Virus record (IMG/VR): IMGVR_UViG_3300032046_004340
Span: 1 to 45,245 of that record
Direction: 5' to 3' (one strand)
Source: a virus
DNA: 45,245 nucleotides
Shown here piece after piece: positions 1 through 45,245 of the stretch (position 1 is its first letter; every line of letters begins with the position of its first letter). A model generated the notes under the pieces. That model was not told the DNA's origin and searched no databases. It was given only the letters and a program-made list of their open reading frames with translations. The translations under genes and the position numbers were made by a program.

Positions 1-126
1 CAATATAAAAAGTTAAGGAAGGAGTTTTTAGATTTTAAAGATTTAGTTATAGAATGGAAAAGGCAGGATTATATAGAAATTGATAAATTAAATAAAGAGC
101 TTTTAAAAGTTTTAGAGGAAAAATGA
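1..126 (+). CDS. hypothetical coiled-coil protein, 3' part (repeated copy of the gene at 45053)
   Basis: This is the last 41 codons of the small gene that starts at 45053, read in frame from base 1 to TGA at 124-126. It is not a second gene: it exists here only because the circle was opened inside it. The tail is lysine/glutamate rich and ends in KELLKVLEEK, an ending that recurs in the gene at 678. Confidence 0.85.
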   Translation, partial: QYKKLRKEFLDFKDLVIEWKRQDYIEIDKLNKELLKVLEEK

Positions 127-127
127 A
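1..127. repeat. terminal direct repeat, left copy (circular closure)
   Basis: Bases 1-127 are identical to 45119-45245. An exact 127-base end-to-end identity is the usual footprint of a circular contig closed on the largest assembler k-mer, so the unique unit is about 45,118 bases. A true short terminal repeat is possible but less likely, because the repeat cuts through a coding gene. Confidence 0.93.
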
Positions 128-422
128 AAAAGAAAAAGAATTGGAGAAAGAAATTGATAAAATTAAAGATGAAGAGAATATTAAATGGGAGAAATCAAAA
201 AAATGTGATGAATATTTATGGCACGAAAGTTCAGTTGATAATATGATTAAACAAGGCATCTCTCTCGGCAGACAAACCTTAAAAGATGAATTAAAATGGC
301 TGAAAACTATCCAAGAGAATTTATTATTAGGCAAACGAAAAAAAGGGCAACATAAATTTAATAAAATATCAGTTCAGGAAAGAATAAAGAAAATTCAGCA
401 AGAGATAAAAAATGAAAACTGA
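123..422 (+). CDS. hypothetical charged helical protein, 99 aa
   Basis: Not recognised. The start ATG overlaps the previous stop as ATGA, with GAGG at 114-117 as ribosome binding site. The product is very rich in Lys and Glu, begins MKKEKELEKEIDKIKDEE, and is probably mostly alpha-helical with coiled-coil character at the N-terminus (residues 1-25) and C-terminus (residues 75-99). It belongs to the chain of small overlapping genes that crosses the contig junction, a typical early or accessory virus region. No catalytic motif is visible. Confidence 0.7.
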   Translation: MKKEKELEKEIDKIKDEENIKWEKSKKCDEYLWHESSVDNMIKQGISLGRQTLKDELKWLKTIQENLLLGKRKKGQHKFNKISVQERIKKIQQEIKNEN

Positions 423-681
423 AAAAGAAATTGAACTAAAATTAAAAGAAGGAAAAGCAAGAAGAATATTAAGAGATGACAAGTTAAGTGAAAAAGAAAT
501 AAGCTGGGAAGTTCCTTATGATTTAATAGAAAATATAAATCAAAAAAATCATTTTCAAACATTTATTAGTTTAGGGAGATGGAGAAATACTAATGAGAAG
601 TTTATACTAATCTCTAAAGAAGGAGTTTTAATTTATTTGGAAAAAGAAGTTGTTAAAAAACTATGGGAGAGTTTAAAATGA
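412..681 (+). CDS. hypothetical protein with MKTEKE leader, 89 aa
   Basis: Not recognised. It overlaps the preceding gene by 11 bases. The first residues MKTEKEI match the openings of the genes at 678, 1061 and 44667, so the 5' end seems to be a shared module. The middle (TFISLGRWRNTNEKFILISKE) looks like beta strands of a small globular domain. No known catalytic or metal-binding motif is seen. Confidence 0.68.
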   Translation: MKTEKEIELKLKEGKARRILRDDKLSEKEISWEVPYDLIENINQKNHFQTFISLGRWRNTNEKFILISKEGVLIYLEKEVVKKLWESLK

Positions 682-935
682 AAACTGAAAAAGATATAAT
701 TGAAGAAATAATAAAAGAATGTTTAAGACAATCGTTTAGTGGAAAATCTTATGAAGAAGTTGTTAAAGAAGCATTAGAGAAAGCCCTTCAATCAGAAAGA
801 GCAAGAATAAAAGAGAAGATTGAAGAAAAAGTTTATAAGTTTTTTGCTGAACACAAATTTAAATATTTTGTATTAAGTGCAAGTGAAAGAGAAACAATAA
901 TGAAAGAGCTTTTAAAAGTTTTAGAGGAAATATGA
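678..935 (+). CDS. hypothetical helical protein, 85 aa
   Basis: The start at 678 is chosen because it forms an ATGA overlap with the previous stop; an in-frame ATG at 663 would add five residues. The first 30 bases are identical to those of the gene at 1061. The last residues (KELLKVLEEI) repeat the ending of the gene at 45053. The product is predicted to be almost entirely helical (Glu/Lys/Arg rich). Function unknown. Confidence 0.68.
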   Translation: MKTEKDIIEEIIKECLRQSFSGKSYEEVVKEALEKALQSERARIKEKIEEKVYKFFAEHKFKYFVLSASERETIMKELLKVLEEI

Positions 936-1051
936 GCTTATGTGGAATTTGTTATAGTAAAGTAGAAGATGGAGAACCTTATGACGAAAAGCATTTATCT
1001 TATGATGGATGTGAAAATGATAATGAAGTTTTTGAATATACTCATAGATAA
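932..1051 (+). CDS. tiny CxxC protein, 39 aa
   Basis: A short gene starting in an ATGA overlap (932-935) and ending at TAA 1049-1051. It begins MSLCGICYSKVEDGEP, with one CxxC pair near the N-terminus and a third Cys at residue 27. It is acidic and could bind a metal or act as a small adaptor. The overlap at its 5' end and the GGAG site of the next gene immediately after its stop support it being real. Confidence 0.55.
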   Translation: MSLCGICYSKVEDGEPYDEKHLSYDGCENDNEVFEYTHR

Positions 1052-1060
1052 GGAGAAAAA

Positions 1061-1171
1061 ATGAAAACTGAAAAAGATATAATTGAAGAAAAATGTTTGT
1101 TGTTATATATTTTAATGAATAATCAATATAAAGATTGGCAATTTAAAGCTATAAAGGAGATTTTAATATGA
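1061..1171 (+). CDS. small hypothetical protein, 36 aa
   Basis: It starts after AGGAGAAAAA, a good ribosome binding site, and ends in an ATGA overlap with the next gene. Its first 30 bases are identical to 678-707 (protein MKTEKDIIEE), after which the two genes diverge completely. It may be a functional small protein or the truncated remains of a duplicated gene. Confidence 0.5.
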   Translation: MKTEKDIIEEKCLLLYILMNNQYKDWQFKAIKEILI

Positions 1172-1296
1172 AAAAGAAATATAAAGAATTTGCAGATAAG
1201 TTTGAACACATTTGTGAAGAATATGCAACAGAGGATTTTAATGTAGATGAGATAGTTGCAGTTTGTAAAGAAGTTGCTCAAAATTATGGAGAATAA
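1168..1296 (+). CDS. small hypothetical protein, 42 aa
   Basis: Starts in an ATGA overlap and ends at TAA 1294-1296. It opens MKKKYKEFADKFEHICEEYA; the rest is acidic and probably helical. Not recognised. It is followed directly by a noncoding copy of the repeated junction element (1298-1326) that leads into the nuclease gene at 1323. Confidence 0.5.
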   Translation: MKKKYKEFADKFEHICEEYATEDFNVDEIVAVCKEVAQNYGE

Positions 1297-1297
1297 G

Positions 1298-1326
1298 AAC
1301 TTTTAAAAGTTTTAGAGGAAAAATGA
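1298..1326 (+). repeat. repeated gene-junction element, noncoding copy
   Basis: The string CTTTTAAAAGTTTTAGAGGA followed by A-rich sequence and ATGA occurs at 100-126 (and its contig-end copy), at 909-935 with one change near the end, and here. At the first two places it encodes the ending LLKVLEE; here it lies after the upstream stop. It contains a GAGG ribosome binding site and the TATA-like CTTTTAAAA also seen at 41988 and 42623. Confidence 0.7.
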
Positions 1327-1661
1327 AAAAAGGATATTTAGCTGAAAGAGAAAGACAAATACAATTAGAAAAAGAAGGATGGCATGTCACAAGGAATTCA
1401 GGCAGCATAGGCGCATCTGACTTGATCGCAGTGAGATCAGCCACAGAAACTCTATTCGATGTAAGATACGAGCAAGTCAAATCAACCAAAGACAAAACTT
1501 TTTATTTTGACAAAAGAACAAAAGACGAGATTAGAAGACTTTTTTATATGCAGACAAGATTAAGAATACCTTGCTATCTTTCAATCAAATTCAAAAGGAG
1601 AGGATGGCTAATAATAAACATCAATGATTTAAATGATTTCAAGCCAATAAAATGGAAATAA
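1323..1661 (+). CDS. Hjc-like PD-(D/E)XK endonuclease
   Basis: Probable Holliday junction resolvase-type nuclease, 112 aa, close to the length of archaeal Hjc. The motifs appear in the expected order: the early glutamate in GYLAERERQ, RNSGSIGASDLIAV with the catalytic Asp at residue 33, and EQVKST, where Gln-x-Lys replaces the usual Glu-x-Lys, a tolerated variant. Family knowledge says such enzymes resolve four-way DNA junctions during recombination-dependent replication or before packaging. It sits at the end of the small-gene region with its own GAGG site. A related restriction-type endonuclease of the same fold is the alternative. Confidence 0.75.
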   Translation: MKKGYLAERERQIQLEKEGWHVTRNSGSIGASDLIAVRSATETLFDVRYEQVKSTKDKTFYFDKRTKDEIRRLFYMQTRLRIPCYLSIKFKRRGWLIININDLNDFKPIKWK

Positions 1662-1936
1662 TAACAAATGCAGCAATAGTAAGAGACATGGAAAATATAG
1701 AGATATTTCCAATCAAGATCACTGAGAAAAACTTCATAAAAGTCAGGAAAAGACTTGAATTCGTGAAATTCCAGATAATTTGTATATTCAAACAAATGAA
1801 GGATCAAGGTGAAATAAAAAGTATCTGGAGACCAAAGAACAAGAAAATCCAGGACAAACTAGACAAACTAGTGAAAACAAAAAGAATAATTGATAATTCT
1901 ATATCAAAAATAAAGGAATTCTATAAAAACAAATAG
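1652..1936 (+). CDS. hypothetical basic protein, 94 aa
   Basis: Not recognised. It overlaps the 3' end of the nuclease gene by 10 bases, so it is probably co-transcribed with it. The product is Lys/Ile rich: the first half looks like beta strands and the second half (about residues 50-94) is a basic helix. It might bind nucleic acid, but nothing in the sequence proves it. It is the last gene before a promoter region. Confidence 0.62.
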   Translation: MEIITNAAIVRDMENIEIFPIKITEKNFIKVRKRLEFVKFQIICIFKQMKDQGEIKSIWRPKNKKIQDKLDKLVKTKRIIDNSISKIKEFYKNK

Positions 1937-1953
1937 ATAGTTTACATCGAAAA

Positions 1954-1978
1954 GTTTATATACTAATTGGTATATACT
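1954..1978 (+). promoter_or_regulatory. archaeal promoter with inverted repeat over the TATA box
   Basis: The TATA box TTTATATA lies at 1955-1962, preceded by a purine-rich BRE-like stretch (CGAAAAG). The inverted repeat TATATAC / GTATATA (1957-1963 and 1970-1976, 6-base spacer) overlaps the box. Transcription would start near 1985, leaving a leader with GGAGG before the ATG at 2027. The repeat is placed to act as a repressor operator. Confidence 0.65.
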
Positions 1979-2026
1979 ATTTCATGGCATTACATTCTAT
2001 TCTTAACAAAAAGAGAAGGAGGATTG

Positions 2027-2233
2027 ATGCAGTACAAATTGCGTCCGATTGTCAGGTCAAATTCTAGGATCACACTCGGCCTGACTGTCCCGGATGATGT
2101 GGCGATTTTTTTCAAAGGATGCTTTTTCACAGTCGAAAAATCTGGCACATGCATAATCTTCGCATCTGGAACATCAATTATTCCAACACAAAAAGAGGTA
2201 GAAACTTATGACTTTTCTGATTGCAGAATATGA
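2027..2233 (+). CDS. small AbrB/SpoVT-like regulator candidate, 68 aa
   Basis: The start at 2027 is set by the strong GGAGG at 2019-2023; a longer frame from 1967 would begin inside the promoter. The 68-residue product reads as short beta strands with glycines: PIVRSNSRITLGLTVPDDVA, then FFKGCFFTVEKSG. This resembles the swapped-hairpin AbrB fold (sequence R-x-V-x-S-x-S-R-I-T-L-x-x-P). If so it could bind the inverted repeat just upstream and regulate itself. The similarity is weak and no alignment could be run. Confidence 0.45.
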   Translation: MQYKLRPIVRSNSRITLGLTVPDDVAIFFKGCFFTVEKSGTCIIFASGTSIIPTQKEVETYDFSDCRI

Positions 2234-2466
2234 CAGAACTTAAAACTTTAAAAGAATTAATTAATCATTGGAATTGTAATAGAGATTGTAGTGCTGTATC
2301 TGATTTTATAGAATATGAATTAAAACAAGAAGCAATTAAATGGATAAAATATTTTAAACAAATAGAATCTTTACTCTTAATGCACCAAGAAGAAATAGAA
2401 AAACAAAATAAGATAGTTGGTTGGATTAAACATTTCTTCAATATAACAGAAGAGGATTTGATTTAG
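2230..2466 (+). CDS. hypothetical protein, 78 aa
   Basis: The start at 2230 (MTELKTLKELINHW) is chosen because it forms an ATGA overlap with the preceding gene. The product is predicted to be helical, with Trp and His scattered along it and an acidic end (NITEEDLI). No domain is recognised. It sits between the regulator candidate and the first glycosyltransferase. Confidence 0.62.
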   Translation: MTELKTLKELINHWNCNRDCSAVSDFIEYELKQEAIKWIKYFKQIESLLLMHQEEIEKQNKIVGWIKHFFNITEEDLI

Positions 2467-2475
2467 AGGTGAAAA

Positions 2476-3702
2476 ATGAGAATTACAATACTTTCTGACT
2501 CGCCATTTATTCCAACAGGATATCGCAATCAGGCTGTACAACTTGCAAAATATCTCAAAAAAAAAGGGCATGAAATCCACTATCTTGCAAATGCATTTTC
2601 TGGAATTACAATAGATTATGCCAAATTATTTGATGGTACAGAACTGGATTTTAAGATTTATGGAGAATTAGTGCATTCATACTTCCAAGGAACAATGAGC
2701 CAGCATTTGAAAGAGACAAATTCTGAAAGATTTTTTATTTTGCTTGATACATTCATGTTATTTCCATGGCTATTGAACATAGATTTCAACCCAGCAAAAA
2801 GTCTATTTTGGTTCCCATCAGACGGCGGCGGAGGAATGCCAAGGGGATGTGAGCAAATACTCAAGAAGATAGATAAGCCAATTGCGATGAGTAGATTCGC
2901 ACAGAAGCAAGTAAAAGATTATTATGGGATTGATGTGATATATATCCCGCATGGAACTGAACCAGATAAATTCTATAAATTAACTGAAGAAGAAAGAAAC
3001 AAATTAAGAGAAAAATGGGGATTTAAAGATAAGTTCGTGATAGGAGTAGTGGCCAGAAATCAACCCAGAAAAAATCTCGACAGGACAATCAAAGTGATGA
3101 GTTTATTGAAAGAGAAGATACCGAATGCCATCCTATTTTTGCATATGGATCCAAATGATCCAGCAGGGCAGATGTTTTATATGCCAAATTTGATACAAAA
3201 ATACAATTGCGAAAACAGAGTGATTTTCTCAGGCATGCAGGCACACAAAGGATTCGAATGGAGCAGAATGAATGAAATATACAATCTGATGGATATTTTC
3301 TTATTGACAACAAGCGGAGAAGGATTTGGCATACCGATTATAGAAGCAATGAGTTGCGAAGTGCCGATTTTGGCAACAGATTACACCACCACACAGGAAT
3401 TAATAAAGGACAATGAATGCGGACTGGGCATAAAATTATCAGGTACCGAAGAAATAGACTTATTCAAATTAGACTCAAAAGAATATGATAATAAACAAAT
3501 AAATGGAACAATCACTGGAAGCTGGGAAGTAGAAAGGGGATTCTGCTCGATTGAAGATGCAGTCGAAAAGATAAAATTCCTGTATGACAATCCAGAAATA
3601 AGAAAGAAAATGGGATCAAACGGAAGAAAGGCAGTCTTATCAAAGTATGATTTTGAGAATATAATAGGACCTGCTTTGGAGAGGGAAATATGCAATTCAT
3701 AA
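2476..3702 (+). CDS. glycosyltransferase, GT-B fold, GT4-like
   Basis: A 408-residue sugar transferase. The N-terminal acceptor domain opens MRITILSDSPFIPTGYRNQA, typical of GT4-like enzymes with a glycine-containing loop (PTGY). The C-terminal nucleotide-sugar domain has the KNLDRTIKVM region and the EX7E signature, Glu282 to Glu290 in GEGFGIPIIEAM. The family moves a sugar from an NDP-sugar to a glycan or lipid carrier with retention of configuration; donor and acceptor cannot be read here. It begins the carbohydrate island behind GAGGTG and overlaps the next gene by 13 bases. No transmembrane segment is seen, so it should act at the cytoplasmic face. Confidence 0.9.
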   Translation: MRITILSDSPFIPTGYRNQAVQLAKYLKKKGHEIHYLANAFSGITIDYAKLFDGTELDFKIYGELVHSYFQGTMSQHLKETNSERFFILLDTFMLFPWLLNIDFNPAKSLFWFPSDGGGGMPRGCEQILKKIDKPIAMSRFAQKQVKDYYGIDVIYIPHGTEPDKFYKLTEEERNKLREKWGFKDKFVIGVVARNQPRKNLDRTIKVMSLLKEKIPNAILFLHMDPNDPAGQMFYMPNLIQKYNCENRVIFSGMQAHKGFEWSRMNEIYNLMDIFLLTTSGEGFGIPIIEAMSCEVPILATDYTTTQELIKDNECGLGIKLSGTEEIDLFKLDSKEYDNKQINGTITGSWEVERGFCSIEDAVEKIKFLYDNPEIRKKMGSNGRKAVLSKYDFENIIGPALEREICNS

Positions 3703-4562
3703 TAACAGGAAATAGAGGATTGATAGGAAGTCACTTAAAGGAAAGACTGGAGAAAGAAGGACACAGATGCATTGCCACAATAGACAAAAGAGAAGGACAG
3801 GATATTAACTATTTGGCTTATGCAGAACCTGTCGAAGCAGACATAATGTTCCATTTCGGAGCCCAATGCAAGATAAACCAGGCAATCAAGAATCCTATAG
3901 TCCAGCATCTTAACAATGTTGATGGGACATTCAATGTCATGGAATTCTGCAGAAAAAACAACATTCCAAAAATAGTCTATGCAAGCTCCAGCAGAGTATT
4001 AAGCAAAGAGAGAAATCCCTATGTTGCAGGGAAATTATATGGGGAAGAACTTTGCAAGGCTTACCATGAATGCTATGGAATAAACTACATAATCATAAGG
4101 CCAAGCACAGTGTACGGACCATGCTATGATGAAACTGGAAGAGCATTGCACAATTTCATAGTCAACGCATTGAAAGGAGACAATTTAATTATATATGGGG
4201 ACAAAAATAAGACTTTGGATTTCACTTACATAGACGACTTTATAGATGGAATCATGTTAAGCATGAAGAAATGGAATGAAGATTATAATATATCTGGAGA
4301 GGAACGCAAACTCATAGATGTGGCTATAAATATCATAGACAAAACGAACAGCAAGAGCAAAATAATATTGTTGCCGCCAGAAATAGCACAGCCACAACAA
4401 GTAAAAGTAGACACATCAAAATTACGAAAAATGGGATTCAAGCCAAAAATAGGAATTGAGGAAGGAATAGACCGAATGGTTAAATGGTATCAAGAGCATC
4501 CTGCAGCATGGAAATATTATGAAGGAAGTCAAGGGAGGATTTTTCATGGAAACCTTATCTAA
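3690..4562 (+). CDS. NAD-dependent sugar epimerase/dehydratase (extended SDR)
   Basis: A 290-residue extended short-chain dehydrogenase. The Rossmann motif is ITGNRGLIGSHL (residues 5-16, GxxGxxG). The active site shows Ser99-101 (ASSSRV) and Tyr111-x3-Lys115 (YVAGK), followed by the RPSTVYGP substrate-side motif. Members of this family act on nucleotide sugars, for example as UDP-glucose 4-epimerase or as dehydratases, using tightly bound NAD. It is short for the family (about 310-340 aa) but has all core motifs. It is translationally coupled to the GT4 gene upstream and the fused GT2 gene downstream, which fits supply of an activated sugar. Confidence 0.88.
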   Translation: MQFIITGNRGLIGSHLKERLEKEGHRCIATIDKREGQDINYLAYAEPVEADIMFHFGAQCKINQAIKNPIVQHLNNVDGTFNVMEFCRKNNIPKIVYASSSRVLSKERNPYVAGKLYGEELCKAYHECYGINYIIIRPSTVYGPCYDETGRALHNFIVNALKGDNLIIYGDKNKTLDFTYIDDFIDGIMLSMKKWNEDYNISGEERKLIDVAINIIDKTNSKSKIILLPPEIAQPQQVKVDTSKLRKMGFKPKIGIEEGIDRMVKWYQEHPAAWKYYEGSQGRIFHGNLI

Positions 4563-5793
4563 ACTCGTATGCGTTGTGATGGGACAGAATTGTGATAAAT
4601 TCATAAAGATGTGTATACAAAGTATACACAATGCAGATGCAATAATCTATCTAGACGGAGGAAGCAAAGATAAAACTCTAGAAATAATCAAGGAATTCGG
4701 GAATGTACTGATCTTAGAGAATAAATGGGACAAGACCGACAAGGTCATGAATGGAAAGCAAAGAAATTTTTATTTAAATTATTTAAAAAATAACTTTCAA
4801 GGATGGTGGGCATTAGTTTTGGATGCAGATGAAATTGTGGAAAATTTAGACAAAGTCAAGGAATTCATCAATCAATCTCAAAATGAAGATTTTGGGGCAT
4901 TGTGCGTCAAAATGAGACACTTTATAGGTTCGCTTGGTTGGGAAGATGCTTCAAGAGAAACTCATTATGTCCCAAACAGATTATTCAGAATAGACAAAGC
5001 AATAGATTACCCACTACATTCTCACCCTATTCTGAATACAGAAGGAATAGTAACTACAACAGAATGTACAACCATATTTCATTTGGGGCACTTGCCTATA
5101 GAATATATGATTTATATAGTAAACAGATCAAAGCAGCACAAAGAAGATTCAATAATTCATGATAGACAATTCCTTGACTGGTGGCAGAATGCACATCTAT
5201 TTGGAAAATATCCAACTAAAGAAATAAATCCCAGAGAAGTGCCTAAATTAATTTATGAAGGATTAGGAATAGATTTTGATGAGATATATTCTAGTCAAGA
5301 ACAAATAGAATTCAAACATCATCTAATGGTAAAAAGTTGGAATGATTATTTTAAGCCAAAAAGCGTATTAGACTTAGGATGCGGAAGAGGATGTTATCTC
5401 TATTATTGGAACTGGTTTGTGGAAGAGGCAATCGGATTGGAAATAAACAAATGGGCAATCAAGAATGCATTCGTGCCTAATATAAAAGAAGGAGATATCG
5501 CTCATGGATTTATACTTCCATTCACGCCAGAACTCACAACATGCATAGATGTGCTTGAGCATTTGAATGATAAAGATTTGAATTTGGCACTATCCAATCT
5601 CGCGCAATTGGAAGGAAAATTCATATTCTCGATTCCATTTATCGGGGATCCAAATCTTCAGGCAGACAAAACTCATAAACAATTCAAGACAAAAGAGGAA
5701 TGGATCAAATTAATAGAAAGCCATGGAATAAAGATTAAAGAAACGCCAAAAGACTGGTTATTTCATGAACAAATAATTATAGGAGAAAAATGA
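4546..5793 (+). CDS. bifunctional GT2 glycosyltransferase - SAM methyltransferase
   Basis: The start at 4546 is set by GGGAGG at 4534-4539; an ATG at 4519 would put this site inside the gene. The 415-residue product has two domains. Residues 1-200 form a GT-A glycosyltransferase (LVCVVMGQN opening, YLDGGSKDKT, and DAD at 93-95 as the metal/NDP-sugar motif). Residues 260-415 form a class I methyltransferase, with the SAM-binding motif VLDLGCGRG at 274-282 and CIDVLEHL as the acidic/post-I region. Such a fusion suggests that a sugar is added and then methylated, or that a methyl cap ends a chain. Similar GT2-methyltransferase fusions occur in cell-surface glycan clusters. Confidence 0.85.
   Translation: METLSKLVCVVMGQNCDKFIKMCIQSIHNADAIIYLDGGSKDKTLEIIKEFGNVLILENKWDKTDKVMNGKQRNFYLNYLKNNFQGWWALVLDADEIVENLDKVKEFINQSQNEDFGALCVKMRHFIGSLGWEDASRETHYVPNRLFRIDKAIDYPLHSHPILNTEGIVTTTECTTIFHLGHLPIEYMIYIVNRSKQHKEDSIIHDRQFLDWWQNAHLFGKYPTKEINPREVPKLIYEGLGIDFDEIYSSQEQIEFKHHLMVKSWNDYFKPKSVLDLGCGRGCYLYYWNWFVEEAIGLEINKWAIKNAFVPNIKEGDIAHGFILPFTPELTTCIDVLEHLNDKDLNLALSNLAQLEGKFIFSIPFIGDPNLQADKTHKQFKTKEEWIKLIESHGIKIKETPKDWLFHEQIIIGEK
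4610..4630. repeat. perfect 9-bp inverted repeat inside a coding region
   Basis: TGTGTATAC, three bases, then GTATACACA. It lies in codons 22-29 of the fused glycosyltransferase gene. It looks like an operator or a short RNA hairpin, but it is in coding sequence and a role is not established. Confidence 0.6.
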
Positions 5794-6206
5794 AAAGAAA
5801 ATACATGCCAACAATCGCCCAACTGATTGACAGGCTTTGCATAGTAACCCTCAAATCAATCAAGATTCCTGAAAACAAGAAGGAATATGAGAAAGAAGCA
5901 AAGGACATAATGCATGATATAAACATAACAATTCCAAAAGGAATGGGAGATATGGGCCAACTAATCAGGGCAATCCAAGTGAATGCAATAGCAAATGAGA
6001 CGATTTGGACAAATGAAAGCAAAGCCAGGACAGGAGGAAGCGAGCAAGACAAATTATTAAAATTTACTCATTCAGTAAATGGAGTCAGAAACGCAGCAAT
6101 GAATGTAATTAGTCAATTAATTGGAGAAAGAAAAGATTTGAAACTCGATTGTCTAGCAGCAGAATTGTGTAAAGAGAAAGGATACGATTTTTCAAGTATA
6201 TTTTAA
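5790..6206 (+). CDS. hypothetical helical protein, possibly DUF4254-like
   Basis: A 138-residue protein coupled to the preceding gene by an ATGA overlap. It contains PTIAQLIDRLCIVTLKSI and ANETIWTNESKAR. These recall the LIDRLSIVNLK and LWxxEDxAR patterns I associate with DUF4254-type proteins found in surface-glycan clusters. The match is from memory and weak. Predicted to be all-helical, no catalytic motif. Its place in the middle of the island suggests a role in the same pathway or in protein-protein contact between its enzymes. Confidence 0.5.
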   Translation: MKRKYMPTIAQLIDRLCIVTLKSIKIPENKKEYEKEAKDIMHDINITIPKGMGDMGQLIRAIQVNAIANETIWTNESKARTGGSEQDKLLKFTHSVNGVRNAAMNVISQLIGERKDLKLDCLAAELCKEKGYDFSSIF

Positions 6207-6207
6207 A

Positions 6208-6402
6208 ATGGAAAAAGGAATATATAAGCATTCAAAAGAAGCAATAGAAAAGATGAAAAGGAATCATGCAGATTTTTCTGGAGAAAAGAATCCAAGATAT
6301 AAAGGAGAAAGAGTAAGTAAATCAGGATTACATATTTTTAATTGCGTATTCAAAGAAAAACAATCTAAACTAAACTCGGATGGCAAATTACCCCAACCTT
6401 AA
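6208..6402 (+). CDS. small NUMOD3-like protein, possible nuclease remnant
   Basis: A 64-residue gene one base after the previous stop. The N-terminal half (HSKEAIEKMKRNHADFSGEK, then NPRYKG) matches the NUMOD3 DNA-binding repeat that precedes HNH or GIY-YIG domains in homing endonucleases. The remainder has no catalytic residues. An HNH gene follows immediately in another frame (6405), so this may be half of a split homing endonuclease or a separate DNA-binding piece. Confidence 0.5.
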   Translation: MEKGIYKHSKEAIEKMKRNHADFSGEKNPRYKGERVSKSGLHIFNCVFKEKQSKLNSDGKLPQP

Positions 6403-6404
6403 AA

Positions 6405-6647
6405 ATGGTTAAGACAGCAGAAGCAATAGCAAAACAAATGAAAGATAAAGTCTGTTATTGTTGTGGAAGAACAAAGGAAATAACTATCCATCATTTAAGA
6501 GATATTCATATAAAAACAAAAAGTGGTAAAGGAATGTTTAATGGTTATATTTTATTATGTAGAGATTGTCATGATTTTGTTGAAGAAATAAATAATAAAC
6601 ATAAGTCATATCTTAAAAAACTAATAAAGGAGGTGGAAAATGAATGA
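6405..6647 (+). CDS. HNH endonuclease, small
   Basis: An 80-residue HNH nuclease. A zinc pair (CYCCGRT) is followed by ITIHHLRDI, which supplies the first His pair, then the central Asn (NGYILL), and CRDCHDFVE, which supplies the second Cys pair and last His. The size and spacing fit free-standing HNH proteins. Placed inside the sugar operon and next to a NUMOD3-like gene, it looks like a selfish homing-type insertion rather than a pathway member. Host-style DNA processing is the alternative. Confidence 0.72.
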   Translation: MVKTAEAIAKQMKDKVCYCCGRTKEITIHHLRDIHIKTKSGKGMFNGYILLCRDCHDFVEEINNKHKSYLKKLIKEVENE

Positions 6648-7299
6648 ACAAGACTTAATCAATTTTGAAAAGGACATAGCACAAAACTATTCAGAAGCAA
6701 AAATAAGAGGACCTGTTCACCTTTCAGGTGGAAACGAAGGACAATTAATTCAAATATTTGAAAAAATAAAAAAAGAAGATTGGGTATTTTCAACTCATAG
6801 GAATCATTATCATGCATTGCTTAAATCGAATGATCCTAAATGGCTTAAAGAACAAATATTCCTTAAAAGGAGTAGCCATATAAATTCAAGAAAACATAAA
6901 TTTTTTACAAGTGCAATAGTAGGGGGAATATGCCCAATAGCCTTGGGAGTTGCTCTGGCTATAAAAAGAAATTGGGATAATAACATTAGATGTATAGATT
7001 TATCTTATATGAATTTAAAGAAAAAAATAATTGGAAAATGTATGGATATGCCTCATGTATGGTGTTTTGTAGGAGATATGGCAAGTGAGATGGGGATATT
7101 CCATGAATGCCTGAAATATGCAAGAGGACATAAATTACCAATCACTTATATAATAGAAGATAATGGATTTGGAGTTTATACTCCGACAAGCAAAGTATGG
7201 AAAGAAAGAACATTATTTCACGATCTAAAGAACCTGGATGGATATTTTTATAAGAGAATCTATCCTCATTATGGAATCGGGAAGTGGATATTATTTTAA
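6640..7299 (+). CDS. thiamine-diphosphate enzyme, E1 alpha-like (PP domain)
   Basis: A 219-residue protein resembling the alpha subunit of 2-oxo acid dehydrogenases or the PP half of transketolase. It has the HLSGGNEGQL and STHRNHYHAL substrate-channel regions. The ThDP/metal motif starts at Gly145-Asp146 (GDMASEMGIFHE) and ends with Asn175 (IIEDN), the GD-x28-N pattern. Family knowledge: this domain binds the diphosphate, and a partner supplies the catalytic Glu. The partner is the gene at 8164. It is shorter than a usual E1 alpha (about 330 aa). Residues 112-137 are an unusual insert between the substrate loop and the ThDP motif. GGAGG precedes the start. Confidence 0.8.
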   Translation: MNEQDLINFEKDIAQNYSEAKIRGPVHLSGGNEGQLIQIFEKIKKEDWVFSTHRNHYHALLKSNDPKWLKEQIFLKRSSHINSRKHKFFTSAIVGGICPIALGVALAIKRNWDNNIRCIDLSYMNLKKKIIGKCMDMPHVWCFVGDMASEMGIFHECLKYARGHKLPITYIIEDNGFGVYTPTSKVWKERTLFHDLKNLDGYFYKRIYPHYGIGKWILF

Positions 7300-7300
7300 A

Positions 7301-8176
7301 ATGGATGAAACAAAACTGAAAATACAAGTGCATCATATAGGAGGAATAGGAGACTGCGGACCGGCAGAGCAAATGACAATGCTCAAGGATGATGTCAAGT
7401 GGACATTCTATGATGCAAGTGAGGAATCATTAGAAAAATGCAATATTGAGAATAAAGACGCAACCTTGATAAACAAAGCAATAGGTGGAGAAAACAATAA
7501 AGTCAAGTTTAATATAATGAAAAACAAATCAGCAAGCAGTGTATTAATGCCTGCAAAATCCGCAGAGGAATATGCAATCCCCGGAACAGATATATCCTGG
7601 GGAGAGCATACAGAAATTATAGGAACAGAGGAAATAGAGTTAAACAAACTTGACACATTAATTGAAAAAGGAGAAATATCCAAACCAGACTTTTTATCAA
7701 TAGATGTCCAAGGTACGGAATTGGAAGTGATCAAAGGAATACAGGAAAATCTTAAGGATGTGCAGGGACTTGTATGCGAGGTCGAATTCTCTCAATTGTA
7801 TGAAGGACAAGCACTTTTTCCAGAAATATTCAACAAAATGAAAGATAATGGATTCAGATTCTGCGCATTTTACAATATGCAGTATTTCCCTTCTCATACA
7901 TTTGCAAAACAAGTAAGAGGATTCGGATTCCTTACAGTGGCAGAAGCACTATTCTTAAGGGAGCCAAAATTCGATGATTTAACGGCAGACAAAATTGTCA
8001 AATTATTTAAATTGTGCGCAATAGCAATATGCTTCAATCAAAGGGATTGGGCTCACTACATACTTGAGATAATGAGGCTCAAAGGAGTAAATATATGGGA
8101 CTGCGACAAGGAAAATAAGTTCTTTTATATGAATAAATTAAAGGAGGCATATAGAATTCACACATGGAATATTTAG
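7301..8176 (+). CDS. FkbM-family methyltransferase
   Basis: The start at 7301 follows the upstream TAA by one base; a longer frame from 7238 would run through the previous gene. The 291-residue product has a weak N-terminal SAM-binding region (HHIGGIGDCGPAE, residues 11-23) and the FkbM hallmark FLSIDVQGTELEVIKGI with Asp135. FkbM enzymes are usually O-methyltransferases acting on sugars or polyketides. Here the gene sits between the two halves of the thiamine enzyme, so it probably methylates the product of the same pathway. The C-terminal 80 residues are helical and not assignable. Confidence 0.82.
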   Translation: MDETKLKIQVHHIGGIGDCGPAEQMTMLKDDVKWTFYDASEESLEKCNIENKDATLINKAIGGENNKVKFNIMKNKSASSVLMPAKSAEEYAIPGTDISWGEHTEIIGTEEIELNKLDTLIEKGEISKPDFLSIDVQGTELEVIKGIQENLKDVQGLVCEVEFSQLYEGQALFPEIFNKMKDNGFRFCAFYNMQYFPSHTFAKQVRGFGFLTVAEALFLREPKFDDLTADKIVKLFKLCAIAICFNQRDWAHYILEIMRLKGVNIWDCDKENKFFYMNKLKEAYRIHTWNI

Positions 8177-8712
8177 AAGAATGCAAAAAAGCAATGGAAT
8201 GGTTAAGCCAAAAGAAAGATACAATCTTCATAGGACAAACTGTAGTGTATGAAGGAAGCCCAATGTATAGAAGTCTGATCGATGTGCCAATCAGTAAGAA
8301 AATAGAAATGCCAATCGCAGAAGATATGCAGATGGGAATAAGCATTGGACTGGCACTTGAAGGATTCATACCTATTTCAATCTATCCAAGAATAGACTTT
8401 TTATTGTGTGCTATCAACCAATTAATCAATCACCTTGACAAAGTAGAGGAAATGAGTCATGGGGAATTCAGACCAGGAGTAATAATTAGAACACAGATAG
8501 GAAACACAAAGCCACTATATCCAGGACCACAACATTGCGGAAATTATTATCAAGGATTAAAAGAACTATGCAAGAACATATTGGTAATCAAGATAGAAAA
8601 GGCAGAAAGCATAATAGAATGTTATGAATTAGCATATGCAAGAGCCCAGACAGGATCATCAACTTTATTAATAGAAACACCTCAAGGAGGGAGGAATCCA
8701 AACAAAAAATAA
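8164..8712 (+). CDS. thiamine-diphosphate enzyme, E1 beta-like (Pyr domain only)
   Basis: A 182-residue pyrimidine-binding domain of a ThDP enzyme. The key Glu53 lies in MPIAEDMQMGISIGLALEG, matching the glutamate that activates the thiamine ring in E1 beta and transketolase. The next stretch (PRIDFLLCAINQLINH) is the conserved F-D-x2-x2-A-x-D/N-Q-I-x-N region. The usual third (transketolase C-terminal) domain is absent. With the gene at 6640 it would form a minimal two-domain heteromer. No lipoyl E2 gene is seen, so carboligation or decarboxylation of a sugar precursor is more likely than a dehydrogenase complex. Confidence 0.78.
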   Translation: MEYLEECKKAMEWLSQKKDTIFIGQTVVYEGSPMYRSLIDVPISKKIEMPIAEDMQMGISIGLALEGFIPISIYPRIDFLLCAINQLINHLDKVEEMSHGEFRPGVIIRTQIGNTKPLYPGPQHCGNYYQGLKELCKNILVIKIEKAESIIECYELAYARAQTGSSTLLIETPQGGRNPNKK

Positions 8713-8713
8713 A

Positions 8714-8890
8714 ATGGGAAGAACAAAACAAGACAAAGCAAGAATAAGCAAGCAGGAGCATGAAATAGTTTATTTGAGAAAAATTGCTAGAGAATATCTA
8801 AAGGAAACTCAAAATGGAGTTGGATGTGATATTCAAAGAAGATTAGCAAAAGCAGTATTAAAATTCACAAAGGGAAAATGCAAGGAGTAA
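8714..8890 (+). CDS. small basic hypothetical protein, 58 aa
   Basis: Begins one base after the upstream stop and overlaps the cupin gene start by 13 bases. Product: MGRTKQDKARISKQEHEIVY and onward, basic and predicted to be helical. No domain recognised. The tight packing on both sides supports it as a real gene. Confidence 0.55.
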   Translation: MGRTKQDKARISKQEHEIVYLRKIAREYLKETQNGVGCDIQRRLAKAVLKFTKGKCKE

Positions 8891-9252
8891 CAATCTGGAA
8901 TGCTCAAATAGCCCATGAAGATGAGCGAAGAAGCATAATGCCTATATTTAATGGAGAATTTACAGCCAGGCAAATCAAGATACTGAGAGCAAAAAAGGGA
9001 AGCATACTGGGAAACCACTATCATCTATATTCAGAGATTAGGTACCTAATGAAAGGAGAAGTTTATTACTGGCTTTTGAACAAGAGAACAAGCGAAAAAA
9101 TAGAGTTCATAATGCATGAGGGGGAAATAATGATGACGGGACCAGAGATAGTGCACACAGGGGAATTCATGAAAGATTCAATAATGATAGAAGGAACTGA
9201 GGATCCTTATATTTCAGCAGAAATAAATGATTACAAGGAGATATTAAAATAA
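8878..9252 (+). CDS. cupin-fold sugar-modifying protein (WxcM/FdtA-like)
   Basis: A 124-residue single cupin. It reads DERRSIMPIF, then GSILGNHYHLYSEIRYLMKGE (the first cupin box with two His and a Glu) and PEIVHTG (the second box His). Cupins of this size in glycan clusters are often sugar 3,4-ketoisomerases (FdtA/WxcM type) or dTDP-sugar epimerase relatives, which act on keto-sugars made by dehydratases. The next gene encodes just such a dehydratase-like SDR and overlaps this stop. The exact reaction is inference. Confidence 0.72.
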   Translation: MQGVTIWNAQIAHEDERRSIMPIFNGEFTARQIKILRAKKGSILGNHYHLYSEIRYLMKGEVYYWLLNKRTSEKIEFIMHEGEIMMTGPEIVHTGEFMKDSIMIEGTEDPYISAEINDYKEILK

Positions 9253-10364
9253 TTATAAATTTTATTACAGGAATAGGTGGATTTGTAGCTTCGCATTTGG
9301 CAGAATATTTATTGTCTAAAGGCGAAAAAGTTATAGGTACATACCGATGGAATGAAGACTTGACAAGACTAAAAAAATTCAATAAAAATGAAATAGTATT
9401 CATTCCGATGGATCTAAACGATTTGTCTAGTTGCATCAGAGCAATTAAAAATACAAAGCCAGACTATATATTTCATTTGGCAGCACAATCTTATGTACCA
9501 GACAGTTTCATTTATCCAGAGGAAACCATAAGAACAAACACAATAGGAACCCTGAACTTGCTAGAAGCGGTAAGAATAGTCAGAGAAGATCTAAGCCGCA
9601 CAAACGAATACGGAATAATCTATGATACAGAAGAGCCAGAAATAGGAAAAATAAAAAATATATGCAACAAGGAGACTGGGGAAACATTGAATTTAATCAA
9701 TGTGCAAGCATCAGGAAGATTTGATCCAGTTATTCATGTATGCAGCAGTTCGGAAGTATATGGACTTGTCAAAAAAGAGGATATACCTATCAAGGAAAGC
9801 CAACCATTTAATCCATCAAATCCTTACGCAATAGGAAAAGTAGGGGAAGATATGGTAGGACTAATGTACTGGACAAATTATGGAATAAAAACAATCAGGA
9901 CTCGAATGTTCACCCATACAGGACCAGGTAGAACCATGATGAGCGCAGAATGTAACTTTGCTAGGCAGATTGTTAAATTAGAAAAGAGACATAGCAATCT
10001 ATGCAAAGGAGAGATAGAACCAATAAAACATGGGAATTTAGATTCAATAAGGACTTGGGCGGATGTTAGAGATGCAGTAAGAGCATATTGGTTGTTGGTT
10101 AGAAAATGTAAACCAGGAGAAGTTTATAACATTGGAGGTAATACAACAAAAACAATTGGGGAGATGCTGGATTATTTGATAAGTATAAGCACAATATCTG
10201 GGCATTTATGGAAACAATTGGATCCAACCTTATTAAGATCATACGATGTGACGCTTCAAATCCCGGATTGCTCAAAATTCATAAATGAAACAGGATGGAA
10301 ACCAGAATATAAATTCGAGCAAACAATGCTGGACCTTCTAGATTGGTGGAGGCAAAACATATGA
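9249..10364 (+). CDS. GDP-mannose 4,6-dehydratase-like SDR, probable ATA start
   Basis: An extended SDR of about 371 residues. The Rossmann motif FITGIGGFVASHLAEYLL starts too early for the first TTG at 9297, which would cut off the cofactor site. The frame continues upstream without ATG, GTG or TTG. ATA at 9249 sits 8 bases after AAGGAG (9235-9240) and overlaps the previous stop, so it is the best start. Active-site motifs: SSSEVYG and Tyr-x3-Lys in NPYAIGK. The GPGRTMMSAECNFARQI and GNLDSIRTWADVRD stretches match the GDP-mannose 4,6-dehydratase/Rmd group. Role: making a 4-keto-6-deoxy nucleotide sugar. Confidence 0.85.
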   Translation: MIINFITGIGGFVASHLAEYLLSKGEKVIGTYRWNEDLTRLKKFNKNEIVFIPMDLNDLSSCIRAIKNTKPDYIFHLAAQSYVPDSFIYPEETIRTNTIGTLNLLEAVRIVREDLSRTNEYGIIYDTEEPEIGKIKNICNKETGETLNLINVQASGRFDPVIHVCSSSEVYGLVKKEDIPIKESQPFNPSNPYAIGKVGEDMVGLMYWTNYGIKTIRTRMFTHTGPGRTMMSAECNFARQIVKLEKRHSNLCKGEIEPIKHGNLDSIRTWADVRDAVRAYWLLVRKCKPGEVYNIGGNTTKTIGEMLDYLISISTISGHLWKQLDPTLLRSYDVTLQIPDCSKFINETGWKPEYKFEQTMLDLLDWWRQNI

Positions 10365-11608
10365 GAGCAAATTTTATAATTTTAAGTTGGAAATATTGGG
10401 AACAACCATTAAGAGCCCAACCATTAACCCAAATGTATCTGGCCACAATACTGGAAGAAAGAGGAGTTTCAATAAAATTCACAGACTTTAGGGATGGACC
10501 AAAGAAGCCAGAGGATGCAGATATTTATTTCTACACAGTGGCATCTCCAGACTTCGAGGAAGTGAAAGAAATAGTTGCAAACATAAGAAAGACTTCAAAA
10601 TCTCCGCATATTGCGGGCGGAGCTCACCCAAACATATTTCCTCAGGAATCATTAGAGATTTTTGATTCGATAGTTCTGGGCAGAGGAGAGGAATCAATTG
10701 TGCAAGTAACAAAAGACATCTTAAACAATAAACTCAAAAAAACATATGACATGCCTGCAAATGGAGAATATCCCTTTCCAAAAAGACATTTTTTACCAAA
10801 AGAAAAGATAATAACAAGTTTATTCAAAACAGAAAACATTCCAAGCACAACTGTATTATTCTCCCATGGATGCCCATATTATTGCAGTTTCTGCGCCAAT
10901 TACAACCGAATGCCCATCCAAAGAAGGTCCATAGAAAGCATATCAAACGAGCTAGATTACCTCAAAAAAGAATATGGATTAAAGGGAGTAAGTCTTCAGG
11001 ATGAAATATGTTTTCCAAGCAATCCTAATGAATTCTTCAATTTTATGAATTTAATGAAATCAAAGGATATATTATGGAGAGGGCAAGCCAGGGCAGGAAT
11101 AAACGAAGCAGACATACAAGAGGCATCAAAATCCAATTGTTTGGAATTATCAATAGGCCTTGAGAGTGTGGACCAGAATGTATTAAACATAGCCAGAAAA
11201 GGAATAAAAGTAGAAATGGCCAGGCAGACAATGGATTACTGCAAAAAGTACGGAATCAAAGTGAGATTATATCTGCTTAATGGTCTTCCAGGAGAGCCAA
11301 AAGATATTGTAGAACGAACAAAGCAATTCATAAATGAAACAAATCCAGATGTAGTTTTATTAAGCACATTGCAGCCATATCCTGGATGCGACATATATAA
11401 CAACCCAAAAAAATATGGGATCAAATGGATAGACAAGGATTTCACAAAATACAATCATCTAAGATGCAGATTCGCAGACTCAAAAGATAAAATAGAGGAA
11501 GCAGTGCCATTTGAATATGTGAAAGGAAGAGGATTCACAAGGAAACAAATAATGAGTAATCTGATAGAAATGCAAACATTCCTAAGGGAAAGAGGATTGA
11601 ACAAATGA
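10361..11608 (+). CDS. radical SAM enzyme, B12-binding type (first)
   Basis: Start at 10361 by ATGA overlap; a TTG-type extension from 10343 is less likely. A 415-residue protein. Residues 1-130 form a Rossmann-like region as in cobalamin-binding radical SAM enzymes (HIAGGAHPN is conserved), though a DxHxxG cobalamin ligand motif is missing, as in many members. The [4Fe-4S] site is Cys171-x3-Cys175-x2-Cys178 (CPYYCSFC), followed by the TIM-barrel core with IGLES and YLLNGLPGE. The family makes C- or P-methylations and ring rearrangements. In this cluster C-methylation of a sugar is plausible. Confidence 0.85.
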   Translation: MRANFIILSWKYWEQPLRAQPLTQMYLATILEERGVSIKFTDFRDGPKKPEDADIYFYTVASPDFEEVKEIVANIRKTSKSPHIAGGAHPNIFPQESLEIFDSIVLGRGEESIVQVTKDILNNKLKKTYDMPANGEYPFPKRHFLPKEKIITSLFKTENIPSTTVLFSHGCPYYCSFCANYNRMPIQRRSIESISNELDYLKKEYGLKGVSLQDEICFPSNPNEFFNFMNLMKSKDILWRGQARAGINEADIQEASKSNCLELSIGLESVDQNVLNIARKGIKVEMARQTMDYCKKYGIKVRLYLLNGLPGEPKDIVERTKQFINETNPDVVLLSTLQPYPGCDIYNNPKKYGIKWIDKDFTKYNHLRCRFADSKDKIEEAVPFEYVKGRGFTRKQIMSNLIEMQTFLRERGLNK

Positions 11609-12234
11609 AAATATTAAATCTTTATGCAGGAATAGGTGGAAATAGAAAGTTATGGACCGGACACGAAATCATAGCAGTAGAAAATATCCCAGAGATAGCA
11701 AAAATATATCAAGAATTCTTCCCAGAAGATAAGATTATAATTGCGGATGCACATCAATTCTTATTAGAGCATTTTCAAAAGTTTGATTTTATATGGAGCA
11801 GTCCGCCTTGTCAAAGTCATTCAGGAACAAACAATTTTTTGAAAGGTCAAGGAATATTCAGATTTCCAGATATGAAATTATATGAAGAAATCATTTTTTT
11901 AAAGCATTTTTTCAAAGGAAAGTGGGTAGTAGAAAATGTCAAACCTTACTACAAGCCACTGATTGAACCACAAAGAATAGGAAGACATTGCTTCTGGGCA
12001 AATTTTAAAATAGAACCCATAAAAATTGATTATCAAATAGGCACAATGAATAGACAAGCAAGCAAAGAGAAACAAAGGAAAGCAATAATAAGAGAAGCAC
12101 AAATCCCAGAATTAATAGATTTGCATGGACTAAACAATTTAAAAATTAAATTAAAAAACAAAAGACAAATATTAAGGAATTGTGTATTGCCAAAAATAGG
12201 AGAACATATATTAAAATGTGCAAGCATCAAATGA
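11605..12234 (+). CDS. C5 cytosine-specific DNA methyltransferase-like protein
   Basis: A 209-residue protein. It has SAM motif I (LNLYAGIGGNRKLW), the catalytic PCQ loop with Cys69 (SSPPCQSHSG) and the ENV motif (VVENVKP, 110-112). These define C5-type methyltransferases, which methylate cytosine carbon 5. It is shorter than typical Dcm enzymes (over 300 aa): the C-terminal target-recognition region is small, so it is either a compact phage type or partly degenerate. It is coupled on both sides to sugar genes. It may protect viral DNA from restriction, or start a larger base modification. Confidence 0.82.
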   Translation: MKILNLYAGIGGNRKLWTGHEIIAVENIPEIAKIYQEFFPEDKIIIADAHQFLLEHFQKFDFIWSSPPCQSHSGTNNFLKGQGIFRFPDMKLYEEIIFLKHFFKGKWVVENVKPYYKPLIEPQRIGRHCFWANFKIEPIKIDYQIGTMNRQASKEKQRKAIIREAQIPELIDLHGLNNLKIKLKNKRQILRNCVLPKIGEHILKCASIK

Positions 12235-12905
12235 TACCCTTAATTGTTATTCCAGTCTATAATGACTTAAAATACTTCCAAATGGCAGTGGAAAGCATCT
12301 TTAAATCCACAGAGCAGCCATTCACTTTGATTATCATAGAAAGCGAGAGCACAGATGGAAGCGCAGAATACACAGACAAACTGAAAGAGATATATCCAGG
12401 CAAGGACATAGAGATAATCCACACAAAAAAGGAAGGGCCAATGAAGGCGATGAATCTCGGATTTAAATTGGCTTTGGAAAGAAAGAAAGACATATACTTC
12501 ACACAGACAGATGTAATCCATACCGGAATGTTTGACAGGGACTGGCTGATGGAATATGAGGCAATTGGAAAGATGCCTGATTGTGGGATTGCAACTTGCT
12601 GGGGAGGAGGAGGAACAGCATGCGACAATTATGTGAACAATTTTCAATGGGTAGGTGGATGGAGCACATACATACCATATAAGACTATTGAGAAATTAGG
12701 AGGATATGATGAGAACTTCGAAATAGGATGGGGAGCAGACATAGAATATTCATGGAGAATTATAAATGCAGGGCTAAGAATTTATAGGATAGATTATTGG
12801 GTGTATCATCATCGTAGAACGCCACATCTAAATGACATGAATGAAGAGATAAAAAGAATAGACAAACAAAATTCTGCCTATTTCAGGAGGAAATATAATA
12901 TATGA
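12231..12905 (+). CDS. GT2 family glycosyltransferase
   Basis: Start at 12231 (ATGA overlap, product MIPLIVIPVYND). An ATG at 12216 is possible; the TTG at 12180 is unlikely. The 224-residue GT-A enzyme opens with the classic IPLIVIPVYN strand. It continues with ESESTDGS, EGPMKAMNLGF, a TQTDV stretch in place of the usual DxD, and GWGADIEYSWRIINAG, which carries the acidic catalytic-base region. GT2 enzymes use NDP-sugars with inversion. The DxD replacement (QTD) is notable but still ends in Asp. The acceptor is unknown. Confidence 0.85.
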   Translation: MIPLIVIPVYNDLKYFQMAVESIFKSTEQPFTLIIIESESTDGSAEYTDKLKEIYPGKDIEIIHTKKEGPMKAMNLGFKLALERKKDIYFTQTDVIHTGMFDRDWLMEYEAIGKMPDCGIATCWGGGGTACDNYVNNFQWVGGWSTYIPYKTIEKLGGYDENFEIGWGADIEYSWRIINAGLRIYRIDYWVYHHRRTPHLNDMNEEIKRIDKQNSAYFRRKYNI

Positions 12906-14164
12906 AAGTCACATTAATCAATCCGCCAAGTCCATTTCTATTAGATGAAAGAGTATTTCCTTATCTGGGAATACTTTCAGTAGCAACATCTTGGAAACAC
13001 AGAGGAATGGATGTAGAGATAATGGACTTAAATGGAATCAAAAATTGGAAAAAAGAAATCAAATCAATAGAAAGCAAATTAGTTGGAATATCATCCACAT
13101 CAGCACAATTCAAATATGCATACGAAATCAACAGGATTTTAAAAAGAAGAGGCAAAACAACATTCATAGGAGGACCGCATGCAACAGCAATCTATTCATT
13201 GAGGGACAAAGGAATAACAGATATCAATACCCAAAGACTGGAGGAATTTGACATGATCATAGCCGGAGACGGAGAAAACGCATCATTAACCGGAAAGAAA
13301 TGGACAAAGACAGAATTGATTGATATAAACAAATTGCCAATCCCAGACAGAAGAATGATAAATATAAAGTCATACAAATATCAGATAGATGGAAGAGACG
13401 CAACAATCATAATGACCCAAAGAGGTTGTCCATTCAGGTGTGAATTCTGCTGTGGAAGGGACATAGAAATGTACAGCATTCCTAGGCAAAGGGATCCTAA
13501 AGATGTTGTGAAGGAAATGGACTATCTCCATGATGAGTTTGGATTTTCCGCATTTATGTGGTTTGATGATGAAATAAATATAAATTCGCACAGATTGACA
13601 GAATTGGCAAAGTTGCTCAAAGACAGGGACTACAAACATAGGGGATTTGTCAGAAGTGACTTATTAGTAAAGCATCCGAAAGTCATAGACCATCTAGTAG
13701 AAGCGGGATTTGTGGAATTGTGCAGCGGAATAGAAAGTGGATCAGATAGAATACTCAGAATAATCAACAAAGGAACAACCAATCAAATAAATATACAGGC
13801 CGCAAGAATGATCCAAGAACATGGAATGAAATATAAGGCATTCACTATATTAGGGCACCCATCCGAAACATATGAAGATGTAATGATGACCAAGCGATTT
13901 ATTCAGGAAATAAAGCCAGATTCATTTGATGTGACAATATTAACTCCCTATCCTGGAAGCAGGATCTATGATTGTGCAGAGCCATCAAATAAGTTTAGAG
14001 TATATAGATTTGAATATAAGGGATTATACTTCAACATGCCAGACTTCTCAAGGCATGAAGTATTCTACAAAGGACAAGGAGCTCACCCATGCTTTTCCAG
14101 AACAGAAGAATTAAATTCAACAGACCTATTGAATCTGAGAGAGGAGCTATTAAAATGCATATAG
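12902..14164 (+). CDS. radical SAM enzyme, B12-binding type (second)
   Basis: A 420-residue protein that starts in an ATGA overlap. The N-terminus MKVTLINPPSPFLLDERVFP and the GGPHAT turn are typical of the cobalamin-binding half of BchE/HpnP-like radical SAM proteins. The iron-sulfur site is Cys176-x3-Cys180-x2-Cys183 (CPFRCEFC). Core elements FDDEININ, CSGIESGS and TILGHPSET follow. It shares architecture with the gene at 10361 but differs widely in sequence, so they are probably separate reactions and not a recent duplication. It is placed between two GT2 genes. Confidence 0.86.
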   Translation: MKVTLINPPSPFLLDERVFPYLGILSVATSWKHRGMDVEIMDLNGIKNWKKEIKSIESKLVGISSTSAQFKYAYEINRILKRRGKTTFIGGPHATAIYSLRDKGITDINTQRLEEFDMIIAGDGENASLTGKKWTKTELIDINKLPIPDRRMINIKSYKYQIDGRDATIIMTQRGCPFRCEFCCGRDIEMYSIPRQRDPKDVVKEMDYLHDEFGFSAFMWFDDEININSHRLTELAKLLKDRDYKHRGFVRSDLLVKHPKVIDHLVEAGFVELCSGIESGSDRILRIINKGTTNQINIQAARMIQEHGMKYKAFTILGHPSETYEDVMMTKRFIQEIKPDSFDVTILTPYPGSRIYDCAEPSNKFRVYRFEYKGLYFNMPDFSRHEVFYKGQGAHPCFSRTEELNSTDLLNLREELLKCI

Positions 14165-14991
14165 ATATAATGGTAGTAAGCATAGACAGGCCAACTGAAA
14201 TCGCACTTTTACTTCAAAGCCTTAGAACTCAGACACATAAAGAATGGGATCTTTATATCATGGATGACCGATCAGGAGTACCTTACCCAAACCATCATTT
14301 CATAATATCACTGATCAATAGAATAAAACTGGAAGGGCACCATGTAACGGTCTGGAGGAATGACATAAGATATGGAGTGACTAAATTAAGGCAAAAAGTG
14401 GTAGACAAGATCATGGAAGAAGGAAAAGGTGAAGCAATACTTAGGCTTGATGATGACAATATATTAGAGCCAGATTATATTGAAAGATTAGTGAATGTAC
14501 TAAACCAAGGATATGATATTGCAAGCGGACTGGTGCCTCATATAGCAATTCCATTTATCAAAAGGGAAACTCGATTTGTAAAGCCATTCATAGCAGACAT
14601 AATATTAAATGAAGATGGATCAATAAAAAGCTTTGGAGACGACTGCGGATGTGAATATATCGAAAAAGAAATTATACCAAGTCCTCACTTTAGAAGTATG
14701 GCATTAATCAGGAAGAAAGTCCATGAGAAAGTCAAATATGAGGACAATCTCGGATTCTGCAGCTTCAGGGAAGAGGAATTCTTTAGTTTCAAGGCAATTA
14801 TAGAGGGATTCAAAATTGGAGTGGATACAGGAGCAATCGCATATCATTTGTGCACACCTAGTGGAGGCGAAAGAACCCCAGAATTTCAGAATAACCTGCA
14901 ATATAACCATAATCGATTAAATGAATTTACAAAGGAATTATTTAAAAAGCATGGAGATTTCATAAGTAAATACAAGGAGCAATTCAAATGA
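14155..14991 (+). CDS. GT2 family glycosyltransferase
   Basis: The start at 14155 (MHIDIMVVSIDRPTEIALLL) is chosen over an upstream in-frame start at 14089 because it restores the normal GT2 N-terminus. 278 residues. It has TQTHKEWDLYIMDDRSG, LRLDDDN as the DxD metal-binding motif, and later FREEEFFSFKAIIEGF as the acceptor-side acidic motif. It should transfer one sugar from an NDP-sugar. Coupled to its neighbours by short overlaps. The substrate cannot be deduced. Confidence 0.85.
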   Translation: MHIDIMVVSIDRPTEIALLLQSLRTQTHKEWDLYIMDDRSGVPYPNHHFIISLINRIKLEGHHVTVWRNDIRYGVTKLRQKVVDKIMEEGKGEAILRLDDDNILEPDYIERLVNVLNQGYDIASGLVPHIAIPFIKRETRFVKPFIADIILNEDGSIKSFGDDCGCEYIEKEIIPSPHFRSMALIRKKVHEKVKYEDNLGFCSFREEEFFSFKAIIEGFKIGVDTGAIAYHLCTPSGGERTPEFQNNLQYNHNRLNEFTKELFKKHGDFISKYKEQFK

Positions 14992-15386
14992 GGGATATAA
15001 AGATGAATAAATATTTTCCAACAGGCAAATCTATTCATTCACAAATTAAACATAGAAAAAGAAATTTAAGAAATTGTAAAGCAATATGTGATAATTGTAA
15101 AATAATAAGCAGAACAAGACATATGCATTTTGTTAAAGGAGAATATTGGTGTTATAATTGTTATCAAAAGACTAAAGGATGTAGAATAAATATGGGAACA
15201 TTTACTATCCAACAAAAAGCAGAATCAATATTAAGAAAATTACAAGATATAGATGATAATAAAATTAGAAAAGTTAGGGGACCCTATGGATATAGGTCAC
15301 AATATAGTATTAATGTTCCTTCTTGTTATAAAAATAAATTTGTGAGAATTATTGTTATGGGGGAATTCAAATGCCACGAGACATAA
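14988..15386 (+). CDS. zinc-ribbon hypothetical protein, 132 aa
   Basis: Starts in an ATGA overlap. It contains two Cys pairs, CDNC (around residue 34) and CYNC (around residue 55), separated by a His-rich stretch (TRHMHFVKGEYW), consistent with a zinc finger of about 25 residues. The second half ends in a beta-rich segment (YRSQYSINVPSCYKNKFVRI). The reading frame is visibly more AT-rich than its neighbours and uses softer codons, which suggests a separate origin. Function unknown; DNA or RNA binding is possible. Confidence 0.6.
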   Translation: MRDIKMNKYFPTGKSIHSQIKHRKRNLRNCKAICDNCKIISRTRHMHFVKGEYWCYNCYQKTKGCRINMGTFTIQQKAESILRKLQDIDDNKIRKVRGPYGYRSQYSINVPSCYKNKFVRIIVMGEFKCHET

Positions 15387-15523
15387 AGCAAATATTGAAA
15401 GGGGAATTCCCTGGAGAAGACAAGCCAATAACAGAAAGGAAATGTTTAAATTGCGGATATATAAGAAGATATGGAACAAAATGCCCAATGTGCGGAGAAA
15501 TAAAAAGCGAGGCAGTCAAATGA
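15371..15523 (+). CDS. zinc-ribbon miniprotein, 50 aa
   Basis: A short gene overlapping the preceding stop by 16 bases and the next start as ATGA. After a 24-residue lead it shows CLNCGYIRRYGTKCPMCG, a compact CxxC-x9-CxxC zinc ribbon. Such ribbons are common as protein or nucleic acid adaptors in archaea. It likely reads through with the glycosyltransferase gene that follows. Confidence 0.7.
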   Translation: MPRDIKQILKGEFPGEDKPITERKCLNCGYIRRYGTKCPMCGEIKSEAVK

Positions 15524-16590
15524 AATTCACAATAGTTGGCTCAATTTTTGACAGCAGCGGATATTCAATCCACACAAGAGAACTTTTCAAGGCACTTTCA
15601 AACATAGCAGATGTAAGACTCGAAATCCCATTAATCCCTAACTGGAATAGATTAATCACCGACAAGGAGCTTGAAGCAATCAAGAAGCCAGATGACAAGG
15701 ACAGGATAAGAATAATAATCACAAGTCCGCTTTATTGGAAACTTAACACAACAACAGGCAGAAACTGGGCATATATGATTTGGGAGGGAAATAAAGTGCC
15801 TAAATGCTTTATAGAGGAATGCCTGAATCCAGACATAGAATATATACTTTGCCCGAGCAATCACACAAAGCAAGCAATATTAAACACATCTTCTGAAAAG
15901 GATACTGAAATTGAATTATTAAACAAGAAAATAAGAATAATCCATCACGGAGTGGATCTTAATCTATTCTATCCAAAAGAAAAGCCAAACAAATGCATAT
16001 TTATAGCAAACAAAGGATTAAGAGGGCCAGAAGATAGAGGCGGACTTCAATACTTAATTAAAGCATTTATAGAAGAATTTACAGAAGAAGATGTGGAATT
16101 GATTATTAAAATAAACCCTGCATACGGGATAATAGACATAAACAATTTAATGATGCAGATGCAGATCCCAGCAAAGAAATATCCAAAGATAACAATCAAT
16201 AATCAACTGATGAATTATGAGGAATTGGTAAAATTCTATAACCAAGGGACAGTTTTCGTAAGTCCAACAAGAGCAGAAAGTTTTAACATTCCATGCTTGG
16301 AAGCAATGGCATGCGGCTTGCCAGTTTTAACTACAAACTTTGGAGGGCAAACAGATTTTGTGAATGAAGAAAATGGATGGCTGATCGGCGGAGAAATGAC
16401 AGAAGTCAAATGGGATTTAATGTACGAAGGGATTTCTTGGTTAATTCCATATTATCAAGATTTGAGAAAAATGTTAAGATGGATTTTTGAACATACTGAA
16501 GGCGTTAATAAGAAGAGCCAAAAAGCGTTAGAGACAGCCAAACAATTTACATGGGAAAACAGTGCCAAAAAGTTGATTGATTTAATATAA
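15520..16590 (+). CDS. glycosyltransferase, GT-B fold, GT4-like
   Basis: The start at 15520 forms an ATGA overlap; the long frame reaching back to 15352 overlaps two other genes and is not used. 356 residues. The N-terminus MKFTIVGSIFDSSGYSIHTREL gives the acceptor domain. IRIIHHGVDLNLFYP is the conserved domain-linker motif. The EX7E signature is Glu253-Glu261 (RAESFNIPCLEAM), followed by CGLPVLTT. It is the last gene of the carbohydrate island and is followed by a gap with a new promoter. Confidence 0.9.
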   Translation: MKFTIVGSIFDSSGYSIHTRELFKALSNIADVRLEIPLIPNWNRLITDKELEAIKKPDDKDRIRIIITSPLYWKLNTTTGRNWAYMIWEGNKVPKCFIEECLNPDIEYILCPSNHTKQAILNTSSEKDTEIELLNKKIRIIHHGVDLNLFYPKEKPNKCIFIANKGLRGPEDRGGLQYLIKAFIEEFTEEDVELIIKINPAYGIIDINNLMMQMQIPAKKYPKITINNQLMNYEELVKFYNQGTVFVSPTRAESFNIPCLEAMACGLPVLTTNFGGQTDFVNEENGWLIGGEMTEVKWDLMYEGISWLIPYYQDLRKMLRWIFEHTEGVNKKSQKALETAKQFTWENSAKKLIDLI

Positions 16591-16639
16591 TATGACTTTT
16601 TTTGATTAATGTATCTAAGAAGAATTAAAAATAGAAAGA

Positions 16640-16647
16640 TTTATAAA
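16640..16647 (+). promoter_or_regulatory. archaeal TATA box, leaderless promoter
   Basis: TTTATAAA with purine-rich AGAAAG just upstream lies 22 bases before the ATG at 16669, so the transcript should start at or next to the start codon. The 77-base gap 16591-16668 holds only this promoter. The palindrome found at the late promoters is absent here. Confidence 0.68.
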
Positions 16648-16668
16648 CTACTATTAATTAATTAATGT

Positions 16669-16944
16669 ATGAAATTTAGATGGTATTGGATAATAGGAAT
16701 AATTCTTGCATGCTTAATAATCGGAATTTTTATTGGAATATATTTTAAATCAGAACAGAAAACAAATTGCCCTCAGCAAAATTTAGAAATAACTAAAGAA
16801 AAATATTGTAAATGGATTGAATTTGCAGATGTACAAGAAAACTTAATTATAGCCCAAAGAAATTTATTAGAATCATATGGTGTGCCGATTGTATCAAATG
16901 ACAAATGGATAACTCTTGCAGAAGAAATGGAGAAATGCAAATGA
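16669..16944 (+). CDS. small membrane protein with one N-terminal transmembrane helix
   Basis: 91 residues. Residues 5-27 (WYWIIGIILACLIIGIFIGI) form a single hydrophobic helix preceded by positive residues MKFR, so the rest (about 64 residues, two Cys in the stalk) probably lies outside or in the membrane-proximal space. Soluble part not recognised. It is the first gene of the transcription unit that leads to terminase. Confidence 0.7.
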   Translation: MKFRWYWIIGIILACLIIGIFIGIYFKSEQKTNCPQQNLEITKEKYCKWIEFADVQENLIIAQRNLLESYGVPIVSNDKWITLAEEMEKCK

Positions 16945-17153
16945 AAAACAGAATAAATCCTGAGGAAAAAATAGTCCAACGAAGCATAGGATTCAAGTTC
17001 AGGCAAATCAGGTTTTTTAACCAATACCTAGAATTCAAGCCAGACGAATTCTGCAGGCAGGCAATTGATGCTCAAATAGAAATGATAGATAAAAAATTCT
17101 TAAAAGAGAAAAATGAGGAAGTTAACGAAAGAAGAGAAAGAACTGACATGTAG
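16941..17153 (+). CDS. hypothetical protein, 70 aa
   Basis: The start at 16941 forms an ATGA overlap; an ATG at 16905 would lie inside the previous gene. The product is basic and helical (QRSIGFKFRQIRFFNQYLEF, then an acidic/basic tail). Not recognised. It overlaps the next gene by 41 bases. Confidence 0.55.
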   Translation: MKNRINPEEKIVQRSIGFKFRQIRFFNQYLEFKPDEFCRQAIDAQIEMIDKKFLKEKNEEVNERRERTDM

Positions 17154-17409
17154 GAATCTTGAAAACCAGAAATCAGAAATAAGAACCCTTCAAGAAAATC
17201 TGAAATACAACCAAGCAATAATAGAGCAGCAAAGAATAAACAGGGAATTTGAAGACAGATGGAAACCTTATCTGAGACATAACAAAGACCTAACAGACAA
17301 AAAGACAATTAACTTAATAAAGAGTGAGATAGAGAATCGGAATGAAATAATCAAAATAGCGGAAAAGCAAATAAAGGAAGGAGTGGAAGAAAAGAAGAAA
17401 AGAGACTAA
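17113..17409 (+). CDS. coiled-coil protein, 98 aa
   Basis: Highly charged, with long heptad-like stretches from about residue 15 to 95 and no Gly or Pro breaks except one at RWKPYL. Function unknown. The long overlap with the gene upstream is unusual in this genome, so the true start could be a little later. Confidence 0.58.
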   Translation: MRKLTKEEKELTCRNLENQKSEIRTLQENLKYNQAIIEQQRINREFEDRWKPYLRHNKDLTDKKTINLIKSEIENRNEIIKIAEKQIKEGVEEKKKRD

Positions 17410-17447
17410 GTGGAGTATGATAAACAAAAGATTGAAAGGAGGGAAAA

Positions 17448-17561
17448 ATGGAAAAGCAAAACATCATAGACAAACTGAAGAAGCGTAAGGAACAACTTGA
17501 GAAATCAATAGAAGAGATAGAAGTGATATTAACATTATTTGACGAGCAGACCACATTATAA
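17448..17561 (+). CDS. tiny coiled-coil protein, 37 aa
   Basis: Preceded by AAAGGAGGG, one of the strongest ribosome binding sites in the window, and ending in a TAATG overlap with the next start. The product is a single charged helix (NIIDKLKKRKEQLEKSIEEI). Too short for a domain; the strong signals at both ends support translation. Confidence 0.62.
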   Translation: MEKQNIIDKLKKRKEQLEKSIEEIEVILTLFDEQTTL

Positions 17562-18034
17562 TGGACGAATCACCAATAATCAGAAGCCCAACTGAGGACG
17601 AGCGAAGAGATTTCATACCTTTAGTGGATCCAAAAAAGAGAGTTAAAAATACAAAGGAACTATTCGAGGATGAGATAGCCAAACAAGGCCAGGAGGCAGC
17701 AAAAAAGAAGTTGCCATTCGCCGAAAGGGCGGCACGGAACGACTTCAATGATTACTACAGAAATATAACCCAGCAACACGTTAGAAAATACGGATATGTC
17801 AAGCCGGAAGAAATCAAGCCAATCAAGATGGACTGGGCAAAGTACAGCGACCTTAAGAACTTCGAAGTACTGGCAGAAGGAGAGAGATTTGACGAACACT
17901 TGACAAAAGTCAATCCAGGATTATCAGTAATGATCAAATGGATAAGGTACAAATACAAGGACTACGAAAACATGTATGAAGTTCACGAAGACGGACCAAG
18001 TGCGATAAACAGGGCTAGAAAAGCAAGGGAATAA
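17561..18034 (+). CDS. hypothetical protein upstream of terminase, 157 aa
   Basis: Starts in a TAATG overlap. Hydrophilic, with many Lys, Glu, Arg, Asp and Tyr residues. One stretch reads LPFAERAARNDFNDYYRNIT, and there is a basic C-terminus (SAINRARKARE). No domain is recognised. Its position before the DNA methylase and terminase suggests a DNA-processing or packaging accessory role, which is inference only. Confidence 0.62.
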   Translation: MDESPIIRSPTEDERRDFIPLVDPKKRVKNTKELFEDEIAKQGQEAAKKKLPFAERAARNDFNDYYRNITQQHVRKYGYVKPEEIKPIKMDWAKYSDLKNFEVLAEGERFDEHLTKVNPGLSVMIKWIRYKYKDYENMYEVHEDGPSAINRARKARE

Positions 18035-19386
18035 TGGTACTCGAAATAGAGTATATTCCTATCTCAGAAATAATTCCTTATGATAAGAATCCTCGAAAGA
18101 ATGATCAAGCAGTGGATATAGTCGCAAAAAGCATTAAGGAATTCGGATTCAAAGTGCCAATAATTCTGGATAAGAATAATGTAATTATAGCAGGTCATAC
18201 AAGAGTCAAAGCAGCAATCAAACTTGGACTGACAGAAGTGCCAGTAATCTGGGCAGACGATCTAACAGAAGAACAAGTCAAAGCATTTAGATTAATGGAT
18301 AATAAATCGATTGAATATGCAAGTTGGGATTGGGATTTATTAAAAGAAGAATTAAAAGGATTACAAACAATTAATTTTGATTTAAATTTAACTGGATTTG
18401 ATGAAGCAGAACTTAACCAACTAATCAAATTAGGAAGAGATGACGAATTCAATGTTAATAAAGAACTTGAAGAAGCTATGAATAGAAAATCAGAATTATG
18501 CAAAGAAGGAGATATTTGGCAATTAGGAGAACATAAATTAATTATTGGAGATTGCACAAAAAAAGAGAATTGGGAAAAATTATTAAATAATGAAAAATGG
18601 GATTTTATGTTTACAGATCCACCTTATAGATTAGCTTATACTAAAAATCAAAGATTCAAAGGATATGTTAAAACCAAAAAAGGATTCGGATTCAGGGGAC
18701 AACATTATTATTTAGGAGTAGAAAAAAGAGGAGGTGTTCCAGAATACAATGAATGGTTATCTATTGCAAAAGATTATCAAAATCCACAAGGATTTAATAT
18801 TATAATTTATGAAAATTGGAAAAATTGTAAAGATTTATGGATTGCGATGGAAAAATATTGGAAGATACATAACATGATTATCTGGCATTGTGCAGGCAGA
18901 ACCCAAGGATTTTCAAGAAAAGGATTATTTTATAATAAATATGATATTGCTCTTTTCGCAGGAGAAAAAGAATTGAATGAAGAATTTGAACAAGAATTTG
19001 AAGACTATTTAAAAGAGAATGAAGAAAGATTTTTCAATACTTATCAAATTGGAATATATGCAGCACAAAAAGATTTTGCTTTTAATAGAGAAAAAAAGAT
19101 AGATACTTTAAAAGTAACAGATCATATAAGTTGGAATGTAGATTATAACAATCCACAAGGATTAATCTTTGGAACAAAACCAATTCCTATTCTTATTCCT
19201 TATATGAAATTATTATCAAATCAAGGAGAAATTATAATAGAACCTTTTGCAGGTGCTGGAAGTACACTAATTGCCTGTGAAATATTAAACAGAAAATGCA
19301 GAGCAATAGAAATAGAACCATTATATGCTGAGATAATAATAAAACGATGGGAGAAACTAACCAACAAAATAGCAGTGAAATTGTAG
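18034..19386 (+). CDS. ParB-domain adenine/cytosine-N4 DNA methyltransferase
   Basis: 450 residues, two domains. Residues 5-110 are ParB/Spo0J-like (PISEIIPYDKNPR, then the GHTR box). Residues 155-450 are a DNA amino-methyltransferase: motif IV DPPY at 195-198 comes before the SAM motif FAGAGST (about 405-411), the order of the beta class. It should methylate the exocyclic amine of adenine or cytosine. ParB-methylase fusions are common in phages next to terminase, as here. From about base 18290 the codons become markedly more AT-rich than in the ParB part. Confidence 0.9.
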   Translation: MVLEIEYIPISEIIPYDKNPRKNDQAVDIVAKSIKEFGFKVPIILDKNNVIIAGHTRVKAAIKLGLTEVPVIWADDLTEEQVKAFRLMDNKSIEYASWDWDLLKEELKGLQTINFDLNLTGFDEAELNQLIKLGRDDEFNVNKELEEAMNRKSELCKEGDIWQLGEHKLIIGDCTKKENWEKLLNNEKWDFMFTDPPYRLAYTKNQRFKGYVKTKKGFGFRGQHYYLGVEKRGGVPEYNEWLSIAKDYQNPQGFNIIIYENWKNCKDLWIAMEKYWKIHNMIIWHCAGRTQGFSRKGLFYNKYDIALFAGEKELNEEFEQEFEDYLKENEERFFNTYQIGIYAAQKDFAFNREKKIDTLKVTDHISWNVDYNNPQGLIFGTKPIPILIPYMKLLSNQGEIIIEPFAGAGSTLIACEILNRKCRAIEIEPLYAEIIIKRWEKLTNKIAVKL

Positions 19387-19790
19387 TTCCTTTAATTGAA
19401 ACTACGAAATCCGACAAAAAAAAGAAAAAAGGATTGAATCCAAAGAAAAAGCTAATGATAGATGCAATCAAAAGCCAATTAGGAAATATTAGTTTAGCCT
19501 GCAAACAAATAGGAATCCACAGAGACACACATTATGATTGGCTTAAAAATGATCTTTTATACAAACAAACTTATGATCAAATAGATGAATTTGTAGTAGA
19601 CTTCGCAGAAAATGCCTTAATGAAGCAAATAGATAATGGAAACATAACAGCAATTATATTCTTCTTAAAATGCAGAGCCAGGCATAAAGGATACATCGAA
19701 AAGCAGGAAATAGATCATATTAGTTCTGATGGAATCAAGTTTATAATTGAGAGGCAAAATGAGAGAGTTTCTCCTAAAGCTGAGCCCTAA
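19347..19790 (+). CDS. terminase small subunit-like protein
   Basis: 147 residues, overlapping the methylase by 40 bases and terminase large by 32. After a Lys-rich leader it has a helix-turn-helix, ISLACKQIGIHRDTHYDWLK (about residues 49-68). It continues with acidic helices and ITAIIFFLKCRARHKGYIEK, the pattern of phBC6A51-like small terminases. The role is to recognise viral DNA and recruit the large subunit for packaging. Position directly before terminase large supports the call. Confidence 0.8.
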   Translation: MGETNQQNSSEIVVPLIETTKSDKKKKKGLNPKKKLMIDAIKSQLGNISLACKQIGIHRDTHYDWLKNDLLYKQTYDQIDEFVVDFAENALMKQIDNGNITAIIFFLKCRARHKGYIEKQEIDHISSDGIKFIIERQNERVSPKAEP

Positions 19791-21123
19791 GCAAGAAGAG
19801 GCATTCAACATACTCCTGGATAATCAGACAACAGAGTTATTCTATGGAGGAGGCGCAGGTGGAGGCAAAAGTTATCTAGGTTGTGTTTGGCTAGTATTCT
19901 GCTGTTACAGATATCCTGGAAGTAGATGGCTTATGGGAAGAGCAAGGCTTAAAACCTTGAAGGAAAGCACGCTTTTAACATTATTTCATGTATTTAAAAT
20001 ACTCGGAATCAAAAAGAATGAATGGGCATATCATCCAATTGAAGGAGTTATCCGTTTCACAAATGGATCAGACATTTATCTTAAAGACTTATTTTGTTAT
20101 CCTGCAGACCCTGAATTTGATAGCCTTGGAAGCACAGAATACACAGGAGAATTCATAGATGAAATATCAGAATTAACAGAGAAGGCCAAGAACATAGCCA
20201 TGTCAAGGATAAGGTATAAGCTTGACGAGTTCGGAGTGATACCTAAATTGCTTATGGCCTCTAATCCTGCAAAGAACTTCGCATACCGGGAATTCTGGAA
20301 ACCATGGAAAGAAGGAACACTTCCAAATTTCAGGAAATTCGTACCGGCGCTTGTCCAAGACAATCCATTCATAAGCGAACACTATAGAGAAAATCTGCTC
20401 AAGCTTGACAAGAATTCTAGGGAAAGACTGCTATATGGAAACTGGAACTATGATGATGACCCAAGCAGACTATTCGAGTATGATAAGATAAACGACATAT
20501 TCACGATAGGATCAACAGGGCAAGGACAAAGATACATCTCGGCAGACATAGCCAGATTCGGGTCGGACAAGACCATAATCATTAGATGGACTGGACTAGG
20601 AATAGATGAGATAAAAATAAGGGAAAAATTATCAACTAAGGAAGTTGCGGAATTGATAGGCCACATCGCTCAATTGAACCAAATCCCAAGGAGTAATATA
20701 GTGATAGACGAGGATGGAATAGGCGGAGGGGTAGTCGACCAAATGAAGGGAGTTCATGGATTTATCAACAATTCAAGACCAATCGAAATTAAAAAGGAAC
20801 AAAATCCAACAGGATTCTATACATTGCCTCCAAAGCACAACTTCTCCAATCTCAAGACACAATGCTACTTTAAACTTGCGGGATATATAAACGAAGGAAA
20901 AATAAGTTACAATACAGGAGACATAAAAATAAAGGAAATGATAGTCGAGGACTTGGAGCAAATAAAGGTCAAGGACATAGACAAAGACGGAAAGATAGCA
21001 ATAATCCCCAAAGAGGATATAATTGAAAGCCTAGGACACTCACCGGATGTAGGGGATGCAATGATGATGAGAATGTATTTTGAACTTTTGGTAAAATGCA
21101 GACCTTACATGAGTATCAAATAG
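19759..21123 (+). CDS. terL: terminase large subunit
   Basis: The start at 19759 (MREFLLKLSPKQEEAF) is preferred to a TTG at 19747. 454 residues. ATPase: Walker A GGGAGGGKS at 30-38 and Walker B EFIDEIS with Asp134-Glu135. Nuclease domain: ISADIARFGSDKT (first acidic cluster, near 250), IVIDEDGIGGG (second) and HSPDVGDAMMM (third), the RNase H-like triad of headful nucleases. It packages DNA into the prohead. It ends the unit; a promoter follows. Confidence 0.95.
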   Translation: MREFLLKLSPKQEEAFNILLDNQTTELFYGGGAGGGKSYLGCVWLVFCCYRYPGSRWLMGRARLKTLKESTLLTLFHVFKILGIKKNEWAYHPIEGVIRFTNGSDIYLKDLFCYPADPEFDSLGSTEYTGEFIDEISELTEKAKNIAMSRIRYKLDEFGVIPKLLMASNPAKNFAYREFWKPWKEGTLPNFRKFVPALVQDNPFISEHYRENLLKLDKNSRERLLYGNWNYDDDPSRLFEYDKINDIFTIGSTGQGQRYISADIARFGSDKTIIIRWTGLGIDEIKIREKLSTKEVAELIGHIAQLNQIPRSNIVIDEDGIGGGVVDQMKGVHGFINNSRPIEIKKEQNPTGFYTLPPKHNFSNLKTQCYFKLAGYINEGKISYNTGDIKIKEMIVEDLEQIKVKDIDKDGKIAIIPKEDIIESLGHSPDVGDAMMMRMYFELLVKCRPYMSIK

Positions 21124-21125
21124 AT

Positions 21126-21156
21126 AGTATATACTAAATCAATCAACTTATTTAAA
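21126..21156 (+). promoter_or_regulatory. late promoter: palindrome plus TATA box (before portal)
   Basis: A perfect 10-bp palindrome AGTATATACT at 21126-21135, then AAATCAATCAAC, then TATA box TTATTTAAA at 21148-21156. The ATG at 21178 is about 22 bases after the box, consistent with a leaderless transcript. The same layout is seen before 24024, 28207 and 33477. Confidence 0.75.
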
Positions 21157-21177
21157 GACAAGAAAAATAATCTTTTA

Positions 21178-23154
21178 ATGAAGAAAGAAATCAAGAAAGT
21201 CAAAGGATATATTTCTGTAACAGAGGAAATGAAAACCCTCTATTTAAAAGAGGAATTCAAAGGACAAGTGACAGACATTCCTATCAGATTCCCAAAGGAT
21301 CTTGGAACAGAACATCCATTTAAGTTTGAGGACGCTGAAAATGTATTTAAAAAAGTAGGGCTTATCAACGGAATAATCAACAAATTTGCAGACAACATAA
21401 TTGGCGAATTCTCAGTAAAAGTAAAGAACCCAAACTCACAAGGGATTATAGACGGACTAACACATGACGCCAGTTTCAAGCCAACCATCAGGGAATGGGT
21501 AGTCGAAGGATTATCGAAAGGAAGTGGATTCATAGACTTGACAGCATTGCAAGAAAACAAAATAAAATGCTTGAATGCAAATAATATGTATATCAAGAGG
21601 GACACAAAGGGAAATGTCAAGAAATTTAATCAATATCTTGGGAACATAACAACATTCAACCCGGAGAGCAGAAAACTTACTCCATTTGAGCCAAATGAAA
21701 TCGCATACTTGCCAATAAACAGAATAAGCGGTGAAGCATATGGGATGGGGCTAATTATACCTAACGAGAGAGTGATAGAGAACCTAGTGGGAGGGGAACA
21801 GAATTACCACAAACTGCTTGAAAGAAAGGCTGGAGCGCCAATCCATGCGAAATTGGGACAACCAGGAGAAGCAGTTGATCCTTTGGATGTGGATGCAATG
21901 GCGAATAATTTAAAATTCATGAACAATAGGACTGAATGGGCAACAGATGGAAATGTGGAGTTCAAACTAATCGACTTTGGACTATTGGGTGACAGTCTGA
22001 CAAAAGGGCTTGAATATGACTTCCATCAACTGATTGCAGGTATGCAAACTCCTGAGGTATTGTTAGGATCAGGCCAACTTAACGAAGGAATAGGAAATGT
22101 CCAACAGGAAGGACTGCAAAGAACAATAGCAGCACTTCAAGATGAGATAGAAGGCATCATTGAAGAGAAGATATTAAGGCCACTTTTAAATGCGAATGAC
22201 TTGGACGAAACCATAGAATTTGTATGGAACCTTCCAAGCGAGACTGAAATAAACAACAGGATAGACAGGATCAGCAAGTTGCTCGAGAGTTTCAACATAT
22301 CTGAAAATATGAAGAGAATGCTTCAATTGGAACTGGCTAAATTATTGAATATAGAAGGAGCAGAGGAATTCCTTATCGAGCCGGAAGTAGGTGTAGACGA
22401 AGAGGAAGTAGACATGGAAAAGGCAGTCCAGAAAGCAAACCTGGATGGAAGGAAAGCTGAAACAGCCAAGAAGGAAAGTCCGGAAGCAAAGAAAGAGTCA
22501 AAGATACCTCAACCAGAAGTACCAGGAGCAAAACCGGGAGCAAAAGAAAGTATAGACATATGTACTGATATGAGTATGGTAAGTACCCATATACACGAAC
22601 AAGATGCAATGATACGAAGCGGAGATATAAGTGTCAGGGAATTCATAAACCTTAAAGAAATAAAAGGATTCAACTATTCAGACTATCTGATAGCAATCTT
22701 GAAAAGACTGAGAATAGACAAATTTGAAGACCTTGCAGCAATGAATGAATCAGATATAGAAATGGGATTGCTGGATGAGAATGACATAAAGAAACTCAGA
22801 ATTATATTAAAGAATGGATTCAGAAGAAATAAGTCAATCAGGCAAATAGAGAATGAGGTAAAAAATAATATAAGTTTGAAAGACAGATTTGATGAGGAAG
22901 GAAAACTGCAATTGACAGCAAATGAGAGACCAAGCATAATCACTAGAACCGAAACAGTCAGAATCGCAAACACGGGTTTATTAGACACTTTCAAAGACAA
23001 TGGAATCAAAAAGGTTAGATGGCTTGCTGCATTGTCTGAAAGAACATGCCCTGAATGTGAGAGCATGAACGCCCAAGTATTTCAATTAAATGAGAGTTAC
23101 GGAAAGATCCCCTTGCATCCAAATTGCAGATGTTCTTTCATATCAGTAGATTAA
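21178..23154 (+). CDS. portal protein fused to MuF-type head morphogenesis domain
   Basis: 658 residues. Residues 1-410 look like a phage portal: QTPEVLLGSGQLNEGIGNVQ, then TIAALQDEIEGIIEEKILRP, the stem/wing part of the dodecameric DNA entry ring. A charged linker (about 410-460) follows. Residues 490-658 are a Mu gpF/SPP1 gp7-like domain with ITRTETVRIANTGLL and the C-terminal metal-type motif CPECESMNAQVF and HPNCRC. Portal-MuF fusions are known in several tailed viruses. Here it begins the structural operon behind a late promoter. Confidence 0.9.
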   Translation: MKKEIKKVKGYISVTEEMKTLYLKEEFKGQVTDIPIRFPKDLGTEHPFKFEDAENVFKKVGLINGIINKFADNIIGEFSVKVKNPNSQGIIDGLTHDASFKPTIREWVVEGLSKGSGFIDLTALQENKIKCLNANNMYIKRDTKGNVKKFNQYLGNITTFNPESRKLTPFEPNEIAYLPINRISGEAYGMGLIIPNERVIENLVGGEQNYHKLLERKAGAPIHAKLGQPGEAVDPLDVDAMANNLKFMNNRTEWATDGNVEFKLIDFGLLGDSLTKGLEYDFHQLIAGMQTPEVLLGSGQLNEGIGNVQQEGLQRTIAALQDEIEGIIEEKILRPLLNANDLDETIEFVWNLPSETEINNRIDRISKLLESFNISENMKRMLQLELAKLLNIEGAEEFLIEPEVGVDEEEVDMEKAVQKANLDGRKAETAKKESPEAKKESKIPQPEVPGAKPGAKESIDICTDMSMVSTHIHEQDAMIRSGDISVREFINLKEIKGFNYSDYLIAILKRLRIDKFEDLAAMNESDIEMGLLDENDIKKLRIILKNGFRRNKSIRQIENEVKNNISLKDRFDEEGKLQLTANERPSIITRTETVRIANTGLLDTFKDNGIKKVRWLAALSERTCPECESMNAQVFQLNESYGKIPLHPNCRCSFISVD

Positions 23155-23156
23155 AA

Positions 23157-23312
23157 ATGGTAACAATAACAGATGCAAACATGCCTGTATGCGAGAAATG
23201 CGGAGAAAGGGCAATAACCCTTATAAGTAAGATGTGGCTATGCGGGAAATGCATGTTAGAACTACAAGAAAAATTAAACAAATTAAAAAAGAAAATATTA
23301 CTGGAGGAATAA
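23157..23312 (+). CDS. zinc-ribbon miniprotein in the head operon, 51 aa
   Basis: Start at 23157, two bases after the portal stop; upstream frame extension to 23124 lies in the portal gene. Contains CEKCGERAITLISKMWLCGKC, a CxxC-x13-CxxC zinc ribbon, followed by a Lys/Glu helix. Function unknown; possibly a head assembly or regulatory adaptor. Confidence 0.65.
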   Translation: MVTITDANMPVCEKCGERAITLISKMWLCGKCMLELQEKLNKLKKKILLEE

Positions 23313-23635
23313 TGCCAATCAAATTAGACAAAACAACTAGGCAAAGAGTACAATTCGCAAAGCATTGCGGAGATATAGAATATGATCTAGTCGGAGATAG
23401 TGCGATCATAAATGAAAGTGTGCCTATAATAGGACCTTGGGCAGACCATACTGGAACAGGAGGACCTCCAAGCAAGCAACAGCAAATGTTCGGTGGGATA
23501 ACAAACCAATTCTTCGGGCAAGATATCGCAATCGAGGGAGCAAAACTTGGAAACTTAAACGAGGTAGGGGAAAACTCAGATTTATTCAGAAGAAGAAGAA
23601 TCAGGAGGACAATAGATGTCAAAGATATTCAATAA
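23312..23635 (+). CDS. hypothetical head-region protein, 107 aa
   Basis: Start at 23312 in a TAATG overlap behind GGAGG. The product has a central Gly/Gln-rich loop (GTGGPPSKQQQMFGGITNQF) and a basic C-terminus (FRRRRIRRTIDVKD). Not recognised. The position between portal and protease suggests a minor head or assembly protein. Confidence 0.6.
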   Translation: MPIKLDKTTRQRVQFAKHCGDIEYDLVGDSAIINESVPIIGPWADHTGTGGPPSKQQQMFGGITNQFFGQDIAIEGAKLGNLNEVGENSDLFRRRRIRRTIDVKDIQ

Positions 23636-23963
23636 CGAGAAAGAGGAGAAAATTATATTGAACACAGGAGAAGGCCAAGTCTCATTCAAAACAGATAAAT
23701 TTACTGGAAAATTAGATGGTATAATCATTGATTCCCCAGAAAAAATATCAATAATAATAGAGAGTGAACTAGGATATCTTATTCTTAAAAGAGCTGATTT
23801 ATTCGGAATAAATTATCTTTCTATCAGAAATCACACAACAACACCAGAAGAACGTGTATTGGACTATCCTGATTTTGATGAGTTTTTATTGAATGAATCC
23901 TTAATTATCACTGTAATGGGCAACAAAAACAAAGATGTGCAGTTAATTTTTAGATTTTCTTAA
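23616..23963 (+). CDS. hypothetical beta-rich protein, 115 aa
   Basis: Overlaps the preceding gene by 20 bases. Alternating short hydrophobic stretches (IILNTGEGQVSFKTD, KISIIIESELGYLIL) suggest a beta sandwich or barrel, of the kind found in minor head or connector proteins. No known family recognised. It is the last gene before a new late promoter. Confidence 0.6.
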   Translation: MSKIFNNEKEEKIILNTGEGQVSFKTDKFTGKLDGIIIDSPEKISIIIESELGYLILKRADLFGINYLSIRNHTTTPEERVLDYPDFDEFLLNESLIITVMGNKNKDVQLIFRFS

Positions 23964-23995
23964 AGTATATACCTAATTTCTCAATATATTTAAAT
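23964..23995 (+). promoter_or_regulatory. late promoter: palindrome variant plus TATA box (before protease)
   Basis: AGTATATACC at 23964-23973 (one mismatch to the palindrome), 11 bases including TCAA, then TATA box ATATTTAAAT starting at 23985. The ATG at 24024 is about 30 bases after the box, so the leader is very short or absent. Confidence 0.72.
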
Positions 23996-24023
23996 TAAGT
24001 AAATTACCTATTTATGATTAAAA

Positions 24024-25061
24024 ATGCCAGCAGAATTTGAAAAGATGCGAAAAGAGATTAAAAAAGGAATTCTTAAGGATAATCCAAATATGTCTGATGA
24101 GGATGCAGAAAAAAGAAGTTATGCAATTGCAACGACTCAATGGAAGAAATCGCACAGCGGAAAAGGACCTTCTGAATCAGCAATAATAAAATTCAATTAT
24201 AGCATTCCTATCGAGGAATTTGCCACAGTCGAAAGCGATTTCATAATTGCAGGGACCGCTATTAACGCCACAATCACATCAAATAATCACAAATTTCTGC
24301 CAGAAGTATTACAGGAATCAGCCAAGACATTGATGGGAGTTCCATTATTGATAGACCACAAGAATGAAGTCGAGGCAATCAAAGGAAGAGTATTCTATGC
24401 CGAATATGATGATATAAACCAGAAAATACCCTTCAAGGCTAAAGTCATGGATAGTACAATCAAGATGATGATCAAAGATGGAAGATTAAATAGTGTTAGC
24501 GTTGGGGCGAGTGTGGATCCAAAGAATATCAAAGAAGATAAGGACGGAACTCTAATTCCAACAAATATCACATTCAAGGAATTGAGTCTTGTAGCAGTTC
24601 CTGCAGATCAAGGGGCAACATTTGGAATAGCAATGAAAGAAGCATACAAATTATTCAAAGAGAATGACACTGAAGATGACATTGAGAATGACATTGAAAA
24701 TGCAACTGAAGAAAAAATGAATGATCAAAATCATAAAATAATTGAAAGGAGGGAGAACATGAGTGAGCAAAAAGCAGAAATAGTCGAAGAAAAAATTGAA
24801 GTTAAGACAGAAATAAAAGAAATAACAGAAGATGCAAAACTTGATGAGGAAATAAAAAATCTTAAGTTAGCACTCAAAAAACAAGAAATTGAAACTCTTA
24901 AGGAAAAACTTAAGAAAACAGAAATCAAGAAAGAAGAGAAAGCTGAAATTGAGGAAGAGGAACCAATATCAGGATACAAACTTATTCAAGGTGTCGGAAG
25001 CCTCAAAGGAGGATCAGTCACTATGATTAAGAATAACTATAAATCTCGATTACCAATATGA
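24024..25061 (+). CDS. prohead protease with C-terminal scaffold region
   Basis: 345 residues. Residues 55-205 match HK97-type (S78) prohead proteases: His112 in LLIDHKNEVEAIKGRV, the Ser in NSVSVGASV (157/159), and ELSLVAVPADQGA. Residues 1-50 carry the short head (DEDAEKRSYAIATTQWKKS) seen on archaeal-virus relatives. Residues 205-330 are a strongly acidic/basic coiled coil, a scaffold-type segment. The protease cleaves scaffold and capsid during prohead maturation. An internal start at 24759 can make the scaffold alone. Ends in an ATGA overlap. Confidence 0.85.
   Translation: MPAEFEKMRKEIKKGILKDNPNMSDEDAEKRSYAIATTQWKKSHSGKGPSESAIIKFNYSIPIEEFATVESDFIIAGTAINATITSNNHKFLPEVLQESAKTLMGVPLLIDHKNEVEAIKGRVFYAEYDDINQKIPFKAKVMDSTIKMMIKDGRLNSVSVGASVDPKNIKEDKDGTLIPTNITFKELSLVAVPADQGATFGIAMKEAYKLFKENDTEDDIENDIENATEEKMNDQNHKIIERRENMSEQKAEIVEEKIEVKTEIKEITEDAKLDEEIKNLKLALKKQEIETLKEKLKKTEIKKEEKAEIEEEEPISGYKLIQGVGSLKGGSVTMIKNNYKSRLPI
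24759..25061 (+). CDS. internal in-frame start: free scaffold protein
   Basis: ATG at 24759 is in the protease frame and preceded by AAAGGAGGG (24746-24753), a stronger ribosome binding site than most gene starts here. It would produce a 100-residue coiled-coil protein (MSEQKAEIVEEKIEVKTEIK and onward). A nested scaffold is known for lambda C/Nu3. Evidence is sequence only; both proteins would come from one message. Confidence 0.7.
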   Translation: MSEQKAEIVEEKIEVKTEIKEITEDAKLDEEIKNLKLALKKQEIETLKEKLKKTEIKKEEKAEIEEEEPISGYKLIQGVGSLKGGSVTMIKNNYKSRLPI

Positions 25062-25543
25062 CAAGCGCAAATGAATCAGGAGCAGTATGTCTATTTGATG
25101 GAGAATGCCCAAGAATAATAACATTCAAAGCCAGAGAAGACATCAGTGGAGCATGCTTTGTAATACTTAGCGGAGTATCTATTGCCACAGCAGGCATAGG
25201 ACCAAGTGATGAGACATGGACTGCAAGTGACTTTGAAGGAGCATATGTACAGCCAAATAGTGTTAGTTCAGGAGTAAGTCAAATCAATGGAATATCTCTT
25301 GGAAATGTATCAAGTGGAGCATATGGAACCTTAGCAATGAGGGGAGCCTATATTGTAAAAGCAGCAGGATCAGTATTCGAAGGGACATTAGTTGAAGCAC
25401 TATCTTGCAGCGGAATACAATCCTTATCCAGTGGAAATGTAGCATATGGAGTTCAAACAAATCTTCAATTTGGAAAAGCAATCGGAAGAGCAATGGGACA
25501 GGGAATAGTCGGAAGTTACTGCATCATTCATCTCAACATATAA
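25058..25543 (+). CDS. capsid decoration/cement-like protein
   Basis: 161 residues between protease/scaffold and capsid protein, the usual place of head decoration proteins. Gly/Ser/Ala rich and beta-strand patterned (GAYIVKAAGSVFEGTLVEAL), similar in feel to DUF2190 cement proteins. Starts in ATGA, ends in TAATG with the capsid gene. Structural role inferred from position and composition. Confidence 0.65.
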   Translation: MTSANESGAVCLFDGECPRIITFKAREDISGACFVILSGVSIATAGIGPSDETWTASDFEGAYVQPNSVSSGVSQINGISLGNVSSGAYGTLAMRGAYIVKAAGSVFEGTLVEALSCSGIQSLSSGNVAYGVQTNLQFGKAIGRAMGQGIVGSYCIIHLNI

Positions 25544-26400
25544 TGGCATTCAATAGAATACAGGAGTATATTGGGACATCGGATGCAACAGCAGGAACCT
25601 TATTGATACCTCAATTAATCATGCCTACCTTGATATCAGCAGTCGAGAAGACTCTTTTACCAAGAGAAATGGCATCAGTAGTATGGGGTCCAACACAGAT
25701 CCAAGGAAGTTCTTTTTCAATCAATCTTGAAAGTCCGGATTCAATCCGAATAACACAAGTAGGAGAAGGAGCAGAAATTCCAATGGATAACTTAGATTTC
25801 ACAAGTATCACATATACACCAATCAAATTCGGAATCGCAATCAGAATAACCAGAGAAATGATGGAAGATAGCCAATTTCCATTATTTAACTTGAATATTG
25901 CGGCAGCAGGAACCAAATTCGGAGAGAATGAGACAAGCCTCATTTTGACAGCATTTAACGGAGCAAATACTACAATCACAGGCGGAGCAGCAGCAACAAT
26001 CGCTAATATCACAGCAGCAACGTTGGCCGTTAGAAACCAATCTTACAAATCTACAGATCTAGTTATGGGAGATGAGTTCCTTAGTGATTTACAGAATATA
26101 GACACATTCGTAGAAGCAGACAAGGCAGGCAACACAGAAATGATGCAAAGGGGTTTTGTAGGAACAATCTACGCAATGACTTGCGCAAGATTCGATACCA
26201 ATGCAGCACCAAGCACAACATACGCAAAGTATGCATATGTGTTTGATAGAAGCCAGGCATACGGAATCGCAATCAAAAGAGATTTAACAGTAGAGAATTT
26301 TGACATGCCTACATATGACATGTCAGGAGCAGTATTGACACAAAGAATTGATGTAAAACTTCACAGGTCTAAGGCTATTTGTAAGATAACGACAACTTAA
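25543..26400 (+). CDS. major capsid protein, HK97 fold
   Basis: 285 residues, start fixed by the TAATG overlap at 25541-25545 (a longer frame to 25405 lies in the previous gene). Typical HK97-fold pattern: N-arm (TLLIPQLIMPTLISAVEKTL), E-loop region (GSSFSINLESPDSIRITQVG), spine helix (FPLFNLNIAAAGTKFGENE), and the P-domain/A-domain beta rich part (RDLTVENFDMPTYDMSGAVL). It forms the icosahedral shell. A T-tract terminator follows directly, consistent with a highly expressed transcript end. Confidence 0.88.
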   Translation: MAFNRIQEYIGTSDATAGTLLIPQLIMPTLISAVEKTLLPREMASVVWGPTQIQGSSFSINLESPDSIRITQVGEGAEIPMDNLDFTSITYTPIKFGIAIRITREMMEDSQFPLFNLNIAAAGTKFGENETSLILTAFNGANTTITGGAAATIANITAATLAVRNQSYKSTDLVMGDEFLSDLQNIDTFVEADKAGNTEMMQRGFVGTIYAMTCARFDTNAAPSTTYAKYAYVFDRSQAYGIAIKRDLTVENFDMPTYDMSGAVLTQRIDVKLHRSKAICKITTT

Positions 26401-26401
26401 A

Positions 26402-26438
26402 TTTTAATTTTTTTTATTTTTTTATCCTTATGTTTTTT
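26402..26438 (+). terminator. archaeal T-tract terminator after capsid gene
   Basis: Three closely spaced T runs right after the capsid stop, with no strong hairpin, as typical for archaeal termination. The spacer 26439-26483 also holds a weak TATA-like stretch (TTTTTTATTT near 26433) and AGGAGGT at 26469-26475 for the next gene. Confidence 0.7.
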
Positions 26439-26483
26439 ATTTAGAAGGATTCATATTCAATTAAATCAAGGAGGTAAAACAAA

Positions 26484-26735
26484 ATCGCAGATAGTACAAC
26501 AACAGGAAGTATAGTATATGGATTAATTCCAGGATTGGCTCAGGGAATGTGCTATAGTGGAACATATGCAACATTTCAACCTAGACTAATAATCGTCACG
26601 AGATCACCTCAATTCTGTGTTACATCAATCACAGGAAGCGATATAGCATACGACATATCTACAGGCAGTTTCCTTATAGGAGACAAAACCAACGGACCAG
26701 GTGGATCTGTATGGAATGCACTTAAAACAGTTTAA
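26484..26735 (+). CDS. small structural protein, probable ATC start, 83 aa
   Basis: AGGAGGT at 26469-26475 stands 8 bases before ATC at 26484. The frame from there reads ADSTTTGSIVYGLIPGLAQG and on to TAA at 26733. The first conventional start is TTG at 26535, 60 bases downstream of the ribosome binding site, so initiation at ATC is more likely. The protein is Gly/Ser/Thr rich and beta-patterned, probably a minor capsid or decoration protein. Not recognised. Confidence 0.6.
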   Translation: MADSTTTGSIVYGLIPGLAQGMCYSGTYATFQPRLIIVTRSPQFCVTSITGSDIAYDISTGSFLIGDKTNGPGGSVWNALKTV

Positions 26736-26736
26736 A

Positions 26737-26922
26737 ATGGCGGCTGAACTCTTTCAAACAAATGTAGGCAGTGGCACTACAAGAATATCAATTTCTGGAA
26801 CACAATTTAGTACCCTAGCAAGCGGAACAGCAATAGCTATGGTATTACTTATGGCTATGAGTGGATTGGCAGTAATTCCTGTAAGATGTGACAGTGCAGG
26901 TAGAATAGGTTCAATGACCTAA
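26737..26922 (+). CDS. small hydrophobic structural protein, 61 aa
   Basis: Start at 26737, one base after the upstream stop. Ser/Thr/Gly-rich first half, then a hydrophobic stretch (GTAIAMVLLMAMSGLAVIPV, residues 32-51) that could be a membrane helix or buried strand. Not recognised. Confidence 0.55.
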   Translation: MAAELFQTNVGSGTTRISISGTQFSTLASGTAIAMVLLMAMSGLAVIPVRCDSAGRIGSMT

Positions 26923-26930
26923 TCATATTC

Positions 26931-27299
26931 ATGACAACTGATAATATAGGCAGTATAGCCACATTTATAATTGAAAGTTTCAATAACATACCTACGGGTG
27001 TAAGCGGCAATATGGTGGAGATAGTTGATATGGCTAGACAACATGTAGCCAACTATTGCGGAACCACAATAGGATCGAATTCAATAGATGCAAAATATCA
27101 GCCAGCAATTATCTCATTCGCTAAGGCAGATACAATTGATTTTGTCAATGCTCAAGCAGGAGGCGAGAACATAAGTCTTGCAGAATTAAGCATAAATGAG
27201 ACAGGTGAACAGATGTCTGCCGAACAATGGAGAATGTTTGGAGAGATGCAACTCAAGGCAATAGGTCAGAAAATCTATGTTGCTCGATCTATTTCATGA
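26931..27299 (+). CDS. head-tail connector-like protein, 122 aa
   Basis: Helical protein with VEIVDMARQHVANYCG and SFAKADTIDFVNAQAGGE. Size, helical content and its place just after the capsid genes match gp6/gp15-like head completion (adaptor) proteins that bind the portal. Position-based inference. Ends with ATGA into the next gene. Confidence 0.6.
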   Translation: MTTDNIGSIATFIIESFNNIPTGVSGNMVEIVDMARQHVANYCGTTIGSNSIDAKYQPAIISFAKADTIDFVNAQAGGENISLAELSINETGEQMSAEQWRMFGEMQLKAIGQKIYVARSIS

Positions 27300-27724
27300 T
27301 CAATGACACTTTTTCTAAAGGATTGAATAAAGTGATTGAATTGGGAGGAGTTCCCATAAGGGTACTTTATTTGAAACAGACAATAGGAAGTGTCTGGGAC
27401 GATGAGGTTTCATTATCCCAATCAGGAGCAGTCATATGGACAAGCGGATTAGTTCTTCCTCTCTCAAACAAATGGGGAAGTACAGACAGTCTATTGATGG
27501 AACAGGGAAAACTGAATAATTCTGACAGAAAACTATATGTTAATGGATCATTATTAATCACTGGTAGTGAATTACAAGTAAAGATAATGATAGGAAGCAA
27601 TACAATTGGAACGCAATATTCCATAATTCCTGATGGAATAATAATGTTTGAGGTTGCAGGACAACCAATCTATAAAAAAGTATTCTTAAGGAGACTGACT
27701 GGATCAATTTTAGGAGAAGCATGA
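27296..27724 (+). CDS. head closure/neck protein candidate, 142 aa
   Basis: Start at 27296 by ATGA overlap (a longer frame to 27227 lies in the previous gene). Beta-rich: GGVPIRVLYLKQTIGSVWDD, KLYVNGSLLITGSELQVKIM, GTQYSIIPDGIIMFEVAGQP. The pattern and place fit a head-closure (stopper) protein. No specific family identified. Confidence 0.58.
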   Translation: MINDTFSKGLNKVIELGGVPIRVLYLKQTIGSVWDDEVSLSQSGAVIWTSGLVLPLSNKWGSTDSLLMEQGKLNNSDRKLYVNGSLLITGSELQVKIMIGSNTIGTQYSIIPDGIIMFEVAGQPIYKKVFLRRLTGSILGEA

Positions 27725-28125
27725 CAGTGCAAATCAAACTGATTGGAGTTCCTGAATTCAAGAGAATGATGGAGGAAAAGCAGAAAAAGATGACCACCCT
27801 TCTTCCGGAGGCAGTCAGAGAAGCAACTTTATATCTTCACGGAAAAGTCAAGACAAGCATAGCCAGAGGAACAAATGCGCCAGTCGCAGTAGATACTGGA
27901 AGATTCCTCAATTCAGTGGATTTCGATGCAACAGGAAATACTGCAAGGATATTCACAAATATAGAATACGCAAAATATATAGAATATGGCACAAGCAAAA
28001 TGGGAAGTAGACCTCATTTCAGGAATACTGCTTTTATTGAACAAAAAAAGATTAAAGATGATATGGGAGCAAGTCTGGGCAAAGGGCTTAAATGGATAAC
28101 ACCCACAGGCAAGGCAAGCAAATAA
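27721..28125 (+). CDS. HK97 gp10-like neck/tail completion protein
   Basis: 134 residues. Contains VDTGRFLNSVDF, ARIFTNIEYAKYIEYGTSK and RPHFRNTAF, the signature order of the HK97 gp10 family. These proteins complete the neck or tail terminator. N-terminal helix (VPEFKRMMEEKQKKM) also matches. It ends immediately at the next late promoter. Confidence 0.85.
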   Translation: MTVQIKLIGVPEFKRMMEEKQKKMTTLLPEAVREATLYLHGKVKTSIARGTNAPVAVDTGRFLNSVDFDATGNTARIFTNIEYAKYIEYGTSKMGSRPHFRNTAFIEQKKIKDDMGASLGKGLKWITPTGKASK

Positions 28126-28155
28126 TATATAATGATTAAATCAATATATTTAAAC
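28124..28155 (+). promoter_or_regulatory. late promoter: palindrome variant plus TATA box (before 28207)
   Basis: AATATATAAT at 28124-28133 (8 of 10 matches to AGTATATACT, still palindromic at the core), 11 bases including TCAA, then TATA box ATATTTAAAC from 28145. Same spacing as the other three. The gene starts at 28207, so a leader of about 30 bases is expected. Confidence 0.62.
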
Positions 28156-28206
28156 AACAAAAATAGATAATTTCATGCTTAAAGCGATAGGCAGAAGGTC
28201 AAAGCG

Positions 28207-28656
28207 ATGGCAACAAGGGCAAATTTATTAAGAGATTTATTATACTTCTTAAAGACAGATATATCTTCAAATGTGACAGATCCTATTATAGGAACTCGAG
28301 GAAGTGGAAGCGCATTCGTGATGACAAGTTATCCTCAAAGGGAAGTAAAATATCCTTTGATTACTATTAAAATAACAAATTTAGATGCAAAAAGATCAGG
28401 TATGCAAATTACTGCCTTAGATATCTCAATGAATGTAGAAATAAGGATTTGGGCTAGGAATGAGAAGGAAAAGGATACTATTTATAATCAAGTGATGGAC
28501 AGATTGGCAAACATTCAATTCACGGCCAGTGGAAGCGAAGCAAATGACTTTCATGATTTCAATATATTAAGTTCAACTGAAGTAGACGAGCCAGGGGACA
28601 TAGGAATTAAATCAAGAATTCTTCAGGCAAGATATAAATTTTATAATTATACATAA
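28207..28656 (+). CDS. tail completion/terminator protein candidate, 149 aa
   Basis: ATG at 28207. MATRANLLRDLLYFLKTDIS, then YPQREVKYPLITIKITNLDA and MNVEIRIWARNEKEKDTIYN. The mix of an N-terminal helix, beta strands and an RIWARNEKE helix resembles gp17-like tail terminator proteins. Position before the tail tube gene agrees. A very short overlapping ORF at 28174 is not supported. Confidence 0.68.
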   Translation: MATRANLLRDLLYFLKTDISSNVTDPIIGTRGSGSAFVMTSYPQREVKYPLITIKITNLDAKRSGMQITALDISMNVEIRIWARNEKEKDTIYNQVMDRLANIQFTASGSEANDFHDFNILSSTEVDEPGDIGIKSRILQARYKFYNYT

Positions 28657-28672
28657 TTGAAAGGAGGTAAAA

Positions 28673-29710
28673 GTGACTAGATATTTATCGGACCAAAACA
28701 AGGTAATATTACTTCATGAATCAGGAACATATGCACTAGCAAGCGGAACAGGCCAATGGATTGGCGAAGTCATTTCTAATGACATAAGTGATGAAGAAGG
28801 AAAAATAGTGGACAGATTCCTCGGAACAGGCAAAAGGACATTCGATTCTATTACTCCAGGACTAAGGGATGTGACAGGAACTATAACTTACAATGCGCAA
28901 GATATGAGGATACCATTCTGGGCAATCGGAAGCACTTGGGATTCAGGAGGAGCGACATCATTTGGAACTCATTTAGTGGTCGAAGTCAACACAGGATCAT
29001 GGATTAATCCATTTGTATCAGGCGGAACAGGCCAATCAATGGTTCCAATAGGATTCACACTGGAAGACAGCAAAACAAGTCCAGGAACGGGAAGAAACTC
29101 AATAAGGACCATCAAGGGATGCATACCTGACAATATCAGGATAACAGCAACGCAAGGTGAGAAAGTCAGCATAGAATGTGATTATATAGGCCAGACACTG
29201 GATTACACTTCAGGAGCAACAACCGGAATAACAGTGCCAACCACAACACCATATCTATGGAATAATTGCAGTCTTATTTTAAGTGGAGCAAATGCTGGAG
29301 AGACATATAATCTAAATACTGCCAAAGAGATAGTACTGGAAATAAGCAATAACATAGAAGGGCCACATTATTTGACAGGGTCAGGAACAATTTCAAGAGA
29401 CATAGGAGCGCCAATAGTTGGAAACAAGGACTATAGACTATCTGTAACAATGGACTTGAGAGGAGACCAAGCGGATGTAATCTATTCTGGGCTTTACAAG
29501 CAGAACAAGACATTCAATTCCATATTTGAACTGAATGGAGACACAACCACAGGAAGCCTGCATACCATATTCTTTATGTCAGGATGCAAGGTAATGAGCA
29601 TGGAAAATCCAAGCGAAGTGGAAGGGACAACAGAGAGCACAATGGAAATAATACCGAGATTTATAATTGGAAGCGCATTCGACCCAACTTTGAAATATAA
29701 CATCTATTAA
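28673..29710 (+). CDS. major tail tube protein, GTG start
   Basis: 345 residues, GTG start after AAAGGAGGT (a very strong site). Beta-rich and Gly/Ser/Thr rich throughout (WIGEVISNDISDEEGKIVDR, TFDSITPGLRDVTGTITYNA, SIECDYIGQTLDYTSG). It ends with TESTMEIIPRFIIGSAF. Large size, strong initiation and place before the G/GT genes fit the tube protein of a long non-contractile tail. No contractile sheath gene is seen. Confidence 0.82.
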   Translation: MTRYLSDQNKVILLHESGTYALASGTGQWIGEVISNDISDEEGKIVDRFLGTGKRTFDSITPGLRDVTGTITYNAQDMRIPFWAIGSTWDSGGATSFGTHLVVEVNTGSWINPFVSGGTGQSMVPIGFTLEDSKTSPGTGRNSIRTIKGCIPDNIRITATQGEKVSIECDYIGQTLDYTSGATTGITVPTTTPYLWNNCSLILSGANAGETYNLNTAKEIVLEISNNIEGPHYLTGSGTISRDIGAPIVGNKDYRLSVTMDLRGDQADVIYSGLYKQNKTFNSIFELNGDTTTGSLHTIFFMSGCKVMSMENPSEVEGTTESTMEIIPRFIIGSAFDPTLKYNIY

Positions 29711-29711
29711 A

Positions 29712-29963
29712 ATGGAAAAGGAGATAGATGTAAACGGAAGGAAATTCAAGATTAGGGAATTATTAGCGATTGAACTGGACGACATAGACTGGAATGACAA
29801 GAAACAAGCAATCAAGAAGCAAGTGATTTTATCTACTGGAATAAGTGAAGAAGAATATGCCAAGTTGACGGTCAAAGAAAGATTGGAGATTATTAAGGAA
29901 ATTAACGAGATAAATGGATTCTCGGATTTTCTGAGTCCAGTCAAGGAACAAAAAACAAACTAA
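29712..29963 (+). CDS. tail assembly chaperone G-like
   Basis: 83 residues, helical and acidic (KEIDVNGRKFKIRELLAIEL, then VKERLEIIKEINEINGFSDF). Its place between tail tube and tape measure and the overlapping -1 frame downstream match lambda-type G/GT chaperones, which coat the tape measure during tail assembly. Confidence 0.72.
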   Translation: MEKEIDVNGRKFKIRELLAIELDDIDWNDKKQAIKKQVILSTGISEEEYAKLTVKERLEIIKEINEINGFSDFLSPVKEQKTN

Positions 29964-30085
29964 CTATTTGTGAATTCTTTGGCTGGAATCTAAGGGATAT
30001 AGACCTAGTCACAGCTAGGGAATATTCAGATATAATTAGATATCTAAATAAAAGAGCCAGGGAAATGAAAAGGAAAAGGAGATAA
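29951..30085 (+). CDS. T-like extension reached by -1 frameshift (GT)
   Basis: The frame one base behind the G gene is open from 29906 to TAA 30083-30085 with no own start codon. It encodes LTICEFFGWNLRDIDLVTAR and a basic end (KRAREMKRKRR). The likely slip site is the A6 run at 29950-29955. The stop overlaps the tape measure start as TAATG. Coordinates give the part after the presumed slip. Frame and position are seen; the shift itself is inference. Confidence 0.58.
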   Translation, partial: KNKLTICEFFGWNLRDIDLVTAREYSDIIRYLNKRAREMKRKRR

Positions 30086-31533
30086 TGGCAGACGCAGAAA
30101 TACAGATTTTAATAGAGGCAATTGATCATGCGACTGCGGTAATGAATAAAATAGAAGGAAGACTCGGAGAATCAAATAAGCAAATCCAGAAACAAACTGA
30201 AGCAACAGCCAAATCATTTGATAAACAAATGGGAAGTTTATTAATCCTTGGTCAAGCTGCCAACACAGTAGATAATATTTTTACTTCTTATCAAAATCTT
30301 CAACTTAGATTGGAAAATGCAACTGAAAGAGTAACTGGCGCTCAAGATAGATTGGCGAATGCTCAATATAAACTAGGCAAGGTTATGAAAGATAGTGCCT
30401 CTAAAGCAGAAGATGTTGCAGAAGCACAAAGAGATGTTGAAAGTGCAAGTAGAGCATTAACGATTTCTCAAAATAATTTAGAAAGAATGCAGAATAGAGT
30501 CATCGGAACATATATCAGCATAGGAGTTCAAACTATGACTCTTATAGCACAAATGCCAGTATTGATTGCTTCCGTGAGATCATTGACAATTGCTTCCATG
30601 GCTTTTATTGCTACTCCATTAGGTATGGCACTTGTAGCAATAGGTGCAACAATAGCAGTAGTTACTTTGGCTATCCATGAGAATAATAAAAAAATGGAAG
30701 AAGCTACCGCAATAGAGACAACTTACAAAGATGCAACTGACAAACTGACAATAGCAAACCAAGATGTTGCAGAATCCACAAGTGAATGGGCGCAAGCATT
30801 GTCAGAAGTAAAAACTCAGATGATGGGATTTATCGCACCAAAGACAGCCGAAGAAGCAAAAATGCTGGCAGACATAGCCGAACAGGAAGGAATAGTTGCC
30901 CAGACAAAAATAGGAGAAGGAAAAAGATCGATATCATTTGAAGAAGCAAAATTGGAAAGAATGAAATTAATTTATGATGCAGAATATGCTACAAAAAGAG
31001 ATTTTGCAACTGCATGGGTAGAGTATCTAACTATCAAAAAAGGCGAGGAAGAAGGAATAACAAAGACAACAACAGAAAATGCATATTTATTATACTCAAA
31101 AAATTATACAGATATCAAAACTTTTCTTGAAACTACCTGGTCGCCAGCAGTCACAAAAATATTAAATGATTTGCAAGCACAAGATATTGCAAACGCACAA
31201 CAAGCTCAATCAGAATGGCAGAAAGCTTATAACATCAAAACAGCATATTATACCGCAGGAAAAGGAATTGCAGCACAATATCCGGGATTAGGAACCAAAG
31301 GAATTCAAGGAGGACTAGGAACTGGAGGAATAGCAGGATATGTTGCAAAAAAAACTGATTTTATAAGCAGACCTGGACAAGAGCCGGTCAGTTTCAGTTC
31401 AAGCGATACAATAATAGGAACAAAAAATCCAGGAGGAATAAACATCACAATTACAGGAAATATTTATGGGACAGATCCAGATGAAATAGCAGAAGCACTT
31501 GTAAATAAACTCAGGAAAAAAATATCAATATGA
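30085..31533 (+). CDS. tape measure protein, short
   Basis: 482 residues, starting in TAATG. N-terminal coiled coil (residues 20-150, with NLQLRLENATERVTGAQDRL), hydrophobic segments at about 150-205 (VLIASVRSLTIASMAFIATP, LVAIGATIAVVTLAI), then helical middle and a Gly-rich end. Tape measure proteins set tail length. With a rule of thumb of 0.15 nm per residue this predicts a tail of about 70 nm. Confidence 0.85.
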   Translation: MADAEIQILIEAIDHATAVMNKIEGRLGESNKQIQKQTEATAKSFDKQMGSLLILGQAANTVDNIFTSYQNLQLRLENATERVTGAQDRLANAQYKLGKVMKDSASKAEDVAEAQRDVESASRALTISQNNLERMQNRVIGTYISIGVQTMTLIAQMPVLIASVRSLTIASMAFIATPLGMALVAIGATIAVVTLAIHENNKKMEEATAIETTYKDATDKLTIANQDVAESTSEWAQALSEVKTQMMGFIAPKTAEEAKMLADIAEQEGIVAQTKIGEGKRSISFEEAKLERMKLIYDAEYATKRDFATAWVEYLTIKKGEEEGITKTTTENAYLLYSKNYTDIKTFLETTWSPAVTKILNDLQAQDIANAQQAQSEWQKAYNIKTAYYTAGKGIAAQYPGLGTKGIQGGLGTGGIAGYVAKKTDFISRPGQEPVSFSSSDTIIGTKNPGGINITITGNIYGTDPDEIAEALVNKLRKKISI

Positions 31534-33053
31534 CAATCTATTCAAAAATAACGATTGGAGGAAGCGAAGTAGAAGATAATTATGATTATAATGTCAATAA
31601 GAGCATAGGGGAAAACAACCAATCCAGCAACTTTGATATAAATATAGAGAACTTTGCTGGAAGGAATAAAAATAATTATGTAATTGGAGATGAAGTAATA
31701 ATTTATGCAGATCTAAATATTACTCCACCAATAACAAAGATATTCGCAGGAATATTGGAAGACAAGAAATTCAGGGGAAGGGAGAATGACGAAAAGATGG
31801 ACTTGAGCGGAAGGGACTATTCAGCACGGCTCATGGACAGAACAGTAGAACCAGAAGTCTACACAAATCTTCCAGCAGGAAGCATAGTCAAAGACATAAT
31901 AGATAAATATACAAACAATATAACAACTACAAATGTCCAGGATTCTCCAATGATAATAGATAGAATAACTTTTAACCAAACTCCTCTATTTGATGCAGTC
32001 AAAAAGATGGCAGACCTGTCAAATTACACATTCTATGTTGATGAGAATAAAGACCTTCATTTTGAGCCAAAGGCAGGATCAAGCAGTGGCTATACTTTTG
32101 ACAATACAAATTTAAAGGAAGTAGAATTCAAGGACCAAAGGGACGGAATCTATAATCAGGTATGGGTCTATGGGGACAGATATCTTGATGGATTCAAGGA
32201 AACATTTACTGGTGTAGCAGGGAGCATATATACTCTTTTATATAATCCTCACAATACTTCCGTGCAAATGAGCGGAACAATCCCAATTGTAATACAGCCT
32301 GGCGGAATTTATAATATTACTTATGGAGTTGGAAGCATGATCAGATATTTGGTCAATTTTGATGATAAACAAATCATACTTACATCTGGCACTTCACAAG
32401 GCAATAATTTGTATATAGGAAGCAAAATAGATGTAATTTATAATAGAAGCCTTCCAATTGTGAAAGTGGGAGACAATGAAGTAAGCAAGGCAAAATATGG
32501 CACAAGGATCAAAGTCATACAAGATAAAGACATAAAGGATCCAGCGACCGCAGAGCAAATACTTACCAGGGAACTTGAAAAATCAGGAGAACCAGTCAAG
32601 GAAGGAAAATTAAGCATTAAAGGGCTTGCCAATATCATTCCAGGACAGACCTGCATAGTCAATGTGCCGAATCATGGAGTGAATAATCAAACATACGATA
32701 TACTTGAAGCAAACTACAATTTCAGCAAAGAAAACAATCTAAACGATGACATTTTGAGTATAAAAGTAAATAAAAAAATACCAGACATCACAGATACTAT
32801 GAAGGATATATATCTTCAACTCAAGAAACTCCAAAGTGCAGACATATCGACAAGCGACTTCATAACGAGATATCAATACACTGCAGGAAGTGAAGGAATA
32901 AGGCAAAGCGGATTGAAAGTGTGGACTCAGAATATAGGCAGCAGTTTCATATTGAACCATCCAGTAAATAGTCTACTTGGAAGCTATACAAGCCATTCTC
33001 TTGGGTCATGGTATCCTGGAAGCATTTTAAATTGGTCAGGAGGATATTTTTAA
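31530..33053 (+). CDS. baseplate hub / late-control D-like tail protein
   Basis: 507 residues, ATGA overlap. The DLSGRDYSARLMDRTVE segment and the KDIIDKYTNNITTTN strand-helix resemble gpD/Mu gp44-type baseplate hub proteins. So do FDAVKKMADLSNYTFYVDEN and a long beta-rich part. It would cap the tail tip and hold fibres. Ser/Gly-rich C-terminus (SHSLGSWYPGSILNWSGG) may contact the fibres encoded after it. Confidence 0.78.
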   Translation: MTIYSKITIGGSEVEDNYDYNVNKSIGENNQSSNFDINIENFAGRNKNNYVIGDEVIIYADLNITPPITKIFAGILEDKKFRGRENDEKMDLSGRDYSARLMDRTVEPEVYTNLPAGSIVKDIIDKYTNNITTTNVQDSPMIIDRITFNQTPLFDAVKKMADLSNYTFYVDENKDLHFEPKAGSSSGYTFDNTNLKEVEFKDQRDGIYNQVWVYGDRYLDGFKETFTGVAGSIYTLLYNPHNTSVQMSGTIPIVIQPGGIYNITYGVGSMIRYLVNFDDKQIILTSGTSQGNNLYIGSKIDVIYNRSLPIVKVGDNEVSKAKYGTRIKVIQDKDIKDPATAEQILTRELEKSGEPVKEGKLSIKGLANIIPGQTCIVNVPNHGVNNQTYDILEANYNFSKENNLNDDILSIKVNKKIPDITDTMKDIYLQLKKLQSADISTSDFITRYQYTAGSEGIRQSGLKVWTQNIGSSFILNHPVNSLLGSYTSHSLGSWYPGSILNWSGGYF

Positions 33054-33063
33054 GGAGGTAAAA

Positions 33064-33423
33064 ATGATTTTGAATTGGACAAAAAATCAGACAGCACTTT
33101 TATTAGCTGGAAGCTCTTCGACTTACCCAACATACTTTATGATAGGAAGCGGCAGCGGAACAACAAATGCAACTGATACAATATTAGTTCATGCATGGGA
33201 CAGGCAAGCAGTCACATCTATTAATGCAAATACAACTCAAAAAGTCAAATGGACAGGAGACTGGACAAGTGTCGAGATGTCAGGGCTTAATTTGACTGAA
33301 TTTGGATTATGCGCGAGCGGGGCAACAACCACAGGAAGCATGTGGAGTAAGACAGGAATTCCATCTATCACATTTGATGGGAGTAATGAATTAAGGATAG
33401 ATGAAAATTGGCAAACTTATTAA
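33064..33423 (+). CDS. baseplate/fibre attachment protein, 119 aa
   Basis: Strong GGAGGT before ATG 33064. Beta-rich (FMIGSGSGTTNATDTILVHA, WTGDWTSVEMSGLNLTEFGL). The pattern of a short sandwich ending with a Trp/Asn strand is typical of small tail tip or baseplate upper proteins. Family unknown. It is the last gene before a late promoter. Confidence 0.6.
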   Translation: MILNWTKNQTALLLAGSSSTYPTYFMIGSGSGTTNATDTILVHAWDRQAVTSINANTTQKVKWTGDWTSVEMSGLNLTEFGLCASGATTTGSMWSKTGIPSITFDGSNELRIDENWQTY

Positions 33424-33424
33424 T

Positions 33425-33455
33425 AGTATATACTCAATCAATCAAAATATAAATA
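33425..33455 (+). promoter_or_regulatory. late promoter: palindrome plus TATA box (before fibre gene)
   Basis: Perfect AGTATATACT at 33425-33434, then CAATCAATCAA, then TATA box AATATAAATA at 33446-33455. ATG 33477 is 21 bases further, fitting a leaderless message. The CAATCAATCAA spacer is nearly the same as in the copy before the portal gene. Confidence 0.76.
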
Positions 33456-33476
33456 ACTTAAGAAATTTAAAATAAT

Positions 33477-33983
33477 ATGGCAGAAGGAGTTTTTCCAAAA
33501 ATAGCAGGAGATGCGCTATACGCAAGTGAAATAAATAGTTTTGCTCTTGGTACAAGATGTTTTGGAGCTGGTTCAACAATTTGGGTGCTTAGTGGCACTG
33601 CCTATCAAGATGCAGGCAGTGTTGTAATTAATGCAGGAAGTTTAACAAATCCTGCTTTCTTATCCATCTATACGAGAGTTCAATCTAACTATGAGAGTCC
33701 TGCTGGAACAATTTTAGTAATACAAATTTCAGGAATATCAACAAATTATAGCATTGGTCTTTCTGGTAACCAATCTTTTATTTCACTTAATGCTCTAATA
33801 GGAAGCCCATATATTGGCGGTATTAGTGGATTTAACGAGGGTGTGTATTTTTCTGCTGATTGTGAGGGTTTGAACGCTTTGGACCCTCTTGTAATAAAAT
33901 TTAAGTTAAAAACTGGAACATCTGCAGTTGGAAGTGCAAGGCTGTTTCCTTATGTTATATTTGGGCAGAAAACCACTTATTAA
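33477..33983 (+). CDS. tail fibre-like protein, 168 aa
   Basis: Opens MAEGVFPKIAGDALYASEIN, the pattern of fibre proteins that begin with a short attachment segment. The rest is Gly/Ser/Ala-rich beta structure (VVINAGSLTNPAFLSIYTRV). It shares the GSxI/GSV style with the longer fibre at 34918. Possible receptor-binding or fibre shaft protein. It is the first gene of the last structural unit. Confidence 0.62.
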   Translation: MAEGVFPKIAGDALYASEINSFALGTRCFGAGSTIWVLSGTAYQDAGSVVINAGSLTNPAFLSIYTRVQSNYESPAGTILVIQISGISTNYSIGLSGNQSFISLNALIGSPYIGGISGFNEGVYFSADCEGLNALDPLVIKFKLKTGTSAVGSARLFPYVIFGQKTTY

Positions 33984-33984
33984 A

Positions 33985-34527
33985 ATGAAATGGCTGTTAA
34001 AATTATTAGGAAGTGAAGAAGATTACTGGAAAGAACAATATGAAATAAGTAAAAAGAATTATGATGAATTGCTTATCGAGTGTGAAAAACTGAAAACAAC
34101 CATAGAAGAACTGAAAAAACAGCAGAATCTTGTTGAGCCAAAAGTTTATGGGACAATCACATTTAAAGAATTATGGGATTTACTGAGACCGCTAACAAGT
34201 GCTTTATTTTTAAGTGATGAAACTTATAGCTTAACTACAAAAGAAGAAGCAGAAAAATTCAGCAAAGAGACAAAAGTTCAGTATAACAAATGGTTAAAAG
34301 AACAATTTGATTGTGATGAGTTTAGCTTCGCTAGTATGGGTTATTGGAATGAGGGATTGAAACAATTTGCCTATGGAATTGCATGGAGCAAAACACATGC
34401 TTTTAACATCATGATTGACAACAAAAAGCAAATATGGATAGTTGAACCACAAAACAATATATATTTTAAATTAGAAGATATAAAAATAAACAAATTATAT
34501 TATCCCTTAAGATTGATTTTGATATAA
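33985..34527 (+). CDS. tail-region protein with a papain/transglutaminase-like Cys-His-Glu site
   Basis: Start at 33985 (a longer frame to 33928 lies in the previous gene). 180 residues. N-terminal 50 residues are a coiled coil. Then Cys110 in FDCDEFSFASMGYW, His138 in THAFNIMID and Glu154 in WIVEPQN line up as a possible Cys-His-Glu catalytic triad in a transglutaminase/papain-like fold. It might crosslink or cleave a surface polymer, or be an inactive binding domain. The reading is mine and not confirmed. Confidence 0.55.
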   Translation: MKWLLKLLGSEEDYWKEQYEISKKNYDELLIECEKLKTTIEELKKQQNLVEPKVYGTITFKELWDLLRPLTSALFLSDETYSLTTKEEAEKFSKETKVQYNKWLKEQFDCDEFSFASMGYWNEGLKQFAYGIAWSKTHAFNIMIDNKKQIWIVEPQNNIYFKLEDIKINKLYYPLRLILI

Positions 34528-34528
34528 A

Positions 34529-34711
34529 ATGCCAAAAATAAACATATCAGAAAAACAAGTAAGTGAATTTATAGAAGGCATGAATCATCGTATGACTAGT
34601 ATAGAGGGAAAGACTGGAAAAATAGAAATAAATGTCCAATGGATGAAAAGAATTGGATATTACATGTCCGGAATAATTACTGCTATTGCAATTAAATTGA
34701 TGTTTTTATAG
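34529..34711 (+). CDS. XhlA-like small membrane protein
   Basis: 60 residues. Amphipathic helix (EFIEGMNHRMTSIEGKTGKI) followed by one hydrophobic helix at the C-terminus (YYMSGIITAIAIKLMFL). This is the layout of XhlA-like accessory proteins that sit next to holins. The gene after it is a membrane protein, so they may act together. Lysis is inference. Confidence 0.62.
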   Translation: MPKINISEKQVSEFIEGMNHRMTSIEGKTGKIEINVQWMKRIGYYMSGIITAIAIKLMFL

Positions 34712-34719
34712 GAGGAAAA

Positions 34720-34911
34720 ATGGCACAATACAGCATAGGAATAGGAATTTGGAAGAGCATAAAAAATGTGGCAATTGTAATGGGGATCCCTGCTTTGGTT
34801 TTATTGTTAGATAACTACACACAGTGGGTACCTAATGAATACAATGTAATTGCACTTCCAATAATAGGATTGATTTCCTATTTCGTAAAGAACTATATTC
34901 AAAATAGATAA
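34720..34911 (+). CDS. holin-like membrane protein
   Basis: 63 residues, start after GGAGG. Two hydrophobic helices (NVAIVMGIPALVLLLD and VIALPIIGLISYFV) separated by a polar turn, with a basic tail (KNYIQNR). Size and topology fit a small class II holin. No endolysin is visible, so another membrane role is possible. Confidence 0.62.
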   Translation: MAQYSIGIGIWKSIKNVAIVMGIPALVLLLDNYTQWVPNEYNVIALPIIGLISYFVKNYIQNR

Positions 34912-34917
34912 GAAAAG

Positions 34918-36234
34918 ATGGCAGAACAAATAATAGATGGAATAGGAAGCGGTAACGCCGCCATAGTTGATAATACACACAGATTATGGATATGCGGGAG
35001 CATAACATCCATGCCTGCAGTATCGGTATCGGCAACCACTGGAAGCGAGAGCTATTTATTTGCTAAGTCAGGTGCCGAATACTTTCCCCTTACATGTACC
35101 TCTGGCACTGATGGAGGAACACTCAACATAGCTGGAACATTCAGTGCAACCACCGGTTCTGAAGCATACATAAAGGGAGGATCAATAATTACTTATGGAG
35201 TCGGATCTGTTTATCTTGCTGGAGGAATAGGATCTGTAAGAACTGAAGGAGTGGGTAGTGTAGTTATATCAGGAACATCCATCCCTCCTTGGAGAGGAAT
35301 AGGAAGCATATTATTGAGCCAAGTAGGAAGTGTAATGATTTCAGGAACAGCACAAATTGCCGGATCTATTTGGTCAATGCCAAATGTCAGTGTAAGTGCC
35401 GGATCTGAGCAGTGGATTAAAGGAGGAAGTATTCAGACATATTCTCCATTAGGAAGCACTTTTATCTTAGGCAGCATTTATTCTACAGGAAGCATTAACA
35501 TTGCCACAAATTTATCTTCTCTAGGCAGTTGGACCGGATATGTTGGAAGCATTTGGAGTATGCCGAATGTTTCTGTATCAACTGGTTCCGAATCCTGGAT
35601 TAAAGGAGGTTCTATTCAGACATACACGCCTTTAGGCAGTACTTTTGTATTGGGTTCCATTTATACGACTGGAAGTGTAAGAATAGCAAATCTTTATGAA
35701 GGAAGTGAAGTTTGGTTGAAAGCAGGTTCTATACAAACCTATACTCCACTTGGAAGCACTTTTGTATTGGGAAGTGTCTATATCGCAGGAAGCATATTTT
35801 TTGGTGGAGTAGGAAGTGTAGTTGTGAGCAACCTTCCAGCAGTGGGCAGTTATACGGGAATGTCAAATGGTTCTATATTCTGGGGAGGAGGAGTAGGAAG
35901 CATAGTCATATCAGGAACAACTCCCATACAAAAGAGACCATTTATTTATACTGGAAGCCTAATTGCTTCTGGCGGAACACTAGCGACGGGATTTATTGGA
36001 TCTCATGTTGTATCATTAAATAATGAGGTCAGTTGGATCAGTGTTATTGGAAGCACTGGAAGCACATATCAGTTTAAAGTTGAAGACAGTGAAGGATATC
36101 CAATTCTTTCATATATGCCTCGCTCAGGGCGCATGTCTTATCTGACTCCATTTCTGACCAGTGGAAATATAGTATTCACGATATCAGGCGCGCAGGTAAG
36201 CGGAAACTATCCATTGAGAGTAGGATACACTTAA
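34918..36234 (+). CDS. repetitive tail fibre, GS(I/V) beta-helix-like
   Basis: 438 residues made of repeated turns of GSI, GSV or GST, for example GSIQTYTPLGSTFVLGSIY. Three long repeats (residues 149-195, 209-256 and 261-292) share IWSMPNVSVS, GSE-x-W-(I/L)-K, GSIQTY and PLGSTF. Regular spacing of GS turns suggests a beta-helix or triple beta-spiral shaft. The C-terminal 100 residues (RPFIYTGSLIASGGTLATGF onward) are a non-repeating tip, probably the receptor binder. No signal peptide. Confidence 0.72.
   Translation: MAEQIIDGIGSGNAAIVDNTHRLWICGSITSMPAVSVSATTGSESYLFAKSGAEYFPLTCTSGTDGGTLNIAGTFSATTGSEAYIKGGSIITYGVGSVYLAGGIGSVRTEGVGSVVISGTSIPPWRGIGSILLSQVGSVMISGTAQIAGSIWSMPNVSVSAGSEQWIKGGSIQTYSPLGSTFILGSIYSTGSINIATNLSSLGSWTGYVGSIWSMPNVSVSTGSESWIKGGSIQTYTPLGSTFVLGSIYTTGSVRIANLYEGSEVWLKAGSIQTYTPLGSTFVLGSVYIAGSIFFGGVGSVVVSNLPAVGSYTGMSNGSIFWGGGVGSIVISGTTPIQKRPFIYTGSLIASGGTLATGFIGSHVVSLNNEVSWISVIGSTGSTYQFKVEDSEGYPILSYMPRSGRMSYLTPFLTSGNIVFTISGAQVSGNYPLRVGYT
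35362..35793 (+). repeat. three degenerate in-frame repeats in the fibre gene
   Basis: 35362-35502, 35542-35685 and 35698-35793. The protein is conserved (GSIQTY, PLGSTF, LGS-(I/V)-Y) while many third positions differ (for example ggaagtattcag against ggttctattcag). This indicates old duplications kept by selection on the protein. Confidence 0.75.
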
Positions 36235-36235
36235 A

Positions 36236-39200
36236 ATGTCTTTTCGAAAGAGGATTACAAAGAGCAAGATTTTTGTTTTTGGTGGCGGAACATTTGTAAC
36301 TTTTCTTGTTTTATTATTAAGTTTGTCTTATTTAGGAATTAATACAGAATATTCAGAAGACATAATTTGTGGAAGCAAATGTGTAAGTTATTTCAATATA
36401 ACTCTAACTAATTATTCTTTATGTCTTGGCTCAACTTTCAAAGGATTATATTTTGATAAAAATATTTCTTATGAGATTTATAAGGCAGATTTAAGATATT
36501 CAAGAAACAATCCAGATAGATGGAAACTCTATAATTTTACTGCTAATAAATGCCTTGAGAAAGGAAAGAAATATGAATTTAAATTAATTGGATACAAAAA
36601 TCCTTCTGATACAATTAAATGGGGAGTAAATTTGCAAGGGAAAGATATAGACCCTTATTGGTATGGAACTTCGGGAATAGTTATTAATCCCTTCCAGCCA
36701 AATCCAGAACGAGCATATTACACAATTTCTATTGACAGAGGAATTAAGATAACTGGAGAAGACTGGATGGCAAGATATTCTATTCATTTCAGAGTTAATA
36801 ATCAAATCTATAATTGGGATGCTATTCCTTCTTCAATTAAGAAAAATCCTTGGGTAATTCAAACAGATGAAAATACTTATAAATATGGCTATGATTTTTC
36901 CAATATATCAACAAACATAAAAAATAATTTGCAAAATGTCATCTTGCATTTAGAAGAGATTGAAGGCTTAACTTTAGATGACATAAGAAAAGAAGGAAAC
37001 ACATTTATAATTAAAGATAAGGTTTATATCTCACATGATGATATTTTAGTTAATTATACAATTCCAATTATAAACAAGACAGATATAGTCATAGGAAATT
37101 TAGCAAATAATTTTATAGCTAATGGAGATGGAACTTGGAACATAACTTTTGACCCAACAATTACAATAACAGAATCAAATGTAATATCAATTTCTAATTT
37201 AGTTAATGTCACAGCAGAAAGTGTAAATAGCTATAATTATACTCATCTTAATATTTCAACAATTTCGCCTTATGATAGTTTGATTTTTTATTTGAATTTT
37301 GACAAGGATACAACAGATACTTTAGTTCCTGCTTGGAAAGCTGTAGATTGGTCAAAAAATAATAATGATGGAACATCAGGTGGAAATGTATCAGTTAACA
37401 CTTCTATAGCTTGTCCATATGATAATTGTGCTCATTTTACTGGAAATACAAATAGCTATATAAGAATGACTCCTGCATTTAACTTTACAGGAAACGCCAC
37501 AATAATGTTATGGACATATTATCCTGTAAATACAGGAACAAGAGATTATTATTTAGGGTGTAATTCGACATCTGTTGTGCCCATAGATACTTTGCCGTTT
37601 TACTGGTATAGAGGTGATAGCCAAACTTATTTAAGAGTTACATTTAGAAACGAAACAAATGGAATTATGAGTTTAATGGGTTCAACAGATTCTATAAGAA
37701 CTCCTTCAGGAGCTAATAATCTTACAAGCGGATGGCATCATGTTGCTTTGGTTTTTAATGGAACGAGCTTAATACTTTATTATGATGGGGCTTTTGACGA
37801 GCAAAGAGCTTCATTTGGGACAAGCATAGCTCCAATGACTTCTAAAGATTGGCAAATTAGCAGTCATCACTCCTCTTATAACGATGCCTTTTATCTCGAT
37901 GAAGTTATGATGTTTAACACTGGTTTATCTGCCTCACAAATTTCAGCAATTTATAACAATCAGTCTTCAAGATTTGTAGAAAAAGGAACTCAAAGCTTAA
38001 TAATAGACGGATGTATAAATAAAACAACAGGATTAACTTGTGCAGCTATTTACGATGAAACTGCCTGTGATGAACAAACTGGAGAATGCTTGTGGGTAGT
38101 TGATGAATGTGTTAATTTAGGTGGAAGCCCTAAATGCACTAATTTTCTAAGTAACCAAACTTGTGTGTCTTATGATGACACCCAACCAGAAAACTCTGCT
38201 TGTATTTGGAGATTTGGAGAAGACACAGCTGAAAATAGAGTTAATGTGACAACTTTATTTGAAAATAATTCAGGTAGTTTAGTGAATTTAAGTGTAGGAT
38301 ATAAAAATACAACAGGATGGTTCTATACTTCTCCTCAAACTTTAAATTTTAATACAAGCCATATCTTTAATATTTCTTCTACAATTAATGGATTATCTAA
38401 ATTAAGCTTAAACTACACTCAAATAGCAGGCAATTCTTCAAATCCTTTTTATTCTCCGATTATGTATGGTGATATAATCTTAGATACTTGGAATGTAAGT
38501 GAAGAAGAAGAAGGAATTACAGCTTGCCAAATGTTAATTAACCCTGGAACTTACATTCAAACAGCAAATATTGTTCCAAATAATGATACCCAATGTATTG
38601 CAATTATAGGTAAAAATATAACTTATGATTGTAATGGATTTAAAATAGATAACTCTACTTATTCAGGAATAGGCATCTATGCTACACAATTTAATGCAAC
38701 TATAAAAAATTGTAATATAACAGTGAATAACTATGCAATAGAATTAACTGGCTATAACTCATCAGTTATTAACAATACTCTTCGTTCAACAAGTAATTAT
38801 GGACTTTATTTACTTAGTCAAGGCAATCACCAAATAATGAACAATACTATAAGCAGAATTAGGTTTTCCGCATCAAACAATAGTGTTTTCACGAATAATA
38901 ATCTAATAGCAGGCAGTTATGGATTATACATATCTTCTTCTTACAATAATCTTTTTACAACAGGCAATTATTCAGGTAATTCTCTTTATGATATTTACAT
39001 GACTGGCTCTCTAAACAATACTTTTTTAAACATAACTTATTCTACAGAATTGTTAGAAGATACATCATCTCTAATAAGAAAATGGTATTATCGAGCATAT
39101 GTTAATGATACAAATGGAAATAATGTAAGTAATGCGAATGTAACAGCTTATAATATTTCAAATTCTTATAACTTTAATTTAACAACAGATAACACAGGTT

Positions 39201-39742
39201 ATACCCAACTTGGAGAGATTATAGATTATATAAATAATGAAACAAAGAATTATTATTCTCTTTATAACATAACAGCAATTAATTCAAGTTATTATCTTAA
39301 TAGCCATACTTACAATGTAACTTCCAACCAAAGCAACTACAAAGATGTTTTTACATTAAATAGTAGTGTTGTTGCAGTTTGTAATATGTCGGATGTTATA
39401 GTAAGCGTTTGGGCTTGGCAAAGCAAGTTCATAGATGGATTTAATGATGAATTCTGCACATCGATTCCAATCAATGCGACTTTTGGGGAGCAGATTTGGA
39501 GTTACGCAAATGGAAGATTTATAAGTGGGATTGGAACATCATCTCCTTTGCCTTCAGTGGACGAGGCTGACAACTGTAATTTGACAGACATAGCAATAAG
39601 TATGTGGTGTTATTCTGGGGAAAGAGAGATTAATGGAATAGATACATCAACTCATCCATATGTTCCTGTGAACTCGACAATAGGGGAATATGTTTGGGGA
39701 TGGATTGATCAATGGAAATATGTAAATAGAATAATAGGATAA
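36236..39742 (+). CDS. large membrane-anchored LamG/beta-helix surface protein
   Basis: 1168 residues, the longest gene. Residues 12-33 form a signal/anchor helix (FVFGGGTFVTFLVLLLSLSY). Then a Cys-containing ectodomain. LamG/ConA-like lectin fold at about 397-576 (GNATIMLWTYYPV, GWHHVALVFNGTSLILYYDG). Cys-rich module at about 605-665. Right-handed beta-helix at about 760-938 (NATIKNCNITVNNYAIELTG). Two short C-terminal repeats start CNMSDVIVSVW and CNLTDIAISMW. It is dense in N-x-S/T sequons. It resembles DPANN surface proteins more than viral fibres, so it may be captured from a host: adhesin, receptor mimic or virion spike. Confidence 0.8.
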   Translation: MSFRKRITKSKIFVFGGGTFVTFLVLLLSLSYLGINTEYSEDIICGSKCVSYFNITLTNYSLCLGSTFKGLYFDKNISYEIYKADLRYSRNNPDRWKLYNFTANKCLEKGKKYEFKLIGYKNPSDTIKWGVNLQGKDIDPYWYGTSGIVINPFQPNPERAYYTISIDRGIKITGEDWMARYSIHFRVNNQIYNWDAIPSSIKKNPWVIQTDENTYKYGYDFSNISTNIKNNLQNVILHLEEIEGLTLDDIRKEGNTFIIKDKVYISHDDILVNYTIPIINKTDIVIGNLANNFIANGDGTWNITFDPTITITESNVISISNLVNVTAESVNSYNYTHLNISTISPYDSLIFYLNFDKDTTDTLVPAWKAVDWSKNNNDGTSGGNVSVNTSIACPYDNCAHFTGNTNSYIRMTPAFNFTGNATIMLWTYYPVNTGTRDYYLGCNSTSVVPIDTLPFYWYRGDSQTYLRVTFRNETNGIMSLMGSTDSIRTPSGANNLTSGWHHVALVFNGTSLILYYDGAFDEQRASFGTSIAPMTSKDWQISSHHSSYNDAFYLDEVMMFNTGLSASQISAIYNNQSSRFVEKGTQSLIIDGCINKTTGLTCAAIYDETACDEQTGECLWVVDECVNLGGSPKCTNFLSNQTCVSYDDTQPENSACIWRFGEDTAENRVNVTTLFENNSGSLVNLSVGYKNTTGWFYTSPQTLNFNTSHIFNISSTINGLSKLSLNYTQIAGNSSNPFYSPIMYGDIILDTWNVSEEEEGITACQMLINPGTYIQTANIVPNNDTQCIAIIGKNITYDCNGFKIDNSTYSGIGIYATQFNATIKNCNITVNNYAIELTGYNSSVINNTLRSTSNYGLYLLSQGNHQIMNNTISRIRFSASNNSVFTNNNLIAGSYGLYISSSYNNLFTTGNYSGNSLYDIYMTGSLNNTFLNITYSTELLEDTSSLIRKWYYRAYVNDTNGNNVSNANVTAYNISNSYNFNLTTDNTGYTQLGEIIDYINNETKNYYSLYNITAINSSYYLNSHTYNVTSNQSNYKDVFTLNSSVVAVCNMSDVIVSVWAWQSKFIDGFNDEFCTSIPINATFGEQIWSYANGRFISGIGTSSPLPSVDEADNCNLTDIAISMWCYSGEREINGIDTSTHPYVPVNSTIGEYVWGWIDQWKYVNRIIG

Positions 39743-39743
39743 A

Positions 39744-39920
39744 ATGAACGAAAATAAACCAAGCGAATTGGAAAAAATCGTAAGAAAATGTAAAAGCTTA
39801 GTTATTTGTGATGTTAAAAAATGTAATATGAGAGGGGATTATTGGAAATGCTATATGGGAAACTATATAAAATGCCCTGTTTATCTTAATTGGAAAGAAT
39901 TAAAAAGAGATAAATCTTAA
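39744..39920 (+). CDS. Cys-rich small protein, 58 aa
   Basis: Begins one base after the previous stop. Five Cys residues in a Lys-rich background (KCKSLVICDVKKCNM, WKCYMGNYIKCPVYL). They could form a zinc finger or disulfide knot. Not recognised; the compact spacing supports a real gene. Confidence 0.55.
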   Translation: MNENKPSELEKIVRKCKSLVICDVKKCNMRGDYWKCYMGNYIKCPVYLNWKELKRDKS

Positions 39921-39942
39921 TATTAATGGAGGTAAAACAAAA

Positions 39943-40434
39943 ATGGATAAAATATCAAATGGTGTGGCCACACTTTTGGTTATTACTCTATTGATAGTTG
40001 GTGGATTATTTACTTATGTAGGTTTTCCACAAACAATAGAATTAAAACCAGATAAATGTGTAGCTGTGCCTTGTGAAGCAGTTGATTGTGAACCAGTAAC
40101 TTGCACACCAACAGAAGTGATCAAAGAAGTTCCTGCGCCTAGTATTTTAGATACGGCAGTTGCGACTTTTATGAAAGCAGTAGAAGATGAAGAAGACGAA
40201 GCAGGAAATTCAGTTGATGCATTGCAGGGATATGACTTTGACCAGATCAAAGTGAATAAAATTTCAAGGAACTGGAATGCGGCTTATGGAAGAGACACAA
40301 CAACAGTGAACTTTGAAATTACTTTGAAATACAAAGACCCAGCAGATGACAATAAAGCAGAAAAATATACATATGATGTGGCAGTGACTTACGAGACAGA
40401 CGAGGACACAATAGTTGAAGCAATAGAAGTTTAA
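39943..40434 (+). CDS. membrane-anchored acidic protein, 163 aa
   Basis: Start after GGAGGT. N-terminal hydrophobic helix (VATLLVITLLIVGGLFTYVG, residues 8-27). Then a short Cys-rich stalk (CVAVPCEAVDCEPVTC), an acidic linker (AVEDEEDEAGNSVDALQ) and a beta-rich domain (YKDPADDNKAEKYTYDVAVT). Probably anchored with the soluble part outside or in the virion. Function unknown. A T-tract terminator follows. Confidence 0.66.
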   Translation: MDKISNGVATLLVITLLIVGGLFTYVGFPQTIELKPDKCVAVPCEAVDCEPVTCTPTEVIKEVPAPSILDTAVATFMKAVEDEEDEAGNSVDALQGYDFDQIKVNKISRNWNAAYGRDTTTVNFEITLKYKDPADDNKAEKYTYDVAVTYETDEDTIVEAIEV

Positions 40435-40448
40435 AGTTTCAACACAAA

Positions 40449-40473
40449 TTTTTTTCCTTTTTTCCTTTTTTTT
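40449..40473 (+). terminator. archaeal T-tract terminator
   Basis: Three T runs separated by CC after the stop at 40434, without a hairpin. It closes the surface-protein unit and separates it from the tRNA promoter. Confidence 0.68.
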
Positions 40474-40498
40474 ATTAATTCTTAAATAGTAATAAACA

Positions 40499-40506
40499 TT
40501 TATAAA
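40499..40506 (+). promoter_or_regulatory. TATA box of the tRNA gene
   Basis: TTTATAAA, 21 bases before the tRNA 5' end at 40528. It shares TTTATAAACTA with the promoter at 16640. Confidence 0.7.
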
Positions 40507-40527
40507 CTATTTATTCTTTGAAATTAC

Positions 40528-40639
40528 AGCACTATAGTCTAATGGCTAAGACACAGGCCTCATGCGAAGAGTTTTGCTCGCTAAACACGAAACTTTTCAG
40601 AGTAAGCCTGAGAAGGCAGTCCGATTCTGCCTTGTGCTA
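40528..40639 (+). tRNA. tRNA with CAT anticodon and a 40-nt intron
   Basis: Acceptor AGCACTA / TTGTGCT (one T-T mismatch), D arm GTCT-AATGGCTA-AGAC, anticodon arm CAGGC / GCCTG with CAT at 40561-40563. T arm GGCAG-TCCGATT-CTGCC, discriminator A at 40639, no encoded CCA. The intron is 40565-40604, between positions 37 and 38. Inside it GAAGAGTTTT and GAAACTTTTC pair over 10 bp (two G-T), as expected for a bulge-helix-bulge splice site. A1-U72 and three G-C pairs next to the loop recall an initiator. Elongator Met or AUA-reading Ile are also possible. Confidence 0.88.
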
Positions 40640-40652
40640 TAAATTATAAGAG

Positions 40653-41363
40653 GTGAAAAAAATTAGTTGGACAGATCAATGCGCACTTGAAACAATCAAA
40701 CAATTAAGAAATGAGTTTAACATAGAGACATTCATAGAGACAGGAACATTCAAGGGAATAAATTCATTTGTGCAATCAAACAATTTTAAGTATGTACTTA
40801 CCTGTGACATAAATGGAAAATATATTTCTTTGGCCATAGATAAACTTAAGGATAAGAAGAATGTCATGATTTTCAAGGAATCAAGTCCTAAATTCCTGAA
40901 GGAGTTCATAAAGGACTATAAAACTAATCGTCTCACCGAATATGTAATAATCTACCTTGATGCGCACTTCTATGATCCAAAGGCAAAGAACAAGTTCGTG
41001 GTTTTGGATGAATTGGATATGTTAAGGGGATTTGAAAAGTGCATAGTGATCATACATGACTTTGACAATGGAATGGGGCATATAACATATGACAACCAGC
41101 CATTGAACTTCCAATTAATCAAAGAAAGACTAAGAAAAGTAAACCCTGAATTCAGGTATTATACGAACTCGAATGAATTCTCAGACATACACACGCCTGA
41201 GACTCTTAAGAGAATAGGGCTAGATAAGGACACAGAAGCAATAGACAATATAAAGTATGCTTGGTCAAATGAAAGGCTTACTAAGCGCGGAATTCTCTAT
41301 TGTGTGCCCAAAGAACTCGATTTAAATAAATACAAATTAATTGAATATGTGGTTGAGACTTAA
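40653..41363 (+). CDS. SAM-dependent methyltransferase-like protein, GTG start
   Basis: 236 residues, GTG at 40653. ETFIETGTFKGINSF is a SAM-binding motif I variant, and VIIYLDAHFYDPKAKNKFVV with VLDELDML form the acidic post-motif and core. It resembles TylF/macrocin-type or surface-glycan methyltransferases. It may extend the sugar-modification set of the island, although it lies far from it. It overlaps the SDR gene by 17 bases. Confidence 0.72.
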   Translation: MKKISWTDQCALETIKQLRNEFNIETFIETGTFKGINSFVQSNNFKYVLTCDINGKYISLAIDKLKDKKNVMIFKESSPKFLKEFIKDYKTNRLTEYVIIYLDAHFYDPKAKNKFVVLDELDMLRGFEKCIVIIHDFDNGMGHITYDNQPLNFQLIKERLRKVNPEFRYYTNSNEFSDIHTPETLKRIGLDKDTEAIDNIKYAWSNERLTKRGILYCVPKELDLNKYKLIEYVVET

Positions 41364-41961
41364 AGGAAAGACTGCTCTTGTGACTGGCGGATCGCACGGA
41401 ATTGGCAGGGAAATAGCCAATCTTCTCAAAAGATATGAAGTCAAAGTGGATATAATGTCAAAAGAGAGAATAATAATCTTTGATGCAGAAACTAGGCAAA
41501 TTCCAAACATACCTTATGAATATGATATTTTAATAAATAATGTCGGAGGAGGAGGAACTTGGGGTAACAAGATAGAAGAATTTGATGAGTGGGAAAAAGT
41601 CTATGAGAAGAATGCCGGAACAGCCAGAAGACTTACAATGAAATGTTTACCTTACATGATTAAAAATAAATGGGGCAGAGTGATCACTATAAGTAGCATT
41701 TTTGGGAAGGAGAAAGGAGATAAACCATGGTTCGTAATGGCCAAGGCATCTGAGATAGCACTCAATAAATGCTTGGCGGGCAAATATGAAGGAATTACTT
41801 TTAATACTCTAGCACCAGGTCATATAGATGTTGGAAAAGGATGGAAAGGTGGAGATCCTAAAAATGTGGCCTATTTAACAGCTTTTTTATGTTCTAATAA
41901 AGCTAAATGGATTAATGGAGCTTGTATAACAATAGACAATGGAGAATCTCATTCTTTTTAA
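41347..41961 (+). CDS. short-chain dehydrogenase with Tyr-to-Phe change
   Basis: Start ATG 41347 (TTG 41341 is the alternative). 204 residues. Cofactor motif TGGSHGIG (13-20), NNVGG (64-68), Asn89 and the Ser of ITISSIFG (116-117) are all there. But where YxxxK is expected the sequence reads FVMAK: Phe129 replaces the catalytic Tyr and Lys133 is kept. It may be a non-catalytic cofactor-binding protein or use another residue. C-terminus (WINGACITIDNGESHSF) is typical for the family. Confidence 0.8.
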   Translation: MWLRLKGKTALVTGGSHGIGREIANLLKRYEVKVDIMSKERIIIFDAETRQIPNIPYEYDILINNVGGGGTWGNKIEEFDEWEKVYEKNAGTARRLTMKCLPYMIKNKWGRVITISSIFGKEKGDKPWFVMAKASEIALNKCLAGKYEGITFNTLAPGHIDVGKGWKGGDPKNVAYLTAFLCSNKAKWINGACITIDNGESHSF

Positions 41962-41987
41962 TGCTGTAACTAGAAAGTTGTAAGAAG

Positions 41988-41996
41988 CTTTTAAAA
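41988..41996 (+). promoter_or_regulatory. TATA box before the structured RNA
   Basis: CTTTTAAAA preceded by AAGAAG. The same AGAA-x-CTTTTAAAAA pattern recurs at 42618-42632. A start near 42018-42022 would be expected, where the GC-richer structured sequence begins. Confidence 0.6.
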
Positions 41997-42019
41997 AAGC
42001 AATTTACAATGATATTTTG

Positions 42020-42400
42020 AGCGCCTCTGGCTGAAGGATCAGAAAGAAGACGGCCATGCGATAGATGCGGCGGCTCAACGCAGGGTTGGAAATACCAAGA
42101 AACAATGTTGCGTCATGACTCGGAAAATCCAAGTATAACTTGTACTTGTTGAGACAGACTTTTGACTATAAAGAACTTGTCTTAATCTGAGAGGAAACTC
42201 TTGGTCCCATGCAAGTTCATAGACTTAAAAAGTACTGCTTAAGGTCTAAATGCAGGATTGCGTATTGGCTGCTGGATGAGCAGTTCAATCCTTAAAGAAG
42301 ATTGCTCTGGAATATATAAAACGCCAAGCTGAAAGGTAACTTACCTGTTACACAATAATCGCTTGAATCTTTTATTCGAACCAGAGAAAGAAATAAATGC
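42020..42400 (+). ncRNA. structured noncoding RNA candidate, about 380 nt
   Basis: The 476-base gap 41962-42437 has no supported gene and is GC-richer than its surroundings. Helices: CAAGTA/TACTTG (42130-42135, 42143-42148), AGAG-GAAA-CTCT tetraloop (42190-42201) and AGACTT/AGGTCT with one G-T pair. AGGATTG/CAATCCT (42254-42260, 42286-42292) encloses GGCTGC/GCAGTT. There is an end-to-end pairing CTCTGG (42025-42030) with CCAGAG (42381-42386), although a second CTCTGG at 42305 competes. It has its own TATA box. No match to RNase P, SRP or group I/II cores was recognised. Position near the tRNA resembles large viral RNAs of bacteria (GOLLD, ROOL), without sequence similarity that I can see. Confidence 0.62.
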
Positions 42401-42440
42401 GTTCGATTTAAAGATTCAGATAAAAAAGATATGAGGTATG

Positions 42441-42602
42441 ATGGCAACAATAAAACGAATAAAGTACAGGACTCCAAAAGGAATTGTAATAGAAGCACTT
42501 TTTTTAAAGATGCCAAAAGGATGGGCTAATATATCTATTGAAGAAGGAATATTAGACAAAGAAAATATTATAATTTCTGAGGAAGAATGCTATAATTATT
42601 AA
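42441..42602 (+). CDS. small hypothetical protein, 53 aa
   Basis: ATG at 42441 lies 4 bases after GAGG (42433-42436); ATG 42438 is one base after it and less likely. Product MATIKRIKYRTPKGIVIEAL and an acidic end (NIIISEEECYNY). Reads like a small beta-strand protein. Not recognised. Confidence 0.55.
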   Translation: MATIKRIKYRTPKGIVIEALFLKMPKGWANISIEEGILDKENIIISEEECYNY

Positions 42603-42622
42603 GTAATGACACGAAATAGAAA

Positions 42623-42631
42623 CTTTTAAAA
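42623..42631 (+). promoter_or_regulatory. TATA box of the early small-gene region
   Basis: CTTTTAAAA with AAATAGAAA upstream. The following gene starts at 42698, so a leader of about 45 bases is predicted, which contains the hairpin at 42664. Confidence 0.6.
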
Positions 42632-42663
42632 AGGGCGTTTGCGTACTTATTTCAACTAAACAA

Positions 42664-42690
42664 GCAGGAAAACACAGGAAACCTGCGAGG
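42664..42690 (+). promoter_or_regulatory. leader hairpin beside the ribosome binding site
   Basis: GCAGG (42664-42668) pairs with CCTGC (42682-42686) around a 13-base A-rich loop, directly followed by GAGGAG, the ribosome binding site of the gene at 42698. It may affect initiation. No ligand or protein is known. Confidence 0.5.
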
Positions 42691-42697
42691 AGAAAAA

Positions 42698-42949
42698 ATG
42701 AAAGAAAAAAAACAAAGGGTGGTTCTAAGCCTATCATTAGAACAAGCAAAAGAACTAAGATTGATTTTGGAGGATCCAACACTTAAGGAGAATTCAATAA
42801 CAACAAAACTTTTGCGGAGAATAGAAAAGACAATAGACAAACACGAGAATTCTAAGAAACAATTGACAGAAGAAGAAAAGAAAGAAGCAGAAAGAATAGA
42901 TTCTGAAATAGACGAACAAGATGCAAAAGCAGAAACGGAGGAAAACTAA
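42698..42949 (+). CDS. acidic helical protein, 83 aa
   Basis: Start after GAGGAGAAAAA. First half KQRVVLSLSLEQAKELRLIL (strand then helix); second half very rich in Glu/Lys/Asp (EEKKEAERIDSEIDEQDAKA). Not recognised. It opens the small-gene region before the putative SSB-like gene. Confidence 0.62.
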   Translation: MKEKKQRVVLSLSLEQAKELRLILEDPTLKENSITTKLLRRIEKTIDKHENSKKQLTEEEKKEAERIDSEIDEQDAKAETEEN

Positions 42950-42950
42950 A

Positions 42951-43052
42951 ATGGAAATAGATAGATTTATTGCAGAGCACATAAGAGATCTAATAGAAAA
43001 TAGTCTAGAAGAGAAGGGAGGTAAAAATGAGACAGAACATAAGTATATATAA
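42951..43052 (+). CDS. tiny hypothetical protein, 33 aa
   Basis: ATG 42951, two bases after the previous stop. It overlaps the next gene by 26 bases, and the next gene's GGAGGT lies inside it. Product MEIDRFIAEHIRDLIENSLE and more. It may be a real coupling peptide or just a spacer. Confidence 0.42.
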   Translation: MEIDRFIAEHIRDLIENSLEEKGGKNETEHKYI

Positions 43053-43470
43053 TATCACAGAGAAAAAGTCAAAAAAAGGAAAGCAATTCTGGACAACCAA
43101 GACAAACAAAGGAGACATGAGCATCTGGGACAAGGATATAGCAGACAAGATGCTTAAAGAAGGAATCAGAAAAGTATGTGATTTAGAGACAGAGGAAAAC
43201 AACGGATTCACCAACATAACATTGTTTAACGGAGCATACGGGCCAGTGGATGACGCAACTGAGAAAATACAGGATGATTCCGCAAACAGAACAAAACAGG
43301 CAAGCATGATAATAAGTTATGCTAAGGACATTGCGGTAGCGGAAATACAGGCCCTGATAGGAAAATGCAAAGATATAGCCGAAGCAAAGGAATTGATAAC
43401 CACCATAGAAGCAAAATTATTTGAACACGCTAAGGGATTGATGGAGCTTCACAAAGAATTAATTAAATAA
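43027..43470 (+). CDS. OB-fold-like protein, possible single-strand DNA-binding
   Basis: 147 residues, start after GGAGGT. KKSKKGKQFWTTKTNKGDMS followed by ITLFNGAYGPVDDATEKIQD suggests an N-terminal OB-like barrel with aromatic and basic residues, then a helical tail. Position in the small early genes, close to a resolvase and HNH nuclease, fits a DNA replication/repair accessory protein. The assignment is tentative. Confidence 0.5.
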   Translation: MRQNISIYNITEKKSKKGKQFWTTKTNKGDMSIWDKDIADKMLKEGIRKVCDLETEENNGFTNITLFNGAYGPVDDATEKIQDDSANRTKQASMIISYAKDIAVAEIQALIGKCKDIAEAKELITTIEAKLFEHAKGLMELHKELIK

Positions 43471-43472
43471 TG

Positions 43473-43535
43473 CTCTTTGTATCGTTAAGCACAGAGAGAA
43501 CTTGGCAGTCTGATTCACACTCTTTCTGCCAAGTT
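43473..43535 (+). ncRNA. tandem hairpin RNA element
   Basis: Two adjoining hairpins fill the 75-base gap between stop 43470 and ATG 43546: CTCTTTGT/ACAGAGAG (43473-43480, 43491-43498, one G-T) and AACTTGGCAG/CTGCCAAGTT (43499-43508, 43526-43535, perfect). Nothing separates them. It could be a small RNA, a processing site or a leader control element. Confidence 0.6.
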
Positions 43536-43545
43536 AATAATCAAA

Positions 43546-43902
43546 ATGAAAACTGAAACACAAAATAAAGCAGAACAAGATTACATCGACGATGGATATG
43601 ACAGAAAGAAAGATGACGAAGCAACTGAAACAGAATTTAATTTAAGTGAGAAAATAAAGATTTATCCAAAAAGTATAAAAGGATATGCTTTTGAGTTCGG
43701 AGATGTAAAAGAATTTATAAGATTATTGAAAGAGGAGTTATCAGGAGACACTTTAGCTTATGGATATAAGGATTATGAAAAATCAAGAGAAAATATGTCC
43801 TCTATGGAAATTTGTAATGACAATGAAGATTGTAATAGTTTTGTAATTAAGAAAATTAAAGAGATTATAGATAAACTTGCAGGAGATAAACTTATAAAAT
43901 GA
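43546..43902 (+). CDS. acidic hypothetical protein, 118 aa
   Basis: Opens MKTETQNKAEQDYID, sharing the MKTE start with other small genes. A basic/aromatic middle (KIKIYPKSIKGYAFEFGDVK) and a helical C-terminus ending AGDKLIK. The 3' end is nearly the same as that of the next gene (24 bases, one mismatch). Not recognised. Confidence 0.62.
   Translation: MKTETQNKAEQDYIDDGYDRKKDDEATETEFNLSEKIKIYPKSIKGYAFEFGDVKEFIRLLKEELSGDTLAYGYKDYEKSRENMSSMEICNDNEDCNSFVIKKIKEIIDKLAGDKLIK
43879..43902 (+). repeat. repeated gene-end element (second copy 44133-44156)
   Basis: GCAGGAGATAAACTTATAAA then ATGA, repeated at 44133-44156 with one change. It codes AG(D/E)KLIK, holds a GGAG site and overlaps the next start as ATGA. 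A second type of shared junction, distinct from the one at 100-126. Confidence 0.72.
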
Positions 43903-44156
43903 TAGACCAAAGAAGATTAAATCAGATAGAAAATAACCTTGATAACGATGATGAATATATCAGCCTCGCTTGGGGTTCCCGTGATGACATAAGAGATTTA
44001 TTAGAATATATTGAAGGATTACAGAAGAAAACATTTTCAGATGTAATTTCTATTTTGGGTTTATCGCTGAAAAATATTAGCGACATGAAACGCTATTTTG
44101 CAGAAAAACTAATAGATATAAATGAACTCTATGCAGGAGAAAAACTTATAAAATGA
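43899..44156 (+). CDS. hypothetical helical protein, 85 aa
   Basis: ATGA overlap on both sides. MIDQRRLNQIENNLDNDDEY, then a helical region and the AGEKLIK end shared with the preceding gene. The upstream part is unlike its neighbour, so only the end is repeated. Not recognised. Confidence 0.62.
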   Translation: MIDQRRLNQIENNLDNDDEYISLAWGSRDDIRDLLEYIEGLQKKTFSDVISILGLSLKNISDMKRYFAEKLIDINELYAGEKLIK

Positions 44157-44338
44157 AAGAATTCAAAGAAGTAGGAGGATATGAGCAGATGATTATATCA
44201 GAAGGAAAGACAATAAAAGAGATAACATGCACATGCATGTGGACTACAATGGAAATATCCAGGCATAAAGAATATAAAGACAGGAAACCTTGCAAGCACA
44301 TAAAGGAGATTTTAAATGAAAAAGAGATTCATATGTAA
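44153..44338 (+). CDS. SWIM-like zinc-finger protein, 61 aa
   Basis: Cysteine/histidine pattern ITCTCMWTTMEIS (CxC) and KPCKHIKEI (CxH) with about 19 residues between: the CxCxnCxH signature of SWIM domains, which bind DNA or proteins. A single small domain. Overlap ATGA with the gene before. Confidence 0.68.
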   Translation: MKEFKEVGGYEQMIISEGKTIKEITCTCMWTTMEISRHKEYKDRKPCKHIKEILNEKEIHM

Positions 44339-44492
44339 CGGGGCATCAGAAAATGCCATAAAGTGGCTCAAGAAGAACAAAAATAAAATTCATGATGGAG
44401 GAATGAGCAATATAATAATAATAGAAGTCATTGACGATACATTGCTCAAAAAGGAAAATGACGACAATGAAAAGATTAACAAAGAGAATTAA
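44316..44492 (+). CDS. small hypothetical protein, 58 aa
   Basis: ATG 44316 follows AAGGAGATTTTAA, a good site, and overlaps the SWIM gene by 23 bases. MKKRFICNGASENAIKWLKK, then an Asp/Lys/Asn-rich end. It overlaps the HNH gene by 35 bases. Not recognised. Confidence 0.52.
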   Translation: MKKRFICNGASENAIKWLKKNKNKIHDGGMSNIIIIEVIDDTLLKKENDDNEKINKEN

Positions 44493-44664
44493 GATAATGC
44501 TGATCGAGATGGTTGGGCATAGATGCGAAGAGTGCCACACCAAAGCAGATCTAGAGATACACAGGATCATCAGGGGCAATCAAGGGGGAGAATACATTCC
44601 AAGAAACATAAAGATCCTATGCAAGGACTGCCACAAAAGATATCATGAGGGAGAATTCAGATGA
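44458..44664 (+). CDS. HNH endonuclease, small (second)
   Basis: Start at 44458 or 44467; frames to 44431 are less likely. About 68 residues. CEECHTKADLEIHRIIRGNQ gives the first zinc pair and His region, and PRNIKILCKDCHKRYH the Asn, second Cys pair and last His. A compact HNH nuclease, common next to phage DNA metabolism genes. Distinct from the one at 6405. Confidence 0.75.
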   Translation: MTTMKRLTKRIKIMLIEMVGHRCEECHTKADLEIHRIIRGNQGGEYIPRNIKILCKDCHKRYHEGEFR

Positions 44665-45056
44665 ATATGAAAACTGAAAAAGGAATGTATTGGCATTGCC
44701 ACCACGATACACTTTGTGAATATGTTTATGATTATGACGAAAGAGTAAATTATATTAAAGAACAGAAGCCAAAGCATGAAGTAGAGATAAGATTAAAATT
44801 ATTTAAAAAGATAAAAGGGAAACTTCCAAGAGAGCTTGATGAAGCAAGGCAGAAGCTTGATGAAGCATGGCAGAAGTGGAAAGAAGCAGAGCAGAAGCTT
44901 GATGAAGCATGGCAGAAGTATGAAAAAGCATGGCAGAAGTTGGAAGAAGCAAGGCAGAAGTATATGCCTGAATTAGAGAAACTTCATGCTAAAGAATGTG
45001 GATGTAAAGAATGGAATGGAAAAAAATTAATATTTTTAGAGGAGAAAGAAAAATGA
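44661..45056 (+). CDS. WHCHHD-type phage protein with heptad repeat
   Basis: Start at 44661 in an ATGA overlap (44667 is the alternative). 131 residues. GMYWHCHHDTLCEYVYDYDE, then RLKLFKKIKGKLPREL. Six 7-residue repeats (EARQKLD, EAWQKWK and so on, about residues 58-100) come before a Cys-containing end (LHAKECGCKEWNGKKLIF). From memory, the same layout is common in phages of gut bacteria, where the family has no known function. Finding it here suggests exchange between bacterial and archaeal viruses. Confidence 0.7.
   Translation: MNMKTEKGMYWHCHHDTLCEYVYDYDERVNYIKEQKPKHEVEIRLKLFKKIKGKLPRELDEARQKLDEAWQKWKEAEQKLDEAWQKYEKAWQKLEEARQKYMPELEKLHAKECGCKEWNGKKLIFLEEKEK
44835..44960 (+). repeat. 21-bp tandem repeat, six units
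   Basis: Units of 21 bases with common core GAAGCA-x-GGCAGAAG; units 2 and 4 are identical (44856-44876 and 44898-44918). In frame, each codes one heptad of the coiled coil. Recent unit duplication is likely. Confidence 0.8.
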
Positions 45057-45244
45057 AAATTGAAATGGATAGTGAAGAAGTTGCAAAATTACTTAGAATA
45101 GAAAGCACATTATTAGAGCAATATAAAAAGTTAAGGAAGGAGTTTTTAGATTTTAAAGATTTAGTTATAGAATGGAAAAGGCAGGATTATATAGAAATTG
45201 ATAAATTAAATAAAGAGCTTTTAAAAGTTTTAGAGGAAAAATGA
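45053..45244 (+). CDS. hypothetical coiled-coil protein, 63 aa (crosses the junction)
   Basis: Start at 45053 by ATGA overlap and GGAG at 45041-45044; the ATG at 45011 lies within the previous gene. MKIEMDSEEVAKLLRIESTL followed by a charged helix and the KELLKVLEEK end. Bases 45119-45244 appear again at 1-126. Not recognised. Confidence 0.68.
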   Translation: MKIEMDSEEVAKLLRIESTLLEQYKKLRKEFLDFKDLVIEWKRQDYIEIDKLNKELLKVLEEK

Positions 45245-45245
45245 A
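45119..45245. repeat. terminal direct repeat, right copy
   Basis: Identical to 1-127; see the left copy. It closes the circle. Confidence 0.93.

Follow-up and report, generated by a model that had tools for sequence, protein, structure and literature searches.

A carbohydrate gene cassette in a complete tailed-virus genome

The window analyzed here is IMG/VR virus record IMGVR_UViG_3300032046_004340 at its full length of 45,245 nucleotides. The island at positions 2476-16590 occupies 14.1 kb of 45.1 kb, or 31%, as a preliminary description of this DNA had estimated. Its products comprise five glycosyltransferases, one of which carries a fused methyltransferase, and two nucleotide-sugar SDRs. 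They further include a cupin, a ThDP enzyme made of two subunits, an FkbM methyltransferase, and a pair of B12-type radical SAM proteins (Table 1). Its genes overlap by a few bases, and clear gaps are found only at 8712-8878 and about 15386-15520. Every sugar gene listed in the preliminary description proved to be an intact ORF at or near its assigned place and to match its assigned family, although the methyltransferase fusion of the GT2 protein at 4546 had been overlooked.

Table 1. Features of the cassette and of its displaced members in the window
Feature	Position	Strand	Evidence
Archaeal-type promoter, BRE CGAAAAG and TATA box TTTATATA	1949..1962	+	upstream of cassette; read from sequence
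Small conserved ORF, about 68 aa, possible regulator	2027..2233	+	same-place relatives in sister viruses
GT4a, GT4 glycosyltransferase	2476..3702	+	Pfam Glycos_transf_1 9e-26; orthologues 46-72%, 4 viruses
SDR1, extended SDR, nucleotide-sugar epimerase/reductase	3690..4562	+	Pfam Epimerase 2e-37; orthologues 51-55%
GT2 glycosyltransferase-SAM methyltransferase fusion	4546..5793	+	Glycos_transf_2 4e-8, Methyltransf_23 2e-5; orthologues 47-59%
138-aa protein, weakly DUF4254-like	5790..6206	+	Pfam; orthologues 68-77%
Insertion, 64-aa ORF, weakly NUMOD3-like, possible homing endonuclease remnant	6208..6402	+	Pfam
Insertion, HNH endonuclease	6405..6647	+	Pfam
TPPa, miniature E1-alpha (ThDP-binding) subunit	6640..7299	+	Pfam E1_dh 6e-18; orthologues 59-67%
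FkbM-family O-methyltransferase	7301..8176	+	Pfam 4e-19; NCBIfam fkbM above cut-off
TPPb, miniature E1-beta (pyrimidine-binding) subunit	8164..8712	+	Transket_pyr 0.0018, PRK09212 E1-beta 2e-9; orthologues 59-75%
Cupin, metal-binding type	8878..9252	+	Pfam Cupin_2 2e-5 (weak); HxH...E...H motif
GMD, GDP-mannose 4,6-dehydratase-like	9249..10364	+	Pfam GDP_Man_Dehyd 6e-59
rSAM1, B12-binding radical SAM enzyme	10361..11608	+	Pfam Radical_SAM 8e-19, B12-binding 2e-10; CxxxCxxC
Insertion, compact C5-cytosine DNA methylase	11605..12234	+	Pfam DNA_methylase 3e-9
GT2b, GT2 glycosyltransferase	12231..12905	+	Pfam Glycos_transf_2 7e-13; orthologues 44-51%
rSAM2, B12-binding radical SAM enzyme	12902..14164	+	Radical_SAM 1e-24, B12-binding 8e-8; orthologues 51-67%
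GT2c, GT2 glycosyltransferase, scaffold marker	14155..14991	+	Pfam Glycos_transf_2 5e-11
Insertion, 132-aa cysteine-rich protein	14988..15386	+	no Pfam match; absent from sister clusters
GT4b, GT4 glycosyltransferase	15520..16590	+	Glycos_transf_1 8e-14, Glyco_trans_1_4 3e-15; orthologues 46-58%
R236, class I SAM methyltransferase fold, displaced cassette member	40653..41363	+	AlphaFold2 pLDDT 84; Foldseek prob 1.00 to methyltransferases
SDR_S, FabG-like SDR, displaced cassette member	41341..41961	+	Pfam adh_short 2e-19

The boundaries of the island required some revision. The ORFs at 6208, 6405, 11605, and 14988 are not recognizable as sugar genes, are absent from the clusters of sister viruses, and look like insertions. 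The 64-aa ORF is missing from the G1 cluster and from other carriers, and HNH genes occupy different cassette positions in the sister viruses. The preliminary description had also missed R236 and SDR_S, which stand inside the sugar cluster in three sister viruses (G1, G4, and G5). The cupin is conserved in all five viruses, the FkbM gene is found only in the window virus and G1, and the 138-aa protein is encoded in two of the four main sister clusters plus several more distant viral sugar clusters. The small ORF upstream of GT4a resembled AbrB by eye, but a Pfam search returned no match and this assignment was dropped.

The genome is complete, as indicated by a 127-bp direct terminal repeat (DTR), and encodes the hallmarks of a head-tailed virus of the Caudoviricetes type: terminase large subunit (TerL), portal, HK97-type capsid, and tail tube. 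Genes for capsid, tail-tube, or tail proteins lie at 25540, 28673, and 34918. Its host is probably an archaeon. One archaeal sign is a tRNA carrying a 40-nt intron, which was found by local search and missed by Rfam at the gathering threshold over the whole window; others are the BRE/TATA promoter and SD sites. The closest relative of TerL is that of Flavobacterium phage 11b (48%). A Bacteroidota host, which this likeness would suggest, was provisionally set aside given the intron-bearing tRNA, promoter, SD sites, and sequon enrichment. The latter refers to an exported protein (36236-39742) that has 58 N-X-S/T sequons versus 26 expected (z 7.8). A ParB-methyltransferase fusion is also encoded near the island.

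Active sites and precursor supply

The two ThDP subunits retain their key motifs, with GDMASEMG...EDN/ENN in alpha and the invariant catalytic Glu of beta in (I/V)EMP..E. TPPb is only 182 aa and lacks the transketolase C-terminal domain. Such miniature pairs were counted in no fewer than 113 viral contigs, where the alpha and beta subunits have median lengths of 205 and 177 aa, and 77 of 86 complete viral TPPb copies are under 200 aa. C2 branching of sugars has been described for split ThDP enzymes (PMC4753412; PMC12247030). Like the viral pair, AviB1/AviB2, Pau11/Pau12, and KbDH (alphaKADH2) have E1-alpha/E1-beta-type subunits, a ThDP motif, the catalytic Glu, and adjacent sugar 4,6-dehydratase genes. 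However, the alphaKADH2 enzymes are full-length proteins of antibiotic clusters that carry the transketolase C-terminal domain on beta. Because the viral pair lacks the C-terminal domains of the characterized C2-branching enzymes, its substrate and donor are extrapolated.

Both radical SAM proteins have a B12-binding domain followed by a radical SAM domain with CxxxCxxC (class B, cobalamin-dependent), and no equivalog model reaches its cut-off for either. In GMD, the sequences ITGIGG, SSSEVYG, and YAIGK correspond to the GxxGxxG, (S/T)xE, and YxxxK motifs of the dehydratase family; its equivalog scores of 118 bits (gmd) and 128 bits (dTDP-glucose dehydratase) are both below cut-off. No ATG, GTG, or TTG start at 9249 preserves the NAD-binding motif, and translation seems, from the sequence, to begin at ATA/ATT behind a strong SD. 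SDR1 retains TGxxGxIG and YxxxK. In SDR_S, Phe replaces the catalytic Tyr in all five viruses, which makes a standard ketoreductase step by this protein doubtful.

No sugar kinase or nucleotidyltransferase was recognized in the window. The earlier view of a nearly complete pathway thus holds only if the host supplies an activated precursor. Two sister clusters do carry genes of the kinase/nucleotidyltransferase type, and the extra genes of sister clusters include an HddA-like kinase (in G5), an RfaE-II/HldE-like nucleotidyltransferase, and a split transketolase.

Conservation and exchange among viruses, with bacterial counterparts

The cassette recurs in four other IMG/VR viruses (G1, G3, G4, and G5) at 41-79% identity, with about 16 genes kept nearly colinear across the five tailed-virus genomes. 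Conservation of this kind excludes chance. The G3 genome is likewise complete (DTR of 121 bp), is syntenic with the window virus throughout, and carries the cassette at the same place. These two genomes have exact DTRs and are syntenic over their whole length, and many independent contigs join the cassette to terminase or portal genes. Both findings contradict the concern raised in the preliminary description that the contig might be a chimera. Nothing was found in favor of an assembly chimera or of host DNA mis-binned as virus, and we consider the likelihood of either to be negligible. It is also extremely improbable that host-acquired genes are being carried as non-functional filler, as was raised for cyanophage LPS clusters (PMC3037559). 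Gene order, reading frames, and active sites are all kept in five viruses from two virus lineages, which indicates purifying selection.

The genes of the cassette do not share one history. Trees for most transferases and for the portal separate the window virus and G3 from G1, G4, and G5, whereas those for TPPa, TPPb, rSAM1, and rSAM2 separate the window virus, G1, and G3 from G4 and G5 (G4+G5 grouping, 100%). These differing splits imply that the ThDP and radical SAM genes travel together. The transferase scaffold, traced by its marker GT2c, is present in 19 viral contigs, most often near terminase or portal genes, and several of these contigs lack TPP and GMD genes. One carrier comes from an assembly of Ace Lake, an anoxic lake. 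The sequence comparisons indicate that sugar-making genes are exchanged independently of the transferase scaffold.

Four bacterial genomes hold the same miniature ThDP pair, in each case within an island that also encodes SDRs, a B12-radical SAM enzyme, a kinase of the GHMP type (HddA-like), and an HddC-like nucleotidyltransferase. Flagellin adjoins one of the four islands and a GT41 protein glycosyltransferase is encoded in two; the three islands away from flagellin may serve LPS. The heptose-type GT41/flagellin islands (G256 and G530) share the ThDP pair, SDRs, and B12-radical SAM enzyme with the viruses, as well as the HddA-like kinase with G5. They differ in having an aminotransferase and the HddC-like enzyme, and they contain neither the cupin nor the set of five transferases that forms the viral scaffold. 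A GTDB-wide pattern scan with rSAM1 alone as the query returned only one distant bacterial relative (36%); it bears weakly on the refuting condition of the preliminary description, namely the same cluster as host chromosomal DNA. Our literature search found no report of flagellin glycosylation that involves ThDP and radical SAM enzymes.

Proposed product and target of the cassette

The preliminary description proposed an operon-like viral island with its own transferases for an unusual methylated or branched sugar. The findings support this view, and the sugar is probably both branched and methylated. Our preferred reading, held with moderate confidence, is that this conserved virus-borne cassette makes a C2-branched, methylated sugar in the cytoplasm and that soluble transferases attach it, with a virion protein as the likeliest acceptor. 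The pathway would begin with a nucleotide sugar supplied by the host, probably derived from heptose, which the GMD-type dehydratase would convert to a 4-keto-6-deoxy sugar for adjustment by the cupin and SDR1. TPPa/TPPb might then add a two-carbon branch from pyruvate, a reaction also suggested for AviB1/AviB2 and Pau11/Pau12. C-methyl groups could come from the two B12-radical SAM enzymes, unless these perform some related radical chemistry, whereas O-methylation could be the task of R236, FkbM, and the domain fused to the GT2 protein. Finally, and still in the cytoplasm, the five soluble glycosyltransferases would build the chain on a protein. A virion protein is the presumed target because the cassette adjoins terminase, portal, or capsid genes in most carriers. 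Perhaps the resulting sugar coat protects particles or alters host attachment, and swaps of the sugar-making genes might change its composition without altering the transferase scaffold. Two observations speak against a virion glycan: an acceptor protein is not among our findings, and flagellin is a neighbor of only a single bacterial island.

A rather unlikely alternative is that the cassette remodels the host surface by altering the S-layer, an N-linked or lipid-linked glycan, or the archaellum, which would block superinfection or mask the cell in the manner of phage O-antigen conversion. All five transferases could work on a lipid-linked sugar of the host from the cytoplasmic side, the cellular relatives of the sugar module sit in surface-glycan-like islands, and the exported protein of the window is rich in sequons. 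However, no counterpart of this protein was found in the other four cassette viruses, for which reason it was also rejected as a dedicated glycan acceptor. Furthermore, no flippase, polymerase, lipid-phosphate sugar transferase, membrane transferase, or oligosaccharyltransferase was recognized in the cassette, and a hydropathy test, which peripheral membrane transferases that lengthen a lipid-linked glycan of the host could escape, revealed no convincing membrane span in any cassette product. The linkage to terminase and portal genes also fits virion modification better.

The preliminary description had also named DNA modification as a use, and a sugar placed on viral DNA might indeed counter restriction. 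The C5 DNA methylase gene within the island and the nearby ParB-methyltransferase fusion are in keeping with this idea, but the sister cassettes have no such methylase, and in G4 the gene lies outside the cassette. Moreover, no base-hydroxylating or nucleotide-modifying enzyme was recognized among the proteins searched. To our knowledge, there is no DNA modification in the form of a long branched glycan that requires five transferases. We consider this function to be quite improbable.

The earlier claim that no such pathway had been described is not fully upheld, as sugar islands are already known from cyanophages and giant viruses and the present cassette is a variant of them. The T4-like cyanophages S-SM2, P-SSM2, and S-SSM7 carry large sugar/LPS islands of about 20 kb (PMC3037559) that likewise include glycosyltransferases and a cupin-type gene along with nucleotide-sugar SDRs and heptose enzymes. 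Clear similarity to the cassette is limited to TPPa/TPPb, the dehydratase, and an SDR, and the ThDP enzyme of Synechococcus phage S-SM2 is a single fused 402-aa protein that is 34-35% identical to TPPa and TPPb. These phages differ in having bacterial hosts, genomes of about 190 kb, no B12-radical SAM match, and little common gene order. Giant viruses (chloroviruses, mimivirus) glycosylate their capsids with their own sugar-nucleotide enzymes and transferases (PMC9614988), but they are large, infect eukaryotes, use other enzymes, and have a known acceptor. Viruses of methane-cycling archaea carry O-antigen-type sugar genes plus GT2/GT4/GT9 genes (PMC9723712), for which the consulted parts of that report give a gene inventory and describe no conserved pathway cassette.

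More tentatively, we speculate that a family of archaeal tailed viruses practices modular, self-contained glycosylation of its particles with a C2-branched, C-methylated sugar. In such a family, the scaffold would be inherited with the virion genes, sugar genes would be swapped between lineages to yield glycan "serotypes", and the miniature ThDP carboligase would be the chemical core in at least a hundred viruses. If the preferred reading of a virion-directed cassette is right, then viruses with genomes of 45-65 kb can carry an entire pathway to an unusual sugar and not just individual transferases. The cassette would be core equipment, kept in order beside packaging genes in distinct lineages and exchangeable in its chemistry. 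A likely function would also be at hand for phrog_34187, a phage protein family that is unassigned, and for the miniature ThDP pair of over a hundred viral contigs. A small two-part ThDP carboligase and two B12 radical SAM enzymes may help to make branched sugars, and these probable archaeal viruses would provide a testable example of sugar-coat variation.

Island content and sister clusters

The sugar island proposed in the preliminary description is real, with family matches for every gene named there; both of its radical SAM enzymes carry a B12-binding domain, and one GT2 glycosyltransferase is fused to a methyltransferase. The same cassette occurs in four other IMG/VR viruses: G1 (IMGVR_UViG_3300035698_011691, 49.4 kb, source metagenome described for Ace Lake, Antarctica; PMC8542988), G3 (3300020045_005117, 44.6 kb), G4 (3300020171_000029, 61.0 kb) and G5 (3300014656_003390, 65.8 kb). 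The order in these is GT4a (a glycosyltransferase), SDR1, the GT2-methyltransferase fusion, the ThDP pair TPPa and TPPb, cupin, the dehydratase GMD, the radical SAM enzyme rSAM1, GT2b, R236, SDR_S, rSAM2, GT2c and GT4b, with R236 and SDR_S displaced from the cassette in the window and G3. No sister cluster has a counterpart of four interspersed ORFs, which look like insertions. HNH genes occupy other cassette positions in G1, G3 and G4. The original span also missed R236 and SDR_S, which belong to the pathway because G1, G4 and G5 have their orthologues placed between GT2b and rSAM2.

The predicted structure of R236 (pLDDT 84) resembles class I SAM methyltransferases (Foldseek probability 1.00). 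In SDR_S, FxxxK replaces YxxxK in five of five viruses, which makes an ordinary ketoreductase mechanism doubtful. For the dehydratase, the apparent start codon is ATA or ATT, preceded by AAGGAG.

Features of the window
Feature	Position	Observation
Direct terminal repeat	1-127 = 45119-45245	exact, 127 bp
Repeated leader CTTTTAAAAGTTTTAGAGGAAAAATG	95-153, 904-962, 1295-1353, also ~42618	before small early genes
Repeated gene start AAAATGAAAACTGAAAAAG	409, 675, 1058, 43543, 44664	several small genes near genome ends
Sugar island	2476-16590	
GT2-methyltransferase fusion	4546	
ORF	6208	no sister-cluster counterpart
HNH	6405	within island, no sister-cluster counterpart
Dehydratase ORF start region	9235-9300	no ATG/GTG/TTG start retaining NAD-binding motif
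Compact C5 DNA methylase	11605	within island, no sister-cluster counterpart
ORF	14988	no sister-cluster counterpart
ParB-like/DNA methyltransferase fusion	18034-19386	adjoins terminase genes
Large terminase (TerL)	19747-21123	
Exported protein	36236-39742	1168 aa; N-terminal membrane segment, laminin-G-like domain; not found in G1, G3, G4 or G5
Intron-bearing tRNA	40528-40639	40-nt intron; Rfam 47 bits; ARAGORN call Thr(AGT)
R236	40653-41363	
SDR_S	41341-41961	
Gene-free stretch (~400 nt)	42000-42440	Rfam at E <= 1 matches only the nearby tRNA
21-bp tandem repeats	44833-44979	encode coiled-coil-like run (KLDEAWQ)

The virus and its likely host

Because the terminal repeat is exact, the window, itself an IMG/VR virus record, represents a complete genome of ~45.1 kb. 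All main genes lie on the + strand, and the late genes encode small and large terminase subunits, a portal/head-morphogenesis protein, a protease-like protein, an HK97-type capsid protein, tail tube and tape measure. G3, with its own 121-bp repeat, is syntenic with the window across its full length (58% identity in terminase, 68% in capsid). G4 and G5 share the capsid at ~50% identity, but their structural genes lie on the opposite strand. The ParB-like and DNA methyltransferase domains fused in the window are apparently on separate ORFs in the related contig L003. The repeated leader is possibly a shared promoter/RBS element, and the small genes with the repeated start share the N-terminal peptide MKTEK.

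We infer an archaeal host from the intron-bearing tRNA directly upstream of the displaced cassette genes, a BRE/TATA promoter upstream of the cassette, strong SD sites (22 of 57 starts, 3.9 expected) and the exported protein, which has 58 N-glycosylation sequons against 26 expected (z 7.8). The tRNA anticodon would be CAT (Met/Ile2) if the intron sits at canonical archaeal position 37/38; in G3, tRNA-Thr(TGT) and tRNA-Met(CAT) directly follow the same genes. The host is inferred rather than demonstrated because TerL is nearest to Flavobacterium phage 11b (48% identity). Such a terminase in an archaeal-looking virus suggests that packaging genes have been exchanged between domains.

A modular cassette with a miniature ThDP pair

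Maximum-likelihood trees of the five viruses, which cover few taxa and are no formal test of recombination, separate the window and G3 from G1, G4 and G5 for GT4a, the GT2-methyltransferase fusion, GT2b, R236, GT2c, GT4b and portal. TPPa, TPPb, rSAM1 and rSAM2 instead set G4 and G5 apart from the window, G1 and G3 with 100% support, and cupin groups G3 with G5. These conflicting splits indicate that the sugar-making genes have a history partly different from that of the transferases and virion genes, with the ThDP and radical SAM genes sharing one. With GT2c as query, a scan recovered 19 contigs; in most of them terminase or portal genes lie near GT4b, and several (L058, L063-L066) keep the transferases but lack TPP genes in the stretch examined.

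TPPa is a miniature E1-alpha subunit and TPPb a miniature E1-beta subunit (median lengths of complete viral ORFs 204.5 and 176.5 aa); the pair retains the ThDP motif and catalytic Glu. A TPPb scan with a five-sequence alignment found at least 113 viral contigs in IMG/VR (80 of 113 kept), and the pair makes up an unnamed viral enzyme family. Contigs with the pair (L073-L151 and others) span GC 0.26-0.64, and sugar dehydratases or radical SAM genes often accompany it. Cyanophage S-SM2 carries the subunits fused as one 402-aa protein inside a sugar island (phrog_34187, listed as function unknown). We propose that the pair works like AviB1/AviB2, Pau11/Pau12 and KbDH. From what is known of the E1 fold, those enzymes have fuller domains, so we do not claim membership in the C2-branching class. 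AviB1/AviB2 and Pau11/Pau12 are two-subunit enzymes proposed or shown to add pyruvate-derived C2 branches to keto-sugars (PMC4753412), as is the related two-subunit KbDH (PMC12247030).

Precursor, acceptor and novelty

Among cellular genomes, the pair occurs in 1 of 299 Pseudomonadota and in 4 of 399 from that carrier's order (first carrier included). Near the pair, all four carriers encode a B12-radical SAM enzyme, a GHMP kinase (HddA-like in the cases tested) and an HddC-like nucleotidyltransferase or a set of SDRs. Next to one island are genes for flagellin and for a GT41 glycosyltransferase, a type of enzyme that adds sugars to proteins in the cytoplasm; a second island includes a GT41 enzyme as well. 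An HddA-like kinase in G5, an RfaE-II-like nucleotidyltransferase in G1 and a split transketolase in both (the G5 copy read from sequence) point to a heptose-derived precursor. None of the three is recognised in the window, and a host-supplied precursor must therefore be assumed there.

Hydropathy gives no convincing membrane helix in any cassette product (the single segment >2.0 lies in the E1-alpha core), and no flippase, polymerase or phosphoglycosyltransferase was recognised in the cassette, which favours a glycan that would be built on a cytoplasmic protein. Since the cassette is linked to terminase and portal genes, the acceptor may be a virion protein; remodelling of the host surface is the main rival to such virion-protein glycosylation.

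Sugar islands are already known in large phages (PMC3037559) and giant viruses (PMC9614988), and sugar genes of archaeal viruses have been listed before (PMC9723712). Among 50,697 phage records, GT2c has no relative, and rSAM1 and rSAM2 have only distant ones, in Streptomyces phage SF3 and one faecal phage. What appears new is a small-genome, modular, multi-virus cassette in which a miniature ThDP enzyme accompanies two B12 radical SAM enzymes.
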